Below are positions 1-39,356 of a DNA stretch of 39,356 nt, piece after piece. The position numbers were made by a program, and so were the translations under genes. The DNA lies in assembly GCA_030652805.1 (NCBI GenBank), contig JAUSPT010000031.1, forward strand, positions 1 through 39,356. The letters are read 5' to 3'. Origin of the DNA: a bacterium. Lineage in GTDB: Bacteria; JAHJDO01. Numbering within the stretch: the stretch's first letter is position 1; every line of letters starts with the position of its first letter. The notes under the pieces were generated by a model. That model was not told the DNA's origin and did no database searches. It saw only the letters and a list, made by a program, of their open reading frames with translations.

Positions 1-2
1 CA

Positions 3-140
3 TGGCAGTTGGCTAGAGAGAAGGTGCCGGATCTGGACAAGCGCTTGCTTATGATTCCACCTATTGACCTTGATGTCGTGATCAGATTAGATCAGTCTTT
101 TTCTGGCAAGGGGGGTAATGATGTGTTGACCGTTCCCTAA
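3..140 (+). CDS. C-terminal fragment of an unidentified protein (5' end outside window)
   Basis: An open frame enters from the left edge and runs 45 codons to a TAA at 138-140, six bases before the convergent stop of zapA. The visible tail is rich in Leu, Asp and Pro and ends in a Gly/Asn-rich stretch. I do not recognise the family and there is too little sequence to assign a function. That it is coding is an inference from the uninterrupted frame and the tight convergent spacing; it could be a chance frame. Confidence 0.4.
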   Translation, partial: WQLAREKVPDLDKRLLMIPPIDLDVVIRLDQSFSGKGGNDVLTVP

Positions 141-146
141 ATTTAT

Positions 147-428
147 TTATGTTTCCAGATTTGTTTTGTCTATTTTCTCAATTATATCATCAATTTTTTG
201 TGCATGTTTTTCGTTTTTTTCTTTATATGAAAGGAATTCTTCTGCAATAAATAAAGCAGCCCAAGTAGTGATTTTAAGAGATGATGCTATATGTGTGTTG
301 TTAGAGATTTCGCTTATTTTATTATTCAGATACTCTTCAATTTTGCGAATATGGGATGAGTCTTTATCAGTCTTAACTTTATATTCTGTGCCAAGTACAC
401 TGATTTTTATCTGTTGTTGATCTGACAT
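147..428 (-). CDS. zapA: Cell division protein ZapA
   Basis: This is a 93-residue protein of the ZapA family, a cytoplasmic FtsZ-ring-associated protein that crosslinks FtsZ protofilaments. The N-terminal third has the family pattern of a short beta strand, a conserved Gly-Thr-Glu-Tyr turn (about residues 13-16) and an Ile-rich helix around the EEYLNNKI stretch. The central part resembles the family's 'AAL-IAEE' helix, and the C-terminal third is a charged coiled coil. The length is typical. It is the last gene of a minus-strand group following rpsI, 33 bases downstream. ZapA sequences are short and divergent, so the call rests on pattern rather than catalytic residues, but no other family fits as well. 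Confidence 0.75.
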   Translation of the reverse strand: MSDQQQIKISVLGTEYKVKTDKDSSHIRKIEEYLNNKISEISNNTHIASSLKITTWAALFIAEEFLSYKEKNEKHAQKIDDIIEKIDKTNLET

Positions 429-461
429 AAATGATATTTCACATCATATATAAGAAGCTTA

Positions 462-860
462 CTATCTCTTAGTAAATTGAAACTGTTTACGCGCGCCCTT
501 TTGTCCGTATTTCTTTCTTTCTTTCTTTCTCGGATCACGGGTAAGGAATCCTGCTTTCTTTAAAGTATCCTTTAATCCTTCATCAGCCTTTACTAATGCT
601 CTTGATATACCATGACGAACTGCGCCTGCCTGACCAGAGCTTCCTCCGCCTTTAACACTTGCAAAGATATGATATTTTTCAAGAGTATTTGTTTCATGAA
701 ATGGCTGGCATATAATTATGCTTAATGTATCATTCCCAAAATAATCCTTATAAGGTTTTTTATTTATTATTATTTCTCCTTTTCCTGGAATTAATCTTAC
801 ACGGGCGACAGATGTTTTCCGTCTGCCAGTAGAGTAGAATACTTGTTTTGCTTTTGCCAC
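462..860 (-). CDS. rpsI: 30S ribosomal protein S9
   Basis: This is a 132-residue bacterial S9, a structural component of the small ribosomal subunit whose C-terminal tail reaches the P-site tRNA. The sequence shows the [15 protein letters not shown] opening (residues 9-23), the [10 protein letters not shown] turn near residue 71 and the highly basic tail ending in the family's Lys-Arg. It is full length. It lies 12 bases downstream of rplM in the conserved L13-S9 order found in nearly all bacteria, so co-transcription is expected. Confidence 0.98.
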
Positions 861-872
861 AATAAATCTCCT

Positions 873-1313
873 TTATATTTCCATTTCTCGGGGGATAGGA
901 ACAGGTTTTTGAGCTTCCTGATGATGCTCTTTATCTGGATAGACCTTTAATTTTGTCAGCATTTTTCTACCGAGTTTATTTTTAGGAAGCATGCCTTTAA
1001 CAGCTCTTTTTATAACTTCCTCCGGGTTTTTTTTCATCAGGTCAAAAAGGCGTGTCTCTTTAAGGCCTCCCGGATATCCTGAGTAGTGATAATAAACTTT
1101 TTGCTCCAGTTTTTTACCTGTTAAGCGAACTTTAGCTGCATTAATAACAATTACATAATCTCCAACGTCAATATGAGGGGCATATATAGGTTTATGTTTC
1201 CCTCTGAGTATAGCTGCAACTTTAGATGCCAATCTCCCTAGAACCTTATCTTCTGCATTTACAATATACCATATTCTTTCTGTATTATCTGCCTTAGGAA
1301 TGAATGTCTTCAC
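873..1313 (-). CDS. rplM: 50S ribosomal protein L13
   Basis: This is a 146-residue L13, an early-assembling protein of the large ribosomal subunit. It has the family N-terminus with a WYIV segment, the LGRLAS motif (about residues 26-31), an H[12 protein letters not shown] stretch near residues 48-58, the [10 protein letters not shown] segment and a C-terminal GMLPKN-LGR-ML motif. Length and order (directly before rpsI) are canonical. The MerR-like gene upstream ends 15 bases before its start, so translation is probably from one polycistronic message. Confidence 0.98.
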
Positions 1314-1328
1314 TATCTTGATCTCCTG

Positions 1329-1673
1329 TTACCCATTTGGGGTTTTTTCTAAAAACTTGTTTTCATTAAAGTCGGGGCTATATATTGTGTTTTTTAGCTC
1401 ATGTACCGGATGTGATTTTTGCATATGAGTTAATAACTTTAATCGTTTCAGCGCGTTATCCTTTTTAAATAATTTCTTTCCTTGAGGTGTTTCAGCATCT
1501 ATTTCAAGAAGTCCAGTCTGGATATAATTTTGGATTGTAAAAAAAGAAATTTTTGTCTCTTTTACAAGCTCTCTATCCTCAACGTAACCCCTTCGTTTTC
1601 TCTCAGCAATAGGCACATTTAATTCCTGAAAATCCTTGCTTTTCCTCATGTCTCTATCAGTTTTAATAGCCAT
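1329..1673 (-). CDS. MerR-like helix-turn-helix protein
   Basis: This is a 114-residue protein placed between clpP and rplM. Residues about 31-80 resemble a winged HTH of the MerR family: an RELVKETKIS helix, a 'FFTIQNYIQTGLL' recognition segment, a short wing with LFKKD, and a following LKRLKLL helix. A charged extension of about 30 residues precedes it, and a short tail without an obvious effector domain follows. Family knowledge would predict a small DNA-binding regulator; the target is unknown. Its position in a ribosomal/chaperone operon 15 bases upstream of rplM suggests a growth-linked role, but that is inference. The HTH assignment is from pattern only. Confidence 0.6.
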   Translation of the reverse strand: MAIKTDRDMRKSKDFQELNVPIAERKRRGYVEDRELVKETKISFFTIQNYIQTGLLEIDAETPQGKKLFKKDNALKRLKLLTHMQKSHPVHELKNTIYSPDFNENKFLEKTPNG

Positions 1674-1690
1674 AGGCTTAAACTCCGTTC

Positions 1691-2275
1691 CTACTTTTTT
1701 TCCGCGATTACCTCGTCAACAATACCATACTGCTTGGCTTGTTCAGCTGACATAAAAAAGTCTCTATCTGTATCAGTTTCTATTTTTTCTATTGACTGCC
1801 CTGTGTGCTTTGCGAGAATTTTATTTACTCTCTCTTTTAAGTCAAGCATTTCTTTTGCGTGAATATTAATATCTGACACCTGTCCCTGCATACCTCCTGA
1901 GGGTTGATGAATAAGGACACGTGCATTTGGAAGAGACATTCTTTTCCCTTTTGTCCCTGCAGCGAGTAATATGGCAGCTGCACTTGCTGCCTGCCCCATG
2001 CAAATAGTAGAAATATCTGATTTCACGAACTGCATAGTGTCGTATATTGCTAATCCTGCAGTAGCCACTCCTCCAGGACTGTTTATATAAATGGTTATGT
2101 CTTTATCCGGAGCTTCAAATTCCAGATACAATATCTGCGCAATTACAACATTAGCTACATTATCATCTATAGGAGTTCCGATAATTATATTTCTGTCTTT
2201 TAATAATCTTGAATAAATGTCATAGGCGCGTTCGGTTCTGCCTGTTTGCTCTATTACCATTGGAATTAAACTCAT
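1691..2275 (-). CDS. clpP: ATP-dependent Clp protease proteolytic subunit ClpP
   Basis: This is a 194-residue serine peptidase that forms the tetradecameric ClpP chamber and degrades proteins fed by Clp ATPases. The catalytic triad is visible: Ser98 in GQAASA, His123 in LIHQPSGG and Asp172 in TDRDFF. The NSPGG oxyanion-hole segment is at residues 65-69. Length is normal. The gene follows tig in the common tig-clpP order; the clpX that often comes next is absent here, replaced by the MerR-like gene and the rplM-rpsI pair. A ribosome binding site resembling GGAGGTGG lies a few bases upstream of the ATG. Confidence 0.97.
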
Positions 2276-2313
2276 AATACCACCTCCATCAGGCTACGTG
2301 CCTGCAGCAATTA

Positions 2314-3531
2314 TTAATTTTCAATCTTGGCGTTTTCGTATATAAAGTCAAGAATTTTCTGTCTTTTCATTTGTCTTTGTATGTACTCTATGTAATTGTC
2401 CATATTGGCTGTTTTATTAGAGCCTGCCAGATTTTGAAGTTTCTGTTTAGCCTCTTCTTCGCTAACATCCAGTTTTTCTTTTTCAGCAATCTCCTCCAGA
2501 ACAAGCATTTTTTTTACGTCTTTAGTTGCTTCTTTTAAATATTTTTCTTTCCATTTGTTCTTATCAGTGTCTTTTTCTCCTCTACTGGTGCCTATATAGT
2601 CTATTTGTTTATCTACAAGTCCTGCCGGAATTAACATCTTGGAGTTCTCTGTAACCATGTCTAACAACTGTTCCTTAATATCTGTTTTTTGTTTATCTTC
2701 AGCAACGCTTTTAAGTTTCTTCCGAATATCATCTTTAAACTCATCAAGGGTTTTAAAATTACCCAATTCCTTTGCAAAATCGTCGTTAATCGGTAGAAGT
2801 TTTTTCTCTTTTACCTGTCTAATAGTTATTTTGTAAATAGTTTTTATGCCTTTTTCTTTTGAAATTACTTCAACTTCTTTCTTCTCGTCTATTTTTGTCC
2901 CAACGAGTTCTTTTTCTACTTTTTCAGGAAGAATTTTAGAACCTAATATATATGGAGCATTAGTCTGTTTTTTTGATGGTGCACCGTCAGTGATTAGCTC
3001 ATAATCTATTATTATTTGATCACTGACTTTTGCAGGCCGATTGACCGGAACAAATTCCGCGCCCTGCTCTTGTCTCATTTTCAATACATTGTTAACGTCA
3101 TCATCAGAAACATTAGCAGATTTTACAGACATTTCTAGTCCTTTGTAGTTGGCAAGTTTTATATCAGGCTTTACTTCTAAAGACATCTCATAGGTAAATG
3201 GCTTTTCTTCTTCAAAAGTGACCTTATCTATCTTGGGCTCAGAAACAGGGATTAGATTATTATTCTTAAGTATATCTTGATAAGTTTGATTAATGAGTTT
3301 CTCCTTAATTTCCTCCTTTAGGACTTTCTCGAAGCGCATCTTTAAAATAGGATAGGGAGTTTTGCCTGTCCTGAATCCATGTACAGATGCAGTCTTTTGG
3401 AGGGCGTTATATGCATTTTTTGTCTCTTTTTCAACTAGTTCAACAGGCACTTCAACCTTTAAGAGACGGCCGCAATTTCCAATATCCTGTATATCCACCT
3501 TAACATTGTTACTGCTGCTAGTATCTGTCAT
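2314..3531 (-). CDS. tig: Trigger factor, ribosome-associated chaperone
   Basis: This is a 405-residue trigger factor that binds at the ribosome exit tunnel and shields nascent chains. The N-terminal ribosome-binding domain contains the signature-like GFRTGKTPYPIL segment (about residues 53-64; the family motif is G-F-R-x-G-x-x-P). A middle FKBP-type prolyl isomerase-like domain follows (roughly 150-235), then a long helical C-terminal chaperone domain. The length is slightly below the family's 430-450 residues. It is the first protein gene of its block, following three tRNA genes on the same strand, and is followed by clpP at 38 bases. Confidence 0.94.
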   Translation of the reverse strand: MTDTSSSNNVKVDIQDIGNCGRLLKVEVPVELVEKETKNAYNALQKTASVHGFRTGKTPYPILKMRFEKVLKEEIKEKLINQTYQDILKNNNLIPVSEPKIDKVTFEEEKPFTYEMSLEVKPDIKLANYKGLEMSVKSANVSDDDVNNVLKMRQEQGAEFVPVNRPAKVSDQIIIDYELITDGAPSKKQTNAPYILGSKILPEKVEKELVGTKIDEKKEVEVISKEKGIKTIYKITIRQVKEKKLLPINDDFAKELGNFKTLDEFKDDIRKKLKSVAEDKQKTDIKEQLLDMVTENSKMLIPAGLVDKQIDYIGTSRGEKDTDKNKWKEKYLKEATKDVKKMLVLEEIAEKEKLDVSEEEAKQKLQNLAGSNKTANMDNYIEYIQRQMKRQKILDFIYENAKIEN

Positions 3532-3577
3532 TGTTCCTTCCTTGTTTTATTCTTATAGTTCAAAATCTTTCCATCAG

Positions 3578-3649
3578 AGCGGGTGATGAGATTCGAACCC
3601 ACGACCACTTCGTTGGCAACGAAGAGCTCTACCACTGAGCTACACCCGC
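3578..3649 (-). tRNA. tRNA-Gly (anticodon GCC)
   Basis: The minus strand folds as a cloverleaf: a 7-bp acceptor GCGGGTG/CACCCGC, D arm GCTC/GAGC, anticodon arm CTTCG-TTGCCAA-CGAAG and a T arm with the TTCGAAT loop. The anticodon GCC reads glycine GGC/GGU codons. U73 is the expected discriminator for glycine. The 3' CCA is not encoded. Confidence 0.97.
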
Positions 3650-3663
3650 ATAAAACTTACCAG

Positions 3664-3747
3664 TGCGAGAGGCGGGAGTTGAACCCGCATCCCTGTAAAG
3701 GGACTAGATCCTAAATCTAGCGCGTATGCCAGTTCCGCCACCCTCGC
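3664..3747 (-). tRNA. tRNA-Leu (anticodon UAG)
   Basis: This is a class II tRNA with a long variable arm. The anticodon arm is CTAGA-TTTAGGA-TCTAG, the variable stem is formed by TCCCT/AGGGA, and the T loop is TTCAACT. The acceptor stem is GCGAGGG/CTCTCGC with one G-U pair, and A73 matches leucine identity. CCA is not encoded. It lies 14 bases upstream, in the transcribed direction, of tRNA-Gly. Confidence 0.97.
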
Positions 3748-3753
3748 TCTTAG

Positions 3754-3826
3754 TAGGCCGTGAGGGAATCGAACCCACAACCAACGGATTAAGAGTCCGC
3801 TGCTCTGCCAATTGAGCTAACGACCC
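3754..3826 (-). tRNA. tRNA-Lys (anticodon CUU)
   Basis: The cloverleaf has acceptor GGGTCGT/ACGGCCT (a terminal G-U and an internal U-G pair), D arm GCTC/GAGC, and anticodon arm GCGGA-CTCTTAA-TCCGT giving CUU for lysine AAG. The T stem GTGGG/CCCTC contains one U-U mismatch at the second pair, which is unusual but tolerable. A73 fits lysine and CCA is not encoded. It is the first of three tandem tRNAs. Confidence 0.93.
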
Positions 3827-3875
3827 CAATAATTCCGTCATTATACAGATTTTTTTAATGATGGCAATGGAAATT

Positions 3876-4628
3876 TTACTGTTTTACTATTGCTTTTGTC
3901 GGGCATTTTTTAATGCATTCACCGCAATTAGTGCATTTTTTCGGATCTATTACTGCCAGATTGTTCTCTAATGTTATTGCATCTGCTGGACATGCCTTAA
4001 TGCATACGCCACATCCGATACACGCAGTTTTACACACTGCTCTTGCGTCTTTTCCCTTATCTCTGTTGCTGCACGCAACGAAAACTTCCTGATTTTTGGG
4101 AACAAGTTTAATAATATTTTTGGGACATACTTCTATGCATTTTTCACACATTTTACAAAGGTCTTTGTCAAATACAGGTATGCCTTGTTTAAAAGAAATT
4201 GCTCCAAAGGGACATATTTTAGCGCAATCCCCAAACCCTAGGCACCCATAACCGCATGAGTTGTTTCCACCACTGAGGAGCATAGCAGCTTTACATGTTT
4301 GAATACCAATATAAAGAAATTTTCTCTGCTGATTAGCAGTTCTCTGACACAAGAGAACAGGGAAAGTTTTTGAGATTAGTTCTGTCTCTTTTTTATCCAT
4401 AAGTACGCATCTATCGGGTGAGACTTTACCGTCTGCGACGGCTTTGGCAAAACCCATACAGCCTGTAAATCCACATGCGCCACAATTTGCACCAGGAAGA
4501 GCTTTAAAAATCTCTTCTATTTTGGGATCAATTTTTACAGCGAATTTTCTTGATGCATAACCAAGCACAAGACCAAAGACCAGTCCAAGCCCTCCAAGAA
4601 GCAGAGTTGCTGTTAAAATGGTTTGCAT
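3876..4628 (-). CDS. rnfB: Rnf complex subunit RnfB, polyferredoxin
   Basis: This is the 250-residue electron-input subunit of the membrane Rnf complex (ferredoxin:NAD oxidoreductase coupled to Na+ or H+ transport). An N-terminal membrane helix (residues 4-24) is followed by the characteristic Fe-S domain with Cys49, Cys52, Cys57 and Cys74. Four CxxCxxC-type ferredoxin motifs come next (one starting at the [11 protein letters not shown] region, then [24 protein letters not shown] and [12 protein letters not shown]). This is a multi-cluster form, as in Clostridia-type Rnf. It is the last gene of the rnfCDGEAB order, 14 bases after rnfA. Confidence 0.95.
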
Positions 4629-4642
4629 ATTGAACCTTTTTA

Positions 4643-5230
4643 TTATTGAGAAACTAAACCGGTAAAGCCCATAAAAGCAAGTGACATTAAACCAGCTATG
4701 ATAAACGCAATTGGTATACCTCTCATGCAGTCAGGCACGTCGGTTAGATCCAGCCTTTCCCTTATTGCAGACATAAGAAGTAATGCGATAGTAAAACCCA
4801 CACCAGCGCCCAGACCATTTACAATGCTGCCTATAAAACCAAGATTAGAATCACTATTAATTGTTGCTACACCGAGAACAGCACAGTTTGTAGTAATAAG
4901 AGGAAGATAAATTCCCAATGCTTGTTGAAGAGCAGGGCTTATTTTAGCAATGACCATTTCCACAAATTGAACCAGTGTTGCAATAACAAGAATAAAGGTA
5001 ATTGTTTGTAAAAACGTTATATTTAATGGGATTAATAAGTAATGCTGTATAACCCATGTAGCCATTGATGCAATGGTCATGACAAAAATTACAGCCATCC
5101 CCATTCCAAATGCAGCGGAACTTTTTTTAGAAACACCTAAGAATGGGCATATGCCAAGAAATCTATTTAATACATAGTTATTTACCAAAGCTGCAGAAAG
5201 GAATATTATAAATAATTTAGTAAAAAGCAT
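4643..5230 (-). CDS. rnfA: Rnf complex subunit RnfA, integral membrane
   Basis: This is a 195-residue, six-helix membrane subunit. It carries the [19 protein letters not shown] segment (about residues 18-36) and the [10 protein letters not shown] motif near residue 113. The cysteines in these half-helices are known in the RnfA/NqrE family to coordinate an intramembrane Fe-S cluster with the matching cysteines of RnfE. The length is typical. It starts 3 bases after rnfE ends, indicating coupled translation. Confidence 0.97.
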
Positions 5231-5233
5231 CGT

Positions 5234-5830
5234 TTACGCTTTCCTTTTTTTTGCCAGACTATTGAATAATCCAAGGAATAGACCGAGAGCTATAAATGCT
5301 CCTGGGGGAAGTATCATTATTATCACAGGATTAAATCCAGTTCCCAATATATGATATCCCCAGATTGTTCCGGCTCCAAGTATTTCTCTTGTAGCTCCAA
5401 GAAGCGCAAGTGCACCTGTAAATCCTATTCCCATGCCTAATGCGTCCATAATTGAAGGGAAAACAGGATTTTTTGATGCAAAAGCCTCTGCTCTGCCAAG
5501 TATAATACAGTTTACAACAATCAATGGAATAAATATCCCGAGGGATTTATTTAATGCGGGAAAATATGCCTGCATTATAAGTTCTACTATAGTTACAAAA
5601 GTAGCAATGATCACAATAAAAGCAGGAATGCGAATATTTGATGGTATAAATTTTCGAAATAAAGAAACAAGTATATTGGACCCTAAAAGAACAAAAGTAG
5701 TAGCTGCTCCCATGCCTATGGCATTTACCAATGAGGTTGAAACAGCAAGTGTTGGACACATGCCCAGAATGAGCCGAAACGTTGGATTCTCTGCAAGAAT
5801 GCCTCTTGTAAAATCTTGTTTGAGACTCAT
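5234..5830 (-). CDS. rnfE: Rnf complex subunit RnfE, integral membrane
   Basis: This 198-residue membrane subunit is paralogous to RnfA. It contains LILGMCPTLAVSTSL (near residues 20-34) and the VVNCIILGRAEAFA motif near residue 108, matching the NqrD/RnfE family including the paired cysteines. The start ATG overlaps the rnfG stop by four bases (ATGA). An open frame on the opposite strand across this gene is a codon-composition shadow. Confidence 0.97.
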   Translation of the reverse strand: MSLKQDFTRGILAENPTFRLILGMCPTLAVSTSLVNAIGMGAATTFVLLGSNILVSLFRKFIPSNIRIPAFIVIIATFVTIVELIMQAYFPALNKSLGIFIPLIVVNCIILGRAEAFASKNPVFPSIMDALGMGIGFTGALALLGATREILGAGTIWGYHILGTGFNPVIIMILPPGAFIALGLFLGLFNSLAKKRKA

Positions 5831-6372
5831 TTTTGTTTTCTCTCAATCTTTAAAAATTCTACCATAGATTTTTGTACGGCTTCACTAACAGTGCGCGATG
5901 ATATAGTAGCTCCAGTGAGTGCATCAATAGTTCCTTTACTGAAATCCTTTTTTAGCAAAACCTGTTTCAAGGTTTTGTTCATAAACTGATCTGTGAACTT
6001 CGTTCCTTCTACTCTTGTTCCAAGACCTGGAGTTTCATTTTGGCTTGTAATTCTGATAGCTTTAATTGTTTTGTTCAGATTCATACCCACTTTAATTTTA
6101 ATTGTGCCGCCAAATCCTTCCCCAGACGCATCTATTACATATCCTATTAACTTATTTTTTGTATAAACTTCATAATAAGCATAGTTGTCTTTACCAGTAG
6201 TTAGGTTAAAGCTTGTCGCTTTTGGGAAAATGGCCTTTAGAGCTTTTTCTTCTTCCAGTTTAACTCGTTTTGCAATTGGTTCCTTTGTTACAGTATAGAT
6301 TATACCTAAAATTGTGCCCGAGATAGCGGCAATTATAAGCAGACTCGCTGATAGTTTTAATATATTACGCAT
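5827..6372 (-). CDS. rnfG: Rnf complex subunit RnfG, covalent FMN protein
   Basis: This is a 181-residue extracytoplasmic electron carrier with one N-terminal membrane helix (residues 5-27) and an FMN-binding domain. The flavinylation motif D-A-L-T-G-A-T ends at Thr156, the expected FMN attachment residue; the ETPGLGTR segment (113-120) is also typical. Attachment in this family needs an ApbE-type flavin transferase, which is not encoded in this window. The start overlaps the rnfD stop by 8 bases. Confidence 0.96.
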   Translation of the reverse strand: MRNILKLSASLLIIAAISGTILGIIYTVTKEPIAKRVKLEEEKALKAIFPKATSFNLTTGKDNYAYYEVYTKNKLIGYVIDASGEGFGGTIKIKVGMNLNKTIKAIRITSQNETPGLGTRVEGTKFTDQFMNKTLKQVLLKKDFSKGTIDALTGATISSRTVSEAVQKSMVEFLKIERKQK

Positions 6373-7321
6373 TTATTTCCCCAAATTTTTTAGGTATAGT
6401 CCATTTCCACCTATCTATTAATGGAGTCACAGCATTCATCAATAATATAGAATAGCACACTCCTTCAGGATATCCGCCTTTCAACCTTATCAAAACTACT
6501 ATTATTCCAGCTCCTAATCCAAATATAATTTTGCCCTTGGGTGTTATAGGGGTTGTTACATAATCTGTTGCCATGAAGAAAGCGCCAAGAATTAATCCTC
6601 CACTCAGTATGCTGAATAATGCGTCTCCTGTGAATAAGCCGTTACGGCCGAATATCCAGGAAAGCAGTGCTACACACCCAATGTAAGAAACAGGAATATG
6701 CCATGAAATTCGTTTTCTTATAAATAAAAATATTGCGCCCAGCAGCAGGGCAAAAGCAGACGTCTCTCCGATACATCCTCCTACATTCCCGATAAACAGG
6801 CTCCAGTGGGAAGGAAGTTCTTGAGCCAGATTAAGCTTTACTATCGCTAATGGAGTTGCGCAGGTTTCAGCATCAATCCTTCTGAACCATCCTGATTGTG
6901 GCGCCAGCCATGTGGTCATAAAAGTAGGCCATGAAGCCACAAGTATTGCTCTGCCTATAAGTGCCGGGTTGAATATATTACGTCCAAGACCACCAAATAC
7001 TTCTTTCCCCAGTATAACAGCACATGCAGTTCCAACTGCAGGCAGCCATAAAGGTACGTCCGGAGGTATTATCATAGCTAACAGGAGACCTGTTACAATG
7101 CCGCTGCCATTTGATATAGTTTTGCGTCCTCTTATTTTGGATATGATTGCTTCAGTTATTAGGGCTGTGGAGATGCTTATTGCGACTGGATATAACACTT
7201 GTGTGCCGAAAAAATAAATTCCCATACCAAGTGCGGGCACAAGAGCTATTATAACATCCCACATTATCTTTTTGACGGATAAATTAGAATGGATATGCGG
7301 GGATGCTGAAAGAGTATACAT
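6365..7321 (-). CDS. rnfD: Rnf complex subunit RnfD, covalent FMN membrane protein
   Basis: This is a 318-residue multi-helix membrane subunit of the NqrB/RnfD family. I place the start at the ATG at 7321, whose first base is shared with the rnfC stop (TAATG), because the MYTLSASPHIHS opening matches RnfD. A longer frame from 7417 would add 32 residues lying inside rnfC. The likely FMN-carrying threonine is Thr156 in D-A-E-T-C-A-T-P-L-A, where Cys stands in place of the usual Gly of the (S/T)GAT motif. GCIGETSA, FFMATDYVTTP and a GYPEG segment near the C-terminus are further family hallmarks. Confidence 0.93.
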   Translation of the reverse strand: MYTLSASPHIHSNLSVKKIMWDVIIALVPALGMGIYFFGTQVLYPVAISISTALITEAIISKIRGRKTISNGSGIVTGLLLAMIIPPDVPLWLPAVGTACAVILGKEVFGGLGRNIFNPALIGRAILVASWPTFMTTWLAPQSGWFRRIDAETCATPLAIVKLNLAQELPSHWSLFIGNVGGCIGETSAFALLLGAIFLFIRKRISWHIPVSYIGCVALLSWIFGRNGLFTGDALFSILSGGLILGAFFMATDYVTTPITPKGKIIFGLGAGIIVVLIRLKGGYPEGVCYSILLMNAVTPLIDRWKWTIPKKFGEINA

Positions 7322-8646
7322 TAAAATTTTCTTAACCGTGTTTTTCCATATTTTATATACTGGACTATTGGTATATGTGCAGGACATACATATGTACAAG
7401 CCCCACATTCCATGCAATCTAATAATCCGTATTCTTTTGCATGTTCAAACTGATCATTTTTTATAGAGTTAGTTATTACATTAGGCAATATCTTCATTGG
7501 GCAAACACTAGCACAGTTGCCACATCTTATACAACATTCCTCAGGCTCGTCACAAATCTCGTCCTTTGTTTGTACAAGTATTCCAGACGTGCCTTTAATT
7601 ACCGGGACATCTGTTGTATATTGAGCGATCCCCATCATTGGGCCGCCCATTATTATTTTGCCTATTTCTTCTTTGACTCCTTCGCATGCCTCTATTAAAT
7701 TTAAAAAAGGAGTTCCTATTCTTACTCTAAGATTTTGTGGATTCCTGATGCCTCCTCCTGTTACAGTTACAATTCGCTCTACCAGAGGTTTTCTTTCTAC
7801 GACAGATTCATATACTGCAAATGAGGTGCCAACATTACTAACTATTACTCCTACATCCATTGGAAGTCCGCCGCTTGGCACTTCACGTTTCAGGAGAGCT
7901 TTTATAAGCTGTTTTTCAGCTCCCTGAGGATATTTTACCTTAAGTGCCATTATGTCAACATCTGTATCTGATTCTTTATTGATTTCGTCAGTAATTTTTT
8001 TAAGTGCATCAGGTTTATTTTGTTCGATACCAATTATGCCTTTCTTTACGCCAGTTGCTTTCATTAGGATTTTGAGTCCGATGACAACTTGTTTTGCATA
8101 TTCCAGCATTAGCCTGTGATCAGCTGTTAGAAATGGTTCGCATTCAGCGCCATTTAAAATATATGTATCAATTTTTTTATTTTCTGGCGGGCTAAGTTTT
8201 ACATGTATTGGAAACATAGCTCCGCCAAGGCCAACAACACCTGCTTCCTTTACAATATGTTTTATTTGTTCTGGCTCAAGCGTTTTCCAGTCTCTTTTTG
8301 TTTCTTCAATGGCCCATGTATCGGCCTCATCAGATTCTATAATAATAGATAGAACTTTAGTCCCTAAAGGATGTAGCATAGGGGAAATATCTACTACTTT
8401 ACCTGATATTGTGGCATGAACAGGTGCCGATATAAATGCCTGCGCGTCACCAATCTTTTGCCCTACTTTAACAATGTCTCCAATATTAACTAGTGGCTTA
8501 CATACTGCGCCTGTATGCTGCAGCATGGGAATGATTGCTTTTTTAGGAGGGAGAAGATTTAGAATTTTCTTTGTATTTGTGCTATCTTTAGAATTCTCTG
8601 GATGAATTCCTCCATGAAAGCTAGAGTTTATCATATTATTTATCAT
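7321..8646 (-). CDS. rnfC: Rnf complex subunit RnfC, NADH/FMN-binding Fe-S subunit
   Basis: This is a 441-residue peripheral subunit. It opens with the family FHGGIHP segment (about residues 10-16) and a lipoyl-like region. A Rossmann-like GVVGLGGAMFP motif for nucleotide/FMN binding (near 136-146) follows, and it ends with two [4Fe-4S] motifs, CIRCGNCASVCP (about 372-383) and CMECGACTYVCP (411-422). It is the first gene of the rnfCDGEAB operon. The upstream region shows no clear Shine-Dalgarno for either the first or the fifth Met, so the exact start is uncertain by four residues. Confidence 0.94.
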   Translation of the reverse strand: MINNMINSSFHGGIHPENSKDSTNTKKILNLLPPKKAIIPMLQHTGAVCKPLVNIGDIVKVGQKIGDAQAFISAPVHATISGKVVDISPMLHPLGTKVLSIIIESDEADTWAIEETKRDWKTLEPEQIKHIVKEAGVVGLGGAMFPIHVKLSPPENKKIDTYILNGAECEPFLTADHRLMLEYAKQVVIGLKILMKATGVKKGIIGIEQNKPDALKKITDEINKESDTDVDIMALKVKYPQGAEKQLIKALLKREVPSGGLPMDVGVIVSNVGTSFAVYESVVERKPLVERIVTVTGGGIRNPQNLRVRIGTPFLNLIEACEGVKEEIGKIIMGGPMMGIAQYTTDVPVIKGTSGILVQTKDEICDEPEECCIRCGNCASVCPMKILPNVITNSIKNDQFEHAKEYGLLDCMECGACTYVCPAHIPIVQYIKYGKTRLRKF

Positions 8647-8654
8647 AGATTAAA

Positions 8655-8683
8655 TTGACAGTTTATAAGTTACTTGCTAAAAT
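8655..8683 (+). promoter_or_regulatory. Sigma-70-type promoter upstream of hldD
   Basis: A perfect -35 TTGACA (8655-8660) is separated by 17 bases from a -10 TAAAAT (8678-8683). The predicted start near 8690 gives a leader of about 55 bases to the hldD ATG. The site lies in the 98-base divergent gap and is only 8 bases from the rnfC start codon, so it could affect rnf expression on the opposite strand. Confidence 0.75.
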
Positions 8684-8744
8684 TCTGTGCAATGATATCA
8701 ACTAATTTTTAGTTTGTCAAAACGCCTAGAGAGTAGGGGCAGGA

Positions 8745-9734
8745 ATGCGAAAGATGATTATTGTTACTGGTGGAGCAGGGTTTATTGGAAGTGCCATTGT
8801 ATGGAAATTAAATCAGCAAGGAGAGTTTAATATTCTTGTTGTTGATGAGTTAGGAAAGAGCAGCAAATGGAAGAATCTTCGGACTCTTCGATTTTCAGAT
8901 TATGTTGATAAGGATGTTTTTCTTGAGAAAGTACTTAAAGGCGATTTTAAATCAGGTGTTCGTGCATTGATTCATATGGGAGCATGTTCAGATACTACCG
9001 AGCAGGACGCAGATTATCTTTTGCTGAATAACTATAAGTATACAAAACATCTTGCTTCTTATGCCGTCAGGTGTAATGTGCGCTTTATCTATGCTTCCAG
9101 CGCTGCGACATATGGAGACGGTTCTTACGAATATTCCGATAAAGAAAAAGATTTGCATAAATTCCATCCTCTGAATATGTATGCTTATTCTAAACATCTT
9201 TTTGATCTCTGGGCAGAGAGAAATGGATTATTGAAACAAGTTGCAGGACTTAAATTCTTCAATGTTTTTGGGCCGAACGAGTATCATAAAGGAGAAATGA
9301 GAAGCATGGTTATTAAGGCCTTTGAACAGATAAAAAAGGAAGGAGAAATTAGGCTCTTTAAGTCGCATAAAACAGAATATGGGAATGGTGAGCAGAAAAG
9401 GGATTTTTTATATGTAAAGGATGCTGTAGAAATGACTCTGTTTTTTTTGCAGAATCCTGGTGTTAATGGAATATTCAACATTGGCACTGGAAGGGCAGAA
9501 ACATGGAACAAGCTTGCAGAACTGGTTTTTGAGGCATTGAAGCTTAAACCCGACATTAAATATATCTCAATGCCTGAAGAGATAAAGGATTCTTATCAAT
9601 ATTTTACTCAAGCTGACATATCCAAACTTCATCGTGCAGGATACAGAATGCCCACAACATCCCTAAAGAAGGCTATTTTCGATTATGTTCAGAATTACTT
9701 GGAGTCTCAAAGGTATCTTTCGAACTCACCCTGA
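8745..9734 (+). CDS. hldD: ADP-L-glycero-D-manno-heptose-6-epimerase
   Basis: This is a 329-residue extended short-chain dehydrogenase that converts ADP-D-glycero-D-manno-heptose to the L-glycero epimer for the LPS inner core. The N-terminal NADP Rossmann motif TGGAGFIGS lies at residues 8-16. MGACSDTTE (78-86) is characteristic of HldD, and the catalytic dyad is Tyr146/Lys150 in YAYSK. KFFNVFGPNEYHKG and KRDFLYVKD also match. The start could be the ATG at 8745 or 8754; both lie behind a G-rich Shine-Dalgarno (AGGGGCAGGA). The last three codons and stop fall inside a dispersed inverted repeat, so the native C-terminus may have been replaced. Confidence 0.95.
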   Translation: MRKMIIVTGGAGFIGSAIVWKLNQQGEFNILVVDELGKSSKWKNLRTLRFSDYVDKDVFLEKVLKGDFKSGVRALIHMGACSDTTEQDADYLLLNNYKYTKHLASYAVRCNVRFIYASSAATYGDGSYEYSDKEKDLHKFHPLNMYAYSKHLFDLWAERNGLLKQVAGLKFFNVFGPNEYHKGEMRSMVIKAFEQIKKEGEIRLFKSHKTEYGNGEQKRDFLYVKDAVEMTLFFLQNPGVNGIFNIGTGRAETWNKLAELVFEALKLKPDIKYISMPEEIKDSYQYFTQADISKLHRAGYRMPTTSLKKAIFDYVQNYLESQRYLSNSP

Positions 9735-9799
9735 CCCTCTCTTGAGAAGAGAGGGAATATTCCCCTTCTCCGTTAAGAGAAGGGGCTAGGGGATGAGTT
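9723..9799. repeat. 77-bp imperfect inverted repeat (MITE/REP-like)
   Basis: The outer ends AACTCACCC and GGGGATGAGTT are complementary with small mismatches. Inside are two hairpins: CCCTCTCTTGAGAAGAGAGGG and CCCCTTCTCCGTTAAGAGAAGGGG (each a stem around a short loop). The layout, with paired CCCTCTC-type and CCCCTTCTC-type arms, resembles short palindromic elements dispersed in many bacterial genomes. It overlaps the 3' end of hldD. It lacks a following T-run, so it is not a classical terminator. Confidence 0.7.
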
Positions 9800-9883
9800 G
9801 GACAAAAAAACATTTGACAAGGATATGGTAACTATGTAACAATTCAATAAATGAGTTTGAAAGCGAAGGAGGTGAGTAATAAA

Positions 9884-10447
9884 ATGTTAAAGTTTTTTAG
9901 AAGGTCCAAGGGGTTTACGCTTATTGAATTGCTGGTTGTTATAGCGATTATTGCTCTTCTTGCATCCATGCTGCTGCCGGCGCTGGCAAGAGCAAGAGAA
10001 ATGGCAAGAAGAACAAAGTGTCTGAGCAATCTGAAACAGCTTGGTCTTGGCCTGCATATGTATGCTCAGGACTATGATGAGTATTTTCCCAAAAGAGGAG
10101 ACAAGCCGGCAGGCAATGACAATTTGTGCGATAATGATGGTAGTACAGTAACGATGAATTTCTATCCTAATTATATTTCATCTCTATCGGTATTTGTATG
10201 TCCGTCTAGCTCAGATAGTGTTACTGTAGAGAGTGGTATTGAGGACTGTAGTTATGGATACAACAGTCCTGCCGATGACTCTCTAACAGAGATGAGTGAT
10301 TCGGATACGCCAATGATGTGTGATAAAGTCTCTACTTATCATACAAATCCGACCATCATCAATGTGCTGTATCTTGACGGGCACGTTTCAGCTTTAAAGG
10401 ACGGAGATCCTGGTCAAATAACTCCGAGCAATGCTGTATGTGACTAG
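9884..10447 (+). CDS. Type II secretion/pilin-like prepilin, DUF1559-like (H-X9-DG family)
   Basis: This is a 187-residue protein with a type III (prepilin) signal: a short basic leader, the cleavage/methylation site [19 protein letters not shown], and a long hydrophobic N-terminal helix. It ends with a [12 protein letters not shown] segment typical of the 'H-X9-DG' pseudopilins that are expanded in Planctomycetes, Lentisphaerae and related phyla; here the His-to-DG spacing is 11 rather than 9. The ATG at 9884 is chosen because a perfect AAGGAGGTGA (9866-9875) sits 8 bases upstream; an ATG at 9851 would precede this site. It stands alone and is closed by a strong terminator. It is probably exported and assembled or surface-exposed; substrate unknown. 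Confidence 0.85.
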
Positions 10448-10465
10448 TGCTCCGTAATGCTGTGG

Positions 10466-10503
10466 AAAAAACATCCCCGAGATTATCGGGGATGTTTTTT
10501 TTG
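10466..10503 (+). terminator. Rho-independent terminator after the pseudopilin gene
   Basis: A 10-bp GC-rich stem ACATCCCCGA/TCGGGGATGT with loop GATTA is followed by eight T residues. An A-run on the 5' side extends the stem, so it may act in both directions. It begins about 20 bases after the stop codon. Confidence 0.92.
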
Positions 10504-10550
10504 CTTTAATTCCTGATTATCAGTATAATAAACAACGATATGGAGAAGTA

Positions 10551-10687
10551 CAAATTCGAAGCACGAAGCACGAAATCCGAAACAATATCAAATGACCAAA
10601 ATACAAATGCTCAAAACAATGTTTTAAATTTAGAAAATTTAAATTTAGAATTTGTTTCGAGTTTCGAATTTAGAATTTCGGATTTTT
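10551..10687. repeat. Dispersed TTCGAA/AATCCGAAA-rich inverted repeat element
   Basis: Left arm (10551-10582, with repeats of CGAAGCA and GAAATCCGAAAC) and right arm (10654-10687, GTTTCGA...TTTCGGATTT) are imperfectly complementary. The middle is AT-rich, with several TTTAAATTTAGAA units. Elements of this composition translate as FEFRISDF-like peptides and are familiar as mobile intergenic repeats in AT-rich uncultured bacteria. It occupies most of the gap between the terminator and the next gene. I see no gene or promoter I would defend in this gap. Confidence 0.65.
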
Positions 10688-10729
10688 TCAACGGAATTTC
10701 TATTAAGAATATTCCAACAGGAGAGAAAT

Positions 10730-12793
10730 TTGAGAAGAAAAATATCAGAAATATGTCTGTTAATTATTATCTTCTTTGTTCCAATAGCAGTTTTTAAGGC
10801 TGCGTATGATTATGTATTCATAAAGTTTGTCATAGCTCAAGCTATGGTGTTTTGTATCATCCTATTATGGATATATAAGCTTCTCTCTCATCCCGAAAGC
10901 TTTCGGGACAAAATTTTTCCTGAATTCCCCAGATATTATTTGACCGCTTTCTGTATATGGTGCTTAGCGTCATTCTTTATGGCAAGGAATAAGTTTGCTG
11001 GTGCCACAGAACTGGTAAACTTATTTACATATGTTCTGCTCTATTTTGTGGTATTAGAAACGTGTAAGTCAAGATCTACGTTTTTAAGAATTTGTTTTGT
11101 GTGGTTTTTAGCTACATTCATAGCAGAAGTTCCTACACTGCTTAACCGTTTTAGCATTCCTGTAATTCGTAACTTGCCGCAATTATTTGGTAATCCTACA
11201 TTCTTTGCCCCGTATATTGTTTTGTGTATACCTGTAATCCTATCTTTTATTCTATATTTTTTGGGGAATGGGCGGAGGCAAGCCCCGCCCCTACTTTTCC
11301 CCCTTGCGCTGTGTTGTATTCTAGTGGTAACCAGCATTATTTCCCTTTACAAATTAGAAGCGAGAGCCGCATGGATCGGATTTTGTGTTTCCATTGTGTT
11401 TTTTGCCTGCGCATTTGTTTATTTAAGGTGGGGGCTGGCGAAAAGTTTTTACTTATTTATCGGAGTAATTCTCTTATGCGCTGCTGCATGGCAGGTAAGA
11501 TCAGAGTCAATAATGCGAGTTATTAATGAGGAACTGCTCACAGGAACTATTGGAATACGGAAGTGGATTTGGCTGGGATCTATGAAGATGTTTCTAGCCA
11601 GGCCTTTTACAGGTTGGGGAATAGGTAATTTCGCCACGATTTATCCACAATTCAGATTCTCTGATTATTTTTTGAATCCACACGCTGTAAATGCAACACG
11701 GCACGTACACTGTGAGGTACTTGAAATTGGATGCGAACTGGGAGTTGTAGGACTGGTGCTTTTTGTTGGAATTGTAGGTAGTATTCTTTTTCGAGGTATA
11801 AATATAGCAAGAAATACCAATGATAGACTCAAAAAGTATTTGCTTATAGGATTTATATCAGGAGTAATAGGTATGCTTTTTGAAAATCTGGGAAATGTGG
11901 ATTTGAGATTTCATTCTTCAGGTATATTCCTGTGGTTTGCTCTGGGATGTGTGTCCGCTCTAAGCGGTAAAAAAAATCAAAAATCAAAAATCAAAAATCA
12001 AAATTCAATAAACGAAGACACAGAAAGATTTATTCTCATAGTAAACAGATTGAGAATTCCGGTTATAATTCTGTTTTCAGCTTTATTTTTATTTGTGTTT
12101 AATTATTTTTCAGTAAATCCATTGAGATCGGAGGTATATTTTAGAAAGGGGGTTGAATGTCGCAACAAAGAGGACTGGAATAAAGCTATAAGTATGTATA
12201 AGAAGACAATCAAGCTCAATAGAGGGCATCTTAAGGCATATTATCGCCTGGCATTTGCATATGCTAAGGTAGGGAAGATAGAAGATGCTTTTAGAGTATA
12301 TTATCAGCTTGCTGAGCTAGCTCCGGATTATGCTGATATCCACTATAATCTAGCAAAGTTGTATATCAGTATTAAGGATTACAAAAAAGCTGCTAGAGAG
12401 CTGGAGATAGCTGTAGGACAGAATCCTTATAACGATAAGGCGTTAATGGGTTTGGGAAATGCGTATGAAAAACTGGGAAAGCTTAACGGAGCGATTCAGC
12501 AGTATAAAAAGGCTGTTAAGCTTAATCCTGATTTTGGAGGGGCGCATAATAATCTGGGGAATATTTATATGATGAAAAAAGAGTGGGATGAGGCAATTGA
12601 AGAGTATAAAATTGCCTTAAGGCTTATGCCAAAAGCTCTTGGTGTTGCTCGTAATTTAGGAGTAGCTTATTATAAGAAAGGGCGCTACAAAGAAGCCAAG
12701 AATATATTCGAAAAAATCCTGCATATACAGCCTGATAATAAACAGGCGTGTGATTATCTAGAACAGATAAATAAAGTGATGAGTAAACAGTGA
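10730..12793 (+). CDS. O-antigen ligase/polymerase-like membrane protein with C-terminal TPR repeats
   Basis: This is about 687 residues: around ten to twelve membrane helices (roughly residues 10-430) with a Wzy_C/WaaL-like signature (TGWGIGNF, then H-x-H-C-EVLEIGCELGVVG near residues 330-350), then one more helix and five to six TPR units. The family ligates or polymerises surface glycans; TPR-fused forms are common in these phyla. I place the start at TTG 10730, preceded by AGGAGAG five bases upstream. An ATG at 10652 lies inside a dispersed repeat and would add 26 repeat-derived residues. Three more repeats are embedded in frame: a palindrome at 10892, a G/C hairpin at 11268 and an AAAAATC tandem at 11970. 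Donor and acceptor are unknown. Confidence 0.8.
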   Translation: MRRKISEICLLIIIFFVPIAVFKAAYDYVFIKFVIAQAMVFCIILLWIYKLLSHPESFRDKIFPEFPRYYLTAFCIWCLASFFMARNKFAGATELVNLFTYVLLYFVVLETCKSRSTFLRICFVWFLATFIAEVPTLLNRFSIPVIRNLPQLFGNPTFFAPYIVLCIPVILSFILYFLGNGRRQAPPLLFPLALCCILVVTSIISLYKLEARAAWIGFCVSIVFFACAFVYLRWGLAKSFYLFIGVILLCAAAWQVRSESIMRVINEELLTGTIGIRKWIWLGSMKMFLARPFTGWGIGNFATIYPQFRFSDYFLNPHAVNATRHVHCEVLEIGCELGVVGLVLFVGIVGSILFRGINIARNTNDRLKKYLLIGFISGVIGMLFENLGNVDLRFHSSGIFLWFALGCVSALSGKKNQKSKIKNQNSINEDTERFILIVNRLRIPVIILFSALFLFVFNYFSVNPLRSEVYFRKGVECRNKEDWNKAISMYKKTIKLNRGHLKAYYRLAFAYAKVGKIEDAFRVYYQLAELAPDYADIHYNLAKLYISIKDYKKAARELEIAVGQNPYNDKALMGLGNAYEKLGKLNGAIQQYKKAVKLNPDFGGAHNNLGNIYMMKKEWDEAIEEYKIALRLMPKALGVARNLGVAYYKKGRYKEAKNIFEKILHIQPDNKQACDYLEQINKVMSKQ
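10892..10907. repeat. Perfect 16-bp palindrome inside the O-antigen ligase-like gene
   Basis: CCCGAAAGCTTTCGGG is a perfect palindrome, translated in frame as a Pro-Glu-Ser-Phe-Arg stretch between two membrane segments. It looks like a small dispersed palindromic repeat rather than conserved protein sequence. Confidence 0.6.
11268..11293. repeat. GC-rich hairpin repeat inside the O-antigen ligase-like gene
   Basis: GGGCGGAGGC pairs with GCCCCGCCC around a two-base loop with one A-C mismatch. It encodes a polar Gly-Arg-Arg-Gln-Ala-Pro-Pro loop in an otherwise AT-rich, hydrophobic coding region. The local base composition jump marks it as an insertion. Confidence 0.6.
11970..12009. repeat. AAAAATC heptamer tandem repeat inside the coding region
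   Basis: About five tandem copies of AAAAATC encode a Lys/Ser/Gln/Asn-rich linker between the membrane part and the TPR part. Because the unit is 7 bases, any change in copy number not divisible by three shifts the frame. Confidence 0.75.
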
Positions 12794-12820
12794 TTGGACT
12801 AATTTTTCTCTTTTGTGTAT

Positions 12821-12826
12821 TATAAT
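12821..12826 (+). promoter_or_regulatory. Possible -10 element upstream of fba
   Basis: A perfect TATAAT lies 52 bases before the fba start. The only -35-like hexamer, TTGGAC at 12794, is 21 bases away, longer than the usual 16-18. The site is plausible but not secure. Confidence 0.4.
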
Positions 12827-12877
12827 GCAGATTCGAATTTAACCTAGACCCATAACTATCTATAAGGAGAATGAAAG

Positions 12878-13867
12878 ATGGCACTGGTACCGATGAGGCA
12901 GATTCTGGATGAAGCAGAGAAAGGGGATTACGGAGTAGGGGCTTATAATGTTAACAACATGGAGCAGCTACAGGCGATAATGTGGGCCGCAGATGAAACT
13001 AAGTCTCCTGTCATACTTCAGGTTTCAAAGACAGCCCTTAAATATACAGATAAGAAGTTATTAGTTGCAATGGTTAATGTTGTAGCAGATACATATAAGG
13101 ATATTCCTATGGCTCTGCATCTTGATCATGGGTCCAGCCTTGAACTGGTTAAAGAGGTTATAGATTTAGGCTTTACTTCCGTAATGATTGACGGATCTCT
13201 GGAAGAAGATGGAAAAACACCACGAAGTTATGAGGGTAATGCTGAAATTACACAAAAAGCGGCCGAATATGCCCATCAATTTGGGGTTACAGCAGAAGGC
13301 GAGTTGGGGACTCTTGGAGGGATTGAGGATGAAATAGCTGCAAGTAAGATTATTCTAACAGATCCGGATGATGCTATAAAATTTATTCGGCAGACAAAGG
13401 TTGACGCCTTAGCTCTTGCTATAGGAACCTCTCATGGAGCTTATAAATTCAAAGCAACACCGGTCTTGGCATTTGATATTGTAGAGAAGACACACAAGAA
13501 TTGTCCTGATACAACTCTTGTTATGCATGGCTCATCAAGCGTTCCTCCTGAATTAATAGAAGAAATAAATAAATATGGCGGAAATGTACAGAAAGCAATG
13601 GGAGTTCCTGTGCATATGATTCAGAAGGCTATCAAGCTTGGTGTCAGAAAAATAAACATAGATACAGACGGGCGGCTTGCCTGTACCGGAGCTATAAGAA
13701 AATATTTTTCTGAGCATCCGGAAGTATTTGATCAAAGAAAATATCTTGGGGAAGCGCGAGAAGCTATTAAAAAATGGGTGAAGAGTAAGATGATTGATTT
13801 TGGCTCCTCAGGACATGCTACTGACTATGAGCCCAAGACTTTGGAGGATATGAAAAATCTTTACTAA
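12878..13867 (+). CDS. fba: Class II fructose-1,6-bisphosphate aldolase
   Basis: This is a 329-residue zinc-dependent aldolase that interconverts fructose-1,6-bisphosphate with dihydroxyacetone phosphate and glyceraldehyde-3-phosphate. Asp83 and His84 in HLDHGSS, His186 in GTSHGAYK and His217 in VMHGSS fit the catalytic/zinc residues. GELGTLGG (141-148) and KINIDTD are further family motifs. The start is supported by AAGGAG about 8 bases upstream. It appears to be a stand-alone glycolytic gene. The aminotransferase frame begins within or just after its last codons. Confidence 0.96.
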   Translation: MALVPMRQILDEAEKGDYGVGAYNVNNMEQLQAIMWAADETKSPVILQVSKTALKYTDKKLLVAMVNVVADTYKDIPMALHLDHGSSLELVKEVIDLGFTSVMIDGSLEEDGKTPRSYEGNAEITQKAAEYAHQFGVTAEGELGTLGGIEDEIAASKIILTDPDDAIKFIRQTKVDALALAIGTSHGAYKFKATPVLAFDIVEKTHKNCPDTTLVMHGSSSVPPELIEEINKYGGNVQKAMGVPVHMIQKAIKLGVRKINIDTDGRLACTGAIRKYFSEHPEVFDQRKYLGEAREAIKKWVKSKMIDFGSSGHATDYEPKTLEDMKNLY

Positions 13868-15101
13868 ACTTGCTATTAACGGCGGTCTGCCAACGAGAAC
13901 TAAATCTTTTCCCAGATGGCCTGTTTTTGGAGAAGAAGAAAAGAAGGCTGTTTGTGATGTTATTGACAGCGGCAAGTGGTGGTATGGAGAAAAGATTGCA
14001 GAATTTGAGAAAAAATTTGCTGATTTTCATGGAGCAAAATACGCTATAACAACATGTAATGGGACAATTGCTTTAGAAGTTGCACTCATTGTTTGCGGGA
14101 TTGGAGCTGGAGATGAGGTTATTGTTCCTGCTTACACATTTATAGCAACAGCAAGTTCTGTTCTCAAAGCAAATGCTATACCTGTTTTTGCTGATATCTC
14201 TGAACAGACCTTATGTATCAGTCCTGAAAGCATAGAAAAACTAATTACCAAAAAGACCAAAGCCATTATCCCTGTTCATATAGCAGGTCAGCCAGCCGAT
14301 ATGGACAGGATTGTGGAGATTGCATCTAAACATAACTTAAAGGTCATAGAAGACGCTGCACAGGCATGGAGTGCGCAATGGCGTGATAAGGGAGTAGGCG
14401 CTATTGGAGATATAGGAGAGTTCAGTTTTCAAGCCAGCAAGAATTTGAATGCCGGGGAAGGAGGAATACTCTTAACAGATAATAGCGAACTTGCAGAAGC
14501 TGCCCGCTCATACACAAATTGTGGCAGAGGAAAGGGCAAAGCATGGTATGAGCACTATACTCTTGCAGGAAATTACCGTATGACAGAATTTCAAGCAGCG
14601 CTTTTACTTGTTCAGCTTACTAGGTTCGAGGGACTTGAGAACACACGCAGGAAAAACGCTGGGTATCTAAATAAAAAGCTCTCACAAATAGACGGGATAC
14701 AAACTATACACACAGACACGAGAGTAACAAAAAGGCCTTATCATATCTACATATTCAAGTATCTTGAAAATAAGTTTTGCGGCATTCCAAGAGAGATTTT
14801 CTTAAAAGCTCTTGAAGCAGAGGGGATTCCATGCAGGCCCGGTTATCCATTTCCGTTATATGAAAATCCACTGTTTCAGAAAAAAGGGAAAGGACCTGGT
14901 TTTTGTCCATTATCCTGTCCGTATTATGGAAAGGAAATAGATTTCTCAAATAGTTCCTGTCCTGTTACAGAACGAATCTCCAAAAAAGAAGCAGTCTGGC
15001 TAAGACAGGAAATGCTTCTGGGAACAAAAGAGGATATGGACGATATTGTAAGAGCAATTAAAAAAATCAAAGAGAACGCTGAAGAGCTAAGAGGAGGATA
15101 A
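13857..15101 (+). CDS. DegT/DnrJ/EryC1/StrS-family PLP aminotransferase, non-canonical start
   Basis: This is about 414 residues in an open frame that covers the whole family, from the LAINGG opening through FPRWPVFGEEE. The PLP lysine is at about residue 195 in FQASKNLNAGEGG, and the family's R-MTEFQAA segment follows. It belongs to the sugar/AHBA-type aminotransferases, usually acting on keto-sugars. The frame contains no ATG, GTG or TTG before 14301, which would lose about 148 conserved residues. The best candidates are ATC at 13857 (GGAGG nine bases upstream) or ATT at 13875. Alternatively, a one-base indel in CTTTACT (13859-13865) could separate it from the ATG at 13850. The true N-terminus is uncertain; the family call is firm. 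Confidence 0.8.
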   Translation: MFTKLAINGGLPTRTKSFPRWPVFGEEEKKAVCDVIDSGKWWYGEKIAEFEKKFADFHGAKYAITTCNGTIALEVALIVCGIGAGDEVIVPAYTFIATASSVLKANAIPVFADISEQTLCISPESIEKLITKKTKAIIPVHIAGQPADMDRIVEIASKHNLKVIEDAAQAWSAQWRDKGVGAIGDIGEFSFQASKNLNAGEGGILLTDNSELAEAARSYTNCGRGKGKAWYEHYTLAGNYRMTEFQAALLLVQLTRFEGLENTRRKNAGYLNKKLSQIDGIQTIHTDTRVTKRPYHIYIFKYLENKFCGIPREIFLKALEAEGIPCRPGYPFPLYENPLFQKKGKGPGFCPLSCPYYGKEIDFSNSSCPVTERISKKEAVWLRQEMLLGTKEDMDDIVRAIKKIKENAEELRGG

Positions 15102-15227
15102 ATGGCAAGACCTAATTATCAATATGAAAAGCGTATGAAAGATTTAGCAAAAAAGAAAAAGCGGGAAGAAAAAAAACAACGCAAACTAGATAAAAAAAAT
15201 TTAAAGTCCAAAGAAAATCTAGATTAG
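15102..15227 (+). CDS. Small highly basic protein (41 residues), conserved-type hypothetical
   Basis: An ATG directly after the aminotransferase stop (TAA-ATG) is preceded by GAGGAGG about five bases upstream. The product is 41 residues, over one third Lys/Arg, with a MARPNYQYEKR opening and a helical KKKKREEKKQRK stretch. Small proteins with this kind of opening occur in many bacteria without known function; nucleic-acid or ribosome binding is a guess from charge. Strong ribosome binding site and coupling support that it is real. Confidence 0.7.
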   Translation: MARPNYQYEKRMKDLAKKKKREEKKQRKLDKKNLKSKENLD

Positions 15228-15368
15228 TTTTATCTTATTGAAATAACCAGTCGAAACGCATTACGGCGACTAATCATATAATTCTTTATTTTTTACAATC
15301 TTTTTACATTTTTTTAACCACTTGCCTCTCAGAATGTGTAATACTAATTAAAAACAGGAGGAAAAAAG

Positions 15369-16361
15369 ATGAGAAAAGTAGTGCGAAGTGCGGTAAGGAC
15401 GATTTGTGTTGCAGGATGTTTGATGCTGTTTCTTTCAGGAAGTAGTTTTGCTGAAGGAGAAACTGCAGAAGCATTGTTTATGAAAGCGATGCAGATGGAG
15501 ACAAGAGATGCGGATTATGAGGGGGCAATAGGGGTTTATGAGAAAATAATGAGAAACTGCGAAGATGAAGAAACTATATCCAAGACAATTAAGAGAATGA
15601 GGGATTCTTATGAGAAAGTTGGCAGAAAAGATGAAAAAGAATCAGGAGCGGTTATAAATAAAATGTTCGACGTATATAGAAGCCTTGCATCATATCAGGA
15701 TACAGGAGAAGTAGAGACTACGATGCTAATGGGGGGAGCAGGAACAAAGCAGGTTATGAAGTCTCCATTTAAAATGTTCTTCAAAAGACCAAACCTGCTG
15801 AGATTTGAGTGGAAAAGCATGATGCTCTTTGCTCAAGACAATAATATCTTGTGGAGTAATGGCGAAGAAACGTATACCTACTGGCCGCAGTTTGGGCAAT
15901 ATAAAAAAGATGAAAATTTACAAATGGGAATGGCTGCAGCCACAGGAGTTTCAGGAGGTTCAGCACATAAGATTCCTTCGATGCTTTTATCACAAAATAT
16001 ATTTGCCACTTTAGAACCGATTTTTCTATGCAAAGGGAAGTTCGATGGAGTTGAGTGTCATATAATTGCAGGCGACTATGTAATGAATAGTGAGATTGTA
16101 TTGTGGATAGGTACAGATGACCTGCTGCTAAGAAAAGTCGAGGCAACCATGAAATCTCATAAAGATATTCTTGAAAAAGCAAGAGAAAGCTTAAAAGAGT
16201 CCGGGTCGAATGTCAAAATACCTGATATTAAGATACCTGATTTCTCAAGTGTTATCAGGGAGGTTCACAGGGAAATAAAAACAAACGAAGATATCCCGTC
16301 AACAGTCTTTAGTTTCATTCCACCAAAAGGTGCGAAATTGGTTGAGAAATTTAAATATTAA
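15369..16361 (+). CDS. Secreted LolA-like/DUF2092-like protein
   Basis: This is a 330-residue protein with an N-terminal signal peptide (hydrophobic residues 12-28, likely cleaved after SSFAE-like residues). An alpha-helical TPR-like stretch (about 30-85) precedes a beta-rich domain. The 'MFDVYRSLASYQDTGEVET' opening, the FKRPNLLRFEWKS segment and the final FSFIPPKGAKLVE resemble periplasmic outer-membrane lipoprotein carrier-type proteins and DUF2092. Family knowledge suggests binding of lipidic ligands in the periplasm; the ligand is unknown. GGAGG sits 8 bases before the ATG. It begins a same-strand run ending with the two-component system, suggesting envelope or lipid sensing. Confidence 0.7.
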   Translation: MRKVVRSAVRTICVAGCLMLFLSGSSFAEGETAEALFMKAMQMETRDADYEGAIGVYEKIMRNCEDEETISKTIKRMRDSYEKVGRKDEKESGAVINKMFDVYRSLASYQDTGEVETTMLMGGAGTKQVMKSPFKMFFKRPNLLRFEWKSMMLFAQDNNILWSNGEETYTYWPQFGQYKKDENLQMGMAAATGVSGGSAHKIPSMLLSQNIFATLEPIFLCKGKFDGVECHIIAGDYVMNSEIVLWIGTDDLLLRKVEATMKSHKDILEKARESLKESGSNVKIPDIKIPDFSSVIREVHREIKTNEDIPSTVFSFIPPKGAKLVEKFKY

Positions 16362-16373
16362 AAGGGGGTTGTA

Positions 16374-16703
16374 ATGAATCCATATATTCCGATAACACTA
16401 CTCTTTGTGCTAGGTCCAGTTTTCTTATTGATGTCGTTAAATATGAGAAAAATATCTCATCTTGAAAAACAATTGAGAAATATAAATCATAACCTAAAAG
16501 CTCTGTGTAATAAATTTGAGATTAAATTTGCAGATGATAATGAGGTTATAGCTAATACCAAAGATGAAATTTCTAATTTGATTAAGGCAGGTAAAGTCAA
16601 TGAAGCTAAGCGTCTTGCAAAAGATAACCTTGTAGATTCTTCAGAAATTATGGGATTTATTAAGGATCTAAAAAATAAACGCCTGATCTCAAATAAGAAA
16701 TGA
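16374..16703 (+). CDS. Small membrane-anchored coiled-coil protein, hypothetical
   Basis: This is 109 residues: one N-terminal membrane helix (about 4-22), a short coiled coil (26-46), and a cytosolic domain with two helices around NLIKAGKVNEAKRLAKDN. The last part resembles the C-terminal helical hairpin of ribosomal protein L7/L12-type small domains, but I would not assign function from that. It lies 12 bases downstream of the DUF2092-like gene with an AAAAGGGGG ribosome binding site. Confidence 0.65.
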   Translation: MNPYIPITLLFVLGPVFLLMSLNMRKISHLEKQLRNINHNLKALCNKFEIKFADDNEVIANTKDEISNLIKAGKVNEAKRLAKDNLVDSSEIMGFIKDLKNKRLISNKK

Positions 16704-16711
16704 AGGAGGGG

Positions 16712-16756
16712 ATGCAGAAAATGAGCAAATATGATGAAAGGATAATCGCTTGCTGA
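16712..16756 (+). other. 14-codon leader ORF or broken N-terminus of the next gene
   Basis: AAGGAGGGG precedes an ATG at 16712 (and another at 16721). The frame ends at TGA 16754-16756 after 14 codons, overlapping the TTG start of the next frame by seven bases. The peptide MSKYDERIIA reads naturally into LLKNESYLRR of the next frame if one T is restored near 16750. It could therefore be a one-base deletion (natural or assembly) or a coupling leader. Confidence 0.5.
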
Positions 16757-16989
16757 AAAACGAGTCCTATTTAAGACGCAATCGCAGGGTGTGTATCTGG
16801 ATGATTGTTTTCTTAATAATCTCTCCAGTTATTATTTGCTTTATCAATACGACTTGCGCGACAGAAGAAAATATCTTTAGAGGAGTCATTCCTGCTATTT
16901 TTCTTTTAGCAGTACTAGTGTATGAATCTCATCTAAAGTTAAAACATATTGAGTCGATAAAATTTTATAGGAACTATAGTTCAAAATAA
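16750..16989 (+). CDS. Small two-helix membrane protein, hypothetical (possible frameshift at 5' end)
   Basis: This is about 79 residues from a TTG, with a basic N-terminus and two membrane helices (about 13-34 and 44-60) joined by a short loop. I do not recognise a family. No Shine-Dalgarno lies directly before the TTG; the strong one (16702-16710) serves the overlapping 14-codon frame. The original protein therefore probably began at 16712 or 16721 and was about 90 residues long. It ends 4 bases before the histidine kinase gene. Confidence 0.55.
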   Translation: MLKNESYLRRNRRVCIWMIVFLIISPVIICFINTTCATEENIFRGVIPAIFLLAVLVYESHLKLKHIESIKFYRNYSSK

Positions 16990-16993
16990 CCCT

Positions 16994-19009
16994 ATGCATA
17001 AAAAGATAATTCTGCTCAACATTGTTCTTATACTCTGTGCTATCTGTCTTTCCTACTTTGGCTTTAAAACTGCCAAATATCAGGAAGCAGAGATTATGGA
17101 AGAGATAAAGAGGCAGGCAGTTTCTGCAGGGAAAGTTGCTTCGGAGGTTGTGGGAGAAATATTTAAGGATATTGAAAAGGAGATTGATGAGATTCCTAGC
17201 ATTATGGATGAGGAAAAAACACCTGATCCGGACAAAATGCTTTTTGCCTTTGATTCCAACCTCAATACGATTTATCCAAGATTCAAGACCTATCGCAAAG
17301 AACTTGAGAAGCCAAATTTCTCGCTTGATTTTCTTAGAAGATTTCAGCAGATTGGGACCTTGGAAGTTAAGGGGGATTTTGAAAAAGCCATTATTTCATA
17401 CGAAGATTTACTGAAAGGACCTTTTGCTTCAAATGAAAAGGCACTTGTACAATTTACCCTCGCCCGGACTCTCAGAAAAAAGGGAGAGAATGGAAAAGCA
17501 TTATCTGCCTATCAAAAGTTAATAGCTGAATATCCGGAAAGCTTTTCTCCTGACGGGCTTAATCTCAATATAATATCTCGATATGAGATTGTCAAACTTG
17601 CGAAAGAAATAGGCGATTTTGAACATGCGATATTAAATGCTCTCTCACTACTTCAGGATATACAGAATCACAAACTGGATATATCAGAGGGGGAAAGAAC
17701 ATATTTTGCAAATCTGTTATTTAACATAATTGATGATCCAGCTTTAGGAAAGAGAGAGGCGAAACAGGACGAATTTGTAAAGCTCAAGGAAGTTATTCAT
17801 AAGGAAAAGACATTCTATAAGAAAACAGCACTTTTGAAAAATATGTTTGAACGGCTTGAGGATAAGAAAGTAATTGAGACTGAACATAAGAATATATCTG
17901 TCCAGAAATTAGGCGATACACTTCTATTTTTTAAGATAATGGAACATAAAAAACATGGAGAGATAATCACATCAGTTGTAAAAGATAAAATCGACATTGA
18001 TAATAGATTAATAAAAGAACTTAAGACAAAAGGATTGTCTGAAGATATTGTCTGCTGGATAGTTGGTACTAACAGTAATGCAATTTTGCAAACAGGGGAA
18101 ATAAATGCTGTTTTACCCACTGTAGTACTTAATCTTGGAGAATGGCTCGCTGGGGCAAAGCTCAACGTGTATCACAAAAGAACAAAAAATATTGAAGAGA
18201 GTTCAAGAAGAAGGATGACAATTAATATTATTATGGTCAGTATGCTATTTATTATCATAATATTATCAAGCATTCTAAGTCTTCGGATGACGATGAGGGA
18301 AGTTGAGCTTTCAAGGATGAAAACTAATTTTATATCCAGCGTATCTCATGAGATGAGGTTGCCTCTTTCAACAATAAAAACCGCTAATGAGATGTTTAAT
18401 ATCGGGAAAATAAAGGATAATAAACAGGCTAAGAAATATTACGAATACATCGCCTCAGAGGTTAACCGACTTGAACGATTGGTTAGTAACGTTCTTGATT
18501 TCTCAAGAATTGATGCAGGCAGAAAGAAGTATCATTTCAAAGAGGAAAATCTGGGAGAGGTTGTAAAAGAAGCAATCGATTCAGTTAAGGACTATTTCAA
18601 AAAAGAAGGATTCAGCATTGAAGAGAATATTGAAGGAATCATAAATGTGCGTGTTGATAAAGAAGCAGTTATGCAGGCGGTTTTGAACTTACTTGATAAT
18701 GCTAAGAAATATTCAGGAATAAGTAAGATAATAAAAGTAAAAATATCTCGTAGTGCAAAATATGCAGTTTTGGATATAATAGATAAAGGAATAGGCATTG
18801 AGAAGAATAATATCAATAAAGTATTTGATGTCTTCTACAGGACAGAAGACGAGATGACCAGAAAAACCAAGGGAGTTGGATTAGGACTTTCCATTGTAAA
18901 ACATATTATGGATGTGCACGGAGGGAAGGCACAAGTAGTCAGTGAAAAGGGAGAAGGCTCTACATTCAGCTTGTTGTTCCCCTTAGATAAAGAGACAAAG
19001 GATGCATAA
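16994..19009 (+). CDS. Sensor histidine kinase with extracytoplasmic TPR-like domain
   Basis: This is a 671-residue membrane kinase. A first membrane helix (5-22) leads into a long extracytoplasmic region of about 385 residues with TPR-like repeats near 115-185. A second helix (about 410-432) is followed by the HisKA domain with phospho-acceptor His452 in SHEMRLPL, and the HATPase_c domain with N box (NLLDNAKKYS), G1 (DKGIGI) and G2 (GVGLGLSIVKHIM). It would autophosphorylate in response to an unknown envelope signal. Its gene overlaps the response regulator gene by 8 bases, so the two form a pair. The TPR-containing sensor is unusual. Confidence 0.93.
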   Translation: MHKKIILLNIVLILCAICLSYFGFKTAKYQEAEIMEEIKRQAVSAGKVASEVVGEIFKDIEKEIDEIPSIMDEEKTPDPDKMLFAFDSNLNTIYPRFKTYRKELEKPNFSLDFLRRFQQIGTLEVKGDFEKAIISYEDLLKGPFASNEKALVQFTLARTLRKKGENGKALSAYQKLIAEYPESFSPDGLNLNIISRYEIVKLAKEIGDFEHAILNALSLLQDIQNHKLDISEGERTYFANLLFNIIDDPALGKREAKQDEFVKLKEVIHKEKTFYKKTALLKNMFERLEDKKVIETEHKNISVQKLGDTLLFFKIMEHKKHGEIITSVVKDKIDIDNRLIKELKTKGLSEDIVCWIVGTNSNAILQTGEINAVLPTVVLNLGEWLAGAKLNVYHKRTKNIEESSRRRMTINIIMVSMLFIIIILSSILSLRMTMREVELSRMKTNFISSVSHEMRLPLSTIKTANEMFNIGKIKDNKQAKKYYEYIASEVNRLERLVSNVLDFSRIDAGRKKYHFKEENLGEVVKEAIDSVKDYFKKEGFSIEENIEGIINVRVDKEAVMQAVLNLLDNAKKYSGISKIIKVKISRSAKYAVLDIIDKGIGIEKNNINKVFDVFYRTEDEMTRKTKGVGLGLSIVKHIMDVHGGKAQVVSEKGEGSTFSLLFPLDKETKDA

Positions 19010-19682
19010 AATATTAATAGTTGAGGATGAGAAGAAGCAGCTCGATATTCTGATTGAGTATTTCCGGAGCGAAAATTTTGATGTTTTATCTGCAGAAGAT
19101 GGGATTTCTGCAGTTAAAGAAGCAGTTTCAGGAAAACCTGATATTCTTCTTCTTGATATAATGCTGCCTGAGAAAAATGGATTTGATGTCTGTCGGGAAA
19201 TAAGAGAGAAAGGGCTGGATGTCCCTATTATTATGCTCACAGCTAAAAGTGAAGAGATAGACAAAGTAATGGGACTTGAGTTGGGAGCAGATGATTATAT
19301 AACAAAGCCTTTTAGTTTGAGGGAACTTCATGCCAGAGTAAGGGCACAGCTCAGGCGCACTAGTCATTATGCAAACATAGATGAATACAAGCTATCTAAT
19401 AATAAAATAATAAATTTTAAGACTGCTCAAGTGGAAGAGAATGGTAAAATTGAAAAATTATCAAAAACGGAGGTTAGCCTTCTGAAATATTTCATCAAAA
19501 AGTCAAATGTCGTACTTTCCAGAAATGATATACTGAACAATGTTTGGGGATATGATTATTTTCCTGAGTCCCGTACATTGGATGCTCATATTGTAAATCT
19601 GAGAAGAAAGATTGAGGAAGATTACAAAAACCCCAGAACATTGCTAACAGTTCACGGACTTGGATATAAGTTTGCAGGATAA
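19002..19682 (+). CDS. OmpR/PhoB-family response regulator
   Basis: This is a 226-residue two-domain regulator. The receiver domain has the acidic pair in VEDEKK (residues 7-9), phospho-acceptor Asp52 in LLLDIMLP, the conserved Thr in MLTAKS and the switch Lys in TKPF. A C-terminal winged helix follows (about 130-226) with RTLDAHIVNLRRKIE and GLGYKF. It is partner to the kinase directly upstream. The promoter of the biosynthetic cluster begins 7 bases after its stop, making that cluster an obvious candidate target (inference). Confidence 0.96.
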   Translation: MHKILIVEDEKKQLDILIEYFRSENFDVLSAEDGISAVKEAVSGKPDILLLDIMLPEKNGFDVCREIREKGLDVPIIMLTAKSEEIDKVMGLELGADDYITKPFSLRELHARVRAQLRRTSHYANIDEYKLSNNKIINFKTAQVEENGKIEKLSKTEVSLLKYFIKKSNVVLSRNDILNNVWGYDYFPESRTLDAHIVNLRRKIEEDYKNPRTLLTVHGLGYKFAG

Positions 19683-19688
19683 CTTTAA

Positions 19689-19717
19689 TTGACACAGCAA
19701 GAAAGTTTATTGATAAT
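19689..19717 (+). promoter_or_regulatory. Strong sigma-70-type promoter of the biosynthetic cluster
   Basis: A perfect TTGACA (19689-19694), a 17-base spacer and GATAAT (19712-19717). The predicted start around 19723-19725 leaves only about 10 bases of leader before the fabG-like ATG, so the transcript would be nearly leaderless. There is no good Shine-Dalgarno in the remaining bases. Confidence 0.7.
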
Positions 19718-19733
19718 AGAGATTGGGTAACAC

Positions 19734-20477
19734 ATGAACAAGAAAGATAGTAACGCAAAGATTGCTCTGATTATTGGTGGAAGCCGTGGTATAGGACGGG
19801 CGATAGCTCTGCGTCTTGCTAGGTCAGGATTTGATATATGGCTGACCTATAAAAGCAACCATGCTGCTGCTAAGAGGGTAAAAGAAGAGGTAGAGAAAAT
19901 AGGAAGAGCATGCGATGCTCTCTCTTTTGACGTTTCCAACTATAATGAGACCAAAGCTGCTCTGGAAAAAAGGCTGGACGCTCACACTCCCTACATAGTT
20001 GTATATAACGCAGGCATTACCAGAGACAATCTTTTGGTATGGATGACAAAGGAAGAATGGGATACGGTACTCTCTACAAATCTGGATGGGTTTTATAATG
20101 TAATGCACTTTGTTTTATTCCCAATGCTGCGGGAAAAACAGGGAGGACGCATTGTTGTTATATCTTCAGCTTCCGGACAGGTTGGCCGTGCAGGTCAGGC
20201 AAACTATTCTGCTTCAAAAGCAGGATTAATCGGCGCTGCTAAGGCATTAGCACTGGAGGTTGGCAGGAAGAATATTCTTGTTAATGTTGTTGCTCCGGGT
20301 GTTATTGAAACAGATATGATTGAAAATCTTCCTAAAGATAAGATCCTTCCGCTTATTCCATTACAGAGGTTTGGGAATCCTGATGACGTTGCATCAGTAG
20401 TGAACTTTTTATGCACAGAAAAGCATATGTATATTCATGGTCAGGTCATTGGTATTAACGGTGGCCTGGCTCTCTAA
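19734..20477 (+). CDS. fabG: 3-oxoacyl-ACP reductase (FabG/ApeQ-type ketoreductase)
   Basis: This is a 247-residue classical short-chain dehydrogenase. It has the NADPH-binding GGSRGIG (15-21), NAG at 92-94, and catalytic Ser145, Tyr158 and Lys162, ending with the family's GQVIGINGG. It reduces beta-ketoacyl-ACP during chain extension. In aryl-polyene clusters the equivalent is ApeQ. It is the first gene of a tightly packed run ending at 27325, so it is probably dedicated to this pathway rather than to housekeeping fatty acid synthesis. The ATG lacks a clear ribosome binding site and lies close to the predicted transcription start. Confidence 0.93.
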   Translation: MNKKDSNAKIALIIGGSRGIGRAIALRLARSGFDIWLTYKSNHAAAKRVKEEVEKIGRACDALSFDVSNYNETKAALEKRLDAHTPYIVVYNAGITRDNLLVWMTKEEWDTVLSTNLDGFYNVMHFVLFPMLREKQGGRIVVISSASGQVGRAGQANYSASKAGLIGAAKALALEVGRKNILVNVVAPGVIETDMIENLPKDKILPLIPLQRFGNPDDVASVVNFLCTEKHMYIHGQVIGINGGLAL

Positions 20478-20489
20478 GGTTGTCTCACT

Positions 20490-21992
20490 ATGAAAAAATA
20501 TGACGACGTAATTGTGGGAAGCGGTGTCAGCGGTCTAACACTTGCGCTTTTACTTGGCATGAACGGGCATAAAGTGCTGCTTGTTGAAAAAAACGTGCAT
20601 ATCGGAGGATCATTAAGGCGGTTTTATTCTCAAGGCATCCCTTTTGATACAGGATTTCACTTTACAGGCGGATTCTATAAAAACGGGATTCTTCAGGATA
20701 TGCTGATGGTTCTTGGTATTAAGGATCATATTCAGCCCATTTATCTGTCAGAGGAGAAAAATAACCAGTTTATAGTTGGCCCGGAACAGACAACATATAA
20801 TCTGCCAACTGGTTATCAGAGAATAATAGAAAAGATAAAGGAATACTTTCCCTGCGAAGAACATGCCATAGGCAAATATTTTGCTATAGTCAAGAATGTT
20901 TGTACTCATACTGCTGCCATGGATTTGCGTAAGATTTCTATGTCTGTGAGCGCTTTAGATGAGGATTTTCTAAGTCTTGATGATGCTTTGAACCAATTAA
21001 CTAATAATCACAAGTTGAAAGCACTTCTAGCTGGGTACAGCATGTGTTACGGGGTAAAACCTCAAGAGATTTCATTTGCCAATCACAGCAGAATCTGTTA
21101 CAGCCTGTATGAATCCATTGCCAGAGTAAAGAACGGCGGCGATGCATTTATCAGCGCATTTCAGAAACGTTTTGGAGAATTCAATATAGAAATTATGTGC
21201 AATAGGTATATTAAAGAGTGTGTTGATATCCAGAATAATTATGTAGGACATTTTGTTCTGAATACAGGAGAAGAAATATCCTGTGACCAGTGTATCTTTA
21301 CAATACACCCCATGGAGGTATTAAAAACCTTGCCTAATGACCATTTGAGCAAGGCTTTTGTTGATAGAGTCTCAGCATTTGAATCGTCAGCAGGATTCTT
21401 TTCAGTGTATGGTGTTGTGAAATCTCCTAACTTAGCAGATGACTTTACCCCAACAATCACCTCTCTATTTCCAACAGCGGATATAAACCAGTTGCTTGAT
21501 CAGGGAAATAACGCGATGCCGGCTATGGTAATTATGCAGAATGCAGAAGAAGTAAATGGGAAGTCCTATCATGTATTGAGCGCGCTTGAAGTGTCTTTCC
21601 CTGAGCATGTAGAAGCATGGAAGCTTTCAAAGACAGGGAATCGCCCTTCTGACTACCGGAAATATAAACAACAACATGTTAGCAGTATCAAAGAGCGTAT
21701 TATTGAAAAATTCCCGGAGTATAAGGATTCTTTTAAAGTAATAGATTCTGCATCTATCCTGACATTCAGAGATTATTTGAATTCTCCCGATGGGGCAGCG
21801 TATGGTATAAAACAGAAGATCGGACAGTTTAATCTTTTTGGAAAGCTTCCTCTTCGCAATATATATGCTGCCGGCCAGAGCTCTATGCTGCCGGGAGTGG
21901 TAGGAGCAATGATGTCTTCATTTATTGTTGGAAGAGCTATTGTTGGAAAAGAAAAATATAATTATTTTATTGAGCAGAGATTATGCAGTTAA
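20490..21992 (+). CDS. FAD-dependent desaturase/isomerase of the phytoene desaturase (CrtI)/RetSat superfamily
   Basis: This is a 500-residue flavoprotein. It has an N-terminal dinucleotide-binding G-S-G-V-S-G (10-15), an acidic residue at the end of the second strand (VEKN) and a GGSLRRF segment. The C-terminal FAD signature 'NIYAAGQSSMLPGVVGAMMSS' region is characteristic of the CrtI/CrtISO/retinol-saturase superfamily. Members desaturate, isomerise or saturate polyenes. No carotenoid genes (crtB, crtE) are nearby; instead it sits between a ketoreductase and a ketosynthase. It is therefore likely to act on a polyene made by this cluster (inference). Similar CrtI-like proteins occur in proposed ladderane gene clusters. 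The stop overlaps the next gene by 10 bases. Confidence 0.85.
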   Translation: MKKYDDVIVGSGVSGLTLALLLGMNGHKVLLVEKNVHIGGSLRRFYSQGIPFDTGFHFTGGFYKNGILQDMLMVLGIKDHIQPIYLSEEKNNQFIVGPEQTTYNLPTGYQRIIEKIKEYFPCEEHAIGKYFAIVKNVCTHTAAMDLRKISMSVSALDEDFLSLDDALNQLTNNHKLKALLAGYSMCYGVKPQEISFANHSRICYSLYESIARVKNGGDAFISAFQKRFGEFNIEIMCNRYIKECVDIQNNYVGHFVLNTGEEISCDQCIFTIHPMEVLKTLPNDHLSKAFVDRVSAFESSAGFFSVYGVVKSPNLADDFTPTITSLFPTADINQLLDQGNNAMPAMVIMQNAEEVNGKSYHVLSALEVSFPEHVEAWKLSKTGNRPSDYRKYKQQHVSSIKERIIEKFPEYKDSFKVIDSASILTFRDYLNSPDGAAYGIKQKIGQFNLFGKLPLRNIYAAGQSSMLPGVVGAMMSSFIVGRAIVGKEKYNYFIEQRLCS

Positions 21993-23224
21993 AACGGGTA
22001 GTAATAACGGGTGTTGGAGCTGTTTCTCCTTTAGGCAATGACGTTTCTGCTCTTACTGCGGGAATTGAACAAAGGAAAAGCGCTGTTCGTTATATGGATG
22101 ATTGGAACCGGTATATCGGCCTGCGCAGTTTAGTTGCAGCACCTGCGGAAGTTAAAAATGAAAAATTGATACCGCGTCAGAACAGACGATCAATGGGAAG
22201 AATGAGTATTTTTGCAGTTCAGGCAGCGCAACAAGCTCTGTCAGACGCTGATATAGGCAAAGAGGCATTATCTACAGGAAGGATTGGATGTATTATTGGG
22301 TCAACTACAGGAAGCGCTCAAAGCATTAGCGAGACATTTGAAATTATGGTCCCAACAAAGGATCTAACTCAACTCAATTCAACAAAATTCTTTCAATGCA
22401 TTTCCCATACAGCAGCAATGAATGTATCTCAGTATCTGGGAATAACCGGTTGCGTTATGGCAACCTCTGCCGCGTGCGCATCTGCATTGCAAGCTATTGG
22501 AGCAGGTTGCGATCTGATCAGGTTAGGCAAACAAGATGCGCTACTATGCGGTGGTGCGGAAGAACTTCATCCAACTGTTACAGGATCTTTTGATATTCTC
22601 TTTGCAACATCATCAAACTATAATCAATCTCCTCATAAAACCCCGCGGCCTTTTGACGTAAAACGGGACGGTTTGGTATGTGGAGAAGGAAGCGGGATAC
22701 TTGTTCTGGAGGAGTATGAAAGGGCTGTAGCAAGAAAAGCGAAAATATATGCTGAAGTTATAGGATATCATACATGCGGAAATGGTGCTCATATCAGCCA
22801 GTCCAGCAGAGCTGGTATGGTTTCATGCATCAGTAATGCCTTAAGCAATGCGCATATTGAACCAAAAGATGTTGATTACATCAATGCTCATGCAACAGCA
22901 ACGGTCCAGGGCGACAAGGAAGAAGCTCAGGCAATAGGAGAGATATTCGGTAGTCATGTTCCAGTAAGTAGTTTGAAGGGATATATCGGACATACGCTCG
23001 GCGCATCAGGGGCATTGGAATTGATTGCTTCTTTGGTAATGATGGAAAAAGGATGCATATACCCTACTCTAAACCTTGAGAAAGTAGATCCGGATTGTGA
23101 GGGCATTTGTCATGTAATGAAACCATTAGGCAAAGAGATTAAAATTATGGTAAAAAATTGCTTCGCATTTGGCGGGATTAATGCAGCATTGGTGTGTAAA
23201 AGAGTGACTAATTCTAAAAAATAG
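21983..23224 (+). CDS. Beta-ketoacyl-ACP synthase II-type (FabF-like) ketosynthase
   Basis: This is a 413-residue condensing enzyme with an intact Cys-His-His triad: Cys165 in TSAACASA, His303 in NAHATATVQGD and His337 in KGYIGHTLGASG. The GVGAVSPLGND opening is typical. It would extend ACP-bound chains by two carbons from malonyl-ACP. Two ketosynthases exist in this cluster; this one is next to its ACP and resembles generic FabF/ApeR more than the ApeO/ApeC pair (inference from gene order). It overlaps the desaturase gene by 10 bases and is followed by the ACP at 12 bases. Confidence 0.93.
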   Translation: MQLKRVVITGVGAVSPLGNDVSALTAGIEQRKSAVRYMDDWNRYIGLRSLVAAPAEVKNEKLIPRQNRRSMGRMSIFAVQAAQQALSDADIGKEALSTGRIGCIIGSTTGSAQSISETFEIMVPTKDLTQLNSTKFFQCISHTAAMNVSQYLGITGCVMATSAACASALQAIGAGCDLIRLGKQDALLCGGAEELHPTVTGSFDILFATSSNYNQSPHKTPRPFDVKRDGLVCGEGSGILVLEEYERAVARKAKIYAEVIGYHTCGNGAHISQSSRAGMVSCISNALSNAHIEPKDVDYINAHATATVQGDKEEAQAIGEIFGSHVPVSSLKGYIGHTLGASGALELIASLVMMEKGCIYPTLNLEKVDPDCEGICHVMKPLGKEIKIMVKNCFAFGGINAALVCKRVTNSKK

Positions 23225-23236
23225 GAGGAAGCTGGA

Positions 23237-23494
23237 ATGGATAAGCAGGAAATTATAGATAAAATAAATCAGGTATTTGAGGAATCCTTTGAGATTGAAA
23301 AAGAGAAACTCTTACCGCAAGCGAATATTTTTGAAGATCTGGGCTTGGACAGTTTAGATGTTGTGGACCTGGTTGTTGCCTTGCAGCAGAAATTTGGCAT
23401 TAAAATACGCGATGACCAACGCCTCAGAAACATCAGGACACTTGATGATATTTACAAATTTGTTCTTACTTTAAGAGATGAAGAAAAAATGTAA
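23237..23494 (+). CDS. Acyl carrier protein
   Basis: This is an 85-residue four-helix acidic carrier. Ser39 in LGLDSLDVVDLV is the phosphopantetheine attachment site. The length is slightly above housekeeping AcpP. GGAGG is about 8 bases upstream. It is the only ACP visible in the cluster; well-studied aryl-polyene clusters have two. A 4'-phosphopantetheinyl transferase is not in the window. It abuts the acyltransferase gene with no gap (TAA-ATG). Confidence 0.94.
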   Translation: MDKQEIIDKINQVFEESFEIEKEKLLPQANIFEDLGLDSLDVVDLVVALQQKFGIKIRDDQRLRNIRTLDDIYKFVLTLRDEEKM

Positions 23495-24247
23495 ATGAAG
23501 ACCTTAAAGCTGATATATTTTAACATAGTGTTTTACACGCTGTTCTTATCATTCTCTATGTTTAGTATTCCCATTTTAAGTTTATCTGTTATTTTTCTTG
23601 GTTTGTTTTCATCTCGCCGCAATACTATGAAGCGGTTCCGCAGAGCAATCAATTGGTACGGCAATGTTATTATTCGGGTTATTCCGTTCCCTTTTGTGCG
23701 TTTCAAGTATAAAGATTATGCAAAGAATAAAGGCAGAGGTCCATATATTTTTGTTTGTAATCACCGCTCCAGCTCAGACCCATTCTTGATTGGATGTCTT
23801 CCCTATGAACTTATTCAGATTGTGAATACATGGCCATTTCGTCTTCCGGTGCTGGGGATATTTGCAAGGTGGGCGGGTTATTTGAATGTCAAGAGAATGC
23901 AGTTCAAGAAATTTTCTTATAAGACAATCGAATTACTCAGACAGGGAGTTTCCATTGTTGCATTTCCTGAAGGAACACGTTCCAGAAACAAAAAAATCGG
24001 GCAGTTTCACAGCTCAATCTTTCGCGTTGCCTTGCAAGCGCAATGTCCAATTGTACCTATATGTATTTCCGGGAATGAGAATATCCCTCCACGCGGATCA
24101 CTTCTCTTGCATCAGGGAATAATCAGACTGCACAAATTGCCAGGTCTCGAATGGGAACAGTACAAGGATTTAGGACCGTTTAAGCTTAAAAACAAAGTGC
24201 GTGATATAATAGCTTCGGAGCTTGCTGTTATGGAGGGTGGGGCATGA
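23495..24247 (+). CDS. PlsC-type lysophospholipid/glycerol acyltransferase
   Basis: This is a 250-residue membrane acyltransferase of the LPLAT superfamily. It has an N-terminal hydrophobic helix pair (about 12-40), the catalytic HX4D motif at His90-Asp95 in NHRSSSDP, and the FPEGTRSR phosphate-binding motif (157-164). It transfers an acyl chain from ACP or CoA to a glycerol-phosphate-type acceptor. In aryl-polyene clusters a similar enzyme links the polyene acid to a lipid anchor. The gene starts directly at the ACP stop and overlaps the ligase by four bases (ATGA). Confidence 0.9.
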   Translation: MKTLKLIYFNIVFYTLFLSFSMFSIPILSLSVIFLGLFSSRRNTMKRFRRAINWYGNVIIRVIPFPFVRFKYKDYAKNKGRGPYIFVCNHRSSSDPFLIGCLPYELIQIVNTWPFRLPVLGIFARWAGYLNVKRMQFKKFSYKTIELLRQGVSIVAFPEGTRSRNKKIGQFHSSIFRVALQAQCPIVPICISGNENIPPRGSLLLHQGIIRLHKLPGLEWEQYKDLGPFKLKNKVRDIIASELAVMEGGA

Positions 24248-25551
24248 GAGATTTATATCGTTATCGTGATATAGCGTTTAGTCCGCCGAAAGAAATCCGA
24301 GAGATTCAGGAAAGGCAATTACAGGAACACATTGCATACTGTATCAAACATTCTCCTTTTTACAGCAAAGCACTGAAGAATATCAAAGCTGAATGCAGTA
24401 ATATAACGATTGATCAGCTATCAAAACTTCCCTTTACTGAGAAGTCTGATATTGAGCAAAATAATGACGATTTTTGCGCAGTTACTTCTGATAAGATTGT
24501 TGATATTGTTTTATCTTCAGGAACAACGGGCAAACCGATCAGGATGATGTATACTAATTATGACTTAAAGCGGCTTGCCTATAATGAGGAAAGATCGTTT
24601 ACAGGATGCGGACTGACTTCCAATGATACGGTGTTATTAACCTGCACAATGGATCGCTGTTTCGTTGCAGGACTGGCGTATTTTCTTGGGATACGCAGTG
24701 TTGGCGCAGCAGCTATTAGAAACGGGCATAACAGTCTTGAGAGTCACCTGCAGATTATAAAACAAATGGAGCCAACAGCTCTTATCGGAGTTCCGAGTTT
24801 TCTGAGGAAACTGGGTTTGTACTTAAAGGAAAGTGGAATAGATCCTGATAAAACTGCTGTGTCCAAACTAATTTGTATTGGTGAACCGTTACGCGGAAAA
24901 AATCTTGAATTGTTAAAAGTAGGGGATGATTTGCAGAGCATATGGCAGGCACATGCTTTTTCCACATACGCTTCTTCTGAGATTGTAACTACATTCTGTG
25001 AATGTACTGCTCAGCAAGGAGGCCATTCCCTTCCTGATCTGGCAGTTGTAGAAATCATTGATAAAAACGGCACCGTTCTTCCTCCTGGTAATACAGGCGA
25101 AATCGTTATAACGCCAATGGCGGTAGAAGGAATGCCTCTGATACGGTTTAAGACAGGTGATGTAAGTTTCCTGATTGATGAGCAATGCTCTTGTGGGCGG
25201 TTTTCTCCCAGGCTGGGGCCGATTATGGGAAGGAAAAAACAAATGACGAAGATCAAAGGAACGACTCTGTATCCACAGGCAATATATTCTGTCTTAGAAG
25301 AGATTGAGGCAATAAATGACTATTATGTAACAGTATCCGGAGAAAGCGAACTTTCAGATATCATAGAAATCAATGTATCAGTTAATGATCCGTCATGCAC
25401 CGCAGATATGATACAGGATAAACTTCAGGCGCGTCTGAGAGTAAAACCTGAGATAATAATCGTTGATTCGGGAACCATTAAACAGAAGGTCTATGATCCA
25501 AAGTCGCGAAAGCCAATTCGCTTTATAGATAGGAGACAAACAAAACAGTGA
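24244..25551 (+). CDS. Phenylacetate-CoA ligase-like AMP-forming acyl/aryl ligase
   Basis: This is a 435-residue adenylate-forming enzyme of the PaaK type. The P-loop-like SSGTTGKP (91-98), the GVPSFLRKLG segment, Y-ASSE near residue 240, and FKTGDVS (about 300) with the IMGRKKQMTKIKGTTLYP hinge match this family. It activates a carboxylic acid as acyl-AMP, then thioesterifies it to CoA or an ACP. In APE clusters such a ligase (ApeH) loads the aromatic starter. Whether the starter here is aromatic cannot be told; no ammonia-lyase or chorismate lyase is nearby. Four-base overlaps on both sides indicate coupled translation. Confidence 0.88.
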   Translation: MRDLYRYRDIAFSPPKEIREIQERQLQEHIAYCIKHSPFYSKALKNIKAECSNITIDQLSKLPFTEKSDIEQNNDDFCAVTSDKIVDIVLSSGTTGKPIRMMYTNYDLKRLAYNEERSFTGCGLTSNDTVLLTCTMDRCFVAGLAYFLGIRSVGAAAIRNGHNSLESHLQIIKQMEPTALIGVPSFLRKLGLYLKESGIDPDKTAVSKLICIGEPLRGKNLELLKVGDDLQSIWQAHAFSTYASSEIVTTFCECTAQQGGHSLPDLAVVEIIDKNGTVLPPGNTGEIVITPMAVEGMPLIRFKTGDVSFLIDEQCSCGRFSPRLGPIMGRKKQMTKIKGTTLYPQAIYSVLEEIEAINDYYVTVSGESELSDIIEINVSVNDPSCTADMIQDKLQARLRVKPEIIIVDSGTIKQKVYDPKSRKPIRFIDRRQTKQ

Positions 25552-27017
25552 GTTGTCACACCCCAATACCAAATTTTGAATTTGCACGAGAGGAAATAGA
25601 AGATGCAGTACGCAATGGCAGGCTTCTATCTATGGAAATTGAACCCAGTCTGCGTTGTAATTTCCACTGTCCATATTGTTATATACCTGAGAATTCTTCT
25701 CTTGAAAACGAGTTGACTGTAGAGGAAATCTGCGATGTTATTTTACAGGCGCAGGATCTTGGAGCAAAAAAAATTATTATTCTCGGCGGAGAGCCGATGA
25801 TATATCCGCATATTATGGAAATAATTAAGTTTATCAGAACGCATCATCTTAATGTGGAGATGTTTACCAATGGTTCTAATATTACTGCTGATATAGCGAA
25901 ACAGCTTTTTGACTATGGAGTAAATGTGGTTCTAAAAATGAACACGCTTAATGAGCATACTCAGGATATACTCGCCGGGAAAAAAGGATCGTTCAAGATC
26001 ATTCAGGAAGCATTCCACAATCTAAAGCAGGCAAGACGGCCTTCCGGAGAAACATTTCTTGCAATCAGTACCGTTATATGCTCTCAGAATATTGATGAGC
26101 TGGTGGATATGTGGCAAAAGCTGAGGGATCAGAATATTATCCCATATTTTGAGATGATTACTCCGCAGGGAAATATTAGACAAAACGGATGGTTAAATAT
26201 TGAACCTCAAAAGCTGCATGATATTTTTTGTAAAATTGCCGAAATTGACCGTACTCACTATGGATACTTTTGGGAGCCTCAGCCTCCTCTGATAGGGAAT
26301 AGATGTCTGCGGCACCAGTTTTCATGTCTTGTTACTTCTCAAGGATATGTTACGCCGTGTGTTGGGGTAACTATACCGGTTGGAAGCATACGAAAGCAAA
26401 AGCTTCGAGATATTATAAAAGACAGTGAGGTCATTCAGGATCTTAGAAACTACCATGATACAATGAAGGCTCCTTGCCGTGAATGCGAAAAATCAAATGA
26501 ATGTTACGGATGCCGCGGAGCAGCATACCAGCTGACAGGCGATTATCTGGCTTCTGACCCTATGTGCTGGAAGAATGTTGATAAACAGGGTGAAATTGCC
26601 CGTTTACCGATTGCAGTTGAAGAACTAATTCCGCAGAAATCGCCAATGAGAGTCATTGATACACTTGTGAAAGTTGGTGAGCGTTCAGCAGATGTAACTG
26701 TGACATTGTCGAAAGATATGCTGTTTATTGACGAAAGCGGTTTGCTTGACGAGGCTGCGTATCTTGAAATGATAGCGCAGGCAATAGCATCACTAAGCGG
26801 ATTTAAACATATGGGTGCATCTAAACCGGCGCCGGGAGGATTCCTGCTTGGAGCGAAAAAGCTTGAGATATTAGGAAAAGCACATGTTGGAGACACATTA
26901 AATATATCATTTTATAAATATGCAAGGTATGGCGGTTTTGGCATTGTTAAAGGAACCGTATCGCGAGACAACCATGTGCTTGCCAGAGGAGAGGTAAAGA
27001 TCTGGCATGAGATATGA
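25548..27017 (+). CDS. Radical SAM/SPASM-like enzyme fused to an ApeP-like hotdog dehydratase domain
   Basis: This is a 489-residue two-domain protein starting at GTG (GTGA overlap with the ligase stop). Residues about 28-240 form a radical SAM domain: Cys37, Cys41 and Cys44 in CNFHCPYC, and GGEP at 80-83. A Cys-rich SPASM-like region follows (about 250-350: a CLRHQFSC segment, CVGV, and CRECEKSNECYGC). Residues 353-489 resemble ApeP, the FabZ-like dehydratase of aryl-polyene synthesis, with Glu407 in YLEMIAQA and the GGFLLGAKKLE segment. The catalytic His expected in the LPH-x-x-PM motif is Gln363 (IPQKSPM). This suggests either a non-dehydrating chain-binding domain or altered chemistry. 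The fusion would bring a radical enzyme to an ACP-bound chain (inference). Confidence 0.85.
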   Translation: MSCHTPIPNFEFAREEIEDAVRNGRLLSMEIEPSLRCNFHCPYCYIPENSSLENELTVEEICDVILQAQDLGAKKIIILGGEPMIYPHIMEIIKFIRTHHLNVEMFTNGSNITADIAKQLFDYGVNVVLKMNTLNEHTQDILAGKKGSFKIIQEAFHNLKQARRPSGETFLAISTVICSQNIDELVDMWQKLRDQNIIPYFEMITPQGNIRQNGWLNIEPQKLHDIFCKIAEIDRTHYGYFWEPQPPLIGNRCLRHQFSCLVTSQGYVTPCVGVTIPVGSIRKQKLRDIIKDSEVIQDLRNYHDTMKAPCRECEKSNECYGCRGAAYQLTGDYLASDPMCWKNVDKQGEIARLPIAVEELIPQKSPMRVIDTLVKVGERSADVTVTLSKDMLFIDESGLLDEAAYLEMIAQAIASLSGFKHMGASKPAPGGFLLGAKKLEILGKAHVGDTLNISFYKYARYGGFGIVKGTVSRDNHVLARGEVKIWHEI

Positions 27018-27325
27018 ATAAAATGGTTTTTCTTTACATTTCCAATGAATCAGCCAAAGAGGCAAAAAAAATTGCCAGGCACTTGCTTGAAGAACGTATG
27101 ATTGGCTGTGCGAATATTTTCCCAGTCAATGCTATGTATTGGTGGAAAGGCAAAATTGCCGATAAAACGGATGTTGTGCTTATTGCTAAAACAACGAAGG
27201 AGAATTATCAAAGAGTTCGGGATGAAATTGCCAGAATCCATCCTTTTGACACTCCTTGCATAATCAAGCTGGACGCAGATCCCAATGAAAAATATTTGCA
27301 ATGGATCAAAAGTGAACTCAAATAG
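27014..27325 (+). CDS. cutA: CutA-like divalent ion tolerance protein
   Basis: This is 103 residues, the full length of the CutA family, a trimeric PII-like fold. The sequence contains MIGCANIFPVNAMYWWKGKI (about 30-49), a TKENYQRVRDEIARIHPFDTPCII segment and a terminal YLQWI, all typical. CutA was named for copper tolerance, but its biochemical role is unclear. The ATGA overlap with the radical SAM fusion makes it part of the biosynthetic operon, which is unexpected. It is the last gene before the inserted cassettes. Confidence 0.92.
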   Translation: MNKMVFLYISNESAKEAKKIARHLLEERMIGCANIFPVNAMYWWKGKIADKTDVVLIAKTTKENYQRVRDEIARIHPFDTPCIIKLDADPNEKYLQWIKSELK

Positions 27326-27401
27326 ATAGTGAGCCAGAATGGAATCCGCTTTTACTGGTATTATTTTGCTAAATCAGTAAAGGTTTGCTATATTTTAGAT
27401 A

Positions 27402-27448
27402 GTTTTATAATTAGGAATCAAGAAAATATGGGTTCCATATATTAATTG
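27402..27448 (+). repeat. Promoter/leader repeat, copy A (right half)
   Basis: These 47 bases match the right half of copy B (28090-28136) at 43 positions. They include the palindrome ATATGG-GTT-CCATAT and a tiny frame ATG-GGT-TCC-ATA-TAT-TAA (27428-27445), and end at the G of the core site GTTAGAC. The rest of the cutA downstream gap (27326-27401) is AT-rich with no gene that I can see. Confidence 0.75.
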
Positions 27449-28019
27449 TTAGACGACATTACATAAAGAGGAGGCAAATGATGTTTTTTAAACCACAATG
27501 GTATAGAAATCTTCCTGATTCTGTTAAGCCAATAGATGACAAGAAAATAAATAAAATAGAAGATTTTCGCATAAAATCTGAAGCATATTTAGGCAAAGAT
27601 AAATCACAGGAAATGATATTTATTGGTATTATGGTTTCCAAATGGGCGGTCAAAAGAATCCAACAATATACTTTGGAATTAATTAGAAAACAAATACCAA
27701 ATGCTCATCAGAAAGAATTATGGAAACAGGTACTTCTTGCGAGACTAAATGTTAAATTAAGCACATCTAGTGAAAAACTCGATATGTTTTCACGACCGTT
27801 ATCTGAAACAGAGTTATTATCGCGAATCAACAATATCGATGAGATAGTGGTAAAGTGCGAATCATTTAATGATGTCATGGATTACATCATAACCATGGAC
27901 GAGCACGAAAATAGATTTTATGATCCGACAGGGATGCAATCTGAATTAGAATCAATATTAAATAGTAAAAATGTCTAACCAAACAATCCAGCGAACTGTG
28001 CCAGCCGCTGATTTTTGTG
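27449..28019 (+). mobile_element. Integron-cassette-like insertion 1
   Basis: The left boundary is G^TTAGAC (27448-27454). The right end is an attC-like palindrome beginning GTCTAAC (27973-27979), the exact reverse complement of the left core. Circularising the segment would join its TTAGAC end to the final G at 28019 and rebuild a complete attC with matching outer cores, as in a genuine cassette. One ORF fills it, oriented toward the attC-like end. No integrase is in the window. Confidence 0.65.
27478..27978 (+). CDS. Hypothetical protein in cassette 1
   Basis: This is a 166-residue soluble protein of unknown family, mostly helical by composition, with no signal peptide or membrane segment. 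It has a Lys/Ile-rich N-terminal half and an acidic C-terminus (a MDEHENRFYDP stretch near residue 146). The start is supported by GAGGAGG (27469-27475) directly upstream; ATG 27478 and 27481 are both possible. Its stop TAA is embedded in the attC-like core GTCTAAC, as is common for cassette genes. It is not related to the surrounding biosynthetic genes. Function unknown. Confidence 0.7.
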   Translation: MMFFKPQWYRNLPDSVKPIDDKKINKIEDFRIKSEAYLGKDKSQEMIFIGIMVSKWAVKRIQQYTLELIRKQIPNAHQKELWKQVLLARLNVKLSTSSEKLDMFSRPLSETELLSRINNIDEIVVKCESFNDVMDYIITMDEHENRFYDPTGMQSELESILNSKNV

Positions 28020-28026
28020 TTCAGCC
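27973..28026 (+). other. attC-like recombination site 1
   Basis: Core GTCTAAC is followed by CAAACAATCCAGC, which pairs with GCTGATTTTTGTG (28007-28019) leaving one unpaired G, around a short spacer; the site ends at G^TTCAGCC. The unpaired base in one arm is a hallmark of attC sites, which are recognised as folded single strands. The outer right core is non-matching (GTTCAGC), as expected for a last cassette next to a non-cassette sequence. Confidence 0.6.
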
Positions 28027-28136
28027 AAATATGATCAACAAAAACATCCCGTGTAAAATATATAAAATCCTAGTATAATCATAAATCAGGTTTTATAATC
28101 AGGAATCGAGAAAATATGGATTCCATATATTAAGTG
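28020..28136 (+). repeat. Promoter/leader repeat, copy B (complete)
   Basis: This 117-base unit lies between the two cassettes. Its left 75 bases match copy C (29459-29533) at 73 positions; its right 47 match copy A at 43. It contains TAGTATAAT (a perfect -10 hexamer at 28074-28079), no clear -35, GAG five bases before a five-codon frame ATG-GAT-TCC-ATA-TAT-TAA (28116-28133), and the palindrome ATATGG-ATT-CCATAT. Confidence 0.85.
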
Positions 28137-29458
28137 TTATGCCTTTGTGAGGCCATAGTTGACACGCTCGAACATTACAGAGGGAAACGGTGTCTATATA
28201 ACTTTCGACCCATCGAATTTGGACTCATAGACCATGTATATTTACATTGACGAGTCAGGTATATTTGCTAATCCATCAGGTAAGGACAAGGTCATATCTT
28301 GTGTAGCGGCTCTGGTCATGCCCGAACAGTATCAAAAATACATCTTCAAAAGGTTTAAGCATCTCAAAGTCAGCTGGGGAATCGGTTCAGGCGAACCCAA
28401 GGGCAGCAAACTGAACGAAGAACAGATTGCCTGGGTAATATCCATTCTGAACGACTACGATGTCTTTGTTACAGCTTGCGGTATCGATATCGGGATACAC
28501 ACGGATGATCAAATAACAATGCATAAGCAAGGGCAAGCAGCAAATATTACAAAACATGTGACCCCCGAGCATCATCCTAACCTGGTACGTCAACTTGAAG
28601 AACTTGGGGAGAGGTATCTTCAACTGTCAAATCAACTCTATGTTCAGTCTGCGCTGTTAACGGTTTTAGTTCAATCTGTTATAAGAATTGCTACTTTATA
28701 TTACTGTCAAAGAGATCCTTTCACACTTTCCCATTTCAGATGGGTCATTGATGCAAAAGCAGATAACCTTACAAATTATGAAGACATTTGGTCTACTGTA
28801 GTTATGCCCTTTTGCCAATCGGATTCATTGTCAAAGCCTATGGTTTTTGTGGAAGGCGGAGATTACTCTTGGTTCGACCGAAATTTTAATGTAGATATGA
28901 CGTCCGCGCCTCAGCATTTACAGCCGTTCATAAAGAAGGAAAGACAAAACGAGCCATTTCATGCCTTTGATGTTAAGAAAGTACTGTCAGAGCGCCGCTC
29001 GTTTGAGTCGTCGAGGAAAAATCTTGGCCTTCAGCTTGTTGATATTGTCGTCAACGCTATCCGTAGAGCCTTACATGGCAACTTGCAAGTTAGTGGTTGG
29101 GGCGATTTGGGAAGATTAATGGTGAGTCCAGAAAATGGTAAGAATTCTATGCAGATGGTTGCACTGCATAATGAAGCTGTTCCTAAACCAATGCCATATG
29201 GCGGTATCATCAAGCATTTTGATAAACTATCCAAACCCCTGCTTGATGAAGAATTCTGTAGAAAAATAGAACGAGAAAAATAATGACATGAATGCTTACA
29301 AGATTATTTGTTCGATTCCCCAGCGGCAGTCTACTATATATACAACGTGTCGCAACTAAATCGGTAAGTGATGTATTATTCTTTGGTGCTAAACAATCGG
29401 GAAATGCATAACAAGGCTAATTCAGCCGACGCAAAAAGCCGCGCTGCTTAGCTTTGCG
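28137..29458 (+). mobile_element. Integron-cassette-like insertion 2
   Basis: The left boundary is G^TTATGC (28136-28142) and the right attC-like site begins GCATAAC (29406-29412), its exact reverse complement. The pairing logic is the same as in cassette 1, but with a different core sequence. This argues against a simple duplication of one insertion. It carries the DUF3800 gene oriented toward the attC-like end. Confidence 0.65.
28234..29283 (+). CDS. DUF3800 domain protein in cassette 2
   Basis: This is a 349-residue protein whose opening YIDESGIF (residues 4-11) is the signature of DUF3800, an RNase H-fold-like family of unknown function found often in mobile and defence-associated regions. 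Acidic Asp6/Glu7, a central Asp (WVIDAKAD near 180) and Asp near the C-terminal LQLVDIVVNAIRR segment would be the candidate metal-binding residues. The 91-base leader from the cassette boundary has no clear ribosome binding site. There is no link to the biosynthetic genes other than position. Confidence 0.8.
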   Translation: MYIYIDESGIFANPSGKDKVISCVAALVMPEQYQKYIFKRFKHLKVSWGIGSGEPKGSKLNEEQIAWVISILNDYDVFVTACGIDIGIHTDDQITMHKQGQAANITKHVTPEHHPNLVRQLEELGERYLQLSNQLYVQSALLTVLVQSVIRIATLYYCQRDPFTLSHFRWVIDAKADNLTNYEDIWSTVVMPFCQSDSLSKPMVFVEGGDYSWFDRNFNVDMTSAPQHLQPFIKKERQNEPFHAFDVKKVLSERRSFESSRKNLGLQLVDIVVNAIRRALHGNLQVSGWGDLGRLMVSPENGKNSMQMVALHNEAVPKPMPYGGIIKHFDKLSKPLLDEEFCRKIEREK

Positions 29459-29465
29459 TTCAGCC
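29406..29465 (+). other. attC-like recombination site 2
   Basis: It starts with GCATAAC. The left arm (AAGGCTAATTCAGCC) pairs with the right arm (GCTGCTTAGCTTTG) leaving an extra unpaired base, and the wording GCTTAGCTTTGCG^TT resembles standard attC right ends. It ends in GTTCAGC rather than a copy of GTTATGC, consistent with a junction to a non-cassette sequence. Confidence 0.68.
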
Positions 29466-29557
29466 AAATATGATCAACAAAAACATCCCGTGTAAAATAT
29501 ATAAAATCCTAGTATAATTACAAATCAGGTTTTGAAATTATGCTTGGAGCAAATATG
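29459..29557 (+). promoter_or_regulatory. Promoter/leader repeat, copy C, in front of the LolA-like gene
   Basis: Bases 29459-29533 match copy B at 73 of 75 positions, including the -10 TATAAT (29513-29518). The spacing from the repeat end to the ATG is 21 bases in both copies, and the GGAG-CAAAT-ATG start of the LolA-like gene aligns with the CGAG-AAAAT-ATG mini-frame in copy B. This is probably the native copy from which the others derive. The -35 region (about GTGTAA) is weak. Confidence 0.65.
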
Positions 29558-30196
29558 AATAAAATCACAATAATACTAATCGCATTATGTATGTCTCTAT
29601 TGTCGCTTAACGGCTATGCTGAGCAGAGTGTGGAGGATGTGCTCAGTAAACTTGAAGAAAAAATGTCAGATATAAAAACTTTGAAAACTGGTTTTGTTCA
29701 GGAGAAAAAGCTGGCGATCTTTGATAGAGAGATTATTTTGAAGGGCAAGATATTTCTTAAAAAGCCGGATCTTTTTGCATGGCATACCGAAGAGCCGACA
29801 CGGTATTCTATGATTATAAGGGATGATGTTATTCTGCAGTGGGATGAAGATATAGACCAAGTTCAGAAGGTAAGTATGAAGGATAATCCTGCGTTTCAAA
29901 CCGTTGTCGGGCAAATGAGGAAATGGCTTTCAGGCATATATATGCCATTGTTGGAAGAATACAATATAACAGTACTCAAGCAAAACCCGGTTTCCCTTAA
30001 ATTCACGCCGCGCGAAAATACAATGGCTTATAATATTATCAACTATGTAAGGATTGTATTCAGAGAGGATGAACGCTATATCCACGAGATATACATAAAG
30101 GAGAAAACCGGCGATTCTACGCTTCTCAGGTTTAATGATACCATGCTGAATACTCCGATCGATGATGCGGCATGGGAGGTCAAACCGCGTGGCTGA
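29555..30196 (+). CDS. LolA-like outer-membrane carrier (ApeL-type)
   Basis: This is 213 residues from the ATG at 29555, chosen because GGAG lies five bases upstream and the product then begins with a signal peptide (MNKITIILIALCMSLLSLNG, cleaved near residue 22). The beta-rich body with LKTGFVQEKKLAIFDREI, a KPDLFAWHTEEP segment and MRKWLSG matches LolA-fold carriers present in aryl-polyene and flexirubin clusters. It likely ferries the lipidic product across the periplasm together with the MMPL protein. The next gene starts inside its last codons (GTGGCTGA). An upstream ATG at 29540 is less likely. Confidence 0.87.
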   Translation: MNKITIILIALCMSLLSLNGYAEQSVEDVLSKLEEKMSDIKTLKTGFVQEKKLAIFDREIILKGKIFLKKPDLFAWHTEEPTRYSMIIRDDVILQWDEDIDQVQKVSMKDNPAFQTVVGQMRKWLSGIYMPLLEEYNITVLKQNPVSLKFTPRENTMAYNIINYVRIVFREDERYIHEIYIKEKTGDSTLLRFNDTMLNTPIDDAAWEVKPRG

Positions 30197-32561
30197 TAAA
30201 CGGAAACGTCTTATATCCGGACTTGCGGCAAGCATAATCATTTTTGCAGCGATTGGTCTCAGGTTCATTTCTTTTGATAATAACATTGAACTAATGCTTC
30301 CTGCGAATCCTGAGATTCTTCGCAGTATGCGTTTTCTCAGAGACTCAAATCTTTCGGATAAGGTTGTTCTTTCTCTAAAACTGAAGTCGTCAGAACACAC
30401 AACACATGACCTTATTCAAGCTGTTGACCAATTAGAAAAGTCTTTAAAGCCGCCTCTGATAACAGATGTAATAAGCGGTGTTTCCAAAGCAGATCTAATG
30501 CAGGAGATGCATTTATTTATGAGGTATGTTCCGCAACTGCTCAACGAACATGACCTCTCCAAAATTGATAGACAGATAACCTCTGAAGGAGTAAAAACAA
30601 GTTTAAGCAGAGACTACCAGCAATTACTGACTCCGGGCAGTGGATTTGTAATGCCGTTTATTCGCTCTGATCCGCTCGGGATAAAATCCGGATTTCTCTC
30701 CAATATACAAAAACTTTCCAGTTCTTTAGGATATAAGGTTCAGATCAAAGATGGACATTTTATCAGCCAGAACGGCAGAAACGCTATGCTTATACTTAAA
30801 ACGCCTGTACGTCTTACTGATGGATTCGGCTCAAAAAACCTAATAGAGTATCTGCATAAACAGCTGAAGTCTCTGCCTGAGTTTATTTCGGCGGACATTA
30901 TTGCCGGGCATGTTCACACAGTCAGCAATGAGTATGTAATGAAAAAGGATATTCTCCTGACATTGACTATTGCCTCAGTTGCCTTTCTCTTATTATTCCT
31001 GTTCATATTCAGGGATATAAGGGCAATTCTTATCTTTCTTATACCTCTGATATCAGTTCTTGTTTCCATAAACCTCTCAGCTATTATTCTTGGAAAACTG
31101 TCATATTTTATTATTGGTATGGGAGCTGTTATTGCCGGCATTGCTATAGATTACGGGATTCACGTATATTTAGCTGTACGCACAGGAGCTGGCCGACCTG
31201 ATGCAGTCAAGAAAATAATAAAACCAGTAATAATTGCTGCATTTACTACAATAGGTGTTTTTGCTGCATTCTTCTTTTCCAGTGTTCAGGGGTATCATCA
31301 GCTCGCTCTTTTTTCAATCCTCAGTATTATTCTCTGCCTTGTCTGTGCCTTATTTGTCTTACCCTATCTTTTAACCGGGAAACACTACATGGAACTTCCT
31401 GCTATACTCAAACAAGGAAGTTCTATGCACTCGCAAGTTTTTGATCGGATATGTGTTGCTTGCTGGGGAGTGATTATAATTGCTGCAATAGCTCTATCGT
31501 GGCAGGTAGAATTTAATAGCGATATCAGTCAACTGGATGGAAGTAAATTTGAAGTTATACAGACTGAACAGGAGTTTCATAATGTGTGGGGAGGCGCGGA
31601 TAAACCAGCGATCCTTGTTACCTCAGGAGAAAATTTGGAAGAGGCGCTTCAGTGTAATGAGCGCATTTACACCGAAGCAGTAAATGAGGTGGGAGAAGAT
31701 AATTTTGCCCCAATGGGGTTTACAAGTTTTGCAGAATTGTGGCTGTCAAATCAAACACGAATAGCAAACTCTGCGCGCTGGAACAAGTTCTGGAGAGAAG
31801 GAAGAGAAGCAAAGTTGAAAGAGCTTCTCCAAGAGCATGGTCAGGCATATCATTTTTCCGATGATGCATTTTCCCCGTTTTTTAAAAATCTCTATACTGA
31901 AAAGGTTATTAAAAATACACCTGAGGGGCTTACTTTCTTTGACCAGTTAAAAGAACGATTTGTACTGAAGAAAGCAGATGAATATCAGGTGTTATCATTT
32001 TTTCCGGATAAGGATAAATGTGTTAAGACGCTGAGCGCAATAATCAGCCGTTATCCGAGGACATTCTTAGTATCCAGAAATGCTTTTTCCAGCATACTTT
32101 CTCAGGCAGTTTCTTCAGAAGTTATTTTTTTATCGGTAATTGCTGTGCTGTTAATTCTGATATTAACCTGTTTATTGCTAAGAAACATACGGCTAACTGT
32201 GCTTGCCCTGATTCCGGTTATCACAGGCATTCTATTGATATTAGGGATCATTCCTGTATTTGGATTATCTCTAAATGCTCCTTGTGTTATTGCCGGGATA
32301 ATTGTTATTGGTCTCTGCATTGACTATGGGATATTCATGGTTTATACTTGTGAATATAATTTAAAAACAGGAACGCGCATGGCAGTTTCATTGTCAGCTC
32401 TCACAACAGTTATTGGAGCAGGAGCTCTTTTATTTGCTCTGCATCCTGTATTGTTTTCTATTGGTTTAACACTTGTAATAGGAGTAGTGGGAGGGTATAT
32501 TTCAGCACTATTGGTTATTCCCTCCTTGTATAGATTATGGCAAAAACCAAAAAAGGCATAG
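30189..32561 (+). CDS. MMPL/RND-family exporter (ApeM-type)
   Basis: This is about 790 residues from GTG 30189, overlapping the LolA-like stop by eight bases, with GGAGG about nine bases upstream; a longer frame from 30162 is less likely. It has two halves, each with a large periplasmic loop and a bundle of five to six helices: the first near residues 250-400 with GMGAVIAGIAIDYGIHV, the second near 640-785 with AGIIVIGLCIDYGIFMV. The conserved Asp in each (DYG) fits RND proton relay residues. Such exporters in APE-type clusters move the polyene lipid out of the inner membrane. No membrane-fusion protein is seen. Confidence 0.9.
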   Translation: MADKRKRLISGLAASIIIFAAIGLRFISFDNNIELMLPANPEILRSMRFLRDSNLSDKVVLSLKLKSSEHTTHDLIQAVDQLEKSLKPPLITDVISGVSKADLMQEMHLFMRYVPQLLNEHDLSKIDRQITSEGVKTSLSRDYQQLLTPGSGFVMPFIRSDPLGIKSGFLSNIQKLSSSLGYKVQIKDGHFISQNGRNAMLILKTPVRLTDGFGSKNLIEYLHKQLKSLPEFISADIIAGHVHTVSNEYVMKKDILLTLTIASVAFLLLFLFIFRDIRAILIFLIPLISVLVSINLSAIILGKLSYFIIGMGAVIAGIAIDYGIHVYLAVRTGAGRPDAVKKIIKPVIIAAFTTIGVFAAFFFSSVQGYHQLALFSILSIILCLVCALFVLPYLLTGKHYMELPAILKQGSSMHSQVFDRICVACWGVIIIAAIALSWQVEFNSDISQLDGSKFEVIQTEQEFHNVWGGADKPAILVTSGENLEEALQCNERIYTEAVNEVGEDNFAPMGFTSFAELWLSNQTRIANSARWNKFWREGREAKLKELLQEHGQAYHFSDDAFSPFFKNLYTEKVIKNTPEGLTFFDQLKERFVLKKADEYQVLSFFPDKDKCVKTLSAIISRYPRTFLVSRNAFSSILSQAVSSEVIFLSVIAVLLILILTCLLLRNIRLTVLALIPVITGILLILGIIPVFGLSLNAPCVIAGIIVIGLCIDYGIFMVYTCEYNLKTGTRMAVSLSALTTVIGAGALLFALHPVLFSIGLTLVIGVVGGYISALLVIPSLYRLWQKPKKA

Positions 32562-33226
32562 CGTTATATTTGCTGCTCGCAGGGTTAGTTGGATTGTGCA
32601 GTACAGGATGCAGCAGTATTCCGTTTAAAAAGGTCCAATATGTCTCGGTCAGCAAAGTGCAGCCTACAGCAATTCGGGAGCAATTTGCCAGTACCCTTTC
32701 TCAGAAATTCCAGGTAATTAACACAATTGTTTTTCAGTATAGGCGGCATAAGTTCTCTGCTATTGGGTATACTGATATTGATTCTCTTCAAAAGCTTTTT
32801 AAAATTATCTGTCTTAATCATGCAGGTATTAAGTTATTTGAGTTAGCCGGAAATGATAATAGCGTTGAATGCAAGTTCGCTTTTGAAGGAGCTTCTTTTC
32901 CCGGCAATTTTGCCCAAGCAGTGGCAGATGATATCAGAAGAATTTATTTTGACTCTATTCCTGGTCCTGAAGCTAAAATATATAAAAAGAAAAAGAAGAT
33001 TATTTTCAGGCAGCCTTCAGAAACAGGTGTAATGGAATACATATTTGCCGGCACTGACAACCTGTTGGTTGAAAAACGGTGTTATAAAGGGTGGCGCAAA
33101 ATCTGGAGTGTTTTTTATTATGAGTACCGCAGAAAGAACGGAAAACTATATCCATCCGGCATTATGCTCAAACATCATAAATACAACTATCAGCTAACTG
33201 TGCGATTGAAGGAGATTCAAACATGA
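32537..33226 (+). CDS. DUF3261-like lipoprotein (ApeN-type)
   Basis: This is a 229-residue predicted lipoprotein. It has a Lys-rich N-terminus, a hydrophobic stretch (9-20) and Cys25 in CSTGCSS as the likely lipidation site (the lipobox is not perfect). The body is beta-strand-rich with a basic KKKKKII segment and a final YRRKNGKLYPSGIMLKHHKYNYQL part that fits DUF3261, a family found next to MMPL exporters in APE clusters. It is probably an outer-membrane component of product export. It overlaps the exporter gene by 25 bases and the next gene by four. Confidence 0.75.
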   Translation: MAKTKKGIALYLLLAGLVGLCSTGCSSIPFKKVQYVSVSKVQPTAIREQFASTLSQKFQVINTIVFQYRRHKFSAIGYTDIDSLQKLFKIICLNHAGIKLFELAGNDNSVECKFAFEGASFPGNFAQAVADDIRRIYFDSIPGPEAKIYKKKKKIIFRQPSETGVMEYIFAGTDNLLVEKRCYKGWRKIWSVFYYEYRRKNGKLYPSGIMLKHHKYNYQLTVRLKEIQT

Positions 33227-33615
33227 ATAGGCTTATGCAGGAGATCAAACAATGTATGTCTGATTTAGCTGAAACTAAAAAAGGGGAAGTAACTGCGCAC
33301 TTTCTTTTTCCATCAGAGTTCATTGGGTTTCAGGGGCATTTTCCAGACAAACCTGTTCTTCCGGGTGTTTGTAAAATACAGGCGGTTATAGTAATGCTTC
33401 AGGCATGGGAAAAGGAGGATGTCAGACTGAAGGAAATTGTTTCGGCAAAATTCTTTTCACCAGTTTCCCCCGAAGAAGAAATTGTTTTTAATTACAGGAA
33501 GCAAACAGAAAGCAACGGCGAAGCGCTCGTAAAAGCATCAGTAACCAGTAAAGATAAGAAAATTGCTGAACTGCAGCTGAGAGTAAGTGTTAAAAATGAA
33601 ACACAGGAGAACTAA
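33223..33615 (+). CDS. ApeI-like hotdog dehydratase (3-hydroxyacyl-ACP dehydratase)
   Basis: This is a 130-residue single hotdog domain. His39 in FQGHFPDKPVLPGV is the catalytic His of the FabA/FabZ/ApeI group. It would remove water from beta-hydroxyacyl-ACP to make the trans double bonds of a polyene. The second dehydratase-like domain of this cluster (C-terminus of the radical SAM fusion) lacks the catalytic His, so this protein may carry the activity for both (inference). It overlaps the lipoprotein gene by four bases. Confidence 0.88.
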   Translation: MNRLMQEIKQCMSDLAETKKGEVTAHFLFPSEFIGFQGHFPDKPVLPGVCKIQAVIVMLQAWEKEDVRLKEIVSAKFFSPVSPEEEIVFNYRKQTESNGEALVKASVTSKDKKIAELQLRVSVKNETQEN

Positions 33616-33616
33616 T

Positions 33617-34765
33617 ATGCATGCGCCAGAAGCAGTTGTTGTTGCCTGTGATCTCATAACTCCTTACGGCTTGGGCATTGATGCGTGCTGGAATGGCCTT
33701 TTATCCGGGAAGACTGCAATAAATCCATTAGACCGTTTTGATACAGATGTATTTCAAACAAAAAAAGCGGCTACAATCGCTGAACTCAAGACTGGTCAAA
33801 GTGATTCTCTGGTAATGCAGATGCTGAAGCCGTTACTAAAAAAAGCATCTGCTATTATTCCAAAAGACGCTCTCTTAATTTTAGCAACCACAACAGGCGA
33901 AATAGATATTCTGGAGAAACAGGTTCTTAATGCCAAAGATAATGCGGACGAAAGCGCGCTTGGCTGTTTGTTAAGCAAGGTGCAATGCTTGAGCGGGATA
34001 AGGTCGCCCGGGATTATTGTGTCTGCGGCATGTACTTCTTCAAGCAGCGCAATTGCACAGGCATCAGCAATGATCCGTAGTAAAGAGCGTGACTGTGTGC
34101 TGGTAGTTGCCTGTGATATTGTAAGTGAATTTGTTTTTGCCGGATTCTCTTCTCTGATGGCATTAGATAAAGATACGGCGAGGCCCTTTGATAAAAACAG
34201 AAGCGGTCTAAGTCTTGGCGAAGCAGCAGGATTTGTTCTGGTTATGAGTAAAGAAAGAGCTATTCAGGAAGAAAGGTCTATTATTGGAGAAATAGCCGGT
34301 TGGGGACTGACAAATGATGCTAATCATATGACCGGTCCGTCCAGAGATGGAAGCGGACTGGCACTGGCTATGCGTAAAGCCCTGCGATCAGCAGATATTT
34401 CTGAGGATACTGTTGGATGCATAGCAGCGCATGGCACAGGAACTGTGTATAACGACGCTATGGAAATGAAGGCGTTTAAATCTGTTTTTGCTTCAGGAAC
34501 TCTTCCAACCTACTCTATTAAAGGAGGAATAGGCCATACAATGGGAGCGGCAGGTCTGGTGGAGACAATTGTGGCATTGCGGTCATTAAGAGAAAAACTT
34601 GTTCCTCCTACAGTTAATCTGCGTATCGCTGATGATGAAGCTGAGGGCTGGGTCTCCACTGAGCCGGACTCATTTGACAACCCTGTAACCGTATCTATCA
34701 ACGCTGGATTTGGCGGAGTGAATTCTGCATTGGTATTGAAAAAATTGGATGAGCAGCAGTTATGA
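33617..34765 (+). CDS. Beta-ketoacyl-ACP synthase (ApeO-like)
   Basis: This is 382 residues from ATG 33617, chosen over 33587 because AGGAG lies seven bases upstream and the latter overlaps the dehydratase. The triad is Cys139 in VSAACTSS, His272 in AAHGTGTVYND and His307 in KGGIGHTMGAAG. Its N-terminal part is shorter than FabF. Position next to a chain-length-factor-like gene and an ApeI-like dehydratase matches ApeO of aryl-polyene clusters. It is probably the main chain-extending ketosynthase, working with the 190-residue partner downstream. Confidence 0.92.
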   Translation: MHAPEAVVVACDLITPYGLGIDACWNGLLSGKTAINPLDRFDTDVFQTKKAATIAELKTGQSDSLVMQMLKPLLKKASAIIPKDALLILATTTGEIDILEKQVLNAKDNADESALGCLLSKVQCLSGIRSPGIIVSAACTSSSSAIAQASAMIRSKERDCVLVVACDIVSEFVFAGFSSLMALDKDTARPFDKNRSGLSLGEAAGFVLVMSKERAIQEERSIIGEIAGWGLTNDANHMTGPSRDGSGLALAMRKALRSADISEDTVGCIAAHGTGTVYNDAMEMKAFKSVFASGTLPTYSIKGGIGHTMGAAGLVETIVALRSLREKLVPPTVNLRIADDEAEGWVSTEPDSFDNPVTVSINAGFGGVNSALVLKKLDEQQL

Positions 34766-35334
34766 TTATTTCAGGTATTGGCTGGATTAGTAAAGGAAAA
34801 TATGGGTGTGTGAAAAAGGCAGTATGCACAGATTATACTGATATAAAATCTCTGCATTCAAAGCTGCAGAATGAATCAATATTTTTGTATCCTGTGAAGA
34901 ATTTTGGAAGATTTGACATGACTTCAAAAATGTCTTGCTGTGCAGGCGCTCTGGCACTGCATGATGCAGGAGTAAAGTATTCTGAAAAGCATAAACAGGA
35001 TATTGGAATTATCAGCACAAATACTGATGGATGCTTGAAGTCTAATCTGAATTATTTCAGGGATTATGTGCAGACAGGCAGAAAACTCGCGCGTGGTAAT
35101 CTTTTTATCTATACACTTCCGTCAAGTCCTCTGGCAGAAGCATCAATTCACTTTGGGTTTCAGGGCCCATTGCTGTATATCATGTTTCCACAAAAACATA
35201 TTCCGTCTTTACTTCAATATGCAGAAGGCATAATATCCCGCAAAGAAGCATCAACAATACTGGCTATGAAAGTTGATGAAAAGAAGGCTGTATGTTTTGT
35301 TCTGAGAAGGGAAGAGGACACTTCTTCCAAATAA
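34762..35334 (+). CDS. Ketosynthase-like chain-length-factor partner (ApeC-like)
   Basis: This is a 190-residue protein resembling only the N-terminal ketosynthase half. It has a GIGWISKGKYG opening, an FGRFDMTSKMSC segment, a CAGALALHDAG helix and IGIISTNTDG. The usual nucleophile Cys region is replaced (FQGPLLYIMFP), and there are no catalytic histidines. This pattern fits the inactive ApeC/XanB-type partner that forms a heterodimer with ApeO and limits chain length. It is shorter than the roughly 240 residues I expect for ApeC. The four-base overlap (ATGA) with the ketosynthase gene supports complex formation. Confidence 0.72.
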   Translation: MIISGIGWISKGKYGCVKKAVCTDYTDIKSLHSKLQNESIFLYPVKNFGRFDMTSKMSCCAGALALHDAGVKYSEKHKQDIGIISTNTDGCLKSNLNYFRDYVQTGRKLARGNLFIYTLPSSPLAEASIHFGFQGPLLYIMFPQKHIPSLLQYAEGIISRKEASTILAMKVDEKKAVCFVLRREEDTSSK

Positions 35335-35336
35335 AT

Positions 35337-36584
35337 ATGAAAATAAAACTGATATATCCCACATGGCCGAAACTAATGGATCAGACGGAATTTAATCTGC
35401 CTCCTCATGGTCCTGTGTGTTTTGCTGCTGCGCTGAGTGATGATATTGAAATTTCCTTCTGTGATGAGAATGTTGAAGAGCTTGATTTTAATGAAGATGC
35501 AGACTTGATTGTGCTTTCAGTTATGCTGACATGCCAGATGCCCCGCGCATGGGAAATTAGCGATTGGTATCGAGCTCATGGTAAGAAGGTGGTGTTTGGC
35601 GGCATTGCAACAATGCTTCATGCAGAAGAAACAATGCAACATGCAGATGCTGTGTTTTTAGGAGAAGCGGAAGGTAAGTTTAATAAGGTTATTTATGATT
35701 TCAAAAATGGTCATCTTGAAAAAATGTATGACTTTTTTCATGATTTTCCGGATATGAATCTGGTTAAAACTGCAAAACGCAGTATTCTTAAGCGTGAATT
35801 ATATAATTTTCGCGGTGTGCAGATGGTTGATCTGGTGCATGCGTCGCGAGGGTGCAAGTTTAATTGTTTTCCATGCTGTACGCCGTATTTGGGAGGGCGC
35901 AAATTCAGGCCGCGTCCTATTGATGCAGTATTGATGGAGCTGGAAAGCATTGATAATAACCGCTTGTTTTTTGTTGATAATTCCCTGGCGCAGGACGATG
36001 AATGGGAAAAGGAACTGTTTAGGGCAATTGCTCCGTTAAAAAAGAAATGGATATCTCATCCAATAAAAGACGATGATGAGATACTGGATTTAGCTGCTAA
36101 AGCAGGATGTTGGTATGTATATCAGGCAATAATAGATACCTCAGATCATATCCGCAGAAGAGTTAAGCGGCTGCAGGAACATGGCATTGGAGTTGAAGGA
36201 ACTATTCTTCTGGGGCTGGATTATCATGATGAAGATTATATAAAGCGATTAGTTGATTTTCTTCTTGAGATAAATCTTGACCTTGCCGAATTTACTATCC
36301 TTACTCCATTTCCTCATGCGCCGATCAGAGCTCAGCTGGAAAAAGAAAATAGAATCCTTCATAATAACTGGATTCAGTACACGACAGGAGAAGTTGTATT
36401 TAAACCGGCAAAAATGACTGTAGACTCATTGCAAAACATGTATCACTATGCGTGGGAAACATTTTACTCTGACTGCAGCAGGGAAATAAAGATGGCAAAA
36501 CTGTTTCTTAAAGTTATTGAAAAAGAAAAAAAAGATGGGACTTATAAAAGAGCCAGATTGAATGCTAATCGGGCGTGGTCATGA
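35337..36584 (+). CDS. Cobalamin-type radical SAM enzyme (HpnP/class B methylase-like), 1
   Basis: This is 415 residues from ATG 35337; a longer frame from 35292 overlaps the previous gene. The N-terminal B12-binding-like domain (1-140) has the typical VVFGGIATM and FLGEAEGKF turns but no D-x-H-x-x-G motif, so cobalamin would be bound without the His ligand, if at all. Cys173, Cys177 and Cys180 in CKFNCFPC form the radical SAM cluster site, followed by an extra Cys181. The C-terminal FTILTPFPHAPI and FKPAKMTVDSL segments are shared with lipid-modifying enzymes such as hopanoid methylases. It could alkylate or cyclise the polyene lipid; substrate unknown. Confidence 0.83.
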   Translation: MKIKLIYPTWPKLMDQTEFNLPPHGPVCFAAALSDDIEISFCDENVEELDFNEDADLIVLSVMLTCQMPRAWEISDWYRAHGKKVVFGGIATMLHAEETMQHADAVFLGEAEGKFNKVIYDFKNGHLEKMYDFFHDFPDMNLVKTAKRSILKRELYNFRGVQMVDLVHASRGCKFNCFPCCTPYLGGRKFRPRPIDAVLMELESIDNNRLFFVDNSLAQDDEWEKELFRAIAPLKKKWISHPIKDDDEILDLAAKAGCWYVYQAIIDTSDHIRRRVKRLQEHGIGVEGTILLGLDYHDEDYIKRLVDFLLEINLDLAEFTILTPFPHAPIRAQLEKENRILHNNWIQYTTGEVVFKPAKMTVDSLQNMYHYAWETFYSDCSREIKMAKLFLKVIEKEKKDGTYKRARLNANRAWS

Positions 36585-37933
36585 AAATCCTACTGATTGC
36601 TTCTAATATTGCCAGTACTCCGTATCCTATTTATCCGCTTGGCTTGAGTATGGTTGCAGCTACTTTGAGTAACGCTGGGCATAAAGTATATCAGTTTGAT
36701 TTTCTTCAGAGTAATAAGTCCATGGAGGCACTTTGCAGGGTAATCAAAGACAGTACTCCTGACATTATAGGTGTATCAATTCGCAATATAGATAATGTGA
36801 ACTTCTTAAGTGAACAGCGCTATATTGATGTTGCGAGGGATATTGTGAAAATGATCCGCACACAAACCAGTGTGCCAGTAGTGCTGGGCGGCGCAGGATT
36901 TTCTATTATGCCAGAAGCAATCCTGCGTGAGGTTGGTGCTGATTATGGAATTGTTGGAGAAGGAGAGGCTCTAATGCTTGAATTTGTTGCAAATGCTGAA
37001 AAAGGCGTTTATCCAAAAGAACGCTGCATACAGCCCAGCTCCAGCCTAAAAGGCGAAGAAATTCCCTCTGCATATTATGATCCAAAGATTATGGAGTTTT
37101 ATCTGAAAAGAGGGAACATTGGATCTGTGCAGACAAAGCGGGGATGTACACATAAATGCGTGTACTGCTCGTATCCTATTTTGGAAGGCACAAGTATTCG
37201 CTGCAGGGATCCGAAGGCAGTGGTTGATGATATTCAGTTGCTGACTGATACGCACAAGGCAAAGTATATCTTTTTTACTGATTCGGTTTTTAATGATGAC
37301 CAAAAACATTATCTGAACGTAGTTCGTGAAATGGCAAAAAGAGGGGTGTCTATCCCTTGGACTGCGTTTTTCAAACCGGAAAAGCTTGATGATGAAATTA
37401 TAGCGCTGATGAAACAGACCGGGCTGAAAGCAGCAGAGCTTGGATCTGATGCGCCCGCTGATACAACACTTCGTAGACTTGGCAAGTCATTTCTGTTCAG
37501 GGACATTATTGAGTGTAATAACTCCTTTGTCCGCGCTAATATTGCCACAGCGCATTATTATATGTTTGGTTGTCCGGGGGAGACACGGGAAACAGTGCTC
37601 GAGGGAATAGAAAATATCAAAAGTCTGAAAAAGGCAGTATCTTTTATCTTTATGGGGATACGGATTATTCCCGGCACGGACCTTGAGCGCATAGCGCTTA
37701 AAGAAGGGATTCTTTCCAATGGTCAGGATTTACTGAAATCTGTTTATTATATTTCTCCAAACATTGATAAACAGTGGCTAAAGGAGACATTAACTAAGGC
37801 ATTCTCCGGCATTAAACATTGTATTTTCCCTCCTGATGCAGGGGACACTACTTTACAGTTTCTTCACAAACTTGGATATTCAGGCTCTATGTGGGATATG
37901 CTTATTACCGGGAATAAAAAGCCAGGTGAATAA
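36581..37933 (+). CDS. Cobalamin-type radical SAM enzyme, 2
   Basis: This is 450 residues from ATG 36581, sharing ATGA with the previous stop; a GTG at 36575 is an alternative. The B12-binding-like domain (1-150) has YPLGLSMVAATLSNAGH, VVLGGAGFSIMPE and VGEGEAL, again without D-x-H-x-x-G. Cys189, Cys193 and Cys196 in CTHKCVYC bind the [4Fe-4S] cluster. The remainder is an Elp3-like barrel with MFGCPGETRETV. It is clearly different from its neighbour, so two distinct radical steps are likely. Possible roles are methylation, cyclisation or bond formation on the cluster's lipid. Confidence 0.85.
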   Translation: MKILLIASNIASTPYPIYPLGLSMVAATLSNAGHKVYQFDFLQSNKSMEALCRVIKDSTPDIIGVSIRNIDNVNFLSEQRYIDVARDIVKMIRTQTSVPVVLGGAGFSIMPEAILREVGADYGIVGEGEALMLEFVANAEKGVYPKERCIQPSSSLKGEEIPSAYYDPKIMEFYLKRGNIGSVQTKRGCTHKCVYCSYPILEGTSIRCRDPKAVVDDIQLLTDTHKAKYIFFTDSVFNDDQKHYLNVVREMAKRGVSIPWTAFFKPEKLDDEIIALMKQTGLKAAELGSDAPADTTLRRLGKSFLFRDIIECNNSFVRANIATAHYYMFGCPGETRETVLEGIENIKSLKKAVSFIFMGIRIIPGTDLERIALKEGILSNGQDLLKSVYYISPNIDKQWLKETLTKAFSGIKHCIFPPDAGDTTLQFLHKLGYSGSMWDMLITGNKKPGE

Positions 37934-39104
37934 TAACTCTTTCTCTACAGATCATATCTGGTGTGTTATCCCTGTATTTAATAATAAGGATACTGTGAAA
38001 AATGTTGCTTTATCCTGTAGAGATTATTTGAAGAATATAGTTGTTGTTGATGACGGAAGCACTGATACTAATATATCCGCCTTGTTTGCTGACACTGGAG
38101 TTATTGTGCTTAAACATGAGAAAAATCTTGGCAAAGGCAGAGCAATTCTTACTGCGTTAGGGTATATTCAAGCTCAAGGCGGACGCTTTATGATTACGAT
38201 TGATGCAGACGGACAACACTATCCGCAGGATTTGGAGAAGTTCATTCCTTTGCTCCAGAAAGATGAAACAAGTATTGTTATTGGGTGCAGAAAACTTCAT
38301 GGGAAACATGTTCCACGTAAAAGCCATTTTGGGAAAAAGGTTGCTAATTTCTGGCTGCGCGTAGAAACAGGAGTTTCAATTGAGGATTGCCAGAGCGGCT
38401 TTCGCTCGTATCCAGTGCGGTACCTTTCACAAATGAAATTAACAGGCTCTCACTATGATTTTGAAACTGAAGTTCTGGCAAGGGCAGTATGGGCAGGGCT
38501 ATATTTAAAGATGATTGAGGTTGATGCATGGTATCCTGAGCCTCAATCCCGCATTTCGCATTTCAAGCCATTTGTAGACAATATGCGTATTTCCTGTATG
38601 CATACCAGATTAGTAGGCAGATGTCTCTTACCGCTTCCACATCGAAAACTAGTTTTTGAAGCCGCTAAAAAAATCGACCTGAGCATGCTTCGCCATCCTG
38701 TTAAATTATTGAAGATGCTGCTAAAAGAGAATGCAAGTTCCTCTGGATTAGCTGTATCAGCAGGAGTTGGGATCTTTCTTGCTGTACTGCCGCTTATCTC
38801 AATTCATACACTGGTGATTATTTATGTGACAGCGCGCTTGCATTTGAACAAGGCGATGGCTATTACCATACAGAATTTATGCATACCGCCTTTCGTTCCT
38901 GCAGTCTGCATTGAACTGGGATATTATATGCGGCACGGCCGCTGGTTAACCAATGTCTCCATGGATGTTATTTTTAAGCAATTCCCCGACAGGTTGTTGG
39001 AATGGCTACTTGGCTCTCTTATAGTTGCGCCTGTATTGGCAATTGTTATAGGAATAAGTGTGTTTTTCACAGCAAAAACATTGCAGAATAGAACCGATAA
39101 TTAG
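37926..39104 (+). CDS. Family 2 glycosyltransferase fused to a DUF2062 membrane domain
   Basis: This is 392 residues from GTG 37926, overlapping the previous stop by eight bases; a longer frame from 37836 would be mostly inside the radical SAM gene. The GT2 domain (about 10-230) has VVVDDGSTD (Asp42/43), a DAD motif at 93-95 and the DCQSGFRSY segment. A DUF2062 domain (about 260-390) with several membrane helices follows. The GT2-DUF2062 architecture recurs in aryl-polyene and flexirubin clusters. It probably glycosylates or tailors a lipid-linked intermediate at the inner membrane. It is the last gene of the cluster. Confidence 0.87.
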   Translation: MNNNSFSTDHIWCVIPVFNNKDTVKNVALSCRDYLKNIVVVDDGSTDTNISALFADTGVIVLKHEKNLGKGRAILTALGYIQAQGGRFMITIDADGQHYPQDLEKFIPLLQKDETSIVIGCRKLHGKHVPRKSHFGKKVANFWLRVETGVSIEDCQSGFRSYPVRYLSQMKLTGSHYDFETEVLARAVWAGLYLKMIEVDAWYPEPQSRISHFKPFVDNMRISCMHTRLVGRCLLPLPHRKLVFEAAKKIDLSMLRHPVKLLKMLLKENASSSGLAVSAGVGIFLAVLPLISIHTLVIIYVTARLHLNKAMAITIQNLCIPPFVPAVCIELGYYMRHGRWLTNVSMDVIFKQFPDRLLEWLLGSLIVAPVLAIVIGISVFFTAKTLQNRTDN

Positions 39105-39356
39105 GTCTTTTTTTCTTGCTTTAGTAATCTTGTGAGGACTTTTAAATCTTCTCTATCTTTAACTCTTCCAGCGGCTTTCTTCATTTTTATAATATCTTCT
39201 AGAGAAGCAAAATAAACTTTCTGTTTACCAAAGAAATTCTCAACTTTATTCTCCCAAACCTCTTCAAATGAAATGCCTTCAACAAATGGATGAATGTCTG
39301 TCTCCACAATATATTGCCGGATAAGAGTTTTTTTCTTCAGAAGCAATTCAGGAGTT
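39101..39356 (-). CDS. Nucleotidyltransferase-like protein, C-terminal part (continues beyond window)
   Basis: The frame is open to the right edge, so the 5' part is missing; an internal TTG at 39346 is unlikely to be the true start. The visible 85 residues contain VETDIHPFVEG, a WENKVE segment and the ending YFASLEDIIKMKKAAGRVKDREDL. That ending matches the C-terminus of predicted nucleotidyltransferase-fold proteins (AbiEii/antitoxin-type relatives). It converges on the glycosyltransferase gene with a four-base overlap of stops and marks the right boundary of the biosynthetic cluster. Confidence 0.7.
   Translation of the reverse strand, partial: TPELLLKKKTLIRQYIVETDIHPFVEGISFEEVWENKVENFFGKQKVYFASLEDIIKMKKAAGRVKDREDLKVLTRLLKQEKKT

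Follow-up and report, generated by a model that had tools for sequence, protein, structure and literature searches.

A conserved sixteen-gene cluster of aryl polyene-type and radical SAM genes, probably half of a two-module pathway for an outer-membrane lipid

A 39,356-nucleotide stretch of bacterial DNA (the window) carries a cluster of 16 genes that probably makes up one of the two modules of an ACP-based, type II polyketide/fatty-acid pathway whose product would be an outer-membrane lipid. The gene content, intact catalytic motifs, conserved gene order and linkage, and an operon elsewhere in the same genome that forms the other module were all observed directly.

Results

All of the genes named in the first-pass annotation, which had described an aryl polyene (APE)/ladderane-like hybrid cluster, were found on the forward strand between positions 19734 and 39104 at the positions assigned to them (Table 1). 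By longest ORF, 12 of the 18 junctions overlap and one abuts, in keeping with the predominantly start-stop overlaps described earlier, and three long gaps (152-256 bp) flank two inserted ORFs. The earlier list omitted both of these ORFs and CutA1, and also the histidine kinase and response regulator encoded directly upstream. CutA1, the 166-aa ORF and the DUF3800 ORF were considered as pathway members and rejected, since none of the three occurs in relatives outside the genus; the latter two are also absent from a congener (G001). The kinase and regulator pair is a possible candidate for regulation of the cluster. A promoter and terminator scan of the locus returned matches that were no better than chance overall, the top promoter-like match being located at 19689-19717, in the gap after the response regulator.

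Table 1. Features of the window, with the 16 cluster genes marked.
Feature	Position	Strand	Cluster gene	Basis or remark
Histidine kinase + response regulator	16994..19682	+	no	51 bp upstream of cluster
FabG-like ketoreductase (ApeQ/FlxB role)	19734..20477	+	yes	NF004200 FabG, 306 bits, over cut-off
CrtI/CrtISO-like flavoprotein	20490..21992	+	yes	NAD_binding_8/Amino_oxidase domains
ApeR-like ketosynthase (FabF1)	21983..23224	+	yes	PDB matches AbApeR 7f27, PpApeR 4ewg
Acyl carrier protein	23237..23494	+	yes	PF00550; DSL motif invariant
PlsC-type acyltransferase (ApeD role)	23495..24247	+	yes	PF01553, 89 bits
FlxY/PaaK-type acyl-adenylating ligase	24244..25551	+	yes	NF053551 FlxY, 471 bits, under cut-off 520
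Radical SAM-SPASM enzyme fused to ApeP-like dehydratase domain	25548..27017	+	yes	PF04055, PF13186; CxxxCxxC retained
CutA1	27014-27325		no	Missing from first-pass list
166-aa inserted ORF	27478-27978		no	
DUF3800 inserted ORF	28234-29283		no	
LolA-like carrier	29540..30196	+	yes	PF03548, 58 bits
MMPL/RND transporter (ApeM role)	30162..32561	+	yes	PF03176, over cut-off; HpnN-like
DUF3261/LolB-like lipoprotein (ApeN role)	32537..33226	+	yes	PF11659 in orthologues; invariant Cys25
ApeI/FabA-like hotdog dehydratase	33223..33615	+	yes	PF07977, 36 bits; ApeI-like, 28 bits; GHF motif conserved
ApeO-like ketosynthase	33587..34765	+	yes	PF02801/PF00109; Cys-His-His retained
ApeC-like half-size chain-length factor	34762..35334	+	yes	Weak FabF N-terminal match
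Radical SAM enzyme 'a'	35292..36584	+	yes	B12-binding, 34 bits; Radical_SAM, 28 bits
TIGR04072 'rSAM_ladder_B12' lipid-biosynthesis B12-binding radical SAM protein	36575..37933	+	yes	644 bits, cut-off 360
GT2 glycosyltransferase with C-terminal DUF2062	37836..39104	+	yes	PF00535, PF09835

Related loci were retrieved using the two B12-type radical SAM proteins as bait, so that the linkage of these two genes is less independent than that of the others. The 16-gene order recurs across at least four phyla, indicating that the grouping is far beyond chance: it is collinear in Desulfobacterota (G005), Omnitrophota (G586, G524, G012, G011 and G015) and congeners, and is kept with small departures in Kiritimatiellota (G701, G884 and G775). 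Conserved synteny with the radical SAM and CrtI-like genes had been proposed as the mark of a single pathway, and is borne out by these loci; the CrtI-like gene, which did not serve as bait, is neither absent nor unlinked, being present in 14 of the 14 core-bearing loci. In G247, G300 and G340 the SPASM radical SAM and ligase genes are either absent or disrupted.

In Desulfobacterota and Omnitrophota the cluster continues into a further module, the two being contiguous in G005, G247 and G012. The second module encodes a second ketosynthase-chain-length factor (KS-CLF) pair, two further ACPs, a second ligase, an FAD oxidoreductase, and LpxL-like and condensation-like transferases. The window's own genome (G000) carries this module as an operon on another contig (C32, positions 152190-160610), and the window locus is only part of the pathway. 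Truncation of the cluster by the contig end was considered and rejected: a convergent ORF (39101-39355, reverse strand) comes after the GT2-DUF2062 gene and, given also the location of the second module on C32, the cluster probably ends with that gene. In G001, GT2-DUF2062 and the TIGR04072 protein are fused as a single 830-aa ORF.

Among the chain-building proteins, the FabG-like reductase, whose gene is collinear in relatives, scored 290 bits against the FlxB model (cut-off 340). The ApeR-like ketosynthase retains the Cys/His/His residues, and ApeR structures led its PDB matches (7f27 at 363 bits and 4ewg at 349) by 100 bits over the next-best entry, at 249. Its aromatic pocket pair, Phe136/Phe203, is invariant across 15 orthologues, but was set aside as proof of an aryl starter and is only suggestive of one, since the equivalent of Phe203 is Phe in E. 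coli FabB as well (PMC8358021). The 'ApeC-like partner' of the first-pass annotation proved to be a 190-aa, single-domain, half-size ketosynthase lacking the active-site Cys, with collinear orthologues of 176-248 aa; ApeC is itself reported to be half-size (PMC8358021) and to lack that Cys. PDB searches with this protein and with the DUF3261 protein gave nothing useful. The window protein itself gives little support for the earlier DUF3261 assignment, but nine of ten orthologues bear it out by matching PF11659. The LolA-like protein scored 115 bits against LolA2_flexi (cut-off 125).

The CrtI-like flavoprotein is a candidate polyene desaturase, isomerase or reductase. It scored 82 bits against the CrtD model, far under the cut-off, and the best fold match to its AF2 model (pLDDT 89) was 4rep, a carotenoid desaturase. 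What had been called a radical SAM fusion can be refined to a radical SAM-SPASM enzyme joined to a hotdog domain, the C-terminal 140 aa having PF22817 (ApeP-like) as their sole, sub-threshold Pfam match. The description of the remaining two radical SAM proteins as cobalamin-type stands for the TIGR04072 protein, which has a strong B12-binding domain. Enzyme 'a', in contrast, barely exceeds the B12-domain cut-off of 32.1 bits and lacks a DxHxxG motif, and AprD4 is the best fold match to its AF2 model (pLDDT 92.7); its use of cobalamin is uncertain. The cysteines of its CxxxCxxC motif are conserved, and its true start is probably at 35337. It matched no equivalog or curated family, and is the most conserved protein of the cluster (49-92% identity in 53 rows). 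Enzyme 'a' is accompanied by TIGR04072 in 33 of 35 genomes, compared with a baseline of 117 of 297. TIGR04072 is present in other cluster types also; it was detected in 117 of 297 Desulfobacterota at E<=1e-60, of which 63 exceed the cut-off.

Discussion

The APE/flexirubin layout recognised in the first-pass annotation is supported gene by gene, with matches to ApeC, D, E, H, I, L, M, N, O, P, Q and R of the E. coli APE cluster. Features in common with the APE clusters of E. coli CFT073, A. baumannii and X. doucetiae comprise a KS-CLF with a half-size CLF, an ApeR-like ketosynthase, FabG, ApeI- and ApeP-like dehydratases, ACPs, an acyltransferase, a ligase, a glycosyltransferase, LolA, an RND/MMPL transporter and DUF3261, whereas the CrtI-like flavoprotein, the SPASM radical SAM enzyme, the two B12-type radical SAM enzymes and the second KS-CLF module are extra. 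FlxY-, FlxB- and LolA2-like proteins are likewise close matches to the flexirubin (flx) cluster, although all three fall under the curated cut-offs. It is conceivable that an ordinary aryl polyene or flexirubin is made, with the radical SAM and CrtI genes as mere neighbours or minor tailoring enzymes, as the nearly complete APE gene set and the conserved aromatic pocket of the ApeR-like ketosynthase would suggest. This is nevertheless unlikely, because neither PAL/TAL/HAL (PF00221) nor UbiC (PF04345) was found in the window's own, 95.6% complete genome, albeit an aryl starter could possibly be supplied by other routes or by uptake. In addition, the cluster is without an aryl methyltransferase gene, the E. 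coli APE gene list contains neither radical SAM nor CrtI genes, and enzyme 'a' tops the conservation, above most of the polyene enzymes. Because no starter genes were found, scores fell short of the equivalog cut-offs and additional enzymes are conserved, a plain APE or flexirubin was rejected as the full identity of the cluster.

The gene combination does not stand alone. Related clusters in Desulfotalea and Kuenenia were described in 2009 (Rattray; PMC2649909), and antiSMASH 'ladderane' clusters have been reported from Omnitrophota and Desulfobacterota (PMC9902471); this kind of cluster has thus been noticed before. The enzyme types proposed for ladderanes in anammox bacteria are indeed present. 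With the 'ladderane' FASII loci of Kuenenia and Desulfotalea (kuste3335-3352; DP1853-1860) the cluster shares the TIGR04072 and SPASM radical SAM enzymes, a PCL ligase, FabG, a CrtI-like protein, a ketosynthase with a Cys-less ketosynthase, a membrane protein and a glycosyltransferase, but it differs in order, is without the C-methyltransferase and polysaccharide deacetylase, and has APE export genes embedded. The families are tied together by a Desulfobacterota locus (G278) that has the published Kuenenia kuste3351-3339 order, which is absent in the window; the putative homology to the Kuenenia proteins was drawn from family name and gene order. The FlxY-like ligase belongs to the same family as the PCL of G278, while an orthologue of enzyme 'a' was not found in that locus, only a 33% paralogue.

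A genuine ladderane, or some other cyclobutane lipid, produced by non-anammox bacteria would accord with the strong TIGR04072 match, with the PCL, SPASM, FabG, CrtI and KS-CLF types common to kuste3335-3352, and with literature proposing cobalamin-type radical SAM enzymes for ladderane rings. Such a product is highly improbable, given that the shared anammox-type proteins in G278 are just 36-43% identical, that the gene order is different, and that no ladderanes were seen in Desulfotalea, whose synteny to Kuenenia is much closer. Desulfotalea psychrophila, which carries a related cluster, does contain C31:8 and C31:9 hydrocarbons, and the pathway could supply polyunsaturated chains from which C31 polyene hydrocarbons are made, as has been suggested for that organism. 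This too is distinctly unlikely: a single FabH-type protein was found in G000 and a second FabH-like enzyme, the OleA candidate for head-to-head condensation, was not found there, leaving the OleA route unsupported, and GT2, LolA and MMPL are better suited to an exported polar lipid. A polyene hydrocarbon end product is, accordingly, not favoured.

For the two-module outer-membrane lipid pathway, the chemical steps, the substrate and the location are those that we infer, with the route to the outer membrane taken by analogy to APE. A starter acid would be loaded onto ACP by the FlxY-like ligase and extended by the ApeR-like ketosynthase and the ApeO/ApeC-like KS-CLF, with FabG, the ApeP-like domain and the ApeI-like dehydratase, to a putative conjugated polyenoyl-ACP, as in aryl polyenes. 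The chain may next be desaturated or isomerised, or acquire C-C bonds, through the CrtI-like flavoprotein, enzyme 'a' and the TIGR04072 protein, joined in most relatives by the SPASM enzyme. PlsC, GT2 and the second-module enzymes would yield a glycosylated, acylated lipid, to be moved to the outer membrane by LolA, MMPL and the DUF3261 lipoprotein. A more speculative proposal, advanced only tentatively, is that this pathway of ~25 genes in two modules makes an undescribed class of outer-membrane lipid, in which an APE-type polyene is cyclised or cross-linked by the enzyme 'a' family and TIGR04072. If so, a carbocyclic lipid would occur across several anaerobic phyla as an evolutionary neighbour of ladderane biosynthesis.

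Ladderane biosynthesis in anammox bacteria is unsolved, attempts in 2016 to express Kuenenia candidates in E. coli having failed (PMC4790861), and the genes described here adjoin that problem. The window cluster is a compact, well-ordered cousin that also occurs in Desulfobacterota, a group with closed genomes, and offers a genetic handle on clusters, found in many phyla and with no product assigned, to which antiSMASH gives the label 'ladderane'. Comparison of three architectures (window type, divergent Desulfobacterota and anammox-type G278) narrows the division between shared and variable enzymes: the KS-CLF and TIGR04072 are shared, and the SPASM radical SAM enzyme with its ligase, and enzyme 'a', vary.

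Organisation of the cluster and its surroundings

The source genome, G000, is a 2.0 Mb assembly of 102 contigs (95.6% complete) of which the window forms one whole contig (C31), and its phylum is represented in the comparison set by five genomes of a single genus. Every gene named in the first-pass annotation was confirmed by HMM scans; the start-stop overlaps described there as prevalent occur at 12 of 18 adjacent ORF pairs, on a longest-ORF basis. The gaps exceeding 100 bp are those around two ORFs that break up the operon between CutA1 and LolA and, since neither occurs in G001, a congener, or in any other relative examined, they are probably a recent insertion. CutA1 itself was not found at the rSAM-SPASM position in relatives beyond the window's genus.

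Coordinates of features in the window and in related loci
Feature	Location	Remark
Housekeeping block	window 1691-8646, minus strand	clpP, trigger factor, three tRNAs, rnf operon; ordinary for an anaerobe
CutA1	window 27014-27325	4-bp overlap with rSAM-SPASM gene in G000 and G001
Unknown-function ORF	window 27478-27978	166 aa
DUF3800 protein	window 28234-29283
Convergent ORF	window 39101-39355, minus strand	3' end directly after GT2-DUF2062; by eye only, resembles a nucleotidyltransferase C-terminus
Second module, G000	contig C32, 152190-160610	plus PagL-like gene
Second CrtI/CrtISO-like protein, G000	L148:2769-4358 (C32)	about 529 aa; near second module
Counterpart, G001	L025:15466-17052	beside main cluster; pair 93% identical
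RhuM-Fic gene, G001	L024:15570-16550	between FabF1 and ACP
AcrB-like pump, outer-membrane efflux protein, G001	L025:7186-11696	between CLF and rSAM 'a'
TIGR04072 + GT2-DUF2062, G001	L025:12988-15480	single 830-aa open frame; two frames with 98-nt overlap in window
Ligase/rSAM remnant, G247	L115:9384-10517	377-aa ORF, SPASM and ApeP-like parts, no CxxxCxxC; FlxY ligase gone

Conservation across phyla

A scan with the TIGR04072 B12-binding radical SAM protein as query picked up relatives in Desulfobacterales, in Kiritimatiellia MAGs and in Omnitrophota, Candidatus Aceula meridiana among them. Neighbourhoods taken from whole genomes hold a collinear cluster in three phyla, the order FabG-CrtI-FabF1-ACP-PlsC-FlxY-rSAM/SPASM-LolA-MMPL-DUF3261-DH-KS-CLF-rSAM 'a'-TIGR04072-GT2/DUF2062 being conserved in Desulfobacterota (G005), Omnitrophota (G586, G524, G012, G011 and G015) and Kiritimatiellota (G701, G884 and G775). 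FabG and CrtI are displaced to the far end of the cluster in G775, and among the Kiritimatiellota genomes DUF3261 was detected in G701 only. The more divergent G300, G210, G255 and G340 retain most cluster genes. In several relatives, though not in the window's genus, a 4HBT thioesterase gene separates DH from KS. In G247 the ligase is missing and the rSAM/SPASM gene is without its catalytic half; these two genes are jointly absent or broken in G247, G300 and G340, which suggests that they form one sub-module.

Loci were retrieved via TIGR04072 or rSAM 'a', the radical SAM gene preceding it, so the presence of these two is partly by construction; the CrtI-like gene, never used as bait, is carried by all 14 core-bearing loci, in keeping with its predicted linkage. 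Genome-wide, rSAM 'a' (E<=1e-90) was found in 53 of 395 Desulfobacterota, 10 of 285 Omnitrophota and 8 of 195 genomes from the phylum of the Kiritimatiellia MAG, and in 100 of 194 genomes from the order of G210. A TIGR04072-family match was present in 33 of the 35 rSAM 'a' carriers also covered by the TIGR04072 search, against 117 of 297 genomes overall (hypergeometric P about 5e-13, ignoring phylogenetic relatedness), where searches scored the best first-look candidates only and genomes common to both draws were judged from handle numbers.

In G005, G247 and G012 the cluster continues beyond GT2-DUF2062 into a second gene set, comprising an LpxL-like acyltransferase, ACP2, KS3, a Cys-less CLF3, ACP3 (not called in G247), a condensation-like protein, an FAD oxidoreductase and an acyl-adenylating enzyme. 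The same set, in the same order, lies on a separate contig in G000, with 57-62% identity for KS3. KS3 keeps Cys-His-His, CLF3 is without the Cys, and the condensation-like protein has an HxxxD motif (DHCLFD).

Enzymes and candidate products

The top structure matches of FabF1 are AbApeR (7F27; PMC8358021) at 363 bits and PpApeR (4ewg) at 349, the next scoring 249. Tyr135 and Phe202 of AbApeR align with Phe136 and Phe203 of FabF1, which are invariant in 15 orthologues. The ketosynthase partner is half-size and without an active-site Cys, as published for ApeC of the aryl polyene system. In rSAM 'a' the CxxxCxxC motif is invariant among 53 aligned homologues with identities down to 49%, and its predicted model (pLDDT 92.7) matches AprD4, MgmA, TsrM and CysS; AprD4 has a B12-domain-like fold but is not known to bind cobalamin, so rSAM 'a' may use cobalamin or do without it. 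The CrtI-like model (pLDDT 89) is nearest to carotenoid and phytoene desaturases.

Neither PAL/TAL/HAL nor UbiC family members were found in G000, which leaves no evident source of the standard aryl starters, and since only one FabH-type protein was found there, head-to-head hydrocarbon formation is unlikely; these absences are not absolute in a genome that is 95.6% complete.

Relation to anammox-type clusters

The FASII clusters of Kuenenia and Desulfotalea psychrophila contain radical SAM enzymes, phytoene-dehydrogenase-like proteins, Cys-less FabF paralogues, a PCL ligase and a membrane protein, and Desulfotalea was reported to make C31:8/C31:9 hydrocarbons but no ladderanes (Rattray et al. 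2009, PMC2649909). In G278, of the Desulfobacterota, the order polysaccharide deacetylase, KS, divergent FabF-like protein, methyltransferase, KS, KS-like protein, FlxY-family ligase, SPASM rSAM, TIGR04072, FabG, ACP and FabZ-like protein is that of kuste3351-to-3339 (functions of kuste3335-3352 tabulated by Javidpour et al. 2016), except for unassigned ORFs at the position of ACP 3350. Gene order and family would therefore equate TIGR04072, SPASM rSAM and the FlxY-like ligase with kuste3342, kuste3343 and kuste3344, respectively. These three families are common to the window cluster and G278 (36-43% identity); however, because its gene order differs and aryl polyene export genes are added, the window cluster is a relative of the anammox-type cluster rather than a member.

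'Ladderane' antiSMASH clusters have been reported in Omnitrophota, Desulfobacterota, Verrucomicrobiota and others, with expression in situ and apparently without gene-level dissection (PMC9902471). The collinear aryl polyene-type architecture across phyla with its split-off second module, the unnamed, strongly conserved rSAM 'a' family and G278 as a bridge to the anammox gene order are new here; a limited open-access literature search turned up no earlier description of any.

In a tree of rSAM 'a' sequences, members of the window's genus fall into a single supported clade, and this clade groups (86/96) with collinear Desulfobacterota, namely G005, G247 and Desulfobacteraceae MAGs, and with a single Omnitrophota genome. 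Several phylum labels are intermixed, a gene-tree pattern that horizontal spread of the cluster could produce. Over this region, one contig assigned to the Bacteroidales (CSMAG_1796) and one assigned to the Omnitrophota differ hardly at all (loci L021 and L023), so one of the two is probably misbinned.

Follow-up and report, generated by a model that had tools for sequence, protein, structure and literature searches.

The window, the whole stretch of 39,356 nucleotides that was analysed, contains a locus resembling an aryl polyene cluster and, within it, two radical SAM genes in tandem, referred to here as rSAM-A and rSAM-B. The features recognised are all on the forward strand and are listed with the evidence for each.

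19734..20477, +, FabG-like ketoreductase (sequence; syntenic homologs)
20490..21992, +, CrtI-like flavin oxidoreductase (Pfam)
21983..23224, +, KAS1, FabF-like ketosynthase (sequence; synteny)
23237..23494, +, acyl carrier protein, ACP (sequence, LGLDSLD motif)
23495..24247, +, PlsC-type acyltransferase (Pfam)
24244..25551, +, PaaK-like AMP-binding ligase (Pfam)
25548..27017, +, third radical SAM protein, rSAM/SPASM with a weak C-terminal ApeP-like hotdog match (Pfam; homologs in the same cluster)
29540..30196, +, LolA-like carrier (Pfam; NF053544 114.6 bits against a cut-off of 125)
30162..32561, +, RND/MMPL transporter (Pfam)
32537..33226, +, DUF3261 (ApeN/LolB-like) lipoprotein, weak match (Pfam)
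33223..33615, +, FabA/ApeI-like hotdog dehydratase (Pfam)
33587..34765, +, KAS2 ketosynthase (Cys-His-His readable as AACTSS, HGTGT and GHTMG)
34762..35334, +, short KAS-N-like protein, putative CLF/ApeC-like partner (active-site Cys absent; fabF N-terminal half 18 bits; synteny)
35337..36584, +, rSAM-A, 415 aa from ATG 35337, B12-binding-like domain and radical SAM domain, no curated family
36581..36584, +, start/stop overlap ATGA (rSAM-A stop TGA 36582-36584, rSAM-B start ATG 36581-36583)
36581..37933, +, rSAM-B, 450 aa from ATG 36581, TIGR04072 (rSAM_ladder_B12)
37878..39104, +, GT2 and DUF2062 (Pfam)

In related loci, the usual gene order is FabG, CrtI-like, KAS, ACP, PlsC, PaaK-like, rSAM/SPASM-hotdog, LolA, RND and DUF3261, followed by hotdog, thioesterase, KAS, CLF-like, rSAM-A, rSAM-B, GT2, LpxL-like acyltransferase, ACP and KAS. 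The thioesterase is absent from the window and from two genomes of the same genus, and PaaK is not in view in some related contigs. An earlier note on this DNA had placed the pair at the end of a polyene cluster. However, this is an effect of the contig end. The contig stops after the GT2 gene. In relatives the locus runs on past rSAM-B, with further genes that include GT2, the LpxL-like acyltransferase, ACP, KAS and a CLF-like gene, and the pair therefore lies within the cluster.

The locus shares with aryl polyene clusters the ACPs, KAS, a CLF-like KAS, the ketoreductase, hotdog dehydratases, the thioesterase (in relatives), PlsC, GT2 and acyl transferases, LolA, RND and DUF3261, and the published gene table for ape clusters covers most of its functions (PMC8253772). 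The set of KAS/CLF, ketoreductase, dehydratase and ACP together with LolA, RND and DUF3261 is thus present, with a weak assignment for the CLF. The 190 aa KAS-N-like protein may be this CLF, and its matches in the PDB are all weak or irrelevant. What the locus adds to an aryl polyene cluster is three radical SAM proteins, the CrtI-like oxidoreductase and the PaaK-like ligase. No ApeB-type methyltransferase, 4-hydroxybenzoate-specific gene or enoyl reductase was recognised in the locus. On the question of a ligase for an aromatic starter (4-hydroxybenzoate), the locus has the PaaK-like ligase, which may or may not be specific for such a starter. The window contains no cobalamin riboswitch, and one sub-threshold match lies elsewhere in the genome.

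The two genes had been described from the sequence as divergent, translationally coupled, B12-type radical SAM genes with intact CxxxCxxC motifs and lacking DxHxxG, and each of these points holds. Both open reading frames were found at the coordinates listed and share the 4-base ATGA overlap. Some 27 of the 43 related loci show a similar spacing, in which the BLAST match starts 3 bases before the rSAM-A stop ends. An alternative in-frame ATG for rSAM-A at 35292 falls inside the preceding gene, and for rSAM-B a GTG at 36575 lies two codons 5' of ATG 36581. The Pfam scores for rSAM-B are 76.3 bits for B12-binding and 50.0 bits for Radical_SAM. For rSAM-A, B12-binding is weak (34.1 bits, cut-off 32.1) and Radical_SAM, at 28.5 bits, is just under the cut-off of 29.5, rising to 31.7 with frame neighbours. 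Both proteins have the class B arrangement, namely an N-terminal B12-binding domain and a radical SAM domain with a complete CxxxCxxC, weakly so for rSAM-A. Of 60 A-type sequences, 59 lack DxHxxG in their first 150 aa, as do all 43 B-type sequences. The two proteins are only about 26 % identical over 190 aa and are different B12-domain radical SAM proteins. As they lie on two different branches, the same kind of chemistry should not be assumed for both. The earlier count of three radical SAM proteins in the cluster also stands, the third being the SPASM protein with the weak hotdog match.

A genome scan for rSAM-A, using a five-sequence alignment as query, recovered 60 loci, comprising 57 orthologs (48-93 % identity) and three distant relatives. 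The orthologs are on 57 contigs, nearly all from MAGs, whose labels may be wrong. They are labelled as Desulfobacterales and other Deltaproteobacteria (Desulfobacterota), Omnitrophota, Nitrospirae (Nitrospirota), Verrucomicrobia, Planctomycetota, Lentisphaerae, Myxococcota and unnamed bacteria. rSAM-B is directly downstream of rSAM-A in 42 of the 57, most of these pairs being part of a locus of the aryl-polyene-like kind; eight contigs end first, and the other seven orthologs, mostly of the 48-51 % clade, are in different neighbourhoods. Where both genes are found they are adjacent in 42/43 loci. A TIGR04072 protein over the cut-off was found in 13 of 20 genomes examined, several of the divergent rSAM-A clade among them (three of the 20 are genomes of the distant relatives). 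The median identity to the window is 77 % for rSAM-A, 64 % for rSAM-B and 30-68 % for other neighbours. In each locus compared, rSAM-A is conserved more strongly than any other product, with the proviso that the KAS1 comparison mixes paralogs.

rSAM-B belongs to TIGR04072 (644 bits against a cut-off of 360, residues 4-444 aligned to model positions 1-442). Lower NCBIfam scores were obtained with BzaD (207), the tryptophan C-methylase TIGR04428 (145, not reaching its cut-off of 500), HpnJ (72), BchE (71) and HpnR (63). BzaD is also a carbon methylase, acting on an aromatic ring. In profile searches of the PDB, the best match to rSAM-B was TsrM (E 1.1e-44, compared with 4.1e-20 for AprD4), and TsrM was also the top Foldseek match (TM 0.84, E 1.1e-29) to an AF2 model of pLDDT 86.2. 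The residues compared are as follows.

37145..37168, +, rSAM-B CxxxCxYC cluster motif (C189, C193, C196), kept in 32/32 aligned rows
36782..36784, +, rSAM-B Arg68, aligned with TsrM Arg69, invariant in 32/32 rows, anammox proteins included
37286..37288, +, rSAM-B Val236, aligned with TsrM Glu273 (cluster ligand), V/I/L in 32/32 rows

TsrM (PDB 6WTE/6WTF) is the nearest solved structure to rSAM-B, which has the equivalent of Arg69 in an RNxD loop and the GG loop of the cobalamin domain. Arg69 of TsrM blocks or shields the lower face of the cobalt (PMC8992657, PMC13331322). However, the two are 23 % identical, and Glu273, a ligand of the TsrM cluster that prevents SAM from binding there, is replaced by Val, Ile or Leu. 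Retention of the Arg and loss of the Glu suggest that rSAM-B has a TsrM-type cobalt site combined with a cluster that is free to bind SAM. These residues support methyl transfer, short of proof. The similarity to TsrM spans the scaffold, not the substrate pocket.

rSAM-A is claimed by no NCBIfam model, the best score being 60 bits to TIGR04013 (cut-off 251), and at 45 bits it is not a member of TIGR04072 (cut-off 360). The 49 members scanned all weakly match this same set of families. Two features set out below were examined in an alignment of 57 rows, made up of 49 orthologs and eight distant relatives.

35853..35879, +, rSAM-A motif C173-x3-C177-F-P-C180-C181, P179 and C181 each in 48/57 rows
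35523..35525, +, rSAM-A Met63, candidate under-cobalt position (TsrM Arg69), Met in 55/57 rows, matched by hand alignment of the strand-3 loop

P179 and C181 are in nearly all of the orthologs, whereas at the motif the eight more distant sequences have CxFCS or CxYCS. CxxxC[FY]PCC is near-universal in orthologs and missing from the 31-36 % relatives. A proline here replaces the aromatic residue usual before the third cysteine. Met63 would also be compatible with a radical methylase like TokK, in which the residue under the cobalt is not a ligand. Because the match to the N-terminal B12 domain is weak, whether rSAM-A binds or uses cobalamin is uncertain.

The AF2 model of rSAM-A (pLDDT 90.6) has AprD4 as its best match in a structure comparison (TM 0.77), and AprD4 is also the best PDB profile match (8.8e-12). 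The methylases MgmA (9ccb) and CysS are among the further fold matches. AprD4 (PDB 6FD2) is thus the nearest solved protein by both measures, but it is only 16-18 % identical to rSAM-A, rSAM-A scores 34 with the AprD4 family model (cut-off 500) and the CxxxC[FY]PCC motif is a feature of rSAM-A. AprD4 is a radical SAM diol dehydratase, and at about 17 % identity its reaction may tell little about that of rSAM-A.

In two quick trees, the rSAM-A sequences group together (100), joined to their anammox relatives and apart from the TIGR04072 side, with branches at 99-100 SH-aLRT. These trees are sparse, with few reference enzymes (two or three HpnJ rows and none of HpnR or HpnP), long branches and no bootstrap. 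HpnJ falls on the rSAM-A side when the tree is midpoint-rooted, though the branch of one HpnJ row (L196) is too long to be plausible and the row is probably a misreading; HpnJ was the outgroup of the second tree. Despite the shared side, rSAM-A scores only 45 with the HpnJ family (cut-off 577.6). A search of 247 genomes from the phylum of L047 (labelled Desulfobacteraceae) and of 289 related genomes gave no protein at or above the BzaD cut-off, and the BzaD rows in the trees are consequently sub-cut-off relatives only.

The likeness to HpnR that had been considered earlier was not borne out, and a hopanoid-enzyme identity was rejected for both proteins (HpnR 24 and 63 bits for rSAM-A and rSAM-B, cut-off 650; HpnJ 45 and 72 bits, cut-off 577.6). 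The NCBIfam hits did not include any HpnP model, and the comparison with HpnP is likewise unsupported. Clustering with tRNA- or peptide-modifying enzymes, which the earlier note had named as counter-evidence, was not seen. MiaB/RimO and RiPP models score far below the lipid-family models and the context is fatty-acid-like. The proposal of class-B-type enzymes in lipid or acyl-ACP biosynthesis is well supported by the membership of rSAM-B in TIGR04072 and by strict synteny with KAS, ACP, ketoreductase and dehydratase genes in dozens of genomes.

TIGR04072 proteins also occur in anammox bacteria, and clusters of the Kuenenia type, which have been proposed as ladderane clusters, and that of Desulfotalea psychrophila resemble the present one in bringing together a TIGR04072 protein with rSAM/SPASM, PaaK-like, KAS, FabG, ACP, CrtI-like, MMPL and GT2 proteins (PMC2649909). 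In G166, an anammox-type chromosome of 4,406,153 bases, one locus includes GT2, CrtI-like, MMPL, ACP, FabG, TIGR04072, rSAM/SPASM, PaaK and KAS. It also holds an ORF of 66 residues, and the arrangement fits the published kuste3335-3352 cluster; the Kuenenia label leans on an HzsA length of 809 aa and on gene content. However, there are differences. In the Kuenenia-type cluster, rSAM-A proper is replaced by a 31-36 % relative lacking C[FY]PCC, the SPASM homolog is 368 aa with no hotdog, whereas the SPASM protein in the window carries one, and the gene order differs, the LolA/RND/DUF3261/hotdog/KAS/CLF block of the window being aryl-polyene-like.

Among 25 genomes with HzsA-like proteins (HZS-bearing genomes), five have a TIGR04072 protein over the cut-off, and in all five a relative of rSAM-A lies at a distance of 11-13 kb. 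The rSAM/SPASM partner was found in three of nine tested and is missing from G200, G295 and G326. These three genomes each consist of essentially a single contig, and their hzs operon is 81-86 % identical to that of G166. A separate TIGR04072-like paralog scoring 305-339 bits, below the cut-off, is in 13 of the 25, including G200, G295 and G326; its five rows in the tree make up a separate clade (100). Its spread is wider than that of the over-cut-off proteins, yet not universal. Ladderanes are known from four anammox genera, according to a reference cited in PMC12758564, expression of Kuenenia genes in Escherichia coli gave no new fatty acids (PMC4790861), and D. psychrophila, with its syntenic cluster, had no ladderanes, but C31:8 and C31:9 hydrocarbons (PMC2649909). 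The locus is not present across the ladderane-making anammox bacteria, provided that the tested genomes do make ladderanes, as is assumed here. Because it is absent from several near-complete anammox genomes, the Kuenenia-type locus is unlikely to be a ladderane synthase or indispensable for ladderanes. The earlier suggestion that closeness to ladderane-cluster proteins would indicate cyclisation does not carry over for the same reason, and the closest relatives for which a structure has been solved or a reaction named are TsrM and BzaD.

From the families, motifs, synteny and fold similarities observed, we infer a substrate, reactions, an order of steps and export. KAS/CLF, the ketoreductase and the hotdog dehydratases would build a polyunsaturated acyl chain on ACP, and the three radical SAM enzymes would modify the ACP-bound chain. 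PlsC, GT2 and the LpxL-like protein would attach it to a lipid or glycolipid anchor, and RND, LolA and DUF3261 would carry the product, probably an unusual polyunsaturated membrane lipid, to the outer membrane. The most likely role of rSAM-B is cobalamin-dependent methylation of an sp2 or activated chain carbon, in which Arg68 would keep the cobalt without a lower ligand and the cluster site would be open to SAM. For rSAM-A, the most likely role is 5'-deoxyadenosyl-radical C-H chemistry without methyl transfer, and candidate outcomes are ring closure, rearrangement or dehydration, on the pattern of HpnJ, BchE and AprD4. On present evidence we tentatively favour the pair as tailoring enzymes of an anaerobic aryl-polyene-like locus of the type II fatty-acid/polyketide kind, with rSAM-B a carbon methylase and rSAM-A responsible for non-methylating radical chemistry, though this falls somewhat short of an even chance. 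A bolder proposal, also tentative and short of an even chance, is that rSAM-A represents an uncharacterised radical SAM class, marked by CxxxC[FY]PCC and nearly always paired with TIGR04072 in the main clade. Across many phyla of uncultivated anaerobes, this class would act with rSAM-B and the SPASM-hotdog protein to make a polyene membrane lipid, methylated or cyclised, of a chemically new kind.

Other readings were weighed against this division of labour. Both enzymes could be ordinary class B methylases, putting at least two methyl branches on the polyene chain. Methylation is the commonest cobalamin radical SAM reaction (PMC13142503), rSAM-B is TsrM-like, and the fold matches of rSAM-A to MgmA and CysS would fit. 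However, the nearest relatives of rSAM-A in sequence, fold and tree, AprD4 and HpnJ, are not methylases and its B12-binding score is weak, making this reading doubtful. We consider it unlikely that one or both enzymes close C-C rings, whether cyclobutane or some other ring, on a polyunsaturated acyl-ACP, as in a ladderane-type or precursor pathway outside the anammox bacteria. The name of TIGR04072 comes from ladderane clusters, the homologs are co-located in the kuste3335-3352-like locus, rSAM-A is nearer to HpnJ in the midpoint-rooted tree and ladderane synthase proposals have been published (PMC2649909, PMC13142503). Set against these are the patchy occurrence of TIGR04072 and the SPASM partner in HZS-bearing genomes, the lack of C[FY]PCC in the rSAM-A-like protein of anammox loci, and the hydrocarbons, rather than ladderanes, of D. 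psychrophila. The evidence points to methylation plus other carbon chemistry and away from ladderane rings.

According to the line of Rattray and colleagues, the radical SAM enzymes would desaturate or isomerise the chain into a polyene anaerobically, with no carbons added or joined. This draws on the anaerobic PUFA hypothesis put forward for the clusters in Kuenenia and Desulfotalea (PMC2649909), and both the likeness of rSAM-A to the AprD4 dehydratase and the CrtI-like gene agree with it. But KAS, ketoreductase and dehydratase with no enoyl reductase already give a polyene, as in aryl polyenes, and the B12 domains and the TsrM-type cobalt site of rSAM-B are left unexplained. This is the reading to which we give least weight, and we regard it as improbable.

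This kind of cluster has been on record since 2009 (PMC2649909) and 'ladderane' clusters outside the anammox bacteria were reported in 2023 (PMC9902471). In the literature searched, no earlier description was found of two such genes as a pair, of the rSAM-A subfamily with its motif, of a TsrM-type cobalt site in rSAM-B or of the patchy anammox distribution. If the preferred reading, a methylase paired with a non-methylating enzyme, is true, a conserved locus type labelled 'ladderane' by pipelines in Desulfobacterota, Omnitrophota and others would make a different lipid, and the search for anammox ladderane genes should give the kuste3335-3352-type cluster less weight. rSAM-B offers a natural test of TsrM-type control of cobalt (by Arg) combined with an open cluster site. 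rSAM-A, as a compact and highly conserved family, suits structural work in a section of the cobalamin radical SAM group for which few structures are solved.

Orthologs of rSAM-A in its 48-51 % clade (L087, L088, L089 and L098, loci in other genomes) have no adjoining rSAM-B gene, and a TIGR04072 protein is encoded elsewhere in most of the genomes concerned. KAS genes lie close to the rSAM-A orthologs in several of these loci. In anammox-type genomes, a TIGR04072-like paralog that scores slightly under the curated cut-off was found at the following positions:

L177:9329-10756
L178:8760-10187
L179:8941-10392

This sub-cut-off form is present in 13 of the 25 HZS-bearing genomes, whereas the over-cut-off form is present in five. 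In the three loci listed, it is located outside the kuste3335-3352-type cluster and is followed by an ORF of 350-385 aa.

Most related loci have the rSAM/SPASM gene directly followed by LolA. In the window the cluster is broken up by two genes, one encoding a DUF3800 protein (28234-29283) and the other a protein resembling CutA (27014-27325). In L022, from the window's genus, genes for an RND pump of the AcrB type and for an efflux protein of the outer membrane (6685-11195) separate the KAS-N-like gene from rSAM-A, and L100 has an ORF of similar size (1071 aa) in the same position.

The downstream part of the cluster includes two conserved proteins that match nothing in Pfam, nor anything in NCBIfam at E 1e-5:

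L062:17839-19110, 423 aa
L062:16973-17581, 202 aa

Elsewhere in the window, one tRNA group adjoins Rnf-type electron transport genes:

3578-3826, minus strand, three tandem tRNA genes
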